This document shows positions 1 to 64,000 of a stretch of 64,000 nucleotides of DNA, one piece after another (positions within the stretch are counted from its first letter, which is position 1; every line of letters starts with the position of its first letter). The DNA is from Limnoperna fortunei (taxonomy: Eukaryota > Mollusca > Bivalvia > Mytilida > Modiolidae), in contig OX104122.1 in the NCBI GenBank assembly GCA_944474755.1, positions 11,914,641-11,978,640 of the forward strand, given 5' to 3'. The notes under the pieces were generated by a model. It saw only the letters and a program-made list of their open reading frames with translations, did not search any database and was not told the DNA's origin. The position numbers were made by a program, and so were the translations under genes.

Positions 1-3000
1 TTTACCTCCACAGCCTGAGGGTATGGAGAATTACCAGGTATGTAAAAGTCAATCTAGAGAAACATCCACCCCCATGTTTACCTCCTCAGCCTGAGGGTAT
101 GGAGAACCACCAGGTATGTAAAAGTCAATCTAGAGAAACATCCACCCCCATGTTTACCTCCTCAGCCTGAGGGTATGGAGAACCACCAGGTATGTAAAAG
201 TCAATCTAGAGAAACATCCACTCCCATGTTTATCTCCACAGCCTGAGGGTATGGAGAATCACCAGGTGTGTAAAAGTCAATCTAGAGAAACATCCACCCC
301 CATGTTTACCTCCTCAGCCTGAGGGTATGGAGAACCACCAGGTATGTAAAAGTCAATCTAGAGAAACATCCACCCCCATGTTTACCTCCACAGCCTGAGG
401 GTATGGAGAACCACCAGGTATGTAAAAGTCAATCTAGAGAAACATCCACCCCCATGTTTACCTCCTCAGCCTGAGGGTATGGAGAATCACCAGGTATGTA
501 AAAGTCAATCTAGAGAAACATCCACCCCCATGTTTATCTCCACAGCCTGAGGGTATGGAGAATCACCAGGTGTGTAAAAGTCAATCTAGAGAAACATCCA
601 CCCCCATGTTTACCTCCTCAGCCTGAGGGTATGGAGAATCACCAGGTATGTAAAAGTCAATCTAGAGAAACATCCACTCCCATGTTTATCTCCACAGCCT
701 GAGGGTATGGAGAATCACCAGGTGTGTAAAAGTCAATCTAGAGAAACATCCACCCCCATGTTTACCTCCTCAGCCTGAGGGTATGGAGAACTACCAGGTA
801 TGTAAAAGTCAATCTAGAGAAGCATCCACCCCCATGTTTACCTCCTCAGCCTGAGGGTATGGAGAATCACCAGGTATGTAAAAGTCAATCTAGAGAAACA
901 TCCACCCCCATGTTTACCTCTTCAGCCTGAGGGTATTGAGAATCACCAGGTATGTAAAAGTCAATCTAGAGAAACATCCACTCCCATGTTTATCTCCACA
1001 GCCTGAGGGTATGGAGAATCACCAGGTATGTAAAAGTCAATCTAGAGAAACATCCACCCCCATGTTTACCTCCTCAGCCTGAGGGTATGGAGAATCACCA
1101 GATATGTAAAAGTCAATCTAGAGAAACATCCACCCCCATGTTTACCTCCACAGCCTGAGGGTATGGAGAATCACCAGGTATGTAAAAGTCAATCTAGAGA
1201 AACATCCACCCCCATGTTTACCTCCTCAGCCTGAGGGTATGGAGAACTACCAGGTATGTAAAAGTCAATCTAGAGAAGCATCCACCCCCATGTTTACCTC
1301 CTCAGCCTGAGGGTATGGAGAATCACCAGGTATGTAAAAGTCAATCTAGAGAAACATCCACCCCCATGTTTACCTCCTCAGCCTGAGGGTATGGAGAATC
1401 ACCAGGTATGTAAAAGTCAATCTAGAGAAACATCCACCCCCATGTTTACCTCCTCAGCCTGAGGGTATGGAGAACAACCAGGTATGTAAAAGTCAATCTA
1501 GAGAAACATCCACCCCCATGTTTACCTCCTCAGCCTGAGGGTATGGAGAATCACCAGGTATGTAAAAGTCAATCTAGAGAAACATCCACCCCCATGTTTA
1601 CGTCCACAGCCTGAGGGTATGGAGAATCACCAGGTATGTAAAAGTCAATCTAGAGAAACATCCACCCCCATGTTTACCTCCTCAGCCTGAGGGTATGGAG
1701 AATTACCAGGTATGTAAAAGTCAATCTAGAGAAACATCCACTCCCATGTTTACCTCCTCAGCCTGAGGGTATGGAGAACCACCAGGAATGTAAAAGTCAA
1801 TCTAGAGAAACATCCACCCCCATGTTTACCTCCTCAGCCTGAGGGTATTGAGAAACACCAGTTATGTCAAAGTCAATCTAGAGAAACATCCACCCCCATG
1901 TTTACCTCCACAGCCTGAGGGTATGGAGAATCACCAGGTATGTAAAAGTCAATCTAGAGAAACATCCACCCCCATGTTTACCTCCTCAGCCTGAGGGTAT
2001 TGAGAATCACCAGGTATGTAAAAGTCAATCTAGAGAAACATCCACCCCCATGTTTACCTCCTCAGCCTGAGGGTATGGAGAATCACCAGGTATGTAAAAG
2101 TCAATCTAGAGAAGCATCCACCCCCATGTTTACCTCCTCAGCATGAGGGTATTGAGAACCACCAGGTATGTAAAAGTCAATCTAGAGAAGCATCCACCCC
2201 CATGTTTACCTCCTCAGCCTGAGGGTATGGATTTTTGTTTGTTTGAATGGTGTTTTAACGCCACTTTCAGCAATTTTTCAGCTATTTCATGGCGTCCAGT
2301 TTTTATTGGGGGAGGAAGCCTTAGTACCCGGAGAGAACCCCCGACCTGCGGTAGGAAAACTGGCAATCCTTGTCAATTAAGATTGGAGTCGAGTACACCC
2401 TGCCTGCAGTGAGAATCGAACCCGCAATCTCAGTGTTGACAGACCACGTGATCAATAGAAGACGAACTACCTTGACCACTCGGCCACCTAGGCCCCCTGA
2501 GGGTATGGAGAATCACCAGGTATGTAAAAGTCAATCTAGAGAAACATCCACCCCCATGTTTACCTCCTCAGCCTGAGGGTATGGAGAATCACCAGGTATG
2601 TAAAAGTCAATCTAGAGAAACATCCACCCCCATGTTTACCTCCTCAGCCTGAGTGTATGGAGAATCACCAGGTATGTTAAAGTCAATCTAGAGAAACATC
2701 CACCCCCATGTTTACCTCCTCAGCCTGAGGGTATGGAGAATCACCAGGTATGTAAAAGTCAATCTAGAGAAACATCCACCCCCATGTTTACCTCCTCAGC
2801 CTGAGGGTATTGAGAATCACCAGGTATGTTAAAGTCAATCTAGAGAAACATCCACCCCCATGTTTACCTCCTCAGCCTGAGGGTATGGAGAACCACCAGG
2901 TATTTGAAAGTCAATCTAGAGAAGCATCCACCCCCATGTTTACCTCCACAGCCTGAGGGTATGGAGAACCACCATGTATTTGAAAGTCAATCTAGAGAAA

Positions 3001-4472
3001 CATCCACCCCCCATGTTTACCTCCTCAGCCTGAGGGTATGGAGAACCTCCAGGTATGTAAAAGTCAATTTAGAGAAACATCCACTCCCATTTTTACCTCC
3101 ACAGCCTGAGGTTATGAAGAACCTCCAGGTATGTAAAAGTCAATCTAGAAAAACATCCACCTCCATGTTTACCTCCTCAACATGAGGGTATGGAGAATCA
3201 CCAGGTATGTAAAAGTCAATCTAGAGAAACATCCACCCCCATGTTTACCTCCTTAGCCTGAGGGTACGGAGAACCACCAGGTATGTAAAAGTCAATCTAG
3301 AGAAACAATCAAACATCCACCCCCATGCTTACCTCCTCAGCATGAGGGTATTGAGAATCACCAGGTATGTAAAAGTCAATCTAGAGAAACATCCACCCCC
3401 ATGTTTACCTCCTCAGCATGAGGGTATGGAGAACCTCCAGGTATGTAAAAGTCAATCTAGAGAAACATCCACCCCCATGTTTACCTCCTCAGCCTGAGGG
3501 TATGGAGAACCACCAGGTATTTGAAAGTCAATCTAGAGAAGCATCCACCCCCATGTTTACCTCCACAGCCTGAGGGTATGGAGAACCACCAGGTATTTGA
3601 AAGTCAATCTAGAGAAACATCCACCCCCCATGTTTACCTCCTCAGCCTGAGGGTATGGAGAACCTCCAGGTATGTAAAAGTCAATTTAGAGAAACATCCA
3701 CTCCCATTTTTACCTCCACAGCCTGAGGTTATGAAGAACCTCCAGGTATGTAAAAGTCAATCTAGAAAAACATCCACCTCCATGTTTACCTCCTCAACAT
3801 GAGGGTATGGAGAATCACCAGGTATGTAAAAGTCAATCTAGAGAAACATCCACCCCCATGTTTACCTCCTTAGCCTGAGGGTACGGAGAACCACCAGGTA
3901 TGTAAAAGTCAATCTAGAGAAACAATCAAACATCCACCCCCATGCTTACCTCCTCAGCATGAGGGTATTGAGAATCACCAGGTATGTAAAAGTCAATCTA
4001 GAGAAACATCCACCCCCATGTTTACCTCCTCAGCATGAGGGTATTGAGAATCACCAGGTATGTAAAAGTCAATCTAGAGAAACATCCACGCCCATGTTTA
4101 CCTCCTCAGCCTGAGGGTATTGAGAAACACCAGTTATGTCAAAGTCAATCTAGAGAAACATCCACCCCCATGTTTACCTCCACAGCCTGAGGGTATGGAG
4201 AATCACCAGGTATGTAAAAGTCAATCTAGAGAAGCATCCACCCCCATGTTTACCTCCTCAGCCTGAGGGTATGGAGAACTACCAGGTATGTAAAAGTCAA
4301 TCTAGAGAAGCATCCACCCCCATGTTTACCTCCTCAGCCTGAGGGTATGGAGAATCACCAGGTATGTAAAAGTCAATCTAGAGAAGCATCCACCCCCATG
4401 TTTACCTCCTCAGCCTGAGGGTATTGAGAATCACTAGGTATGTAAAAGTCAATCTAGAGAAACATCCACCCC
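1..4472 (+). repeat. 76-bp minisatellite with exon-like unit (array A)
   Basis: About 55 copies of a 76-bp unit run from the window edge, interrupted by one SINE at 2231-2496. Each unit contains a pyrimidine-rich stretch ending TTTACCTCCTCAG, then 24 bases (CCTGAGGGTATGGAGAAYCACCAG, read PEGMENHQ), then GTATGTAAAAGT. That order looks like acceptor, short exon and strong donor. A 617-bp higher-order duplication (2904-3185 and 3521-3802 are near identical) includes a 9-base insertion. Forward ORFs here are by-products of the repeat. Confidence 0.95.
2231..2496 (-). mobile_element. tRNA-derived SINE inserted in array A
   Basis: Read on the minus strand, it starts with a tRNA-like head (GGCCGAGTGGTCAAGGTAGT, box A-like, and a box B-like GGTTCGATTCT) and ends with the family tail (GCTGAAAGTGGCGTT ... 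TTCAAACAAACAAA). It is flanked by the 12-bp duplication CTGAGGGTATGG (2219-2230 and 2497-2508). Removing element plus one copy restores the 76-bp period exactly, so the insertion came after array growth. Confidence 0.9.
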
Positions 4473-7400
4473 CATTAGTTTTAGTGTAGCAGTATCATCA
4501 GGGATCATTAGTTATAGTGTAGCAGTATCATCGGGGAGCATTAGTTATAGTGTAGCAGTATCATCAGGGAGCATTAGTTCTAGTGTAGCAGTATCATCAC
4601 GGAGCATTAGTTCTAGTGTAGCAGTATCATCAGGGAGTGTTAGTTCTAGTGTAGCAGTATCATCAGGGAGCATTAGTTCTAGTGTAGCGGTATCATCAGG
4701 GAGCATTAGTTCTAGTGTAGTAGTATCATCAGGGAGCATTAGTTCTAGTGTAGCAGTATCATCAGAGAGCATTAGTTCTAGTGTAGCAGTATCATCAGGG
4801 AGGATTAGTTCTAGTGTAGCAGTATCATCAGGGAGCATTAGTTCTAGTGTAGCAGTATCATCAGGAAGCATTAGTACTAGTGTAGCAGTATCATCAGGGA
4901 GCATTAGTTCTAGTGTAGCAGTATCATCAGGGAGCGTTAGTTCTAGTGTAGCAGTATCATCAGGGAGGATTAGTTCTAGTGTAGCAGTATCATCAGGGAG
5001 CATTAGTTCTAGTGTAGCAGTATCATCAGGGAGTGTTAGTTCTAGTGTAGCAGTATCATCAGGAAGCATTAGTTCTAGTGTAGCAGTATCATCAGGGAGC
5101 ATTAGTTCTAGTGTAGCAGTATCATCAGGGAGCATTAGTTCTAGTGTAGCAGTATCATCAGGGAGCGTTAGTTCTAGTGTAGCAGTATCATCAGGGAGCA
5201 TTAGTTCTAGTGTAGCAGTATCATCAGGGAGCATTAGTTCTAGTGTAGCAGTATCATCAGGGAGCATTAGTTCTAGTGTAGCAGTATCATCAGGGAGCAT
5301 TAGTTCTAGTGTAGCAGTATCATCAGGGAGCGTTAGTTCTAGTGTAGCAGTATCATCAGGGAGCATTAGTTCTAGTGTAGCAGTATCATCAGGGAGCGTT
5401 AGTTCTAGTGTAGCAGTATCATCAGGGAGCATTAGTACTAGTGTAGTAGTATCATCAGGGAGGATTAGTTCTAGTGTAGCAGTATCATCAGGGAGCATTA
5501 GTTCTAGTGTAGCAGTATCATCAGGGAGGATTAGTTCTAGTGTAGCAGTATCATCAGGGAGCATTAGTTCTAGTGTAGCAGTATCATCAGGGAGCATTAG
5601 TTCTAGTGTAGCAGTATCATCAGGGAGCATTAGTTCTAGTGTAGCAGTATCATCAGGGAGCATTAGTTCTAGTGTAGCAGTATCATCAGGGAGCATTAGT
5701 TCTAGTGTAGCAGTATCATCAGGGAGCATTAGTTCTAGTGTAGCAGTATCATCAGGGAGCATTAGTTCTAGTGTAGCAGTATCATCAGGGAGGATTAGTT
5801 CTAGTGTAGCAGTATCATCAGGGAGCATTAGTTCTAGTGTAGCAGTATCATCAGGGAGGATTAGTTCTAGTGTAGCAGTATCATCAGGGAGCATTAGTTC
5901 TAGTGTAGCAGTATCATCAGGGAGCATTAGTTCTAGTGTAGCAGTATCATCAGGGAGGATTAGTTCTAGTGTAGCAGTATCATCAGGGAGCATTAGTTCT
6001 AGTGTAGCAGTATCATCAGGGAGCATTAGTTCTAGTGTAGCAGTATCATCAGGGAGCGTTAGTTCTAGTGTAGCAGTATCATCAGGGAACATTAGTACTA
6101 GTGTAGTAGTATCATCAGGGAGGATTAGTTCTAGTGTAGCAGTATCATCAGGGAGCATTAGTTCTAGTGTAGCAGTATCATCAGGGAGCATTAGTTCTAG
6201 TGTAGCAGTATCATCAGGGAGGATTAGTTCTAGTGTAGCAGTATCATCAGGGAGTGTTAGTTCTAGTGTAGCATTATCATCAGGGAGCGTTAGTTCTAGT
6301 GTAGCAGTATCATCAGGGGGCATTAGTTCTAGTGTAGCAGTATCATCAGAGAGCATTAGTTCTAGTGTAGCAGTATCATCAGGGAGGATTAGTTCTAGTG
6401 TAGCAGTATCATCAGGGAGCATTAGTTCTAGTGTAGCAGTATCATCAGGGAGCATTAGTTCTAGTGTAGCAGTATCATCAGGGAGCGTTAGTTCTAGTGT
6501 AGCAGTATCATCAGGGAGGATTAGTTCTAGTGTAGCAGTATCATCAGGGAGCGTTAGTTCTAGTGTAGCAGTATCATCAGGGAGGATTAGTTCTAGTGTA
6601 GCAGTATCATCAGGGAGCATTAGTTATAGTGTAGCAGTATCATCAGGGAGCATTAGTTCTAGTGCAGCAGTATCATCAGGGAGCATTAGTTCTAGTGTAG
6701 CAGTATCATCAGGGAGCATTAGTTCTAGTGTAGCGGTATCATCAGGGAGCATTAGTTCTAAAGTAGCAATAACATCAGGGATCGTTAGTTCTAATGTAGC
6801 AGTATCATCAGGGAGCATTAGTTCTAGTGTAGCAGTATCATCAGGGAGCATTAGTTCTAGTGTAGCGGTATCATCAGGGAGCATTAGTTCTAAAGTAGCA
6901 GTAACATCAGGGATCGTTAGTTCTAGTGTAGCAGTATCATCAGGGAGCATTAGTTCTAGTGTAGCAGTATCATCAGGGAGCATTAGTTCTAGTGTAGCAG
7001 TATCATCAGGGAGCATTAGTTCTAGTGTAGCAGTATCATAAGGGAGCATTAGTTCTAGTGTAGCAGTATCATCAGGGAGCATTAGTTCTAGTGTAGCAGT
7101 ATCATCAGGGAGCATTAGTTCTAGTGTAGCAGTATCATCAGGGAGCGTTAGTTCTAGTGTAGCAGTATCATCAGGGAGCATTAGTTCTAGTGTAGCAGTA
7201 TCATCAGGGAGCATTAGTTATAGTGTAGCAGTATCATCAGGGAGCATTAGTTCTAGTGTAGCAGTATCATCAGGGAGCATTAGTTCTAGTGTAGCAGTAT
7301 CATCAGGGAGCATTAGTTCTAGTGTAGCAGTATCATCAGGGAGCATTAGTTCTAGTGTAGCAGTATCATCAGGGAGCATTAGTTCTAGTGTAGCAGTATC

Positions 7401-7677
7401 ATCAGGGAGCATTAGTTCTAGTGTAGCAGTATCATCAGGGAGCATTAGTTCTAGTGTAGCAGTATCATCAGGGAGCATTAGTTCTAGTGTAGCAGTATCA
7501 TCAGGGAGCATTAGTTCTAGTGTAGCAGTATCATCAGGGAGCATTAGTTCTAGTGTAGCAGTATCATCAGGGAGCATTAGTTCTATGTGTAGCAGTATCA
7601 TCAGGGAGCATTAGTTCTAGTGTAGCAGTATCATCAGGGAGCGTTAGTTCTAGTGTAGCAGTATCATCAGGGAGCAT
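4473..7677. repeat. 33-bp minisatellite (array B)
   Basis: About 97 copies of a unit like GGGAGCATTAGTTCTAGTGT + AGCAGTATCATCA directly abut array A. Because 33 is a multiple of three, the minus strand reads as an open (M/I/T)LPDDTATLEL repeat for up to 691 codons. No splice sites, signal peptide or non-repeat coding flanks accompany it, so I treat the reading frame as a by-product. Confidence 0.95.
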
Positions 7678-8627
7678 TAACTCACAGTAACTTGTTCTAT
7701 TTAATCTATAGTTATAACAAAAGGGATATGTGGTTAAAAGTGGGGGGGGGGGAATGGGACGTGGCAAGGGTTTTTGTGCCAGTTATTTCTTTTCAAATGC
7801 TAATAAGTTCAATATGAACTGAGGGGTTGGATTGATTGATTGATTTGATGTTTGCTTTACATCCAGTGAGCAGTATTTCAGCTATATTCAAGCAATTAAT
7901 CAGCAGAAAAGGTAGGTGGGGTGGGACACAGGGAGCATAATTTAGACTGTCAGCTGGAAAGTATGGAGTTTTGAGTAGGGGCAGAAAATTTACGCTTTTG
8001 TAGAGGCTACAATGAGCTTCTCTGTTTCAAAGTCTACAAAAGGGGTCTTTTCATGCAAGGAGCCTAACCCTCTCCAAACATGTAACCCACTTGGGTCCGT
8101 GCCAGGCTTTCCGTATTATGACCTGACAACTGAGGGTTTTGATATAAAATATGATATATAATTCAAAATTAAAAAAAACCAAAATCAGAAAAACCATTTC
8201 AAAAAATGGTTGCACTCATTTGACCAAAGCAAAAGGATTTAAGCAGTGCCATTGCGTTATAACACCAGTTAATTCAAACTCATCCGTATGGGCAAAAGTC
8301 ATATTCATCATGGGAAAAGCCCATAGGAGTTGTGAAATGTAACCAGCTGGTGCTGATGGAATGTTTCTATCAATAAATGGGATGTTATGTTTGTTTGTTT
8401 GAATGGTGTTAAACGCCACTTTCAGCAATTGTTCAGCTATATCATGGCGTCCAGTTTTTATTGGGAGGGAGGAAGCCAGAGTACAGCCTAATTTAGGAGC
8501 CTTGGGATTATCTTGATGGCATTTAAATTAAAAGGGAAAATAATTTAATTTTTTAGTCCACTACAAATATGTTTTATATAAAAAACATTTGTGCTGAAAA
8601 TCTATTTTTTTCTGGCATCCTTTTCAG
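7678..8627. other. Intron sequence upstream of exon 1
   Basis: This is AT-rich unique DNA with a short G-run (about 7742-7751), a 3' SINE fragment (8389-8483) and the exon 1 acceptor at 8621-8627. No conserved coding segment is visible. Confidence 0.6.
8389..8483 (-). mobile_element. SINE 3'-end fragment
   Basis: The stretch GTTTGTTTGAATGGTGTTAA ... CAGCTATATCATGGCGTCCA GTTTTTATTGGGAGGG matches the tail half of the SINE family seen at 2231-2496, on the minus strand. The tRNA-like head is missing. Confidence 0.8.
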
Positions 8628-8705
8628 ATTAAAAGAAGATATGGAATCCAATCTTTGATAGATACAGAAAAAACATACATAGATGCATTAGGAAGGCTCA
8701 AAGAG
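8628..8705 (+). CDS. ARHGEF10: ARHGEF10 exon 1 of window: start of DH domain
   Basis: The 78-nt exon has phase 0 at both ends. It follows a strong pyrimidine-rich acceptor (TTTTTTTCTGGCATCCTTTTCAG) and is followed by the donor GTGAAT. It encodes 26 residues including [17 protein letters not shown], the first conserved helix (CR1) of Dbl-homology domains. The Glu of TEKTY corresponds to the GTPase-contacting Glu in this family, by knowledge of DH structures. It continues into EYKGPL of the next exon, as QDYEMPL does in the human paralogue. The exon that should precede it is not found between 1 and 8627 unless it hides in the 76-bp array. Confidence 0.9.
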
Positions 8706-11700
8706 GTGAATTCATAAGTTATTTATAGAACTGTCAAAATTTGTAATCCTTCATAATACAAAAACTGATTTTAGAAATCTGTTGATATTAATGCAATTAG
8801 CTGCTACTCTCCCAAAAAAGATAGGTTAGCTGAATATGATTAAAGAAATGAACAATTTATTAATTCATTAATTCAAAAAGTTGTGTTCACTGCTAAAATA
8901 AACATATTCAAATCTAACATCAATTATTATTTTATACTGACATTTTATTTCAATCTATTATCTACGATATTCCCTTATTTACTTCTTAAAGTATTTATGA
9001 TCATCTTTTGGATATTGTTACATATCAGGTGGGTAAATAGCATATTGATTCTGGTGCAATTCTCTAAAAGGTCAAGGTCATAGTCGACAAAAAAACACTA
9101 GAAATTTTTACAAAAAAAAAATGTTTCCAGATAATAACTAAAAAAATTTGTATTTGATGTCAGTGAGACTTTTGGGATATTATCTTAGATCTTAGATATA
9201 CATAAAATGTTCCAGATAGAACTAGCAGATAAGGTCAAAAATTGCGACAAGGAAGAGAAAATTGGAGATATTTTTGTTGCATATTAGGTGGGTCAGAAGC
9301 CTATTGGTTTTTGGGGAAATCCATCAATTTTCAAGGTCACTGTTGCCAAAATATGTTAGAAATTTTTACAAAAAAGATGTTTCCAGACATTAACTCATAA
9401 TGTTTACATTTAATTTTAGTGAACCTTTGGGATATAGTTTTATATTAGATGGATCAAAAGGCTATCAATGTTTTGGGAAATTCATGAAACAAAAACTCTA
9501 GAAGTGTCCATTTTTCCAGGAGTACAAAGGTCCCTGCTGACTGTACATGGACTTCTTTTTATTGTGTAACAGGAGGCCTATCTGCATTCGATCAGGTAGT
9601 AGGTATATAGCCAGTTAAAATCGACTGAGCTAACGGAGTACTTCTTTAGCTCACTTGGTTAGAGGGCTGGCTGGCAATACTGAGATCCCGGGTTCAATCC
9701 CCGATGGTGACATCTCGTTATTTCATGCTCTACCGTTACAATTGTATTTTTTCAGGAGTACCAAGGTCCCTGCTGGCTGTACATGGACTTCTTTTAATTG
9801 TATTATTTCAGGAGTACAAAGGTCCCATGCTGACTGTACATGGACTTCTTTTTATTGTATTTTTTCAGGAGTACAAAGGTCCCTGCCAACTGTACATAGA
9901 CTACTTTTTATTGTATTTTTTCAGGAGTACAAAGTCCCCTGCTGATTGTACATGGACTTCTTTTTATTGTATTTTTCCAGGAGTACAAAGGTCCATGCTG
10001 ACTGTACATGGACTTCTTTTTATTGTATTTTTCAAGGAGTACAAAGGTCCCTGCCAACTGTACATGGACTACTTTTTATTGTATTTTTCCAGGAGTACAA
10101 AGGTCCCCAGCTGACTGTACATGGACTACTTTTTATTGTATTTTTCCAGGAGTACAAAGGTCCCCAGCTGACTGTACATGGACTTCTTTTTATTGTATTT
10201 TTTCAGGAGTACAAAGGTCCCTGCCAACTGTACATAGACTACTTTTTATTGTATTTTTTCAGGAGTACAAAGTCCCCTGCTGATTGTACATGGACTTCTT
10301 TTTATTGTATTTTTCAAGGAGTACAAAGGTCCCTGCCACCTGTACATGGACTTCTTTTTATTGTATTTTCCAGGAGTACAAAGGTCCCATGCTGACTGTA
10401 CACTGACTTCTTTTTATTGTATTTTTCCAGGAGTACAAAGGTCCCTGCTGACTGTACATGGACTTCTTTTTATTGTATTTTTCAAGGAGTACAAAGGTCC
10501 CTGCCACCTGTACATGGACTTCTTTTTATTGTATTTTTCCAGGAGTACAAAGGTCCCTGCCAACTGTACATGGACTTCTTTTTATTGTATTTTCCAGGAG
10601 TACAAAGGTCCCCTGCCATCTGTACATGGACTTTTTTTTATTGTATTTTTCAAGGAGTACAAAGGTCCCTGCCAACTGTACATGGACTTCTTTTTATTGT
10701 ATTTTTCCAGGAGTACAAAGGTCCCTGCCAACTGTACATGAACTACTTTTTATTGTATTTTTCCAGAGTACAAAGGTCCCTGCCAACTGTTCATGAACTT
10801 CTTTTTATCGTATTTTTCCAGGAGTACAAAGGTCCCCTGCTTACTGTACAGACTACTTTTTTTGTATTTTCCAGGAGTACAAAGGTCCCCTGTTGACTGT
10901 ACATGGACTACTTGATACTCCAGTAGATGTTATACTTAACAAAGCTGAACAGATCTTAGATATACATAAAATGTTCCAGATAGAACTAGCAGATAAGGTC
11001 AAAAATTGGGACAAGGAAGAGAAAATTGGAGATATTTTTACAGGATTTGTATGTGTTGTTATTTGTTCAAATTCTGAAATATTTTTTTATAATTTAATCT
11101 CCCTTGGCCCAGATTAGAAGTGCAAACCCGGGTTATAGTACGGTGAAGTCGGGCGGACGGATGGGCGGGGAAAATGGGTACCTATTTTGTATAATCAACT
11201 CCTCCTACAGTTTTCAACCCAGATCTCTGAAACTTCAGAGAAAGATTGCACATGTATTGAAGTTGTGCACCTGTTATTATGGAATTGTTCCAGGATATTT
11301 TCCCAATTTTCCAGACATGCCATTTTTCAGACATTTGCAAAAGATGGTACCTATTTTGTGTTATCAACTCCGCCTACATTTTTTTATACAGACCTAAAAC
11401 TTTCTTCCAACAAATTGTAAACAATTCCCTATTTATTAAGGCACTTGGTTTTGCACAACCCGGCCATTTCAGACTTTTGCGATTTTTATTTCCAAGATTG
11501 AAAATATCAATACGGCAGCTTGCATTGAGATTTATAATGAGATCTGGGAAGTAAATAATAACCTGTTTATTGCTGTTTTATTGTCTCGCCTGCGACGAAA
11601 GTCGCTGGAGGCGAGACATATGTATGGGAATCCGGCGGCGGCAGCGGCGGCGCGACGTCGTCGTAAACACTTGACATCTTGCTTCATATCTTTGTAAGCC

Positions 11701-14700
11701 CAAGCCCTAGGTCCATCAAATTTGGTCCAGAGGTAGCTTATGATGAGTACTTGCCAGTCAGTCACCTGTCACCTGACCTTGACCTCAATTTCACGGTCCA
11801 GCGACTACGTTAAAGTTTTTGGGTTACGACAGTTCCTCTGTAACTACGCATGGTAGGATGACAATATTTGGTGTATAGGTTGCTGATGACTAGTACATGA
11901 CTGTCTGGTAGGTGTCACCTGACCTTGACCTCAATTTCACGGTCCAGCGACTACGTTAAAGTTTTTGGGTTACGACAGTTCCTCTGTAACTACGCATGGT
12001 AGGATGACAATATTTGGTGTATAGGTTGCTGATGACTAGTACATGACTGTCTGGTAGGTGTCACCTGACCTTGACCTCAATTTCACTGTCCAGCGACTAC
12101 GTTAAAGTTTTTGGGTTACGACAGTTCCTCTGTAACTACGCATGGTAGGATGACAATATTTGGTGTATAGGTTGCTGATGACTAGTACATGACTGTCTGG
12201 TAGGTGTCACCTGACCTTGACCTCAATTTCACGGTCCAGCGACTACGTTAATGTTTTTGGGTTACGACAGTTCCTCTGTAACTACGCATGGTAGGATGAC
12301 AATATTTGGTGTATAGGTTGCTGATGACTAGTACATGACTGTCTGGTAGGTGTCACCTGACCTTGACCTCAATTTCATGGTCCAGCGACTACGTTAAAGT
12401 TTTTGGGTTACGACAGTTCCTCTGTAACTACGCATGGTAGGATGACAATATTTGGTGTATAGGTTGCTGATGACTAGTACATGACTGTCTGGTAGGTGTC
12501 ACCTGACCTTGACCTCAATTTCACGGTCCAGCGACTACGTTAAAGTTTTTGGGTTACGACAGTTCCTCTGTAACTACGCATGGTAGGATGACAATATTTG
12601 GTGTATAGGTTGCTGATGACTAGTACATGACTGTCTGGTAGGTGTCACCTGACCTTGACCTCAATTTCACGGTCCAGCAACTACGTTAAAGTTTTTGGGT
12701 TACGATAGTTCCTCTGTTACTACGCATGGTAGGATGACAATATTTGGTATATAGGTTGCTGATGAATAGTACATGACTGTCTGGTAGGTTCCACCTGACC
12801 TTGACCTCAATTTCACTGTCCAGCGACTACGTTAAAGTTTTTGGGTTACGGCTGTTCCCCTGTAACTATGCAGGTATGGTGACAATATTTTGTATACAGG
12901 CCGCTGCTGATATTTAATGCTATTTACGTAATGCTTATGATGAAATTTATTTTCGTTACTGATGCGGAATGCAGGCGAGACGTTTTTCTGTGTCCACACT
13001 TGTTACATTGTAACATTATGTTTATTTAACAATGTCCCTGGAAACTGAGAATAATTATCCTACAATAGTAGAGTGAGAAGGTATTTTCTCGGAGTGCATG
13101 ATCAATGGAAAAATTGAACAAAATACCAATAAATGTTGTTTGAATACTTACTGATGCAATTCTTTTTTTGTTGTAGTTTTCCAGAGAGATGGTTATAGAC
13201 TTATACAGTTCATATGTAAACAACTTCTCTCTTGCCATGGATGAGCTGAAATCCTTGCAGAGTGTTAAAGCCTCTTTGGCAGCTTTTTTAGCAGTAAGGT
13301 TCTTTTTTTACTTACTGTATTCAATTTTGTATAGTACTGAATTTTTTGCTTATTAAATCATTTAGTTTAATTGAGTTTGAATGTTGTTTAATGCCACTTT
13401 CAGCAATTTTTCACCTATATAATGTGAGTATTATACACAGCCAATTTTGGGACATATTATAGCATAACTTTCAAAAGATAATTTGGGTGGGCTCGGTGGC
13501 AGAGTGGTTAAGGTAGTTCATCTACTATTGATCATGTGGTCTGTCAACACTGAGGTTGCAGGTTCGAGTCTCACTGCGAGTCTACTACAGAAGGTTGGGT
13601 GTTCTCTCCGGTTACTCCGGCTTCCTCCCTCAATAAAAACTGGATGCCATGAAATAGCTGACAAATTGCTGAAAGTGGTGTTAAACATCATTCAAACAAA
13701 GAATCAAAATATAATTAGCCTTTTCTGGATTTGATCAATTTTGGAAGAGAGCAAAATTTGGTAGGTATAAGCGAGTGACTCATTATAAAGGTGGGATGTA
13801 AAAGAAGGTAACATCAAATTTCAAAAGTTATTGGCAATTTTATATTTCATACATATAAACTTTAACTTCTCTGTTTTAACTGAAAATAATATTCAAATTT
13901 AAATAGAAGAAGTGTGAATGTTTCTATTTAAAAATCATTTTCAAGAATTATAGGATAATTAATTGGGCGGAGTGAATATCCAAAATATGATCACGAGTGC
14001 CGCATAACGCATCTGATTAAACGAGTGCGCGGAACTTGTTTAATCTGATGCTTTATGCGGCACGAGTGATCATATTTTGGATATTCACGATGCCCAATTG
14101 ATTATCCTATTTATTATATAGATCAAAATTGTTTTCGTAAAATTTTAATGCTTAATCCTAAATTTTATTAACGGCAGATGAATGTCTGTATAGTACACAA
14201 CCAACTGCAACTTTGGCGGGAAAAAACCTGAGAGTGAAAATAAACGATAATTTTCACATGTGATTTACCGTGATTCTGTCACTCGGAAAATTCTATATTT
14301 CGTCTCTATATAATAAATCTAAAAATCCTATGATTGATTAATTGACATTCTGAGTACACATGGGTTTATTGTACTGGTTGTTGTATACAAATACTCTACA
14401 TTCTTTTATAAGAGAAATTTTACATTGATTTGTAGGAAAAAGCCATGAAGAGTGCTGATCGTCTGCCCTTGTTTGGGTTGTTAGTTAAACCTGTGCAAAG
14501 ATTTCCACAGTTCATAACTATGATGCAGGTATGTTGTGTAATAATATGTGGCGTGTCAGCAACTTAGAGTCTGACTTCGGGCAAGGTATGCTCGTCTCCA
14601 TGGAGTCTGACTTTGGGCAAGGTGTGCTCGTCTCCATGGAGTTTGGCTTTGGGGCAAGGTGTGCTCGTCTCTATGGAGTTTGGCTTTGGGGCAAGGTGTG

Positions 14701-17700
14701 CTTGTCTCCATGGAGTCTGACTTTGGGGCAAGGTGTGCTTGTCTCCATGGAGTCTGACTTTGGGCAAGATGTGCTTGTCTCCATGGAGTTTGACTTTGGG
14801 CAAGGTGTGCTTGTCTCCATGGAGTCTGACTTCGGGCAAGGTGTGCTTGTCTCCATGGAGTTTGACTTTGGGCAAGGTGTGCTTGTCTCCATGGAGTCTG
14901 ACTTTGGGCAAGGTGTGCTTGTCTCCATGGAGTCTGACTTTGGGCAAGATGTGCTTGTCTCCATGGAGTTTGACTTTGGGCAAGGTGTGCTTGTCTCCAT
15001 GGAGTCTGACTTTGGGCAAGGTGTGCTCGTCTCCATGGAGTCTGACTTTGGGCAAGATGTGCTTGTCTCCATGGAGTTTGATTTTGGGCAAGGTGTGCTT
15101 GTCTCCATGGAGTCTGACTTCGGGCAAGGTGTGCTCATCTCCAGGGGGTCTGACTTTGGGCAAGGTGTGCTCATCTCCATGGAGTCTGACTTGGTGCGCA
15201 GTGTGCTCGTCTCCATGGAGTTTGACTTTGGGCAAGGTGTGCTTGTCTGCATGGAGTCTGACTTTGGGGCAAGTTGTGCTTGTCTCCATGGAGTCTGACT
15301 TTGGGCAAGGTGTTCTTGTCTCCATGGAGTCTGACTTTGAGCAAGGTGTACTTGTCTCCATAGTCTGAAGTTGGGCAAGGTTTTCTCGTCTCCTTGGAGT
15401 CTGACCTTGGGCAAGGTGTGCTTGTCTCCATGGAGTTTGATTTTGGGCAAGGTGTGCTCGTCTCCATGGAGTCTGACTTTGGGCAAGGTGTGCTCATCTC
15501 CAGGGGGTCTGACTTTGGGCAAGGTTTGCTCGTCTCCATGGAGTCTGACTTGGTGCGCAGTGTGCTCGTCTCCATGGAGTTTGACTTTGGGCAAGGTGTG
15601 CTTGTCTGCATGGAGTCTGACTTTGGGGCAAGTTGTGCTTGTCTCCATGGAGTCTGACTTTGGGCAAGGTGTTCTTGTCTCCATGGAGTCTGACTTTGGG
15701 CAAGGTGTACTTGTCTCCATAGTTTGAAGTTGGGCAAGGTTTTCTCGTCTCCTTGGAGTCAGACCTTGGGCAAGATGAGTTTGTCGCCTTGGAGTCTGAA
15801 GTTGGGAATGGTGTGCTCATCTCCATGGAGTTTGACTTTGGGCAAGGTGTGCTCATCTCCATGGAGTCTGATTTTGGCAAGGTGTAATCATCTCCATAGA
15901 GTCTGACTTTTGGCAAGGTGTGCTCGTCTCCATAGAGTCTGACTTTGGGCAAGGTGTGTTCGTCTGCATGGAGTCTGACTTTGGGCAAGGTGTGCTCGTT
16001 GCCATGGATTCTGAAGTTGGGAAAGGTGTGCTCGTCACCATGGAGTTTGACTTTAGGCAAGGTGTGCTTATCTCCATGGAGTCTGACTTTGGGCAAGGTT
16101 TGCTCGTCACCATGGAGTCTGACTTTGGGCAGGGTGTGCTCCTCTCCATGGAGTTTGACTTTGGGAAAGGTGTGCTCATCTGCATGGAGTCTGACTTTGG
16201 GCAAGTTGTGCTCATCTCCATGGAGTCTGACTTTGGGCAAGGTGTGCTCTTCTCCATGGAGTCTGACTTTGGACAAGGTGTGCTTGTCTCCATGGAGTCT
16301 GACTTTGGGTAAGGTGTTCTTGTCTCCATGGAGTCGGACTTTGGGCATGGTGTGCTCATCTCCATGAAGTCTGACTTTGGGCAAGGTGTCCTCGTCACCA
16401 TGGAGTCTGACTTTGGGCAAGGGAGTCTGAAGTTGGGAAAGGTATGCTCATCTCCATGGAGTTTGACTTTTGGCATGGTGTGCTCATCTCCATGGAGTCT
16501 GACTTTGGGCAAGGTGTGCTTGTCGCCATGGAGTCTGACTTTGGGCAAGGTGTTCTTGTCTCCATGGAGTCTGACTTTGGGCAAGGTTTTCTTGTCTCCT
16601 TGGAGTCTGTCCTTGGGCAAGGTGAGTTCGTCGCCATGGAGTCTGAAGTTGGGAAAGGTGTGCTAATCTCCATGGAGTTTGACTTTGGGCAAGGTGTGCA
16701 CATCTCCATGGAATTCCTTCTTTGGGCACGGTGTGGTCATCTCCATGGAGTCTGACTTTGGGCAAGGTGTGCTCGTCTCCATGGAGTCTGACTTTGGGCA
16801 AGGTGTGCTCGTCTGCATGGAGTCTGTCCTTGGGCAAGGAGAGTTTGTCGCCATGGAGTCTGAAGTTGGGAAAGGTGTGCTAATCTCCATGGAGTTTGAC
16901 TTTGGGCAAGGTGTGCACATCTCCATGGAGTCTGACTTTGGGCAAGGTGTGGTCATCTCCATGGAGTCTGACTTTGGGCAAGGTGAGCTCATCTCCATGG
17001 AGTCTGATGTTGGGCAAGGTGAGCTCGTCTCCATGGAGTCTGACTTTGGGCAAGGTGTGGTCGTCACCAACCAATTAAAAAAGAAATGCCAGTTTTGTAA
17101 CAAATTTGTAATGAATGAAGTGAGCTAAGGAATCTAATAAAATATATATTCTGACCACCTACTCTTGTTGAGAAATTTACACAGGTAATTTTTAACTGTC
17201 ACCATGCCTGGAGGTGTTCTACCTACTCGCGGACAATTATTCTTCAACATTATGGCATTGCTTCTTTTGGTCGATGAATAATTTTGCAACTGCGAATCTA
17301 CATCCTGAACGCAACATGGTTTCTAAATTTTTTGAAGACTCAAATGCAGCTATCTGGGTAGTAAATAAAAAGAAGCATAAGACAAAGTCGGAACCTCACA
17401 AAAAATTATGTGGAAATTTTGTTTTTCCTACTCTTTTAAAATGATAAAACTTTAACTTGACTTTCTGTTTGAATAAAATAATATTTCATTTATTTAGTTG
17501 TTAATAAAACAGGTTTTTTTATTAAGTTTAAATAATTGTTTACATTTCTAGCACTTGCTTTGTTAAAGAAACGCAATCCCAATCACATAATAATAATCCA
17601 TGCATTTTCTGGATAATTTATTAAACCCACCAATGTCCACTCAAAGTAGACCTATAATATGCCATTTTTTCCAAAAAGAGGGGATGGGGTAGTGGGGGGG

Positions 17701-20700
17701 GGGGGGGGCAGTGGGTGAGAAGGCAGGATAAATAAGTGGGATGTTTGTGTCCACTCCACTGTGGACAGATTAAAAAAAAAACAAATCCATTTGCCCTATA
17801 GTCTAAATATTAATTTTTAACCCTGTGTTTTCAGGATTTGTTAAAGTACACACCCCACCAGCATCATGATAGATCTTCCTTGCAGACAGCGTTGACGGAC
17901 CTAGAAAACGTGGCTCACAAACTCAACGAGTCCAAACGTCTTACAGAGCAAAAACTGCAGGCCAAAAAAGTCTTGAAAGAGCTTAACATTAAGAACTTTA
18001 AAGTGGAAAGGTTGATGAGACAAGATGACATGGATCAGATTTGTGTAAGTATCATGTTTGACTTTAATTAAATCACTACTTTGTAAGCTGAAATCTGATT
18101 GGCTAATGCATATAAGCAACCCAGGTTATACAAAACATCGTACAATGGTCACATGACCTATTCGTTTTGTTCATGTTGTATAAATGGAACTGCAATGAGA
18201 CGTTGTGACCCAGTGGTTAAGGTAGTAATATTAATGGTGTTAAGATGTGGCAGAGTTCTCCCCCATTTCTATGTATTAGTTATTTGTGATGCTGTTAAAG
18301 ATTTTTTTGAGTTGAAATATTTGTTAGAGAGGATCTTGAAAGCTAAAAGTTATGTTAAATTTCACCTTGTATACCAATAATTGGCGTTTGTTGACTTGCT
18401 AGGATTTTTCTTCTTTGTGTAGCTCAACTCCAATCTTAATTTACAATGATTGCAAGTTTTCCTACTGAAGGTCGGAGGTTTTCTCTGGGTACTCAAGCTT
18501 CCTTCCCAATAAAAACTGGACGCCATGCTGAAAGTGGCATTAAACAACATTCTAACAAATAAAATCTTCTTTGTGTAGCTCAACTCCAATCTTAAGTGAC
18601 AAAGATTGCCAATATTCCTACCAAAGGTCGGAGGTTTTCTCCCGGTACTCCGGCTTCCTCCTCCATTAAAAACTGGACACCATTATAAAACTGAAAAATT
18701 GTTGAAAGTGGCATAAAACATCATTCAAACAAACAAACAATCTTCTTTGTGTATCATTTTCACCTGTCACCAGGTGGTGCTGTTTAGGAAGGGGGAAGTC
18801 ATTGTTTGAAACCCCAAGCATTGTTTACCTTTACAGGAGGCCAGTTCACTATTTACCTACAATTTCTTTGCCCAGTCACATAGCATTCACTGAAATTCTG
18901 AATTAATGTGTTTGATATTTTTTACAGGAGACAGGAAATATCAGGACAAAGTCTAGAAGGTTGTTTCTGTCCGATTCCTACCTGATCTGTACGACAGTTA
19001 CACAAAGGTCAGTTTGACTGATAAAATTATAGCTAAGCAATAAAGAAATAAAAGCAGTTTATTGTCTCACCTGCGATGATAGTAGGCAAAACATAAATAG
19101 GGATCTGTCAGCGGCGAAAACACATGACATTTAGGAGATAACTGTATTGTATTTGAAGATTTGCTGGCATCAATTGGTGATTTGATGGTCGGAAATTGAG
19201 TTTATTGGCGACGCATGACATTTAGGAGATGACTGTATTGTATTTGAAGATTTGCTGGCATAAATTGGTGATTTGATGGTCGGAAATTGAGTTTATTGGC
19301 GACCCATATGTGGAACCAGTAAACGGATATTTCCGACAATCAAATCACTAATGGATGCCAGCAAATCTTCAAATACAATACAGTTATCTCCATTCTAATG
19401 CTACCGCAATAAAAAACTAAATTAATTGATCGAAATTGGAATTTTTTATTTGCCGGAAATAACGCCTGCGCTTGCGTTAAAATCTGACGGCATCAATCAT
19501 GGAATTGATGCCATGAAATTATTCACGTTATCCAATCAGAATTGACGTTACATCAAGAACTGCATTAGAATTTGCTTTATATCTTTGTAAACTTATGCCA
19601 CATATCTATCAAATTTGGTCCATTGGTAGTTTATGAGTACTTGCCATTCAGTTACCTGTCACCAGACCATGAACTGTTTCACTGTCCAGTGACTGCCTTA
19701 TAGTTTTTGCATTAGGGCAGTCCCTCTGTAACCATGCAAAGTGAGGTGATAAAATTTGGCATATACATGTAGGTTGCTGATGAATGGTACTTGACTGTCT
19801 GGTAGGTGTCACCTGACCTTGACCACAGTTTCATGGTCTAGTGACTATGTTAAAGTTTTTGGGTTACGACAGTTCCTCTGTAACCATGTATGGTAGGATG
19901 ATAATATTTGGTATACAGGTTGCTGATGACTAGTACATGACTGTCTGGTAGGTGTCACCTGACCTTGACCTAAAAAAAAAGTTTTTGGATTATGTCTGTT
20001 TATATGTAACCATGCATTGTATATTTTATAGGCTTATGTATGCTATTTATATGTTGCTCATGCAGTAATTTGTTTTTGTAACTGATATGGAGTGAAGCAA
20101 GACATTTTTCTGTGTTCACCCTTATTGATCCACTGCTTTTGACAAAAAATTATCTCATTTGAATCAAAGTTTTCATGAAAATATTTTCAAACATATCCAT
20201 TATAAAATATTTCAATCCCAGTAGCTATCTTAATTTAGTTTATGTTTTTCATGTTTCCAGGGAACAGGATGGTAAACCAGTTGACAGAATCAGATATAAA
20301 TGGGCAATACCATTGACTGAACTGGAACTGAAGGACAATGCCGTGATCCCTGAACTTTCCTGCTCTGTCAAAATGAATGGTGGACTGATGAGCATATACA
20401 CAAGAAAAGGTTGACCATCATTACTGATCATGGACTTGGTGCTGGGACGGTTTCCCCAAGGCTCCATCCACAGAGCAGCCCCTGGGAGTGGATAGGGGAG
20501 GCCATTTCTATGTAGGAAAGGTCTTACTTAAAACCAAAGTCATGTGTTTGAAAAATGGCTCACAAGGGCTTAGATAGGCAGACCATCTCAATGTAGGAAA
20601 GGCCTGACTTAGGACCATAGTCATGTGTGTGAAGAGTGCTAAGCCCAGGGGGTGGATAGGGAGGCCATCTCAGTGTAGGAAAGGCCTGACTTAGGACCAT

Positions 20701-23700
20701 CGTCATGTGTGTGAAGAGTGCCAAATCCAGGGGGTGGACAGGGAGACCATCTCAATATAGAAACGGCCTGACTTAGGATCATAGTAATGTGTGTGAAGAG
20801 TGCCAAACCCAGGGGGTGGATAGGAGGCCATCTCAGTGTAGGAAAGGCCTGACTTAGGACCATAGTCATGTGTGTGAAGAGTGCCAAGCCCAGGGGGTGG
20901 ATAGGGAGGCCATCTCAGTGTAGGAAAGGCCTGACTTAGGATCATAGTCATGTGTGTGAAGAGTGCCAAACCCAGGGGGTGGATAGGGAGGCCATCTCAG
21001 TGTAGGAAAGGCCTGACTTAGGACCATAGTCATGTGTGTGAAGAGTGGCAAACCCAGGGGGTGGATAGGGAGGCCATCTCAGTGTAGGAAAGGCCTGACT
21101 TAGGATCATAGTCATGTGTGTGAAGAGTGCCAAACCCAGGGGGTGGATAGGGAGGCCATCTCAGTGTAGGAAAGGCCTGACTTAGGACCATAGTCATGTG
21201 TGTGAAGAGTGCCAAGCCCAGGGGGTGGATAGGGAGGCCATCTCAGTGTAGGAATGGCCTGACTTAGGACCATAGTCATGTGTGTGAAAAGTGCCAAACC
21301 CAGGGGGTGGGTAGGAGGCCATCTCAATGTAGGAAATGCCTGACTTAGGACCATAGTCATGTGTGTGAAGAGTGCCAAGCCCAGGGGGTGGATAGGGAGG
21401 CCATCTCAACGGCCATTACTCCATATTAGTCAGATGTTCTCCAGCCTCTATGACTTGCAACATTATGTTTTATTGAGCTTTTAAATGCCTCTATTGCGGA
21501 CATTTTATGGTATACAAAAGTCCATCTGTCCGTTGTCCGTCCTCGTGTTACACTGTAATTTGAGAATACCTGTAGGCCAACCTTAAAAATATGTTTGTTT
21601 GCTGTTTTCCTACTGTACCTGTAGAGCTATAGGTCAGTAGGTATAACAAATATTTTATTTTATCAACTCTGAACAAACAAACAGAAAGTTTATGTCATCA
21701 AAATAAAGAAAAATTTAATGCAATAAACAGACACTAAGAAAGTCTGATAAGAATAAAAAAACCGAAATATTTGATTCAGACCTGGTCAAGTTAGTACGAC
21801 ATTGCCGTCTGCAGTTCTCTGCAATGAAGGGTATGAGGGAGGATATGGGAGGGGGCCTGCCTCACTATTCAAATGTCCTGAAGACCTACACATAAGGATT
21901 TCATACAAACAACCTCCAATATAGGGTAAAAAAACAGCAAACATACAATATCAGGGCTCGACAGTAACGTTTGTCCGATTGCCCGGTACAAGTGGAAATA
22001 TCCGTCGGACAAGTAAATTCAGTAGTCACTTGTCCGTCAGGATAACTAAAAAAAATAAGCCTATAATGAAGCATCATAAAGAATTGAAGTATCTTTTCTC
22101 GAAAATGCGAGTTTGGTCAATAATTTTTCTGAATTTATTATCCATTACATTTTTTTCATTGCTGATAACATGTCAACAAATTTATGCAAATTACTTAGCA
22201 CTGGTTTGAAACTATGTATGCATAGCCCTAACTACAAGTTGCGATGGGACCAGTATACAACTTATTCGCGATCAAGAAAACGCTTGAAGGAACTGAGCTT
22301 GCCGATAATAGTTGCAAAACTAATTTGACATCGAAACATCAACACACACATGGATCTGACGAAATTCGATTTCAATCTATCGTAACGTTGGCTAAACATA
22401 ATATGTATTGTTTTTAACCAAATCATTGAAACATACAAATTTTGGATGTTCTGGGTCAAAATTTTCGGACAAGTGATGTTTTTATTCGGACAAGTGAATT
22501 TTGAAAGTTGCTTGTTCGAAGGGACAAGTTTAAAAAAAAAGTTATTGTAGAGGCCTGAATATTTTTAATACATGTGTTTACTTCAAACTGCACCTGTCCT
22601 TGTATTTTTAGATGGGTATACCATGGGCTCATCATACCGATGTTTATTTCTCCTTCCATTTACAATATAAGCAGTAATGGATATTCACGACTGAAACTTC
22701 TTTATTATTAGATGTCATGATTTTCATCCATCATCTCCCAGATACAAAAACATAAGAAATTACAACATTAGCCTGGTTTAAATTAAAAATTGGAATCAAT
22801 ATTTAAAAAGAGTATAAATTGGAAGTAAATTTCTGTTGATCAAAAATATTTTTCATGAATGTAAAACTAATATTCAACACGGTATCAATAATTAAATAGC
22901 CCTGGTTGTTCAATTATGGGTTTCCAATGTTTTGATATTTGTTTTTCAGAATCTGTTTACCAAGAGACGGATCCACTCAACCTTCAAAATGACCTTGAAG
23001 ATATGGTCCATGATTACACAATATTAGGGCAGATCTCATCGCTAGTAGCAACCTTAAAATGTTCATATGAGAATTTAAAGGAGGAAGCAGTACTTGAAAT
23101 CACAAGTGACCTGCAGCGGAAAATACAAGTAAAAAACCAACAACTACAGATACTGAACAGCTGTATGGTTGTTGTGGAACACACAAATAATACTAACAAC
23201 AGGTATTACATATCAATATATTAAATTTGATTGGTTAAAAGATGGTCACATGACCTTTGTCATGATGTGATGTCAGATGAACAGCTGTATGGTTGTTGTG
23301 GAACACACAAATAATACTAACAACAGGTATTACATATCAATAAATTAAATTTGATTGGTTAAAAGATGGTCACATGACCTTTGTCATGATGTGATGTCAG
23401 ATGAACAGCTGTATGGTTGTTGTGGAACACACAAATAATACTAACAACAGGTATTACATATCAATATTTTAAATTTGATTGGTTAAAAGATGGTCACATG
23501 ACCTTTGTCATGATGTGATGTCAGATGAACAGCTGTATGATTGTTGCCAAACACACAAATAATACTAACAATTGGTATTACATATCAATATATTAAATTT
23601 GATTGGTTAAAAGATGATCACATGACCTTTGTCAGGATGTGATGTCTAATATTTATAAACTGGTTTTGCATGACCTTGAAGTTGTTACATCTTTAAACTG

Positions 23701-26700
23701 GTTATGGGCAGTCTTATATTATATGTATATATCATGGTGCCCACATTCTGGCAATCACTTTCAATTAAGATAAGATTAATTTTCATTGACTTGTCTAAAT
23801 TTACTGGCCTGAAATTTCAAAAATTATTTTAATTCTAAGGTTTTTCTATTTCAAGGTGTAGATAGCTTTAGATGGTTTTGGTATAACGTTTCGGAATTTT
23901 GTTGATAAAAGCTCTACTATATCTCATTCATTTGGATTGTAAATATTGTTTGGGTTCGAGGACCACTGATGAGTCTTGATTAGATGAAATGCTTGTCTGA
24001 TAGAGTAATTTTACTAACCTTGGTATCTTTGGTGACATTTTATTTTTATGCATACCCTAACAGGTGTCAGTCTACTTTATTTGTTTGAGAAAGATCATGT
24101 TCATTTGTTTCTTTACATGACAGGGTCCTCAGTGGCTGAGTAGTTAGGATACTTAGTCATCTTTAATTGATCACTTGGTATGTCAACACCGATGTTCGAG
24201 CCTAACTGTGGGAAGGGTGTACTTGACACCAATTTTGATTGACAAGGATTGCCCATTTTCCTACCAAAGTCCAGAGTATTCTTTGAATACTCCGGCTTCC
24301 TTCCCCAGTAATAACTGGACGCCATGATATAGCTGAAAAATTGCTGAAAGTGGCATTAAACCCCATTCAAACAAACTATCAATCTTGACATGATTTTGTC
24401 TTTAACAGAACTTTAGTTGACTATCTGTACATGACTACTGAATTAATAAATGCTTACTTTACATAACTAACTTGTGAGTAAGTAATAGATATATTAATGG
24501 GTTATAATTCCTAAAAAATGTATTTCACATATTTTATCTATATTCATCCCACAATTTAGAAATTTTAAGACACATTCTATCTGCAGGAAACATATTCCAT
24601 TCAAGCATCTTTATTAAGAAGGTTTTGATGCATGAGCTTTGACTTACTGAACTTATTTATTTCAGGAAAGAAAAGTACACTTTCCAGACAGCCTTGCCAG
24701 AACAAAAGCAGGAATGGTCCACTGATTTTCTACTAGCTAAGCTGGCTTTAGGTAATAAAACAAGTTTGTTGACTCAAATACTGCTGTTGTGTCATTAATA
24801 TTACATTCACAGACTGACAACTGGAACTGAACTGAAACAGTCATGATACAGTTTCAACACTGCAGCTTCTTCCCCAATAAAAACTGGATACCATTATATA
24901 GCTGAAATCTAGCAGTTACAACTGGATGCCCTGATTCTTTTTTATATTGATAATCAATTTGAGGTTGTTTGAATGAGCATATTGTTGATATTTATGTCCT
25001 GCAAAGGAAAGTTTTTTTGGTCCATTCATTCGTCCATCTTACCTGAGATGTACCTTTGAGTTGAGCCTTTTTTATGAAGGTGATTTCACATCTTCATTAC
25101 ACTTGGTACAACATGATCAGATCTCTTCACTATCGAAATTTTGTATGGCTGTGCCAAATATTTCATGCTTGGGTAAACAAGCAGGACATGACATTTTTTT
25201 ATTTTGTCTACCCGTTGTTTCAAAGCCCAGCAAGGAATACTATGACGTACCAATACAGATACAGTCTGTTTTTATGACAATGTTTACATGTTTCTTCATT
25301 TTAAATGTCTAAAAGAAGACAAATAGCCGGGTATTTTCATTTATTTGACATGAACATCAACTTAAACAACAAAACAACACTTACACAATTTACAAAAGTG
25401 GTGTTCATTTCCTGGGAACAATGGGCCTCAGTTACCAAATGCTTAACCATTTACTATTAATTACCAGTCTGTCAACACTGAGTTTTTACTACCCCTCACC
25501 AACTAAATTTTTAGTTTTTGATGTGAACAGTCTTATAGTTTTATTTCTTTTGTGCATGGTTACAATCGTGCCTAGGGGACAATTTTGGGACATATTATAG
25601 CATAACTTTCAAAAGATAATTTGGGGGACTCGATTGCTGAGTGGTTAAGGTTGTTCGTCTACTACTGATCACCTGGTCTATCAACACTTAGATTGCGGGT
25701 TAGAGCCTCACTGCGGGCAGGGTGCGTTCGACTCCAATCTTAATTGATAAAGATTGCCAGTTTTCCTACCGAGGGTCAGGGGTTTCATCCGGGTACTCCA
25801 GCTTCCTCCCCCAGTAAAAACTGGATGAAATGATATTGCTGAAAAATTACCGAAAGTGGCGTTAAACAACATTCAGACAAAAAATAAAAATAAACAAACA
25901 ATCATGTCTGATCAAGTTTTTACTACAATAACCAATTGTCATGTGTCATTTTGTTTTTCAGACCCTTTGAACAATCCATCATGGACGTCTTTAAGTGCAG
26001 GTGACGATGTTGCTAAGCAACCAGCATTATTTATGAAGCATCTACCAGTAGACATGCCAAGATATTTCACCAAGGTAAAGTCATTACTGAATATTAAATA
26101 CAGAAGTATTTTCACAGGTCACAACTTGGAGGTAATTTTTCACAATGTAAATACAGATTTACATTATTAATCTAAAAACTGATCAGGGGGGATAATTTTC
26201 CCTTTTGTGTATGTTGATTTTAAAATAAGTGAAATATTCCACACTAAAATTTTCACCTTATTTGTAGATTATGAAGTGAGCTTTACAGCATTTTATATCA
26301 CATTAATCCAGATATAGATTTTCTTTTGTCTGAAAGTTGGTTCCTTCAAAAAGTCAATTTAATATAAAACATTCTCAATAAATAGTTTGAAGTCATTTTT
26401 GCAAACTTGTACAATGATATTGTGTCAACCAAAATTTACATATAAAAAAGCAACACAAATTTCAGTAATCTGCGAAATGCTCAATCATTGATATTTATGG
26501 GATGTCACCAATAAATTTGGGAAAGATATCACAGGAGGTTCCACTGGAATGCAGAGGCCCTGATAGAATGCTCATAAGTAACCTCATAACTCATCAAATT
26601 TGTGGTGCCTGCATTAAGGCTGGCTGCACCTATATTTATATTATTGTTGTGGGCCTCGATGGCCCGTATGATTAAGGTTGTTTGTTTGAATGTTTGAATG

Positions 26701-29700
26701 GTGTTGGGGGAGGAAGTCAGAGTACCCGGAAAGAACCCCCACCTATGGTAGGAAAACTGGCAATCCTTGTCAATTAAGATTGGAGTCGAGTACACCCTGC
26801 CTGCAGTGAGACTTGAACCCGCAACCTCAGTGTTGACAGACCATGTGATCAATAGTAGACAAACTACCTTAACCACTCGGCCACCAAGGCCCCCCAAGGT
26901 TGTTTGTCTACTATTGATCATGTGGTCTGTCAACACAGAGGTTGCGGGATCTGGTCTTACTGCAAGCACAGTGTGTTCGACAAGGATTGCTACACAATAA
27001 AAACTGGACGCCATGATATAGCTGAAAAATTGCTGAAAGTGGCATTCAGAACCATTCAAACAAACAAACATATTATAAACAATTATAGAAATGTTTTTCA
27101 CAAGTAAAATTATAGGTTTACGTCAGCAAAATTCCAACAGTTGTCTAGACTGTAATGAAGACAGATAACAGAAAAAGAATATTCTTTCAATTTAGATGAA
27201 ATGTGCCGTACCTGTTTATCTGGCATCGCAAGGATCATCAGACATTGGTATACAACATCTATGGGTTGTCATGACAACAGATTTAAGGACACAAGTAGCC
27301 CTTGTTTCTGTACAGAATACTCGACCCTCTTTAGTCGAATCCTTCCAAGCGTCGAATGCTGAAGTCATCGCTGTAGAGATCGTTCCTGGCTATGCCATAA
27401 CTGACAGTCCTAATGCTTTTACAGAGGATACAGTGTGGATGTCAACAGTTAGAAAAGAGTAAGGACATGTTTACAATTTTGATGTATTTAACACAAATTG
27501 TTGTCTGGGCCTCTGTGGCCAACCATCTACTAATGATCAATGGTGTGTCAACACTAAGGTTGTGAGTTTGTGTCTAACTTTTATAAAGGGCTCAACTCCA
27601 ACTTTAATGGAGAAGGATTGCTAGTATTCCTGTATCACTGGATACTCAATCTCCCTCCCCAATCAAAACTGAAAATCAGTATATAGCTGAAGAATTGCTG
27701 AAAGTGGCTTAAAACAAACAAACAAACAAATTCAAATTCTAAAATTTGTGTCTCCTGTATTATCAAAAACACATATAAATTTATGATGTGACAGCTAAAA
27801 ATACTCTCTTTTGATTGGCTTTTACAATTCTTCTATCCACGCGTAATTAAACTTCCTTTATACATTTAATTAATGAACAAAATTGGTGTGTTGTGTTCAA
27901 GAAATGTTACAATGTTTACCAATTTACTATATAGATAGAGATGAAATATAGAATTTTCCGAGTGACAGAAATCACGGTAAATCACATGTGAAAATTATCG
28001 TTTATTTTCACTCTCGGGTTTTTTCCTGCCAAAATTGCAGTTGGTTTTGTAATATACAGATATTCATCCGCCGTTCATAAAATTTAGGATTTAGCATTAA
28101 AATTTTACGAAAACAATTTTGATCTATATAATAAATAGGATAATCAAGTTCCGCGACCTCGTTTAATCAGATGAGATGCGTTATGCGGCACTTGTGATCA
28201 TATTTTGGATATTCACTCCGCCCAATTAATTATCCTATAAGTAATATATATACAGACGTTATTTATGAACAAAACGTTCTATTTCAGAGTTTTGATCTTC
28301 AGTGTTTTCAATGAACAAGGGCTTAGAGATCAAACAAAGTTTAATCGTACTCCAAAAAGGGTATTCCATTGTCATGGCAACGCTCAGCAGATACACTACA
28401 CAATAGAAAGAGTGTTCCTGGGAACAGATGAAGGACTTCTTGTAATATATGATAGAAATGAAGGTATGGACATCTTATTTTTAAAAACATATATTGAAGT
28501 TTTTTTATCAATGTTTGCATTGTTTGTACAATTTTATTGCTCTCCATTCATCAAGAATATTTTATGCTATTTTGATGTTTCTTGTGCCGAAAAAGGCATT
28601 TTATGATTATGAACTGGAACAAGAATGGCTACTCGTCACAGTCAGTTTGAAGATCAGACCAAACTTTCTCAAATCCATATTTGTGAACCCCTTCAGAAGA
28701 GCACTAGGGTTTTTTATTTTGTTTTTATTTGTTTGTATGTTTGTTTTTTTTTTTTTTTGCTCTTCACAATTTATGCTGAAACTAAGAATGGAGCGATGAC
28801 TCACTTTTTGTTTGTTTGTTTGAACGCCACTTTCAGCAATATTTCAGCTATGTCATGGCATCCAGTTTTTATTAGGGGAGGAAGCCGGAGTACCAAGAGA
28901 AAAACCTTGATCTGCTGTAGGAAAACTGGGACTTATTGAAACTCCTCTTTAACATCTGAATTAGTTTTGAATTTTCTTGTCTATTATTTTGTTTGGAATT
29001 GTATTATCTGCAAGCATCTTCTGTCATTTTGCAGAACCGGCTTTGGAAAGAAAACTAGTTAATGGACATAAATGGTGAACATTTTTCATTTCAAAAGCTG
29101 TATGAAGAGCAGTTACATCATACACAATTCAATTGATTATTGAAAAACCAAACAACAAAGCACCAAAAATTTAATGGAAAACAGAAAACAGGAAGGACAA
29201 ATATGGGCATAAACTACTGTCTGGGAATAGTAACATAGAACATTACAAGGAGGGGTTAAACAGATTAATGGGCAACCCTTCCCCTTCCTTCCCCAATTCT
29301 TATTGTAGTACACTTACAACACAGACATGCAGGAATGTATCACAACAACAAACATGACACAAATACACCAATACAGAACCAACAGAAGTGACCCTTGATG
29401 TCCAAACATCTATAGTTTATATCTTAATTCAAACACTGGACAAACAAACATAAAATCCTTATTTATGAATAACATGTTTTATTGTAGAAGGTATATGGAA
29501 CCTGGACTCACCAAGTATAGTACAGTTGGCATCTAGTTCTATAAATAGTATCATCTCTCTGGACGAAGAAGTTTGGGTATCATGTGGTCAGCACACCTAT
29601 ATAATACCAGTAGAGGAGTCCTGTTACCTGGTATGTTCTAATGTCTCTGGGTGGGGCCCACAGGAGTCCTGTTACCTGGTATGTTCTAATGTCTCTGGAT

Positions 29701-32700
29701 GGGGTCCACAGGAGTCCTGTTACCTAGTATGTTCTAATGTCTCTGGGTGGGGCCCACAGGAGTCCTGTTACCTGGTATGTTCTAATGTCTCTGGATGGGG
29801 TCCACAGGAGTCCTGTTACCTGGTATGTTCTAATGTCTCTGGATGGGGCCCACAGGAGTCCTGTTACCTGGTATGTTCTAATGTCCCTGGGTGGGGCCCA
29901 CAGGAGTCCTGTTACCTGGTATGTTCTAATGTCTCTGCGTGGGGCCCACAGGAGTTCTGTTACCTGGTATGTTCTGATGTCTCTGGGTGGGGCCCACAGG
30001 AGTCCTGTTACCTGGTATGTTCTAATGTCTCTGCGTGGGGCCCACATGGTGTCCTGTTACCTGGTATGTTCTGATGTCTCTGGGTGGGGCCCACAGGAGT
30101 ACTGTTACCTGGTATGTTCTAATGTCTCTGGATGGGGCCCACAGGAGTTCTGTTATCTGGTATGTTCTAATGTCTCTGTTAGGGCCCACAGAAGTCCTGT
30201 TATCTGTTATGTTCTAATGTCTCTGGGTGGGGCCCACAGGAGTCCTGTTATCTGGTATGTTCTAATGTCTCTGGATGGGGCCCACAGGAGTACTGTTACC
30301 TGGTATGTTCTAATGTCTCTGGGTGGGGCCCACAGGAGTACTGTTATCTGGTATGTTCTAATGTCTCTGGGTGGGGCCCACAGGAGTCCTGTTACCTGGT
30401 ATGTTCTAATGTCTCTGGATGGGCCCACAGGAGTCCTGTTATCTGGTATGTTCTAATGTCTCTGCGTGGGGCCCACAGGAGTTCTGTTACCTGGTATGTT
30501 CTAATGTCTCTGGGTGGGGCGCAATGGAGTCCTGTTATCTGGTATGTTCTAATGTCTCTGGATGGGGCCCACAGGAGTCCTGTTATCTGGTATGTTCTAA
30601 TGTCTCTGGATGGGGCCCACAGGAGTTCTGTTATCTGGTATGTTCTAATGTCTCTGTTAGGGCCCACAGAAGTCCTGTTATCTGTTATGTTCTAATTTCT
30701 CTGGATGGAGCCCACAGGAGTACTGTTATGTGGTATGTTCTAATTTCTCTGGATGGGACCCACAGGAGTTCTGTTACCTGGTATGTTCTAATGTCTCTGG
30801 ATGGGGCCCACAGGAGTCCTGTTACCTGGTATGTTCTAATTTCCCTGGATGGGGCCCACAGGAGTCCTGTTATCTGGTATGTTCTAATGTCTCTGGATGG
30901 GACCCACAGGAGTCCTGTTATCTGGTATGTTCTAATGTCTCTGGATGGGACCCACAGGAGTCCTGTTACCTGGTATGTTCTAATGTCTCTGGATGGGGCC
31001 CACAGGAGTACTGTTACCTGGTATGTTCTAATGTCTCTGGATGGGGTCCACTGGAGTCCTGTTATCTGGTATGTTCTAATGTCTCTGCGTGGGGCCCACA
31101 GGAGTTCTGTTACCTGGTATGTTCTAATGTCTCTGGGTGGGGCGCAATGGAGTCCTGTTATCTGGTATGTTCTAATGTCTCTGGATGGGGCCCTTAGGAG
31201 TCCTGTTATCTGGTTTGTTCTAATGTCTCTGGATGGGGCCCACAGGAGTTCTGTTATCTGGTATGTTCTAATGTCTCTGTTAGGGCCCACAGAAGTCCTG
31301 TTATCTGTTATGTTCTAATTTCTCTGGATGGAGCCCACAGGAGTTCTGTTACCTGGTATGTTCTAATGTCTCTGGGTGGGGCCCACAGGAGTCCTGTTAT
31401 CTGGTATGTTCTAATGTCTCTGGATGGGCCCACAGGAGTCCTGTTACCTGGTATGTTCTAATGTCTCTGGATGGGGCCCACAGGAGTCCTGTTACCTGGT
31501 ATGTTCTAATTTCTCTGGATGGGGCCCACAGGAGTCCTGTTATCTGGTATGTTCTAATGTCTCTGGATGGGACCCACAGGAGTCCTGTTATCTGGTATGT
31601 TCTAATGTCTCTGGATGGGACCCACAGGAGTCCTGTTACCTGGTATGTTCTAATGTCTCTGGATGGGGCCCACAGGAGTACTGTTACCTGGTATGTTCTA
31701 ATGTCTCTGGATGGGGTCCACTGGAGTCCTGTTACCTGGTATGTTCTATTGTCTCTGGGTGGGGCCCACAGGAGTCCTGTTACCTAGTATGTTCTAATGT
31801 CTCTGGATGGGGCCCACAGGAGTACTGTTATCTGGTATGTTCTAATGTCTCTGTATGGGGCCCACAGGAGTCCTGTTATCTGGTATGTTCTAATGTCTCT
31901 GGATGGGGCCCACAGGAGTCCTGTTACCTAGTATGTTCTAATGTCTCTGGATGGGGCCCACAGGAGTACTGTTACCTGGTATGTTCTAATGTCTCTGGAT
32001 GGGGTCCACAGGAGTCCTGTTACCTGGTATGTTCTATTGTCTCTGGGTGTGGCCCACAGGAGTCCTGTTACCTGGTATGTTCTAATGTCTCTGGGTGGGA
32101 CCCACAGGAGTCCTGTTACCTGGTATGTTCTATTGTCTCTGGGTGGGGCCCACAGGAGTCCTGTTACCTGGTATGTTCTAATGTCTCTGGGTGGGGCCCA
32201 CAGGAGTCCTGTTACCTGGTATGTTCTATTGTCTCTGGGTGGGGCCCACAGGAGTCCTGTTACCTGGTATGTTCTAATGTCTCTGGATGGGGCCCACACG
32301 AGTCCTGTTACCTAGTATGTTCTAATGTCTCTGGGTGGGGCCCACAGGAGTCCTGTTACCTGGTATGTTCTAATGTCTCTGGATGGGACCCACAGGAGTC
32401 CTGTTATCTGGTATGTTCTAATGTCTCTGGATGGGACCCACAGGAGTCCTGTTACCTGTTATGTTCTAATGTCTCTGGATGGGACCCACAGGAGTCCTGT
32501 TACCTGGTATGTTCTAATGTCTCTGGATGGGACCCACAGGAGTCCTGTTACCTGGTATGTTCTAATGTCTCTGGGTGGGGCCCACAGGAGTCCTGTTACC
32601 TGGTATGTTCTAATGTCTCTGGGTGGGGCCCACAGGAGTCCTGTTACCTGGTATGTTCTAATGTCTCTGGGTGGGGCCCACAGGAGTCCTGTTACCTGGT

Positions 32701-35700
32701 ATGTTCTAATGTCTCTGGGTGGGGCCCACAGGAGTCCTGTTACCTGGTATGTTCTAATGTCTCTAGGTTGGGCTCACTTATTTGGGGGTTGTCAGGTTAT
32801 AATAAAGAAAACCTGGCCAGGAACCTTAGTTATCAACATGGACCCTCCTTGGTCCACCCCAGCCACTAATTTATTGTTTGTTTACTTGTTCTGTCCTGAA
32901 ATACCACTCTCAGGACATGAAGCAACCATTCAATGAGTAATGTTGGATGAACAATTCAACATCTGTATGTATCCTTGTGTATGACTTCTAATTTTATCAA
33001 ATTAAAAAGGTGTCAAAGTGTATCTTGCTACATGTATTGTCAACCCTTTTTAAAACAAACATGTTTGTTTCCTGCCAGCAGTGACGTTAAACTGAATTTG
33101 CTGTTATAATATATTTGTATTTTTGTACATTGATTATCTCCCTTTTTTATTTGCATCTATTGAAAATCGTTCATGTCTGCTCAATACCCACGCTTATAAA
33201 AAAAACCAAAAAATTATAAAATGTGTGTTTTCTTGCAGATATTTAATTAAAAACCTGTAAATTATGTTCATTTACATTAGACCAATTTTTGGTAATTATC
33301 CTTTTTCTGAAGTGCCGCTTCAATCTTAACACACTTAAGCCAATAATTTTATAAGATATTTGAAGATTTAAATATTAAATAGCCTTTGACACCTTTTTAA
33401 TTAAGCCACATCCCTGTCAGCAATTAGTTTTGAAACGTAAATGTCAAGCACGGTTAATTACGCAATAGCAACAGGTGTTCACCTGTGCAATCAATCATTA
33501 AAAAAATCAATTCTCTGGACAAAGATCATTTTTCACAGGTAAATCTTTATAATTTGTCATTTTAACAAATTATTTATGCTTGCTTTGGTATATTTGTTAA
33601 TGACATACACAGTCGGAGTTGGAAACCGAATATGTCGTTGTATTGAGCATAAACAACACGTGGACACATTTGTTACCACTGAAATCCTGTCGGTTGTCGA
33701 ATATTCTGTTAACTGAATGTCATTGTAACAAGGGTTCACTGTATATCATTTAAATGTTTGGCTACATGATTTAAAGAAGTGTTATAATTATGGACAGAAT
33801 TTTTTAGGATACAGGGGTGGGGGGGGGGGGGGGGCAGAGGAGTAGGATGACACAGATGTTGGGTATGAGGAGACAAAGGTGGGGTAAGAGGACACAGAAG
33901 TAGTAAAAGGACATTTCTTGTTAGCACCCACTACCCAATACAAATAAGAATAAAATTTCATATGAATCCTAAACAATTTTTTCCAGAACTCTCCCTTCAT
34001 TTGTTCCAAGATTACCCTGAGTGTAAGTTGTTTGACAGTTATGCTCTTTGATGTTAATTAACTGTTTTGTTACTAACATGTCATTTGAGTTAGTGTAGTG
34101 GATTACAAGTTACACTACAGTACAGATTGGGTGGATGTTAAGATTTTCAATTTATCCACAGTGGGCACTTCATCATCCACTTATCCACATTGGACATTTC
34201 ACCATCGTTCACTAATCCAGAGTGGGCACTTCATTATTGTCTATTTATCCACATTGGCAGAAGTTTACAAACTACAAGTTTAGCCCACCATGTACCAATA
34301 ATTGGGCAGGGTATACAAGCTACAAGTTTTGTCCACCATGTACCAAGGAGTGGGCAGGGTTTACAGGCTACAAGTTTAGCCCACCATGTACCAATGATTG
34401 GGCAGAGTATACAAGCTACAAGTTTAGCCCACTATGTACCAATGATTGGGCAGGGTTTACAGGCTACAAGTTTAGCTCACCATGTACCAGTGAGTGGGCA
34501 GAGTATACAAGCTACAAGTTTAGCCCACCATGTACCAATGAGTGGGCAGAATATACAAGCTACAAGTTTAGCCCACCATGTACCAATGATTGGGCAGGGT
34601 TTACAGGCTACAAGTTTAGCCCACCATGTACCAATGATTGGGCAGGGTTTACAGGCTACAAGTTTAGCCCACCATGTACCCCAATGAGTGGGCAGGGTAT
34701 ACAAGCTACAAGTTTTGCCCACCATGTACCAATGAATGGGCAGAGTATACAAGCTACAAGTTTTGCCCACCATGTACTGATGAGTGGGCAGGGTATACAA
34801 ACTACAAGTTTTGTCCACCATGTACCAATAATTGGGCAAGGTATACAAGCTTCAAGTTTTGCCCACCATGTACCAATGAGTGGACAGAGTATACAAGCTA
34901 CAAGTTTAGCCCACTATGTACCAATGATTTGGCATGGTTTACAGGCTACAAGTTTAGCCCACCATGTACCAATGAGTGGGCAGAGTATACAAGCTACAAG
35001 TTTGCCCACCATGTACCAATGAGTGGGCAAAGTATACAAGCTTCAAGTTTCGCCAACCATGTATCAATGAGTGGGCAGAGTATACAAGTTACAAGTTTTG
35101 CCCACCATGTACGGATGAGTGGGCAGAGTATACAAGCTAGAAGTGTTGCCCACCATGTTCCAATGAGTGGGCAGAGTATACAAGCTACAAGTTTTGCCCA
35201 TCATGTACAAATGAGTTGGCAGAATATACAAGCTACAAGTTTTGCCCACCATGCACCAATGAGTGGGCAGAGTATACAAGCTACAAGTTTTGCCCACCAT
35301 GTACCACTGAGTGGGCAGAGTATACAAGCTACAAGTTTAGCCCATCATGTACCACTGAGTGGGCAGAGTATACAAGCTACAAGTTTGCCCACCATGTACC
35401 AATGAGTGGGCAGAGTATACAAGCTACAAGTTTGCCCACCATGTACCAATGAGTGGGCAGAGTATACAAGCTTCAAGTTTCGCCAACCATGTACCAATGA
35501 GTGGGCAGAGTATACAAGTTACAAGTTTTGCCCACCATGTACGGATGAGTGGGCAGAGTATACAAGCTTCAAGTTTCGCCAACCATGTACCAATGAGTGG
35601 GCAGAGTATACAAGTTACAAGTTTTGCCCACCATGTACGGATGAGTGGGCAGTGTATACAAGCTAGAAGTGTTGCCCACCATGTACCAATGAGTGGGCAG

Positions 35701-38700
35701 AGTATACAAGCTACAAGTTTTGCCCACCATGTACCAATGAGTGGGCAGAGTATACAAGCTACAAGTGTTGCCCACCATGTACCAATGAGTGGGCAGAGTA
35801 TTCAAGCTTCAAGTTTTGCCAACCATGTACCAATGAGTGGGCAGAGTATACAAGTTACAAGTTTTGCCCACCATGTACGGATGAGTGGGCAGAGTATACA
35901 AGCTAGAAGTGTTGCCCACCATGTACCAATGAGTGGGCAGAGTATACAAGCTACAAGTTTGCCCACCATGTACCAATGAGTGGGCAGAGTATACAAGCTT
36001 CAAGTTTCTCCAACCATGTACCAATGAGTGGGCAGAGTGTACAAGTTACAAGTTTTGCCCACCATGTACGGATGAGTGGGCAGAGTATACAAGCTAGAAG
36101 TGTTGCCCACCATGTACCAATGAGTGGGCAGAGTATACAAGCTACAAGTTTTGCCCACCATGTACCAATGAGTGGGCAGAGTATACAAGCTACAAGTGTT
36201 GCCCACCATGTACCAATGAGTGGGCAGAGTATACAAGCTACAAGTTTTGCCCACCATGTACCAATGAGTGGGCAGGGTATACAGGCTACAAGTTTAGCTC
36301 ACCATGTACCAATGAGTGGGCAGAGTATACAAGCTACAAGTTTTGCCCACCATGTACCAATGATTGGGCAGGGTTTACAGGCTACAAGTTTAGCCCACCA
36401 TGTACCAATGAGTGGGCAGAGTATACAAGTTACAAGTTTTGCCCACCATGTACCAATGAGTGGGCAGAGTATACAAGCTAGAAGTGTTGCCCACCATGTA
36501 CCAATGAATGGGCAGAGTATACAAGCTACAAGTGTTGCCCACCATGTACCAATGAGTGGGCAGAGTATACAAGCTACAAGTGTTGCCCACCATGTACCAA
36601 TGAGTGGGCAGAGTATACAAGCTACAAGTTTTGCCCACCATGTACCAATGAGTGGGCAGAGTATACAAGCTACAAGTTTTGCCCACCATGTACCAATGAG
36701 TGGGCAGAGTATACAAGCTACAAGTTTTGCCCACCATGTACCAATGAGTGGGCAGGGTATACAGGCTACAAGTTTAGCTCACCATATACCAATGAGTGGG
36801 CAGAGTATACAAGCTACAAGTTTTGCCCACCATGTACCAATGATTGGGCAGGGTTTACAGGCTACAAGTTTAGCCCACCATGTACCAATGAGTGGGCAGA
36901 GTATACAAGTTACAAGTTTTGCCCACCATGTACCAATGAGTGGGCAGAGTATACAAGCTACAAGTTTAGCCCACCATTTACCAATGAGTGGGCAGAGTAT
37001 ACAAGCTACAAGTTTAGCCTACCATGTACCAATGAGTGGGCAGAGTATACAAGCTACAAGTTTTACCCACCATGTACCGATGAGTGGGCAGAGTATACAA
37101 GCTACAAGTTTTGCCCACCATGTACCGATGAGTGGACAGAGTATACAAGCTACAAGTGTTGCCCACCATGTACCAATGAGTGGGCAGAGTATACAAGCTA
37201 CAAGTTTTGCCCAAAATGTACAAGTGCAAATCAACATATCCTGTACTGTATGTTATAGATTTGGTTTAAATTATTTTATTTACTCTCCTGCTACAGAGTT
37301 GTTCTTTGCTTTATAAGAAAACTAATTCAAAGCCTGTCAATGTGGTGTGCTAGTTTTTGCGTGTTTTTTATGTATGCAAAATTGACTTGCAGTGGTTGTG
37401 TTGTCATCCATGTAGCCTTCAACAACAGTGTTTGAAATGCACAATTAAAATATTGTATAAAAGGGCCGTTCCAAAAAATACTATTTCCTCCTCTGTCCAT
37501 TTTTTTCTCAGGATGTAACTTGAGTATACATGTATATGTTGGTGGTAGAGTGATGCAACAATTTTGTATTTAAAATTCATTTGTAGTAATGACTAATTTA
37601 TATAGGTGGGAGAGAGAAGTAACATAGAAATTTCTGGAACAGCCCTAAAAAAATTTTGAATTTTTATTTTGAATTTTAAGTCACAATTTTTATTCATTGA
37701 AATAAATATTGGTTGTGTTGCATGAAGTGCAAATCTGGGTAATTTTGTTGTTGTTATTATTTTTTGCAAAACAAGAAAAAGTTTATGATTGAACATATGC
37801 CTAAGAATTACATTGAATTTGTAAGAAATATATACATGTCTTACATTAAGTATGTCTCCAATCAACACTTTCATAGTTCAAAGAAACTTCAAAAGAATGC
37901 ATTCAGTTCTCAAGTAATGTAAATTTTCAATTATATAAATCTATATTAATAATGAAGTCATTATTATAAGTTTACATTTGAATTGAATTTTTTTTATTCC
38001 AAGAACGGTATACAGGAGCCTTAGGAATTACCCACCATGAAACATTTCTTCTTTTTTTTCCTGTAATTTAATGTTTTAATCACATAGACCAAAAATGACA
38101 ATGAAACAATGTTTTGCACTAGAAGATATGTTAAAGTTGTTGTAAGAACATTAGGATTGGGTGGGTACTATACATTAATGCATATTATAGACAGAAGAAC
38201 ATTTAGGATTGGGTGGTACTATACATTAATGCATATTATAGACAGAAGAACATTAGGATTGGGTGGGTACTATACATTAATGCATATTATAGACAGAAGA
38301 ACATTAGGATTGGGTGGGTACTATACATTAATGCATATTATAGATAGAAGAACATTTAGGATTGGGTGGTACTATACATTAATGCATATTATAGACAGAA
38401 GAACATTAGGATTGGGTGGGTACTATACATTAATGCATATTATAGGCAGAAGAACATTTAGGATTGGGTGGGTATTATACATTAATGCATATTATAGATA
38501 GAAGAACATAAGGATTGGGTGGGTACTATACATTAATGCATATTATAGATAGAAGAACATTTAGGATTGGGTGGTACTATACATTAATGCATATTATAGA
38601 CAGAAGAACATTAGGATTGGGTGGGTACTATACATTAATGCATATTATAGACAGAAGAACATTTAGGATTGGGTGGTACTATACATTAATGCATATTATA

Positions 38701-41700
38701 GATAGAACATTTAGGATTGGGTGGGTATTATACATTAATGCATATTATAGATAGAAGAACATTTAGGATTGGGTGGTACTATACATTAATGCATATTATA
38801 GATAGAAGAACATTTAGGATTGGGTGGGTACTATACATTAATGCATATTATAGATAGAAGAACATTTAGGATTGGGTGGTACTATACATTAATGCATATT
38901 ATAGACAGAAGAACATTTAGGATTGATTGGTACTATACATTAATGCCTATTATAGACAGAAGAACATTAGGATTGGGTGGGTATTATACATTAATGCATA
39001 TTATAGACAGGAGAACTTTAGGATTTGGGTGGGTACTATACATTAATGCATATTATAGACAGAAGAACATTAGGATTGGGTGGGTACTATACATTAATGC
39101 ATATTATAGACAGAAGAACATTTAGGATTGGGTGGTACTATACATTAATGCATATTATAGACAGAAGAACATTAGGATTGGGTGGGTACTATACATTAAT
39201 GCATATTATAGATAGAAGAACATTAGGATTGGGTGGGTACTATACATTAATGCATATTATAGACAGAAGAACATTTAGGATTGGGTGGTACTATACATTA
39301 ATGCATATTATAGACAATTGGGTGGGTACTATACATTAATGCATATTATAGACAGAAGAACATTTAGGATTGGGTGGGTACTATACATTAATGCATATTA
39401 TAGACAGAAGAACATTAGGATTGGGTGGGTACTATACATTAATGCATATTATAGATAGAAGAACATTTAGGATTGGGTGGTACTATACATTAATGCATAT
39501 TATAGACAGAAGAACATTAGGATTGGGTGGGTACTATACATTAATGCATATTATAGACAGAAGAACATTTAGGATTGGGTGGTACTATACATTAATGCAT
39601 ATTATAGACAGAAGAACATTAGGATTGGGTGGGTATTATACATTAATGCATATTATAGACAGAAGAACATTAGGATTTGGGTGGGTACTATACATTAATG
39701 CATATTATAGACAGAAGAACATTTAGGATTGGGTGGTACTATACATTAATGCATATTATAGACAGAAGAACATTAGGATTGGGTGGGTACTATACATTAA
39801 TGCATATTATAGACAGAAGAACATTTAGGATTAGGTGGGTACTATACATTAATGCATATTATAGACAGAAGAACATTAGGATTTGGGTGGGTACTATACA
39901 TTAATGCATATTATAGACAGAAGAACATTTAGGATTGGGTGGGTACTATATATACATTAATGCATATTATAGACAGAAGAACATTTAGGATTGGGTGGGT
40001 ACTATACATTAATGCATATTATAGACAGAAGAACATTTAGGATTGGGTGGTACTATACATTAATGCATATTATAGACAGAAGAACATTAGGATTGGGTGG
40101 GTACTATACATTAATGTTCTACACCCCCTGAAACGTAAAACGTTCCCATTTTTGCGTTCGTATTTCGTTTTCCGTTCGTTCGTATATCGTTTTCCGTTCG
40201 TACGTCCGTTCGTTCGTTCGTTCGTCCGCATGCGCAAACAAGTAAATAAAACCCGTTCGTTCGTTCGTCCGCATGCGCAGTAAAGTAAAAATAAAGGTTC
40301 ATTCGTTCGTCAGCATTGGCAAAAGAAAATATTTTACACTTTGTTAGTCTGATAGAAAATACTACATTCTGTTATCAAATTAAAATAACCTGAACATTAA
40401 AATGTCAAATAAATTATATTTATTTTAAAACTATAAATTCATTAAAACCATGAACATGATTGTTTTAAATTAAATATAAACATAAACAATTTGAAATACT
40501 TTCTTCGTCTACTTTGTTATATGTAAATCTACAATCTTCAGGTTGTACAAATAAATATGATTTATTTGAACACAAAGGAAATTTTTCTATTTTAGTGCCT
40601 AAAACCTTTTAAAAATGTATGTTTTATCCTAAAGTCTCTGAACATCCTTACATTGTCTTCATTTGATCCAAAAACTGAATAGCTGTTTACACAGCAAACT
40701 TAATAAAACTGAATAATCTTGCATAAAATCTTAATTTGATGGCACAATATTTGTTTGGATACACAGACATTTCATTTCCTAGGTTTTAAATTGCATATAT
40801 AATGTCTCACGACTGATTTAGCATCTCTTAGTTAGGTCAAAGAAGTTAATTATAGTGTGCTATGGTTTAATATTGCATCTTGTAAGGTCTCAGGAGTGAT
40901 TTTGTATGTGAAATATGGTTTTTAATTGTATCGCAAAGGTCTCAGGAGTGATTTTATATGTGTAATATAGTTTTTAATTGTATAGCTAGGGTCTCAGGAG
41001 TGATTTTGTATGTGAAATATGGTTTTTAATTGTATTGCTAGGGTCTCAGGAGTGATTTTGTATGTGAAATATTGGTTTTAATTGTATTGCAAAGGTCTCA
41101 GGAGTGATTTTGCATGTAAAATATGGTTTTTAATTGTATTGCTAGGGTCTCAGGAGTGATTTTATATATGTTAGATGGTTTTTAATTGTATCGCAAAGGT
41201 TTGAGGAGTGATTTTATATGTGTAATATGGTTTTTAATTGTAGCGCAAAGGTCTCAGGAGTGATTTTATATGTGAAATATGGTTTTTAATTGTATTGCAA
41301 AAGTCTCAGGAGTGATTCTGCATGTGAAATATGGTTTTTAATTGTATTGCTAGGGTCTTAGGAGTGATTTTATATATGTAATATAGTTTTAAATTGTATC
41401 GCAAAGGTCTCAAGAGTGATTTTATATGTGTAATATGGTTTTTAATTGTATCGCAAAGCTCTCAGGAGTGATTTTATATGTGAAATATGGTTTTTAATTG
41501 TATCGCAAAGGTCTCAGGGGTGATTTTATTTGTGTAATATGGTTTTTAATTGTATCGCAAAGGTCTCAGGAGTGCTTTTATAGGTGAAATATGGTTTTTA
41601 ATTGTATCGCAAAGGTCTCAGAGGTGATTTTATATGAGAAATATAGTTTTTATAATTGTATTTCTAGGGTCTCAGGAGTGATTTTGTACGTGAAATATGG

Positions 41701-44700
41701 TTTTAAATTGTATTGCTAGGGTCTCAGGACTGATTTTATATGTGTATAATGGTTTTTAATTGTATTGCTAAGGTCTCAGGAGTGATTTTGTATGTGAAAT
41801 ATGGTTTTTAATTGTATTGCTAAGGTCTCAGTAGTGAAATTGTATGTGTTATATGGTTTTTAACTGCATAGCTAAGGTCTCATGATTGATTTTATATTTG
41901 TATTATGGTTTTTGATTGCATTTCTTATGTATCAGGAGTGATTTTATATATTTCATTTTGTTTTTAATTGTATCTCGAAGGTCTCAGTAGTTTTTTTATG
42001 TTAAATGTGGTTTTTAATATTCTTGCAATGGTCTCGGGAGTGATATTACAAATGTGATTTTAAATGTGTTATTTGAAAACCACCTTGATGAACATTTTCC
42101 AATAGAGAATTTTTGTAATAAATTACCCCTTAATTTATGAAACTATAAGGTTTAACAAATATATAACACATAATAAATATACAGTTGGTTAGTACATTTC
42201 ATTATAAAGATAATAAAGATTAATTATAAAAGCTTCCTCGGGAATGTGTAATAATTACTGTTAGTAATCAAAATAAAATGACGACTAAGATCGTTTCTTT
42301 TTACACTGTGATAAAAAATATGTATAGGTCCATTATTAAAACATTTCCATGTTTAGCCCAAATTACGAACATGAATATTTAATAAAAATTACTCAACCCC
42401 ACAAATTTTCTCGTATGCTTGTTGTGTTGTCATGTTTTTTTATGTGTGTATTACCTGTTTGAGCTGTCACAAATCATTTAAATGATGATTTAATGAAAAT
42501 AAAGTATAATTATTTTATTATTTATTCCTTTTCAATTTTTTATTTGTTTACTATAAACCAGCTTGATTCTCAAGATTTTATTTAAAATGACCGAACGTTT
42601 CTTGATTTTTACAAAGCACGATAGGCATCTCCATTCGTTTTCCCACATACGAACGATTGAAGCGTATAGCTTGTCTCTGATTGGTTAATTTTTAAATGGT
42701 TCGTCTGGACGATAAGAGCGTTCGTTCGTTCTTCGTCCGTTCGTATGTCGTTTTTGGTTCGTCCGTTTAACGTTCGTACGGGAACGTTTTACGTTTCAGG
42801 GGGTGTATTATAGACAGAACATTTAGGATCGGGTGGTACTATACATTAATGCATATTATAGACAGAAGAACATTAGGATTGGGTGGGTACTATACATTAA
42901 TGCATATTATAGACAGAAGAACATTTAGGATTGGGTGGGTACTATACATTAATGCATATTATAGATAGAAGAACATTTAGGATTGGGTGGTACTATACAT
43001 TAATGCATATTATAGACAGAAGAACATTTAGGATTGGGTGGGTACTATACATTAATACATATTATAGACAGAAGAACATTTAGGATTGGGTGGTACTATA
43101 CATTAATGCATATTATAGACAGAAGAACATTTAGGATTGGGTGGTACTATACATTAATGCATATTATAGACAGAAGAACATTAGGATTGGGTGGGTACTA
43201 TACATTAATGCATATTATAGACAGAAGAACATTTAGGATGGGGTGGGTACTATACATTAATGCATATTATAGACAATTATAGACAGAAGAACATTAGGAT
43301 TGGGTGGGTACTATACATTAATGAATATTATAGACAATTATAGACAGAAGAACATTAGGATTGGATGGGTACTATACATTAATGCATATTATAGACAGAA
43401 GAACATTTAGGATTGGGTGGGTACTATACATTAATGCATATTATAGACAGAAGAACATTTAGGGTTGGGTGGGTACTATACATTAATGCCTATTATAGAC
43501 AGAAGACCATTTAGGATTGGGTGGTACTATACATTAATGCATATTATAGACAGAAGAACATTTAGGATTGGGTGGGTACTATACATTAATGCATATTATA
43601 GACAGAAAAACATTTAGGATTGGGTGGGTACTATACATTAATGCATATTATAGACAATTATAGACAGAAGAACATTAGGATTGGGTGGGTACTATACATG
43701 AATGCATATTATAGACAATTATAGACAGAAGAACATTAGGATTGGGTGGGTACTATACATTAATGTATATTATAGACAGAAGAACATTAGGATTGGGTGG
43801 GTACTATACATTAATGCATATTATAGACAGAAGAACATTTAGGATTGGGTGGTACTATACATTAATGCATATTATAGTCAGAAGAACATTTAGGATTGGG
43901 TTGGTACTATACATTAATGTATATTATAGTCAGAAGAACATTTAGGATTGGGTGGGTACTATACATTAATGCATATTATAGACAGAAGAACATTAGGATT
44001 GGGTGGGTACTGTACATTAATGCATATTATAGAAAGAAGAACATTAGGATTGGGTGGGTACTATACATTAATGCATATTATAGACAGAAGAACATTTAGG
44101 ATTGGGTGGGTACTATACATTAATGCATATTATAGACAATTATAGACAGAAGAACATTAGGATTGGGTGGGTACTATACATTAATGCATATTATAGACAG
44201 AAGAACATTTAGGATTGGGTGGGTACTATACATTAATGCATATTATAGACAATTATAGACAGAAGAACATTAGGATTGGGTGGGTACTATACATTAATGA
44301 ATATTATAGACAATTATAGACAGAAGAACATTAGGATTGGGTGGGTACTATACATTAATGCATATTATAGACAGAAGAACATTTAGGATTGGGTGGGTAC
44401 TATACATTAATGCATATTATAGACAGAAGAACATTTAGGATTGGGTGGGTACTATACATTAATGCCTATTATAGACAGAAGAACATTTAGGATTGGGTGG
44501 TACTATACATTAATGCATATTATAGACAGAAGAACATTTAGGATTGGGTGGGTACTATACATTAATGCATATTATAGACAGAAAAACATTTAGGATTGGG
44601 TGGGTACTATACATTAATGCATATTATAGACAATTATAGACAGAAGAACATTAGGATTGGGTGGGTACTATACATGAATGCATATTATAGACAATTATAG

Positions 44701-47700
44701 ACAGGAGAACATTAGGATTGGGTGGGTACTATACATTAATGTATATTATAGACAGAAGAACATTAGGATTGGGTGGGTACTATACATTAATGCATATTAT
44801 AGACAGAAGAACATTTAGGATTGGGTGGTACTATACATTAATGCATATTATAGTCAGAAGAACATTTAGGATTGGGTTGGTACTATACATTAATGTATAT
44901 TATAGTCAGAAGAACATTTAGGATTGGGTGGGTACTATACATTAATGCATATTATAGACGGAAGAACATTAGGATTGGGTGGGTACTGTACATTAATGCA
45001 TATTATAGACAGAAGAACATTAGGATTGGGTGGGTACTATACATTAATGCATATTATAGACAGAAGAACATTTAGGATTGGGTGGGTACTATACATTAAT
45101 GCATATTATAGACAATTATAGACAGAAGAACATTAGGATTGGGTGGGTACTATACATTAATGAATATTATAGACAGAAGAACATTAGGATTGGGTGGGTA
45201 CTATACATTAATGCATATTATAGACAGAAGAACATTTAGGATTGGGTGGGTACTATACATTAATGCATATTATAGACAGAAGAACATTTAGGATTGGGTG
45301 GGTACTATACATTAATGCCTATTATAGACAGAAGAACATTTAGGATTGGGTGGTACTATACATTAATGCATATTATAGACAGAAGAACATTTAGGATTGG
45401 GTGGGTACTATACATTAATGCATATTATAGACAGAAAAACATTTAGGATTGGGTGGGTACTATACATTAATGCATATTATAGACAATTATAGACAGAAGA
45501 ACATTAGGATTGGGTGGTTACTATACATGAATGCATATTATAGACAATTATAGACAGAAGAACATTAGGATTGGGTGGGTACTATACATTAATGTATATT
45601 ATAGACAGAAGAACATTAGGATTGGGTGGGTACTATACATTAATGCATATTATAGACAGAAGAACATTTAGGATTGGGTGGGTACTATACATTAATGCCT
45701 ATTATAGACAGAAGAACATTTAGGATTGGGTGGTACTATACATTAATGCATATTATAGACAGAAGAACATTTAGGATTGGGTGGGTACTATACATTAATG
45801 CATATTATAGACAGAAGAACATTTAGGATTGGGTGGGTACTATACATTAATGCATATTATAGACAATTATAGACAGAAGAACATTAGGATTGGGTGGGTA
45901 CTATACATGAATGCATATTATAGACAATTATAGACAGAAGAACATTAGGATTGGGTGGGTACTATACATTAATGTATATTATAGACAGAAGAACATTAGG
46001 ATTGGGTGGGTACTATACATTAATGCATATTATAGACAGAAGAACATTTAGGATTGGGTGGTACTATACATTAATGCATATTATAGTCAGAAGAACATTT
46101 AGGATTGGGTTGGTACTATACATTAATGTATATTATAGTCAGAAGAACATTTAGGATTGGGTGGGTACTATACATTAATGCATATTATAGACAGAAGAAC
46201 ATTAGGATTGGGTGGGTACTGTACATTAATGCATATTATAGACAGAAGAACATTAGGATTAGGTGGGTACTATACATTAATACATATTATAGACAGAAGA
46301 ACATTAGGATTGGGTGGGTACTATACATTAATGCATATTATAGACAGAAGAACATTAGGATGGGGTGGGTACTATACATTAATGCATATTATAGACAGAA
46401 GAACATTTAGGATTGGGTGGGTACTATATATTAATGCATATTATAGACAGCTAATTATGGTTATGCTTACAAAGTTTTATTGGGAATCAACTAATATAAG
46501 TAATTTGATTTATTTTTTTTTTAGTTAAATTTTGAACTTAACATTTTAATTTTGACGTGATTAATTTTGCTTTCATTAGGAACAAATTGAAATGACGTGT
46601 AAAGAAGGCGGAGATATAAGTCACATGGTGAGGTCAGGAGTGGGTTTGTGGGTAGCTCATCATAGTAGCTCATCTATACATCTGTACCACATAGAAACTA
46701 AAAAGCATCTACAGGAAATAAATGTGGCTTCTTCTGTTAATAATCTGGTCCATGGTAAGTTTGTACTCTGTTAATAATCTGGTCGATTGTAAGTTTGTAC
46801 TCAGTTAATAATCTAGCCATGGTAAGTTTGTACTCTGTTAATAATCTGGTCGATGGTAAGTTTGTACTCTGTTAATAATCTGGTCGATGGTAAGTTGTAC
46901 TCTGTTAATAATCTGGTCGATGGTAAGTTGTACTCTGTTAATAATCTGGTCGATGTTTATAATCTGTTACTAGTCTAGTCCATGTTAAGTTTGACCTCTG
47001 TTACTAGCCTAGTCCATGGTAAGTTTGTAATTTGATAATTTAGTCTATGATAAGTTTTTAATCTGTTAACAATTTAGTCCATGGTAAGTTTGTATTCTTT
47101 AACAATCTAGTCCATGGTAAGTTTGAAATCTGTTAACAATCTAGTCCATGGTAAGTTTGTATTCTTTAACAATCTAGTCCATGGTAAGTTTGAAATCTGT
47201 TAACAATCTAGTCCATGGTAAGTTTGTATTCTTTAACAATCTAGTCCATGGTAAGTTTGAAATCTGTTAACAATCTAGTCCATGGTAAGTTTGTATTCTT
47301 TAACAATCTAGTCCATTGTAAGTTTGAAATCTAGTCCATGGTAAGTTTGAAATCTGTTAACAATCTAATCCATGGTAAGTTTGAAATCTGTTAACAATCT
47401 ACTCTATGGTAAGTTTGATATCTGTTAATAATGTAGTCCATGGTAAGCTTATACTAGGTTATTTAAAGAGTGTTACACAGTTAGCATTATTAACTAATCT
47501 TCCCTGAGGCCTTCATGCATAAAACAAATACAAAACAATCTTATTAAAAGTTTACAATTCAGAGTGAAAAATACAGTATAAAAAAGTATGTATACAGTAC
47601 ATTTTAAATCATATAAATCACACATCACTACTAATTCTGCTTTGAATCAGATATGTTTTGACACCATACTTAAAAAGTTGTGTATTTACAGGACTTTTTA

Positions 47701-49940
47701 AATCATGCGGCAATTCGTTCCATAATGTTGATCCTAAAAACACAAATGACTGTTTGTAAAATTCAGCTTTAGCCATTGGAATAAAAAGATTGCCAGCTAA
47801 AATGTTTTTCAATGCATATGGGTTATTTTTAGAGAGGTAGCTATTTTGTCCATGGCAAGTTTGTAATTTAGTCCTGAAGAGCTAATAAAATTTTACTATC
47901 ACCAATGGTAAGTGGAATTTCCTATGTTGGGTCAAGATATGCCAGTTTTTGTGCTTAAGGTTGAGGTTGGGTCAAGGTTTACCAGTTCTCCTGCTGAAGG
48001 TCAAGGTTTACTAGTTCTCCTGCTGAAGGTCAAGGTTTACTAGTTCTCCTGCTGAAGGTCAAGGTTTACTAGTTCTCCTGCTGAAGGTCAAGGTTTACCA
48101 GTTCTCCTGCTGAAGGTCAAGGTTTACTAGTTCTCCTGCTGAAGGTCAAGGTTTACTAGTTCTCCTGCTGAAAGTCAAGGTTTACTAGTTCTCCTGCTGA
48201 AGGTCAAGGTTTACTAGTTCTCTTGCTGAAGGTCAAGGTTTACTAGTTCTCCTGCAGAAGGTCAAGGTTTACTAGTTCTCCTGCTGAAGGTCAAGGTTTA
48301 CCAGTTCTCCTGCTGAAGGTACTAGTTCTCCTGCTGAAGGTCAAGGTTTACTAGTTCTCCTGCTGAAGGTCAAGGTTTACTAGTTCTCTTGCTGAAGGTC
48401 AAGGTTTACTAGTTCTCCTGCAGAAGGTCAAGGTTTACTAGTTCTCCTGCTGAAGGTCAAGGTTTACCAGTTCTCCTGCTGAAGGTACTAGTTCTCCTGC
48501 TGAAGGTCCATGTTTACCAGTTCTCCTGCTGAAGGTCAAGGTTTACTAGTTCTCCTGCTGAAGGCCAAGGTTTACTAGTTCTACTGCTGAAGGTCAAGGT
48601 TTACTAGTTCTGCTGAAGGTCAAGGTTTACCAGTTCTCCTGCTGAAGGTCAAGGTTTACTAGTTCTCCTGCTGAAGGTCAAGGTTTACCAGTTCTCCTGA
48701 TGAAGGTCAAGGTTTACCAGTTCTCCTGCTGAAGGTCAAGGTTTACCAGTTCTCCTGCTGAAGGTCAATGGTTTTCACCAGTGTCTTTCAACTCCAATTT
48801 GGAAACTGAATGGCCTGATACAGCTGACAAATTTCTAAAGTAAAGCATCAAACATATAAACTCCTGACATTAAGGAATCAATCAATCAATTAGACAAGCA
48901 AACAAGCATATACACAGATACTATATATATGTAGCTGATTGACTGATGGTGAACATTTTATTTCAGGTAATTCAGATGGGTCTTTTGGACTGGAAACTTC
49001 TTGTGTTATATCAAGTTTGATGGTCAGCAAAGGATTTTTGTGGGTGGGAACCAGTTCAGGTGTATTACTTGCATTCCCTCTGCCTCGTCTAAAAGATGGT
49101 GTCCCTATTATTAGTGGAAGACCATTTGTTTCATATCATGGTCACAATGGACCAATACAATTTCTTATACCCATTTACTGCGGGACAGTGAACTTGTGGC
49201 ATAAAGCAAGAGGATTGGATTATAGTATTAGTGATTTAAGACAGCAGCAAAGTATTAAGGAATCCAAAGCTGGAAAATTGCAGAGGCAAGATCCTAAACG
49301 TCACTCCGGTTCGGAAATTGATAAAGCTGTATCACAAATTTCTTTAGAAGGAGACTATGTAAAAATGACACAAAAACCTACACCACCAGAAACAAACATG
49401 AGATTAAAAGCTCCGGAAAATAGTTCAAGTGAACTCAAAACGGAAAACCGCTTATCTAGATCTGCTGATGATATAACAAAACTGGTGCCATCAAAATTTC
49501 CAGAAAGAAATGAACAGAGAGGAAAAACATTGAAATTTCCAACAAAATTAGCATCTCGTCCGAATGTAACAAAAACACTAAATCGCATGATGGGTGCAGG
49601 TGATGATGACGTTAATGAAGTATACAGTGACTTGATGAGGAACGAGTCATTGACGTCGCCAGTAAGACCTAACGTTGAAAAACAGACAAAATCATCATTT
49701 AGGAAGCCTTCGTTTGTTGGATTAATGCGAGGATCAAAGCTCCGTGATACAAAGCAAGCTTCGGTCAGAGTGTCTTCAGATGAACCCAGGTTACGTGCTC
49801 TTGATACATTATCCAAACGAGGCTGTAATTCTGTAATGATTGTGATGGGTGGAGATGGCTACATTGATTGGAGAAAGAAGTCGTCTGCTGGTTTGAAGAA
49901 TTTGGAAGCTGCATTAATTATTTGGCTTTATAAATTTTAA
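8628..49940 (+). CDS. ARHGEF10: ARHGEF10-family Rho guanine-nucleotide exchange factor, 5'-partial, 15 exons in window
   Basis: Joined exons: 8628-8705, 10875-11048, 13177-13293, 14436-14528, 17835-18044, 18928-19007, 20261-20409, 22950-23202, 24666-24751, 25962-26074, 27196-27458, 28288-28463, 29488-29630, 46580-46754, 48967-49940. All junctions are GT-AG and phases match throughout, giving 1027 residues and a stop. From memory, the order of blocks matches vertebrate ARHGEF10/ARHGEF10L almost without gaps: DH helix 1, the [10 protein letters not shown] signature, a PH-like stretch, then a propeller containing [16 protein letters not shown] and [11 protein letters not shown]. The family catalyses GDP-GTP exchange on RhoA-type GTPases at membranes and cytoskeleton. 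Invertebrates usually keep a single member, so 10 versus 10L cannot be separated here. The N-terminal region, start codon and promoter lie outside the window. Introns are swollen by minisatellites; intron 13 alone is about 17 kb. No transcript evidence is available to me. Confidence 0.93.
9010..9504 (+). repeat. Diverged duplicated intron segments
   Basis: Segments around 9015-9180, 9275-9440 and 9441-9500 share blocks such as CATATTAGGTGGGTCA, CTAGAAATTTTTACAAAAAA and GATGTTTCCAGA, as a degenerate tandem duplication. The exon 2 fragment copy at 9187-9275 lies between two of these blocks. Confidence 0.55.
9187..9275 (+). pseudogene. Partial copy of ARHGEF10 exon 2 in intron 1
   Basis: These 89 bases match the exon 2 segment from AGATCTTAGATATACATAAA to GGAGATATTTTT with one visible difference (C at 9245 where exon 2 has G, turning Trp to Cys). 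It has no acceptor at its left edge, and the reading frame runs into TAG about 10 bases beyond the copy. It is therefore a non-functional exon fragment. The near identity implies recent duplication or gene conversion. Confidence 0.85.
9505..10900 (+). repeat. 56-bp minisatellite made of the exon 2 acceptor (array C)
   Basis: About 21 units of 56 bp each consist of TTCTTTTTATTGTATTTTTCCAG followed by GAGTACAAAGGTCCCTGCCA and the rest of 33 exon-like bases. The last unit is the genuine 3' splice site and first codons of exon 2 (EYKGP). Units begin near 9520, 9756, 9812 and so on. The first and second are separated by a 176-bp insertion. Open reading frames here are repeat by-products: 56 is not a multiple of three, so each frame cycles through all three. 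Confidence 0.95.
9565..9740 (+). mobile_element. 176-bp tRNA-like mobile insertion in array C
   Basis: The insert has short inverted ends (TGTAAC / GTTACA) and a 4-bp flanking duplication ATTG (9561-9564, 9741-9744). Removing insert plus one ATTG restores the 56-bp spacing exactly. The interior contains TAGCTCACTTGGTTAGAG (box A-like, tRNA D-arm form) and GGGTTCAATCCCC (box B-like). It is a different tRNA-derived family from the main SINE here. I could not fold a complete tRNA, so it is not called as a tRNA gene. Confidence 0.75.
10875..11048 (+). CDS. ARHGEF10: ARHGEF10 exon 2: DH domain helices
   Basis: This 174-nt, phase 0-0 exon encodes 58 residues from [11 protein letters not shown] to [10 protein letters not shown]. 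The block [17 protein letters not shown] aligns with the ILHCHSMFQIAL block of vertebrate ARHGEF10L, and EKIGDIF is also conserved. The donor is GTATGT at 11049. The acceptor TATTTTCCAG ends at 10874 and is the last of about 21 near-identical copies of this splice site, because the adjoining intron carries a 56-bp array built from the acceptor plus the first 33 exon bases. An upstream acceptor cannot give an in-frame product: copies in the exon frame meet a TGA at 10794, and the nearest one (exon-like start 10822) is out of frame. Confidence 0.92.
11049..11582. repeat. Intron 2 start with an unclassified interspersed repeat
   Basis: From about 11104, the blocks ATCAACTCCTCCTACAG, CCCAGATCTCTGAAACTTCA and CATTTCAGACTTT recur in the same order at 58390-58770. 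They therefore belong to a dispersed repeat family whose class I cannot name. The ORFs on either strand are not convincing genes. Confidence 0.6.
11583..12981. mobile_element. Dispersed element with GTCTCGCCTGC inverted ends and an internal 146-bp array
   Basis: The ends are GTCTCGCCTGC (11583-11593) and GCAGGCGAGAC (12971-12981), an 11-bp perfect inverted repeat. The interior carries eight 146-bp tandem units from 11775 to about 12930, each with CACCTGACCTTGACCTCAAT and GTTTTTGGGTTACGACAGTT. A diverged relative lies at 19064-20103. No transposase ORF is seen. Element class is unknown. Confidence 0.75.
11775..12930. repeat. 146-bp tandem repeat inside the dispersed element
   Basis: The unit GACCTTGACC... 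starts at 11775, 11921, 12067 and so on every 146 bases. Copies 1-6 are almost identical. The last two diverge, suggesting growth from the left or centre. The relative at 19064 has the same unit in only about two to three diverged copies, so the expansion is specific to this copy. Confidence 0.9.
13177..13293 (+). CDS. ARHGEF10: ARHGEF10 exon 3: DH domain, middle helices
   Basis: The 117-nt, phase 0-0 exon encodes 39 residues beginning [21 protein letters not shown], matching the SFSKSMVLDVYSDYVNNF segment of vertebrate family members. The acceptor is TTTTTTTGTTGTAG and the donor is GTAAGG. Joining exon 2 (DIFTGF) to FSREMV reproduces the vertebrate spacing without a gap, which supports both boundaries. 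Confidence 0.92.
13446..13702 (+). mobile_element. tRNA-derived SINE with 5' leader
   Basis: The body shows GGCTCGGTGGCAGAGTGGTT AAGG (box A-like), GGTTCGAGTCTCA (box B-like), CTCCGGCTTCCTCCCTC and the tail GCTGAAAGTGGTGTTAAACA TCATTCAAACAAA. It is preceded by a roughly 45-bp leader (AATTTTGGGACATATTATAG ...) that also precedes the copy at 25575. Confidence 0.85.
13950..14335 (+). mobile_element. Palindrome-headed MITE-like element, copy 1
   Basis: An inverted repeat of about 65-70 bp per arm spans 13960-14110: AATTGGGCGGAGTGAATATC to CATCTGATTAAAC, mirrored by GTTTAATCTGATG to GCCCAATTGATTATCC. It is followed by a shared body (GATCAAAATTGTTTTCGTAA ... CACTCGGAAAATTCTATATT). The same element occurs in reverse orientation at 27932-28240. 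It is non-coding. Confidence 0.75.
14436..14528 (+). CDS. ARHGEF10: ARHGEF10 exon 4: DH signature helix
   Basis: The 93-nt, phase 0-0 exon carries [17 protein letters not shown], the diagnostic helix (CR3) of ARHGEF10-type DH domains. That helix contacts the switch regions of Rho GTPases in known structures. Acceptor ATTTGTAG, donor GTATGT. A 36-bp minisatellite starts about 40 bp beyond the donor but does not contain the exon edge. Confidence 0.94.
14570..17075. repeat. 36-bp minisatellite in intron 4 (array D)
   Basis: About 69 copies of a unit like GGAGTCTGACTTTGGGCAAG + GTGTGCTCGTCTCCAT. Both strands stay open over long stretches because 36 is a multiple of three and the unit lacks stops, giving spurious ORFs of up to 349 codons. 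A roughly 359-bp higher-order duplication is visible (the variant block with TTGGTGCGCAGTGTGCTCG at about 15191 and 15550). Confidence 0.95.
17076..17834. other. Rest of intron 4
   Basis: AT-rich unique sequence with a G-run of about 16 bases near 17694-17708. It ends in the exon 5 acceptor. I see no conserved coding or RNA feature. Confidence 0.55.
17835..18044 (+). CDS. ARHGEF10: ARHGEF10 exon 5: end of DH domain
   Basis: The 210-nt, phase 0-0 exon encodes 70 residues starting [20 protein letters not shown] and continuing [19 protein letters not shown]. This is nearly collinear with the DMLKNTPRGHPDR ... [21 protein letters not shown] stretch of ARHGEF10L. It is the last long DH helix leading to the PH-like region. 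Acceptor GTGTTTTCAG, donor GTAAGT. Confidence 0.94.
18409..18748 (+). mobile_element. Two adjacent SINE 3' portions
   Basis: Two head-to-tail SINE 3' parts (about 18422-18562 and 18580-18740) each run from CTCAACTCCAATCTTAA to a CATT(C/A)AAACAAA-type tail. TCTTCTTTGTGTA flanks them three times (about 18409, 18566 and 18741), consistent with target duplications from two successive insertions or a duplication of one. Neither keeps a full tRNA-like head. Confidence 0.75.
18928..19007 (+). CDS. ARHGEF10: ARHGEF10 exon 6: PH-like region
   Basis: The 80-nt exon starts in phase 0 and leaves two bases (AG) that join the G of exon 7 as an Arg codon. It encodes [20 protein letters not shown] and a short remainder, matching the strand pair SKERRVFLLNDMLVC of the family. 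Acceptor TTTTTTACAG, donor GTCAGT, a weaker match than its neighbours. It could be missed by automated gene finders because it is short and gives no long ORF. Confidence 0.88.
19064..20103. mobile_element. Diverged relative of the GTCTCGCCTGC element, with an inverted-repeat insert
   Basis: Left end GTCTCACCTGCGATGA, right end GAAGCAAGACATTTTTCTGTGT. The interior has CACCTGACCTTGACC and GTTTTTGGGTTACGACAGTT as in 11583-12981, but only two to three diverged units. A separate segment (19133-19390) has two direct copies and one inverted copy of a block containing TGTATTGTATTTGAAGATTT and GCTGGCAT. Confidence 0.65.
19133..19390. repeat. Direct plus inverted repeat, hairpin-forming
   Basis: GGAGATAACTGTATTGTATT ... 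GATTTGATGGTCGGAAA appears near 19135 and 19217 in direct orientation. It appears as the reverse complement at 19327-19390 (TTTCCGACAATCAAATCA ... ACAGTTATCTCC). Arms are about 62 bp. It probably derives from another MITE. Confidence 0.7.
20261..20409 (+). CDS. ARHGEF10: ARHGEF10 exon 7: PH-like region, continued
   Basis: This 149-nt exon (1 + 49 codons + 1) encodes [20 protein letters not shown] and onward to [19 protein letters not shown] fits the family's YVVKWNTALPQVQVV strand. The acceptor is ATGTTTCCAG. The donor GTTGAC at 20410 is non-canonical after GT, but it is the only one that leaves the single G needed to form GAA with exon 8 before the in-frame TGA at 20412. Confidence 0.85.
20460..21415. 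repeat. 82-bp minisatellite in intron 7 (array E)
   Basis: About 11-12 copies of a unit containing CCCAGGGGGTGGATAGGGAG and GCCTGACTTAGGACCATAGT, with starts every 82 bases (for example 20866, 20948, 21030, 21112). It begins about 50 bp beyond the exon 7 donor and does not include exon bases. Minus-strand ORFs (GWPP- and SLSTPWA-type repeats) are by-products. Confidence 0.93.
21416..22949. other. Rest of intron 7: one MITE, otherwise unique
   Basis: The stretch contains the hAT-like MITE at 21952-22557. The remainder is AT-rich unique DNA with no recognisable gene, ending in the exon 8 acceptor (TTTGTTTTTCAG). Confidence 0.6.
21952..22557. mobile_element. hAT-like MITE with 5-bp target duplication
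   Basis: Ends CAGGGCTCGACAGTAAC and GTTATTGTAGAGGCCTG form an imperfect 17-bp inverted repeat. They are flanked by AATAT on both sides (21947-21951, 22558-22562). Subterminal regions repeat a CGGACAAGTG-type motif in both orientations. No transposase is encoded in the 606 bp. CAGG-type ends with a short duplication are typical of hAT relatives. Confidence 0.8.
22950..23202 (+). CDS. ARHGEF10: ARHGEF10 exon 8: helical segment after PH-like region
   Basis: The 253-nt exon begins with AA completing a Glu codon and ends with AG of an Arg codon. It encodes [20 protein letters not shown] and [20 protein letters not shown], which match [28 protein letters not shown] of ARHGEF10L. It then runs to a variable HTNNTNNR tail. 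The donor is GTATTA. The last 48 exon bases plus 76 intron bases are repeated about four times downstream (23155-23645), so the donor is also repeated. Confidence 0.92.
23155..23645 (+). repeat. 124-bp repeat containing the exon 8 end and donor (array F)
   Basis: Four copies start with GAACAGCTGTATGGTTGTTG at 23155, 23279, 23403 and 23527. The first is the genuine end of exon 8 with its donor; the others lie in the intron. Each has 48 exon-derived bases, the donor CAACAG|GTATTAC (lost in copy 4, which reads CAATTGGTATTAC) and 76 intron bases. Copies 2-3 are almost identical to copy 1; copy 4 has diverged. Confidence 0.93.
23646..24665. other. Rest of intron 8
   Basis: AT-rich unique sequence with one SINE (24119-24374). 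Nothing else is recognised before the exon 9 acceptor. Confidence 0.55.
24119..24374 (+). mobile_element. tRNA-derived SINE
   Basis: It has head GGTCCTCAGTGGCTGAGTAG TTAGG, central GATTGACAAGGATTGCC, CTCCGGCTTCCTTCCCC, and tail GCTGAAAGTGGCATTAAACC CCATTCAAACAAAC. The box B region (GATGTTCGAGCCTAA) is shortened relative to other copies. Confidence 0.8.
24666..24751 (+). CDS. ARHGEF10: ARHGEF10 exon 9: linker before the propeller
   Basis: The 86-nt exon (1 + 28 codons + 1) encodes [20 protein letters not shown] and DFLLAKLAL. This fits the family stretch ending KISWVNRLHLAKIGL, a tryptophan-containing helix leading out of the PH-like region. Acceptor TTATTTCAG, donor GTAATA. Confidence 0.88.
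24752..25961. other. Intron 9
   Basis: It holds a short SINE fragment (about 24864-24913, TTCCCCAATAAAAACTGGAT), unique AT-rich DNA with chance ORFs at 25061-25312, and a full SINE (25575-25892). No other feature is seen. Confidence 0.55.
25575..25892 (+). mobile_element. tRNA-derived SINE with 5' leader, second copy
   Basis: Leader AATTTTGGGACATATTATAG CATAACTTTCAAAAGATAAT TTGGG is the same as in front of the 13446 copy. Then GGACTCGATTGCTGAGTGGT TAAGG, GCGGGTTAGAGCCTCA, and a tail ending CATTCAGACAAAAAATAAAA. It lies just upstream of exon 10. Confidence 0.82.
25962..26074 (+). CDS. ARHGEF10: ARHGEF10 exon 10: linker region
   Basis: The 113-nt exon (2 + 37 codons) encodes [20 protein letters not shown] and then [18 protein letters not shown]. 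It is poorly conserved apart from its position, which corresponds to the acidic linker before the propeller in vertebrate proteins. It is supported by a strong acceptor (TTTTGTTTTTCAG), a good donor (GTAAAG) and phase agreement on both sides. The exact extent is less certain than for the DH exons. Confidence 0.8.
26650..27070 (+). mobile_element. SINE interrupted by another SINE
   Basis: The outer plus-strand copy has its head at about 26650 (GGGCCTCGATGGCCCGTATG ATTAAGGTTG). It resumes at 26896 and continues through CTACTATTGATCATGTGGTC to a CATTCAAACAAACAAACA-like tail. The break is occupied by a minus-strand copy flanked by the 12-bp duplication AAGGTTGTTTGT (26674-26685, 26896-26907). Confidence 0.88.
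26686..26895 (-). mobile_element. Nested SINE
   Basis: The minus-strand copy (GGCCTTGGTGGCCGAGTGGT TAAGG head when reverse-complemented) lies inside the SINE above, between two copies of AAGGTTGTTTGT. Its 3' part is shortened (the GCTGAAAGTGG motif is absent). Confidence 0.85.
27196..27458 (+). CDS. ARHGEF10: ARHGEF10 exon 11: first propeller blades
   Basis: The 263-nt exon starts in phase 0 and ends with two bases (GA). It encodes [13 protein letters not shown], then [26 protein letters not shown] and VIAVEIVPG, the repeated strand pattern of the family's WD40-like propeller. It ends at [11 protein letters not shown]. The initial ATG is codon 1 of the exon, not a start site. Acceptor TTTCAATTTAG, donor GTAAGG. 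Confidence 0.88.
27504..27730 (+). mobile_element. Degenerate SINE
   Basis: GGGCCTCTGTGGCCAACCAT, CTCAACTCCAACTTTAATGG and the tail GCTGAAGAATTGCTGAAAGT GGCTTAAAACAAACAAACAA fit the family, with more substitutions and a damaged head. Confidence 0.75.
27932..28240 (-). mobile_element. Palindrome-type MITE-like element, copy 2 (opposite orientation)
   Basis: The reverse complement matches 13950-14335: AATTTTCCGAGTGACAGAAA, AAATTTTACGAAAACAATTT, TGATCATATTTTGGATATTC and CCGCCCAATTAATTATCCTA are shared. One palindrome arm is mostly lost, leaving about 309 bp. Confidence 0.75.
28288..28463 (+). CDS. ARHGEF10: ARHGEF10 exon 12: propeller blades
   Basis: The 176-nt exon (1 + 58 codons + 1) encodes [12 protein letters not shown], then [20 protein letters not shown] and [16 protein letters not shown]. 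The [12 protein letters not shown] strand pair is typical of propeller blades and parallels LLAGLQDGTLAAY in ARHGEF10L. Acceptor ATTTCAG at 28281-28287, donor GTATGG. Confidence 0.88.
28464..29487. other. Intron 12
   Basis: A pure T-run near 28744-28758, a truncated minus-strand SINE (28809-28938), then unique sequence to the exon 13 acceptor. ORFs across 28265-28799 combine exon 12 with intron read-through. Confidence 0.55.
28809..28938 (-). mobile_element. Truncated SINE
   Basis: GTTTGTTTGTTTGAACGCCA CTTTCAGCAATATTTCAGCT and GGAGGAAGCCGGAGTACC mark the 3' half of the family on the minus strand. The tRNA-like head is absent. Confidence 0.78.
29488..29630 (+). CDS. ARHGEF10: ARHGEF10 exon 13: propeller blade; donor lies at the head of a 48-bp array
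   Basis: The 143-nt exon (2 + 47 codons) encodes [20 protein letters not shown] and [20 protein letters not shown], ending PVEESCYL. It matches the WDLESP ... LLSLEDAVWASCG segment of ARHGEF10L. Joined to exon 14 ([17 protein letters not shown]), the spacing to SHMV equals that in the human protein. That supports the first GTATGT (29631) as the ancestral donor. The last 15 exon bases (ESCYL) and this donor are repeated about 65 times downstream. The 48-bp period keeps frame, so use of any of roughly the first nine donors would add 16-residue repeats without a stop. Confidence 0.9.
29616..32765 (+). repeat. 48-bp minisatellite containing the exon 13 end and donor (array G)
   Basis: About 65 copies of GAGTCCTGTTACCTG followed by GTATGTTCTAATGTCTCTGG GTGGGGCCCACAG. 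The first 15 bases are the last five codons of exon 13 (ESCYL). GTATGT is its donor. CTAAT resembles a branch point, and CCCACAG is acceptor-like. Thus each unit forms a potential 15-nt, phase 0-0 microexon with its own signals. The period preserves frame, giving an open [16 protein letters not shown] repeat of up to 481 codons (31424-32869). Frame-shifting variants near 30047, 30180, 30424 and elsewhere break it into blocks. Confidence 0.96.
32766..34262. other. Intron 13, unique part
   Basis: The array ends and unique AT-rich DNA follows, with a G-run (about 33818-33834) and a degenerate start of the next array (GTGGGCACTTCAT and TTATCCACATTGG occurring twice to three times, 34150-34260). 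No gene is seen. Confidence 0.55.
34263..37220. repeat. 48-bp minisatellite, second type (array H)
   Basis: About 62 copies of a unit like GTATACAAGCTACAAGTTTT + GCCCACCATGTACCAATGAGTGGGCAGA. It shows no similarity to any exon of the gene. Variants (AAGTTTAGC, AAGTGTTGC, GGATGAGTGG) recur in blocks, for example a block of ten units repeated at about 36231 and 36711. Single-base indels cycle the reading frame, so ORFs on both strands are artefacts. Confidence 0.95.
37221..38137. other. Intron 13, unique AT-rich part
   Basis: I see no repeats, coding similarity or RNA features in this stretch between two arrays. Confidence 0.5.
40120..42807. mobile_element. 2.7-kb non-autonomous transposon with 28-bp terminal inverted repeats
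   Basis: Ends are TACACCCCCTGAAACGTAAA + ACGTTCCC and its perfect reverse complement. Subterminal zones on both sides are rich in CGTTCG/TTCGTCCG motifs. The interior is AT-rich and holds an internal 53-bp tandem array. No transposase frame is visible. The outer TA at each end suggests a TA target, as in Tc1/mariner-type elements, with terminal bases CACCCC. The element sits inside array I, so it inserted after the array formed. Confidence 0.85.
40830..42060. repeat. 53-bp tandem repeat inside the TIR element
   Basis: About 22 diverged units of GGTCTCAGGAGTGATTTTAT + ATGTGTAATATGGTTTTTAATTGTATCGCAAA. Divergence is greater than in the flanking array, implying an older, internally expanded element. 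Confidence 0.88.
46580..46754 (+). CDS. ARHGEF10: ARHGEF10 exon 14: propeller blade
   Basis: The 175-nt exon (58 codons + 1) encodes [40 protein letters not shown] and [18 protein letters not shown]. This is nearly collinear with [36 protein letters not shown] of ARHGEF10L. Acceptor GCTTTCATTAG, donor GTAAGT. The exon's 3' end and donor are the template of the 34-bp array that follows. Confidence 0.94.
46731..47455 (+). repeat. 34-bp minisatellite containing the exon 14 end and donor (array J)
   Basis: About 20 units of CTCTGTTAATAATCTGGTCC ATG|GTAAGTTTGTA. The first copy is the real end of exon 14 (codons for SVNNLVH plus one base) and its GTAAGT donor. Later copies keep CCATGGTAAGTTTG while the upstream half drifts to TTAACAATCTAGTCC and units vary from about 28 to 34 bases. 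An in-frame stop at 46772-46774 follows the real donor, so use of later donors would truncate the protein. Confidence 0.94.
47500..47830 (-). mobile_element. LINE 3'-end fragment
   Basis: The minus strand (47812-47618) encodes 64 residues including [20 protein letters not shown] and [10 protein letters not shown]. The SFxxxGxxLWNxLPxxL...FKxxxKxYL pattern is the usual C-terminus of non-LTR retrotransposon reverse-transcriptase proteins (CR1/RTE-like). Only this tail is present, so it is a 5'-truncated copy. The family cannot be assigned from so little. Confidence 0.7.
47965..48770 (+). repeat. 29-bp minisatellite derived from a SINE segment (array K)
   Basis: About 28 units of GGTCAAGGTTTACTAGTTCT CCTGCTGAA. 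The unit resembles the SINE's central part (GCCAGTTTTCCTACCGAAGG TC...). The array is followed directly by a SINE tail at 48770-48862 (ACTCCAATTTGGAAACTGAA, CAGCTGACAAATTTCTAAAG). It seems to have grown inside an inserted SINE. Confidence 0.85.
48770..48862 (+). mobile_element. SINE tail remnant after array K
   Basis: TTTTCACCAGTGTCTTTCAA, GAAACTGAATGGCCTGATAC AGCTGACAAATT and AAGCATCAAACATATAAAC parallel TTTTCTC...GAAACTGGATGCCATGATAT AGCTGAAAAATT and TTAAACATCATTCAAAC of full copies, with many changes. Confidence 0.6.
48967..49940 (+). CDS. ARHGEF10: ARHGEF10 exon 15: last propeller blade, variable insert, C-terminus and stop
   Basis: This 974-nt terminal coding exon ends in TAA. It opens with [20 protein letters not shown] and [20 protein letters not shown], then [12 protein letters not shown]. 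That matches [20 protein letters not shown] and GHCGPVAFLA of ARHGEF10L. A polar, Ser/Lys-rich insert of about 200 residues follows, containing RLSRSADDI and [12 protein letters not shown]; the vertebrate proteins also have a variable insert here containing a YEM-type motif. The end, [13 protein letters not shown] ... IIWLYKF, matches the closing IISGGQGYRNF ... LLIWQV strand that seals the propeller. Acceptor ATTTTATTTCAG; preceding phase is one base (G). Confidence 0.93.
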
Positions 49941-50810
49941 ATACTTTATTTTTATGGATGGTATTTTTGATACAGTATTTTTATGAACTATAGTCTGTTA
50001 ATTTTCATTGTAAGATACCAAGAGAAAATTGACATTTTCTTGTGGGGGTTATTCTAATTTATTTCGTGATCAACAAAATTAGACAAATGAAAAGTTTTGA
50101 GATTAATAGCAATAATTACCACAAACAAATTAGTCTTTATAGTCCCAATGCAAACGTTTTGACAAGCAGATCACACAAATAACCCTCAATGAGGATAACC
50201 ACGGTTACAATAATTAGAAATGCATTACTGTTAAATAGTATTGACCTATGGTCCAAAGAATTGTTTGTTTATTCCTGTTCCAATGCATTTTGCATAAATC
50301 ATTTTGTGAACGGAAATTGAAAAGTGTTGGTGAAATTTAATTTATAGCTTAGACTATATATCAGATTAATAAGGCAATGTATGGTTTGTTTGTGGAATAT
50401 CTTGTGATTTTAGCTTTTCTTACGCATCAGTTGTTCACTTTGTGGTCTCGCTCATCTTTGTATTTTTTATCATGTTTTCATAACGTCGCAAAACTTGTTC
50501 CCAGAGACCACAATAGACATATCTGTACATTGTTCTGGGTCCTTTTTTTAATTAAAAATTGGCTTATGACAAGCATTATCCTTGTTCAAACCATTCAACA
50601 TGTGAAACAAATGAAACCACTTTTTGCAGACTGAAGAAAGAATTTGTTCATTTATTTAACATGTTTAAGGGATTACCTATTAAAGTTGTTACTCAAAATG
50701 GCCTGAAATATACTAAGAAACACAAAGAAGATCCTAAATCTAATAAATAAAATTAAATTTGATGTGCACTAAGTGTTCTTGTACATGTAATGGCTTCAGG
50801 ACACGAATGT
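49941..50810. other. ARHGEF10 3' UTR and flank
   Basis: AT-rich sequence after the stop. AATAAA hexamers occur at about 50742-50750 (TAATAAATAAAATT) and may serve as polyadenylation signals, but others lie further on and no GT-rich element singles one out. Short ORFs here (50377-50750) look fortuitous. Confidence 0.4.
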
Positions 50811-50815
50811 TCTAA

Positions 50816-52093
50816 CAGGGGTTGAAAATTCCTAAAGCCAAACGCACGGGGCTTAAAACACTGAAACCTGGGACTTGCCAATTTTCTCTGAAAACAGCCC
50901 GTTGGGCTTAACCTTTCTTCAAAAATTCTGTTTCTATTTTCAATGTTTTTAAAGTGTATACAGTCAAAATTGTCCTATAACAAATACATTTTAAGATCCT
51001 AAAATAAATCGATATTGATTTTCTATTCATGACAGATCTTATTCTTCTCGGCACTTTAGCAACGTTTATCAATAACAATTCAAGTTTGTTTCCTGTACAA
51101 AATATCCCCCAATTAATTGTGGTTGCAAATTCAAGAAATGTCGTTGTTTAACTTTAACTTTACAGTTAAGATAACGGAAAAAAGGAAAGCGGATGACAAG
51201 CCAGAAGCATCGGCAGTCTAAACAGGGTCAAATAATGAAAGTAATCACCCACAAAATAAATTCTTCAAATCACGTGATATTCTGTCGCCATATTTATTAT
51301 AGGTATAGTAGGACCTCACAGTATCGATCTATTCATTGTATCGATCTATTTATTAATTCACTTATTTTCGTCAACCATAAACATCATAAATAAACAAACT
51401 TTCCTTCTTTGTTATATCCACTGATATTAGTAGTCTCTCTATCTCTCCAATTCTGATTGTTATTATATTTTATCATGTTTTTAAAAATTCAAATTTTTTC
51501 GGCCATGTTAAAATCAAGTAGATCTATACAACCGGGTATTATCGTACATTGCATGAAGAAAAAAGTGCTATATCTTTGTCATACATTAATATTTTTGCAT
51601 AAAAGTTGTTGCATAGCCTTTCTATTATGTTAAACATACAGTTTTGAACAAAAAACATTAACTTTAATGCGTTTTTCGGACATTTTCTTGTTGATTTCAG
51701 TTATTTCTCTTTTTGTCGGATGTTTTCCGTTATTCATGCTACCGAAATATGAAAGAGACAAATGGAAAAAGGACGTTCTTACCATCATGGATAGACACGT
51801 TTTCCTGGGTTGAGTTTGATGAAAATGTATTGCAAAAAAAAGGAAATGATGCCCTTGCTAGGGGGACACAAAATTTACGAATTGATCCCCTTCAGTTGCA
51901 CAAGAAATATGCTAGCTGAACTTTCTGCAAAACAATAATATGGTACACTTTATTTAAAACAAACATGACAAATCCACTTTCAAATCATCGCTCCAATAAT
52001 TTTTAGGGCTTGGTTAATCAATGTTGGGGCTTAGCGTTCCAAAGTTTAAAAAGCACAGGGCTTAGGCTTGCCCAAAAAATTTTTCAACCCCTG
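50816..52093. mobile_element. hAT-like element with 5-bp target duplication and coding remnant
   Basis: Ends CAGGGGTTGAAAATT and AATTTTTCAACCCCTG are inverted. TCTAA flanks both sides (50811-50815, 52094-52098). GGGCTTA/TTGCC motifs recur in inverted subterminal positions. Inside, 51713-51919 carries a short protein remnant (next entry). At 1278 bp it is much shorter than an autonomous hAT element. Confidence 0.78.
51700..51919 (+). pseudogene. Fragment resembling ZNF862/KIAA1586-type hAT-derived proteins
   Basis: After an acceptor-like TTGATTTCAG, the reading frame contains NGKRTFLPSWIDTFSWVEFD and then a stop after about 50 residues. The pattern R-x-F-x-PSW-x-x-x-F-x-W-x-x-(Y/F)-(D) is, from memory, the segment just before the TTF-like zinc finger of KIAA1586/ZNF862-like hAT transposase relatives. 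The zinc-finger cysteines expected next are missing. It is a broken remnant inside the element. Confidence 0.5.
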
Positions 52094-52098
52094 TCTAA

Positions 52099-53226
52099 GT
52101 GTTCAAAGTATGTCAGTGTCGTCTGCTGTCTAGAACAGTTACACAGTATTGAATTTTAAAAACACTTTTTCATATATTCCATAAATTTTGTGTTACGAAT
52201 TCTATTTTAATGATAGATATGGTTGGTTTAACAAAGTATTTAAAACTGTTGTGAAGATAAGGTCCTGATCTCATGTAGTTCACTTGGAATTTTGTTGTTG
52301 TGGCTTTCTTGGTAAATTATTTGTGTATATTTTTATACAAAATGAATATTTGTTTTAAATTTTGCAAATTTTGTAGACAAGTTTTGTAGTTTAATCTTTT
52401 AAATATGAAATGCATTTCTATAGTAACTGTTTACTGAGATAATTATGATGGTATGTATTTCTGTCCGGAATACTGTTACTGTTTCAGCAGGAGGCAGCAG
52501 AATTTTGTACATTTAAATCGTCAATTTATGTGTGTAGTGTATAAAGTCTCATTCAAAGCAATTATGTTACAATGCAGAGCATTATAATCTTGTTTTTGTT
52601 TAAGCTAAAATAACATATAAACAAACAATTTATTTATTTTTGTGAAATGCCTGCTGCTAGGGGAAGCAACTCTTACATAAATAAATGTAGCAGATACAGT
52701 TCACAAAAAAATTATTAAAAAACATCATTATGTGAAAATTATTTCATAATTATAAAACCTTAAAAAATGTTTTATAAATTTAATTTTCATACAAGAATAA
52801 TATTGTAAACAGAATTTGTTCATTGAATAAAAAAAAAAAAACCTAAAAAAATGTTTGAATGACTGTATTATCAACTTGCACATACACATGATTTTCCAAA
52901 TGGGCTACAAACTATGTTGCAGCAAACTTTTTTCTAGTCAAAGTATACTTTTTAGTGAAAGAGAAGTGTTACGTGCCCCTCATCCAAATCAGCCAGTGTT
53001 TAGAGATTATGAGCTGTACATAGATTCCTTGTCTATATTTATGTCATATTTAGTATTGAAAAATGATAAATTTAAAATATTCATAATTTATTGAGTGAAT
53101 ATTTATTATTATTTATTTATTTAACATGAGCACAGGACATAATCCATTTCAGTGCAATTTAAGTGTATAAAATCCCTCATGTAAAATGTTCATGCCTCAC
53201 AAAATCCATTTGGTAAAATGTCTATG
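52099..53226. other. Downstream AT-rich sequence
   Basis: Unique AT-rich DNA. The ORF at 52855-53094 has no recognisable similarity and AT-biased composition, so I see no supported gene. Confidence 0.5.
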
Positions 53227-53231
53227 GTGGA

Positions 53232-54070
53232 CACATACATGTGATATCTCACGGCGTGAGACAAAAACTCACGCAATTCTGAACGTCCACACGCTCTCAC
53301 GGCGTGAGACAACGATCTCACGCAAAACAAATATTGTAAAGTAAAAGAAAATTGATATTATTTCTGCACGAAGCATCTTGCTATTTCGTAAGCCGCCATC
53401 TTTGTTTACAATATATTTTTTCATTGAGCGGTAGATAAATCCAGAGATTATCGAAATTACACTATTGATTATTTTGGGTGTTACTAAATTAAGGAATATG
53501 GTCAAAATTAATTAAAAATAAAGTGATGTTTTTAGCGGTAAATACAAGTAAATTAGTTAATAAAGAATTAGTTCAAAGACAAAAATAATATTTTTTAAAT
53601 TAATGAATTAAGAATTAGTTCAAAGAAAAAAAAAAATTTTTTAAGTTTATTTTTTACAACAATTTCTACTTTTAACTCATGATAGATTTATATGGTCAGC
53701 TAAATGGGAACATTAATGTACATAATGCTGGCTATAATTTTTATATAACAAATATTACAAATTTCTAGATTTACAACTTTCAAAGAGCTAAACTTGCAGA
53801 AATACTTTTATTCATTTTATGCGTGTCAGGTACAGTCCAAGAGAGGACAAACATATCCAATACAAGCTCAACCAAGCACAACAAAGAAGAATCATAAACA
53901 TGGTTAAACAATAAGATGAAACAACAAAACAACAAACAAAATCAAGAATGAAAACGCTAATAATAACGCAAAATCAGGGTTGACTAAAAATCTCACACAA
54001 AATCATCAAATCTCACACAAAATTTAGTCCAGTCTCACACATTGGGCTGAGAGAAATATCACATGTATGG
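53232..54070. mobile_element. MITE-like element with CGTGAGA motifs and 5-bp flanking repeat
   Basis: Left end CACATACATGTGATATCTCA CGG and right end GAGAAATATCACATGTATGG are inverted apart from a one-base indel. GTGGA flanks both (53227-53231, 54071-54075). TCTCACGGCGTGAGAC occurs twice near the left end and TCTCACACAAAAT twice near the right. 839 bp. A minus-strand AAGATGGCGGC at about 53391-53401 is noted separately. Confidence 0.7.
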
Positions 54071-54689
54071 GTGGACATAATATCTGTTGGATTCTGTCTT
54101 GTATAGTCTTTGTAATGCTAATTCTGTACATACCTTGAAATCTCATTCATATAAAGGTCAAATTTAAATAGCAACCTAATAATAAAGAAATAGAACAATG
54201 AATTTAAGGCAGTTATGTTTAGGTATTATTGTTGTTGTTGTTGGTTAGGAAGCTTAAAGGATGACCTTCAATTAATTGTTTGGTTGATTACATGGATGCC
54301 CATTTTTTGAGTAAAACATTTGGAACATTTTGTCTACCATTAAAACGAGTATTAGTATAAAATTAGCATGGTAGTTAATTAGTTATAATTTAGTTAAATA
54401 AGTACACTATGAGGAATTTTGTCCACCATGAAAATTTTACTTGGGGGATTTTGACTTAATCGCACTATATGGGAGTATGTTCAGGAGGGATTTTGTTCAT
54501 CCTTTTAATATTTATGTTAACCAGAAGTATAGATGTATTTTTATAACAATTATTAAGTACTATTTCTATCACTGATAATTAAGGACTTCAATATGGTATG
54601 ACCTTTTTTATATGGCCTTCAAAAACATTTAGCTATTGGGCAGTACTTGTTTTCAGGTCCACCAACTGTACATATGACTTACTATAGGA

Positions 54690-54837
54690 TTAAACACTGG
54701 ATTTTAGGAAATTATCAATGTGTAAACTCTGGCGACTCACTCACAAACTAAATAAAGTCAGAAGGACTTTTATGTTAAGTTTGTGAGGGAGTCGCCGGAG
54801 TTTACACATTGATAATTTCCTAAAACCCAGTGTTTAA
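54690..54837. mobile_element. 148-bp palindromic MITE-like element
   Basis: TTAAACACTGGATTTTAGGA ... CGACTCACTCACAAACT is mirrored by AGTTTGTGAGGGAGTCGCCG ... CCTAAAACCCAGTGTTTAA. Arms of about 61 bp with two mismatches visible surround a 26-bp loop. A foldback element is the likeliest origin. Confidence 0.75.
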
Positions 54838-57491
54838 GCCTTATAATTCTGTGAAATAATCGATTTTTAAAACAGAAAAAACAGTTACAGAAACCCATTT
54901 AGACCTCAAAACGTACCTATGCCGGAAAGCGTAGGGATATGCAAAACATAGTACCAAAGGAATCACGGTTCTGTAGATATTGATAGGAAAAAAAATGAAA
55001 CAATCAATTGTATTTATATTATATTTTTAAAAAAAATCTCAATCAATTTAATTGGAAATCATTGGGGCAGAGAAAACATTATCCCCTCTCCTTGACGATA
55101 CACTAGGAGGACGCAATCTTGTTTACATTGGATACTGAAAGTAGTCCGCTCAGAGGAAATATCGATATATAAATTATCTGAGAAGACGCCATTTAAGTGT
55201 TTTTATCCAATCAAAGCACTTAATATAATTAAATTACAGCATGAATAGAATTATAGTGCAATAACTGTCATACTTAGTGCTTGTTTTACATAAAATTGCT
55301 TATTTATCAGTATTCTTTAGTTGTTTTCTTTACTTAACTAGTCATTTAACTACATTTCTTTACTGTATATAAGAACAGACTCATAGATGGTGCTCTCTGT
55401 TAAATACAGAAAGTCTGTCCTCAATTAAATGTTCACTAATGTTTTGAAATAAAAACTGCTTATAATTTACTGACCATGGCTTCTCTAATAAATTTTGTGT
55501 GAGATAGGAACAGAATAACAGATTTTTATGATACAGGCCCAATAATTAATACATTATATGATTCAGTCATCATTTTAATGGTATAATTGTGTAATATTTG
55601 GAAAATGAAATGAACAATAAGAATGTTTTGTTATATTGCAATAAATACTGTATTGTATGTGAAATAAAATTATTTAAATTTAACTTTTTATGTAAAACAT
55701 TTTATGATTGGTTGAAAATTTGTTGGTATACTATTGTAGTCACATTTAAAACAAGGAATGTAAAAGTTATTCATTCCCATTTAAATTATTTTCTAAATAG
55801 AAGATGTATCCCAGGTTACATTCAATTCATGTATAATATGTTCTGTATTACAGATATTTTGAAGTGAAATAATTCTGATATACCTTTTTACCCATTTAAC
55901 ATTTTCATTGGATTAAAATTTGTCACATGTCATATGATATATCACTATGAGATTTTGGGCTATCAGCCTCCCTTACAAAACTTTCATGTCTTATTTATTG
56001 CACTGTTAGAAATTATCCTATCAAATGTCTTCAAATTGTGGTTTCTTTATAATTTTTTTATATAATACATGTAATATATAAGTAATATTTTGTAATGTCT
56101 CGTTTTATTAACAAAAGATTTCTGATTACCAGTAATGTGTAGCCACTTTTTTCTGTCTATCATTTTTTAAGGAGACAAATTTATTACATTCACAGTGATC
56201 AAATACACTGAAATGACTTCTGGTTATTCACACAAGACATAAATTAAATTCTTTCTTTCATTGGAAGTGATGTTGCAATGTTTTTCCTTAACAATGTATC
56301 AAGCAAACTTTGACATGCAAGAACATTCAAAAGTTAAATATTCATTATTGTAATAGACAGGATAATCTGTTTTGACTTGAAAATATGAGCACTGCCAAAA
56401 TGTGTTCAGATTTAACTTGTGTGTGGAACCAGTGATCATATTTTTTTTAATTCACTCAATTGATTGTCCTTTAAATCTGTGTAGGGTACCAGGACCAGTA
56501 TTGACCATGTGATCATTGCCGGTGTCTCGTATTTCCATTGATTTTAATGGAGAAGACCTCAGTAATGTTCGGCAAACATTGGATATACTTAAAAAAACTA
56601 TTAACTTTTTGATTTTAAACTACATTTGTAGTTAAGATTGATTCAAATTAAAACAATATATTTTGTATCATTAGCAATCAATGGATTTAATACGGCTGTA
56701 TTTCTTGGTTAAAAAATATTATAAAATGTTAACTTCAAATATGAGTCGGATAACTCAATAGTTTTATTATTTGCTCCTATAAGAGCAACCAGAAATTATA
56801 TTTCATTCAGTATTGTCATCTGTTTGTCCCCAAAAATCACAATGAACCAGTAATATATTTCCTATGTTGAAAATATCATAAGGCATTCCCTGAAGTGCTG
56901 TAAGGCATTCCCTGAAGTGCTGTAAGTTATTCCCTGATGTGCTGTAATTGTTTCATGCATATTTATTATAAAAGGTAATAAGTTATATTTTTATTGTTAT
57001 GCTGTATGTTTATACTCTTTTTAAATGAACAAAAAATTTATGTATATTGTGTATATATTATATATCTGTGATTTGATGTTGTTTAAGAGTAAATATTTTA
57101 CTAAAAATAATTAGTTATTTTTTAAATATTTGTTAAATCTTATAAATTTTATCAAATTAGTTTTGTAGGATTTGTTACAGAGTTTATTTATGTAATGAAT
57201 TTAGTAAGCTTTCTTTAGATCTGTTTGAATCATCTAGCAGTGTCTGCTATGAAATAGTGTTCTTGCCTGTGTTGATGGAGATTCAAACTTTCATTGACAG
57301 ACAATAGGTGAAAAAGGGGGATTGTAAAAGGGCCTGATCAATATTTTGCCAAACAATTGGCATAAATTTCACTTAGGTTCCCCTATGTGTGAAGTCAAAC
57401 AACTTTCAGACTCTTTCGTTTGAAAATAATTTTGGTTGGGGTCATGTATGGTGTCAGTGTATATAAAATACATAGTTTTAAGTCTATTTAT

Positions 57492-57866
57492 ATTTATCCT
57501 GCAACATTTGCTTTACAATTAAGGTAGCAGAATAAATTTTTGCATTTTTTGGCAGTGCCGAATAAAATCTCCTGGTACTCTTGACATCACTTCTTATGAT
57601 ATTTAGTATCCTGTTCTGGTTTAAGGCGTTTGTGACGTCAGTTTTACCTGAATACGGTCCAAAAATGTCAACTCAGAAATCGACTAGAAGGGAACGTTTT
57701 TCAGTAGATTAAAAAGTATTTTACAGTTGCAGGATAAAAACAATATTCGTACATTGTCAGGAAATATAAAGTTTATTTGTACTCGCCGCAGAGCATCACA
57801 TTTCTACCTGTTTCTAAGGCTCGTGCAAATAAATTATATTTTTTCTGACAATGTGCGAATATTGTA
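57492..57866. repeat. Pair of inverted repeats
   Basis: TTTATCCTGCAAC (57493-57505) is mirrored by GTTGCAGGATAAA (57727-57739). CAATATTCGTACATTGTCAG (57741-57760) is mirrored by CTGACAATGTGCGAATATTG (57846-57865). Probably one or two old MITEs. Confidence 0.55.
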
Positions 57867-58154
57867 TATATATTCATTCTGGTAGAATGATGCCTATTTT
57901 AATGATAATATATTTGTGATATTATCTGGTGACAGCCAGATGTTTGTTATGATAAGAATAGTAATTTTCCATTACATGTTTTTAACACCTCATAATATAA
58001 CAAATAAAATGTCATCAAAGATACCAAGGTTAATAAAATTTACTACTAACAAGTTATTTATGCCTAATTGTTGGTTTAATCACAACATTGATAATCAATG
58101 ATTTTTGGTCAATTGCACAAAGTGTAAACCCCTAGTTGTAGTATTTTTGAGTGT

Positions 58155-58393
58155 GTTTGTTTGTTTGAATGGTGTTTAATGCCGCCTGCAGTAATTTTTC
58201 AGCTATATCATGGCATCCAGTTTTTATTGGGGGAGGAAGCAAGTAAACCCCAAGACCTGGCAATCCTTGTCAATTAAGATTGGAGTCTAGCACACCCTGC
58301 CATTGTGAGAGTCGAACCCACAACCTTGGTGTTGACAGACCACATGATCCACAGTAGATGACCTACCTTAACTACTCAGCCATCGAGGCCCCT
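58155..58393 (-). mobile_element. tRNA-derived SINE
   Basis: Minus-strand copy: reverse complement starts GGGGCCTCGATGGCTGAGTA GTTAAGG, has GTTGTGGGTTCGACTCTCA and ends GCTGAAAAATTACTGCAGGC GGCATTAAACACCATTCAAA CAAAC. A GGTAT/CTCCGG segment is deleted in the centre. Confidence 0.85.
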
Positions 58394-58800
58394 TTTGGAG
58401 AGTGAGCAGGCTGGCTGGGAAGAAAGGGTTCCTAATTTTTGTAATCAACTCCTCCTACAGCTATAAACCCAGATCTCTGAAACTTCACAGATAGGTTGCA
58501 CACAATGAATTGTTCAAGGAATTTTTTCACATTTTTCTTTTTTTCAGCAAATTTTACAAGACAGTACCCATTTTGTGCTCCTGCCTTTATGGAATTGTAT
58601 GGAGAATGTGTTCATTTTGCAGCAACTATTACCCCAAGACATACCTATTTTGCAATATCATTTTCTCATACAGCTTTCGACACAGGCTGTTGGCCGTAAC
58701 TTCCTTTCAAACTCATAAACTGCAACATGCTTTTTAAGCAGGTCATTTCAGACTTTGTGATTTTGAACGTCATGTCAACTTAGCATTATTTAATCTTGTC
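58394..58800 (+). repeat. Second copy of the unclassified repeat of 11104-11575
   Basis: Shares ATCAACTCCTCCTACAG, AACCCAGATCTCTGAAACTT CA, GAATTGTTC and CATTTCAGACTTT in the same order as intron 2. It directly abuts the SINE to its left. Confidence 0.6.
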
Positions 58801-59406
58801 TCTCAGACACATTATGCATGGTTGAGCCATTAAAATTAACAACAATATATATAAATATTTGATTTTTTCAATTTAATTTTGTCAGACACAATTTTTCATA
58901 TTGAAATTGATTAACAGTGTCAGAATGGGAATGTTATGTGTATACCTTATTTTAAATAAATTGTTTTATTAATCTATTTGTTAACTTGGTAGAAAATAAA
59001 ATAAATTAAAACAATTTTTTTGTGTTTTTAGTTTTTGGCCTTAAAAATTGTTTCCCTGGTGTTTTGTTTCATGGTTGAAGACACAGTAGTTATTTTACTG
59101 ATGTTGTTTTTGGTCTTGTCATTCAAGTCTTTGAAATTGGTACTTTATGTGGTGGCTGTGGTTTATTTCTGATTGGCATTACATTTCCAGAAATGTGACA
59201 ATTCATGTAAAATTCACCTTAAATTACCTTGTGTAAACTTGCCATCATAGCTAGCCTACAGGTATGTAGTTCCACAGTAAATGGGGGATGACTTGTGGCA
59301 GAGGTTATAACCAGTTATGTTCTCTGTGTCGGAGTGTGTTTAAAGACATTTTCTCAAATTGTCCTTTATTAAACTTAGTTGTGGTGTTAAACATTAACAG
59401 AAAAAA

Positions 59407-60555
59407 AGACATCCAACATTCATCCGATGGCTTCAATCTGCTGCAGCAGACATCCAACATTCATCCGATGGCTTCAATCAGCTGCAGCAGACATCCAACA
59501 TTCATCCGATGGCTTCAATCAGCTGCAGCAGACATCCAACATTCATCCGATGGCTTCAATCAGCTGCAGCAGACATCCAACATTCATCCGATGGCTTCAA
59601 TCAGCTGCAGCAGACATCCAACATTCATCCGATGGCTTCAATCAGCTGCAGCAGACATCCAACATTCATCCGATGGCTTCAATCAGCTGCAGCAGACATC
59701 CAACATTCATCCGATGGCTTCAATCAGCTGCAGCAGACATCCAACATTCATCCGATGGCTTCAATCAGCTGCAGCAGACATCCAACATTCATCAGATGGC
59801 TTCAATCAGCTGCAGCAGACATCCAACATTCATCCGATGGCTTCAATCTGCTGCAGCAGACATCCAACATTCATCCGATGGCTTCAATCAGCTGCAGCAG
59901 ACATCCAACATTCATCCGATGGCTTCAATCTGCTGCAGCAGACATCCAACATTCATCAGATGGCTTCAATCAGCTGCAGCAGACATCCAACATTCATCCG
60001 ATGGCTTCAATCTGCTGCAGCAGACATCCAACATTCATCAGATGGCTTCAATCAGCTGCAGCAGACATCCAACATTCATCAGATGGCTTCAATCTGCTGC
60101 AGCAGACATCCAACATTCATCCGATGGCTTTTATCTGCTGCAGCAGACATCCAACATTCATCCGATGGCTTCAATCAGCTGCAGCAGACATCCAACATTC
60201 ATCCGATGGCTTCAATCTGCTGCAGCAGACATCCAACATTCATCCGATGGCTTCAATCGGCTGCAGCAGACATCCAATATTCATCCAATGGCTTCAATCT
60301 GCTGCAGCAGACATCCAACATTCATCCGATGGCTTCAATCTGCTGCAGCAGACATCCAACATTCATCCGATGGCTTCAATCTGCTGCAGCAGACATCCAA
60401 CATTCATCCGATGGCTTCAATCTGCTGCAGCAGACATCCAACATTCATCCGATGGCTTCAATCAGCTGCAGCAGACATCTAACATTCATCCAATAGCTTC
60501 AATCTGCTGCAGCAGACATCCAACATTCATCCGATGGCTTCAATCTGCTGCAGCA
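59407..60555 (+). repeat. 41-bp minisatellite (array L)
   Basis: About 28 highly uniform copies of GACATCCAACATTCATCCGA + TGGCTTCAATCAGCTGCAGCA. Since 41 is not a multiple of three and the unit has no forward stop in any frame, all three forward frames stay open for about 350-400 codons and encode the same three peptides in rotation. That is arithmetic, not evidence of coding. Confidence 0.96.
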
Positions 60556-61299
60556 GTCTCTATGCACTTAAACACCATATTTGTGGGGGACCATAAAAGA
60601 ACATTATTGGTAAATTCAATTTAATTTGGTTGAACACTTCAGGAGAAATGTTTAAAACATTTACCAACAGGTTCCAATTCTAATCCAAGTACTGTGGTGG
60701 AAGCTATTTTAGATTTCTGATATAAACAAAACAAATACGTACTACTTTCACTTTCTGAGTAGGTTTATGTAGTGACTTCGGTGTCTGTTATGTTCTGCAA
60801 TTGTCTTTTGTTTGAAGAAAACAATATACATTATGTATGTCTCCATTGTTTGGGAGGATCAATTCTGCTTTATCCAGTCATTTTGTGTGCCTGTTCCAAT
60901 CCAGGATATTTATACCCTTGTACCGAGTTTTATTTCAATAAGTCAATTAATTTCATCAAAGAAAAACTGAACTGTAAGTTTGAAGATGAACATTATTCAG
61001 GCAAAGATGAAAACAGCTTAAAGCGCAGAGTTTAAAACTAATAAAATGTATTACTGCACTGCAAGTAGAATGAATGATAACAATCAACTGATTCTTTCAA
61101 CATATTTTATTAGCTATAAAACTGTTATTCCATACAGAAGAAATTTGTGGTAAATTTGTTATGTTTGGTACAAACACGTCAACAGAGGTAGACTACTGCA
61201 ACAGATAACACGAAGTTTTAACAATATTACAAACGAAACCAAATAATTAATGGTTAAACTGAAAACCCAAATTATCTGATAATTTACTTCAAAGGTTGA
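60556..61299. other. AT-rich sequence between two arrays
   Basis: An 87-codon ORF (60772-61035, including HYVCLHCLGGSILLYPVILC) lacks a normal ATG start and has no family I recognise. An internal exon of an unknown gene cannot be excluded, but no clear splice sites frame it. Confidence 0.35.
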
Positions 61300-61665
61300 C
61301 TGTATCATGTCCCGAAGAGATGACTGTACCATTACCCAGAGAAAGGAATGTACGATTATACCAAAAAGGTGACGCTAACATTATCCCAATGTGGACTGTA
61401 CCATTAACGCAAGGGGTACAGTCATTATCCCCAAAGGTGATTACCATTAACTAATAAGGTGACTGTACCACTATCCCAAGACTGGGCTGTACCACTATCC
61501 CAAGACAGGGTTGTACCACTAACACAAGACTGGGCTGTACCATTATCCCAAGACAGGGTTGTACCAATAACACAAGACTGGGCTGTACCATTATCCCAAG
61601 ACAGGGTTGTACCACTAACACAAGACTGGGCTGTACCATTATCCCAAGAAAGACAGTACCATTTT
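61300..61665. repeat. 24/48-bp minisatellite (array M)
   Basis: Units of about 24 bp (GACTGTACCATTATCCCAAG AGGG) decay on the left and become a regular 48-bp dimer (GACTGGGCTGTACCATTATC + CCAAGACAGGGTTGTACCACTAACACAA) from about 61480. Both strands are open, as a by-product. Confidence 0.9.
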
Positions 61666-64000
61666 AGAGATTATGTCTACCAAATTTTGTACTACAAGGA
61701 GAAAACCCATTTTTTTACTTGTAGACTTGTTTCTACATTCAATATTTGTTTATTTCCTTTTTTCATATTTTTTAACACTGTAAACAACATAAATATTTCC
61801 ATTTATTCATTAACAGATGTTTTAATTAAAATGAGATCTTATCAAACAAAAATCGTTTTCATACAACAAATAAAACTAAAGCTCAAGGTAACACGTATTT
61901 GGTGAAACAAACATCTGGAATGAAATCATATTTGATACCAATATTATTTCATTATTTTTAAATATCATGAAATCAAGCAATCAAAAAGTTCATGTACCTT
62001 TCTTTAAAAGCACTGAATATAACACACTACCTAAAAAGCAAAATAAACTACTTTAGTCTTTTATCTACCCAATGTCTTACGATTTTTTATAAACATTCAT
62101 TTAGAGCTTTACAAAGTACCAGTAGTTTTAATCCATGAAATCATTCTGCCATATTTTTCACAGTTGTATTTGAATATAAATGCTAACAAAAGCTTCCCAA
62201 AAGATTATATTGTTACCAAGGTTACTTAAATGAAACAAATATGTCCCTTTTTTTTTAGGTAAGCTAAAATTTTGTGGAAAAAGTGGTATTCAATTTTTCT
62301 TGAAAAATCTAAAAAATGTATTTTAAATATTGTTGTACAAAGCATGTTACTTTTTTCATTGATAACATTAAAAACATGATGCATGTTAAACATGTATAAA
62401 AATGAAATTCTGAAATAAAATTCCCGTCAACGGTGCCAGTAGTCAATATATACACCTAATTTATATAAAACAATTTCACAACACTGAACGTAGATCACAT
62501 GACATGTACAATAGTATATAAATGATGACAAATATTGTTTGAAATTACTCTAAATATGTATATTTGTCAGTGAGATACCCTTCAACATTAAATATTTATA
62601 AATAAATTTATGCCATAGTATTCTTTATCTTTATTATCAAAAAAAAACTAACAAGAAACAAATCCTAAAACATATATAAATGACTTTATACAATGACAAA
62701 ATTAGTTATTTTTTACTTTATTATTCGGTCAACTAAGTAAGTTTTTTAATATATATATATAGCAACAAACAAACCATACATTTAAGTCATTATACAATTT
62801 GCAAATAATTGTAATACAAAACGTTGTCTTCACTATCAATGAGTTACAATGCCCAACCCCCCCTCCCCCCCCCCCCCCCCCAAAGCAAGGTTATGACAAG
62901 TTATAATCTCCAACTTATGCCGGTTCAACCATCAATTGCACTACTGAAATGAAAAACAGCAGAGTACTGCAACGAAACTGAACACGAAATATTCACTGTA
63001 TTTGTTTGTTTTTTGTTTTTAGATGTATCCAGTAACAAAAGTTTAAGTAAAACGTTTTCTGATTGGAAACATCTGTAACTGGTTATTTCTGCCAAGATCC
63101 AGATTAAACCATGACTAGTGAAGACATACTGGGTAGACAACTCAACACTTTTATACCAAACCTAGGTTTTTCTTAGCAAGCAAAGAAGGAAGGGAATGTG
63201 AGATAGTAATATACATGATATGTTTTAACAGAATTTTATATATATTATTTTTACACCTAGCATTAAAATTCTGAGGAATGTAATCCAAGATAAATTATAT
63301 ACAGATTGAGGAAGTATTTTGATTTCAGCTCACCTACTGTTACTCTATATTGAGCATTTATTCACCCAACATTTGAACCAAGTTAACATACTTTTCAGTG
63401 TATTGAAAACAATGATTTGTATAAGGTTTTCAATTATAGTTGGATATGTCACTCTTTATTAAATTGTTTAAGATGGTAAAAACATTTTTTAAACATCTTA
63501 ATCAATTGCCAATTAAACAAATGTCTTTGCTTTATAATGCTAAATGTATTATTTCTTTTATTTAAACCGAGATGAAGGCTATTCTTGCCAAATAGTATTG
63601 AAAAATTATATTATCATTAAATGCATAATCAAATTATATTTTCAAAATAACCAACTTTTTTAAAAACCTTTTTTAACGTCACACATTCATTAAACAATTT
63701 GACGTCACGGACAACATGGACTTGGACGTCACAAACAAAAGAGTTTAGTTGTTGTAATCAAAAACAACTTTACAATGCACATTTTAAAAACACAGACATG
63801 GAAAAAAAAATCAAATATAAATTTATGTACAATACAACCCAAGCACTATAATAAATAAAAAATCGTATTGTTATGTTGATACAATTGGTATTCATGGTTA
63901 AAACATTTTTGGTTACTAAGACAACCTAACCAAAAGTCTGTCTGGTACCATGGCAACATTAAATGTAAAAAAATATTTTACAGTAAATTTCTACTTCTCC
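61666..64000. other. Right-edge AT-rich sequence
   Basis: Unique AT-rich DNA with a C-rich homopolymer (about 62856-62880) and three ACGTCAC-type sites at 63675-63731. No ORF with recognisable similarity and no RNA gene were found. Confidence 0.5.

Follow-up and report, generated by a model that had tools for sequence, protein, structure and literature searches.

Candidate mirage-type minisatellites at the splice junctions of an ARHGEF10-like gene in the bivalve Limnoperna fortunei

The ARHGEF10-like gene and its junction arrays

The window analysed here, 64,000 nucleotides of contig OX104122.1 (positions 11,914,641 to 11,978,640 of the forward strand, assembly GCA_944474755.1), carries an ARHGEF10-like gene, for which we built by hand a model of 15 exons with GT-AG introns and a single frame of 1027 amino acids. 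The model protein contains the Pfam domains RhoGEF, PH_19 and WD40_2, and its closest homologues are the ARHGEF10-like proteins of three Mytilus species, with 78% identity over the full length, followed by oyster homologues with 43-45% identity. The exons of the gene model that concern us are E1 (8628..8705), E2 (10875..11048), E8 (22950..23202), E13 (29488..29630), E14 (46580..46754) and E15 (48967..49940), the last, which runs to the stop codon, all on the + strand. The exon that precedes E1, referred to as E0 (+ strand), ends at position -31603, left of the window, in 40 kb of upstream DNA. Beyond 50 kb the window was covered by a listing of reading frames.

Four tandem arrays, all on the + strand and delimited by TRF, run across the ends of exons of this gene. 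Array C, with a 56-bp unit (9741..10913), crosses the E2 acceptor at 10874/10875 and includes 39 exon bases, its last unit being the genuine junction. In array F, four units of 124 bp (23154..23646), it is the first unit that is genuine, with 49 exon bases up to the E8 donor at 23202/23203. Array G, 66 units of 48 bp (29614..32772), takes in 17 exon bases at the E13 donor (29630/29631), and array J, 22 units of 34 bp (46733..47455), takes in 22 at the E14 donor (46754/46755). A preliminary description of this DNA had reported these four arrays, and TRF places them where it had put them; its assignment of one acceptor and three donors, the genuine sites of exons 2, 8, 13 and 14, to the exon-side terminal units agrees with our gene model, and its figure of 15-48 exon bases per unit is revised to 17-49. 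A BLAST comparison of the 15 exons and their 60-bp flanks with the window found copies of exon sequence in arrays C, F, G and J; a match between the flank of exon 4 and array E was confined to array E's own start. The further statement that the remaining arrays lack matches to exons stands within the range it covered (9505..48966), but it missed a fifth array, A, which lies to the left of that range.

Array A is the largest of the five. Its 76-bp unit was followed by TRF and in the upstream DNA from 1..4475 of the window leftward to -31675 (+ strand), so that most of its 36 kb, in which 459 units were counted, is outside the window; it lies at the E0 donor, CAG/GTATGT. The Mytilus protein P0001 has VNLEKHPPPCLPPAPEKMENHQ immediately ahead of the E1 residues, and the array A unit codes for VNLEKHPPPCLPPQPEGMENHQ, then continues as gtatgtaaaa. 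E0 carries TGTAAAAG 73 bases from its end and the donor is GTATGTAAAAG, so that the unit is split into 66-73 exon and 3-10 intron bases. The array stops mid-unit at array B, so that the right edge and the seed assigned to it are approximate. At least 80% identity to the consensus is retained by 440 of the 459 units, among which 122 are distinct, and the 40 kb of upstream DNA that bears the array contains no N. Coding constraint on the copies was considered, as third codon positions are about four times more variable than the others, and was rejected: that excess is due to a few common variants, and the distinct variants (16 synonymous, 45 non-synonymous) are at the neutral proportion, 26% against 24% expected. 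The copies of array A thus vary without coding constraint. Array B, which directly adjoins it (33-bp unit, window 4473-7679), is open for 855 codons on the + strand and 692 on the - strand; such long open frames are expected, since the unit length is divisible by three.

Across A, C, F, G and J the TRF matches are 82-96%, as in homogenised tandem copies, and the copies keep much of the splice signal. GGTATG is conserved in 374/440 units of array A (donor position +1 is altered in 50/440), in 56/65 units of array G and in 13 of the 14 array J units that lack large indels. Scored with a matrix from the same gene's other 14 acceptors, 14 decoy acceptors in array C reach at least the score of the true one. 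Decoy splice sites therefore persist in the arrays beside the true site. Of the five units, only that of G has a length divisible by three, and translation through array G was considered and discarded, as the gene's frame meets a stop at 30072, about nine units in.

Several other features were noted near these arrays. By eye, each unit of array G also has CCCACAG ahead of GAGTCC, a site that resembles an acceptor and lies 15 bases upstream of the unit's donor. Exon 2 bases 10951-11039 are copied non-tandemly at 9187..9275 on the + strand (89 bp, 98.9%, BLAST), in intron 1 about 1.8 kb upstream, and a lone array C unit at ~9512-9557 is separated from the array by a sequence resembling a tRNA-derived SINE, also by eye. 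An element of ~2.7 kb with terminal inverted repeats TACACCCCCTGAAACGTAAAACGTTCC (window 40120-42807) splits array H (51 bp) and bears a 52-bp array of its own, array I. The 146-bp (11767-12890) and 152-bp (19657-19970) repeats form one dispersed family, and the 146-bp unit matches 10 of the other segments compared. Two copies of a 91-bp unit, followed by a partial reverse-complement copy at ~19329-19393 (by eye), lie at 19123-19393.

Counts against random placement and a survey of myosin and dynein genes

In order to compare these overlaps with chance, each gene was reduced to a single unit for every array, and seeds of matching length were placed at random, with wholly exonic seeds rejected. 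An array was called private if its unit had no match to another segment among the 39 compared. With any overlap counted, 5 of the 11 private arrays in this gene lie at a junction against 0.96 expected (P 0.0014), and inclusion of the dispersed array D gives 5/12 (P 0.003); both counts omit the element-borne array I and the two-copy arrays at 19123 and 19657. The four arrays of the preliminary description alone amount to 4/9 or 4/10 non-element arrays (P 0.002-0.006), or to 4/12 with D, 19123 and 19657 in and I and A out (P 0.021-0.025). Under a strict rule that asks for 5 or more bases on both sides of the junction, 4 or 5 of 11 remain against 0.83 expected (P 0.006 or 0.0008). The suspicion that four such arrays in one gene, five with array A, exceed random placement is thus borne out.

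We extended the count to other genes of this genome, with 71 exon hits for myosin and 17 for dynein in a total of 198 kb with 35 arrays. PF00063 gave 89 myosin exon hits, of which 71 were surveyed in 28 segments (174,982 bp, 32 arrays), and PF08393 gave 96 dynein hits, 17 of them surveyed (23.5 kb, 3 arrays); exon ends in the survey are the ends of the homology hits, and two of the arrays share one exon. The five junction arrays of the survey were read in the sequence. Two are myosin donor arrays, of 30 bp at C3:88852614 and of 35 bp at C6:84569287. At C11:70476233-70477651 a donor array (57 bp, 15 copies) and an acceptor array (53 bp, 7.5 copies) flank a single myosin exon, at 682-1531 and 1695-2100 of segment L042. 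The dynein array, 10 copies of 65 bp at C8:8674333 (1834-2487 of segment L054), has a unit made of the exon end KHMATITKVAEVAGKEYSIEQ and 1-4 intron bases. Its first-unit donor, CAG/GTAAGC, is formed at the duplication joint, the donors of the copies come from exon bases, and CAG/GTAACA at the far end is likely the original donor. Left out of the count after viewing were a myosin array at C13:20552023, which begins ~10 bp beyond a donor, and four others at distances of 63-140 bp from myosin exon hits.

Dispersed units make up 9 of the 35 survey arrays, and all ten junction arrays, five here, four in myosin genes and one in a dynein gene, are private among the 39 segments compared and have units that are part exon, part intron. 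The preliminary description had left the generality of the pattern to a wider survey. Myosin and dynein genes show it again among private arrays (5/26, 1.29 expected, P 0.008), but with the nine dispersed arrays included the count is 5/35 against 2.77 expected (P 0.13). The strict rule, which takes the dynein array out, gives 4/26 private arrays (1.06 expected, P 0.017) and 4/35 of all arrays (2.46 expected, P 0.22). With both sets combined, 10 of 37 private arrays lie at junctions against 2.04 expected, a count reached in 0/30,000 runs, and 10 of 47 with all arrays (3.73 expected, P 0.0026); the strict counts are 8/37 (P 0.0002) and 8/47 (P 0.013), respectively. The excess outside the ARHGEF10-like gene is of modest size in a small sample. 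Eight of the ten junction arrays are at donors and two at acceptors, so both 5' and 3' boundaries are affected, and the bias towards donors in these ten is not significant (two-sided 0.11).

Origin of the arrays and competing explanations

In an alignment of the gene model with 21 homologues, taken from 120 listed, the residues at the exon ends of all five junctions are present in the three Mytilus proteins, with a few substitutions but without indels; in oysters, scallops and others the exon ends match partly, and indels occur where E8 and E13 end. The exon ends are conserved in Mytilus, so that the exons seeded the arrays and, at the protein level at least, the exon ends predate them. In the reverse order, exonisation, the exon ends would have been recruited from arrays that were there before them. 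PMC3087553 describes the Rogers model of intron gain by tandem duplication, and it is there that the repeats known as mirages in amphioxus are put forward as a possible origin of new introns. The indel-free exon ends of the Mytilus proteins at all five junctions, together with their partial match in other molluscs, make that order highly improbable here.

We favour the interpretation that the junction arrays are mirage-type minisatellites, in which boundary DNA has been tandemly duplicated and has grown into the intron with the exon-side unit still splicing, and we give it a probability of roughly 0.88. A short segment spanning an exon-intron boundary that was already present would have been duplicated in tandem, a step perhaps aided in array A and in the dynein array by short matches between the exon and the start of the intron. 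Ordinary minisatellite turnover, by unequal exchange or slippage, would then have expanded and homogenised the array, with growth proposed to be only into the intron because growth of the exon would break the protein. The unit beside the exon, the first in donor arrays and the last in acceptor arrays, would remain the splice junction of the gene, and splicing past the decoys would be correct, at this unit. From the intact reading frame of 1027 amino acids in the genomic sequence and from homology we infer that the exon-adjacent sites are used.

The excess of arrays at junctions may reflect either more births there or longer survival of arrays whose end unit is under selection. Before either is considered, the overlaps could be chance alone, since arrays fill 21.2 of the 39.5 kb covered by the preliminary description, a density that forces some crossings of exon ends without junctions being favoured. 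The ARHGEF10-like gene was chosen for showing the pattern, and in the survey the counts for all arrays (5/35 against 2.77 expected, P 0.13; strict 4/35, P 0.22) agree with such a reading. It is nevertheless unlikely in view of the private arrays, both in this gene (5/11, P 0.0014) and in the independent survey (5/26, P 0.008), and of the combined sets with all arrays counted (10/47 against 3.73, P 0.0026). An artefact of assembly is suggested by the amphioxus example, in which a mirage was misassembled in a draft genome (PMC3087553); the 122 distinct units among 440 in array A, the lack of any N in the 40 kb upstream and the recurrence of the pattern at four further loci, with different units, leave it very little room.

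Splice-junction DNA may itself be more prone to duplication, for instance by way of short direct repeats close to the boundary or transcription-linked replication trouble. Candidate repeats occur in array A, where the exon has TGTAAAAG and the donor is GTATGTAAAAG, and in the dynein gene, where the exon has TAAGCAC, the donors of the copies are GTAAGCAC and 3-4 bases are shared at the array's right edge; the junction excess among private arrays points the same way. Against this, most of the arrays have no clear flanking repeat at their seed edges (nine arrays, edges partly decayed), and more frequent birth is, on balance, a somewhat improbable cause. Survival offers a second cause, which we hold to be no more and no less probable: a selected exon-side unit would let a junction array shrink and regrow and never vanish, whereas deep-intron arrays can be deleted whole. 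This would fit the excess and the intact unit that is always found at the exon edge, and the ratio of donor to acceptor arrays, 8 to 2 (not significant, 0.11), is as expected if the first-transcribed site wins, but decoys should carry a splicing cost that opposes survival. We would only tentatively go on to a broader reading, in which splice junctions are a favoured home of private minisatellites in this lineage, with an exon-side seed that is under selection, cannot be deleted and lets arrays regrow, an exon-edge splicing rule that ignores hundreds of equal decoys, and donor arrays that persist longer than acceptor arrays, since in them transcription reaches the true site ahead of the decoys.

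Relation to known systems and implications

The primary paper on amphioxus mirages is reportedly that of Canestro et al. 2002. The preliminary description knew of no name for the pattern, a claim that does not survive comparison with the lancelet mirages, which have the same structure (PMC3087553 and PMC3902484). Amphioxus mirages occur in Adh3 and in the globins BflGb6 and BflGb9 (PMC3087553) and share the anatomy of the junction arrays described here (PMC3087553 and PMC3902484). Their units measure 10-72 and 150-160 bp according to PMC3087553, compared with 30-124 bp here, and the BflGb6 haplotypes reported there have 6 and 3 units, compared with up to 459 units and 36 kb here. The amphioxus mirages have had their splicing and length polymorphism tested (PMC3087553), whereas the mussel arrays are known from the sequence of one genome assembly. 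Unlike them, the present arrays are in a bivalve, not a lancelet, five in one gene, and counted against random placement.

Other boundary repeats resemble these in part. The human interferon-induced gene with a minisatellite is said to be 6-16/IFI6. By its title, as cited in PMC2572611, that minisatellite has multiple splice donors, so that its units carry donors as ours do; the same title implies that the donors are used, whereas the inner donors here are known as sequence only. Tandem repeats also lie at splice sites of lancelet PGBD5, as few imperfect copies, with troponin C as a further case (PMC3902484). In human segmental-duplication genes, as in the mussel gene, internal tandem repeats at exon-intron boundaries alter gene structure, but there variable repeats lengthen exons or form new introns (PMC2812944), whereas here the exon ends look conserved and the introns grow. 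Our literature searches, which covered open papers only, found no mollusc case of boundary repeats; within the searchable literature, what is new is the taxon, the count against chance and the scale, with 36 kb in one array and five arrays in a single gene.

Should mirages prove common in bivalves, as in lancelets, they would represent a recurring route of intron growth and a ready-made supply of splice sites for new exons and introns. They are also natural tests of splice-site choice, in which a single true donor has to be told from hundreds of nearly identical, regularly spaced copies, and the two kinds of array, donor arrays with the true site first and acceptor arrays with the true site last, allow a comparison.
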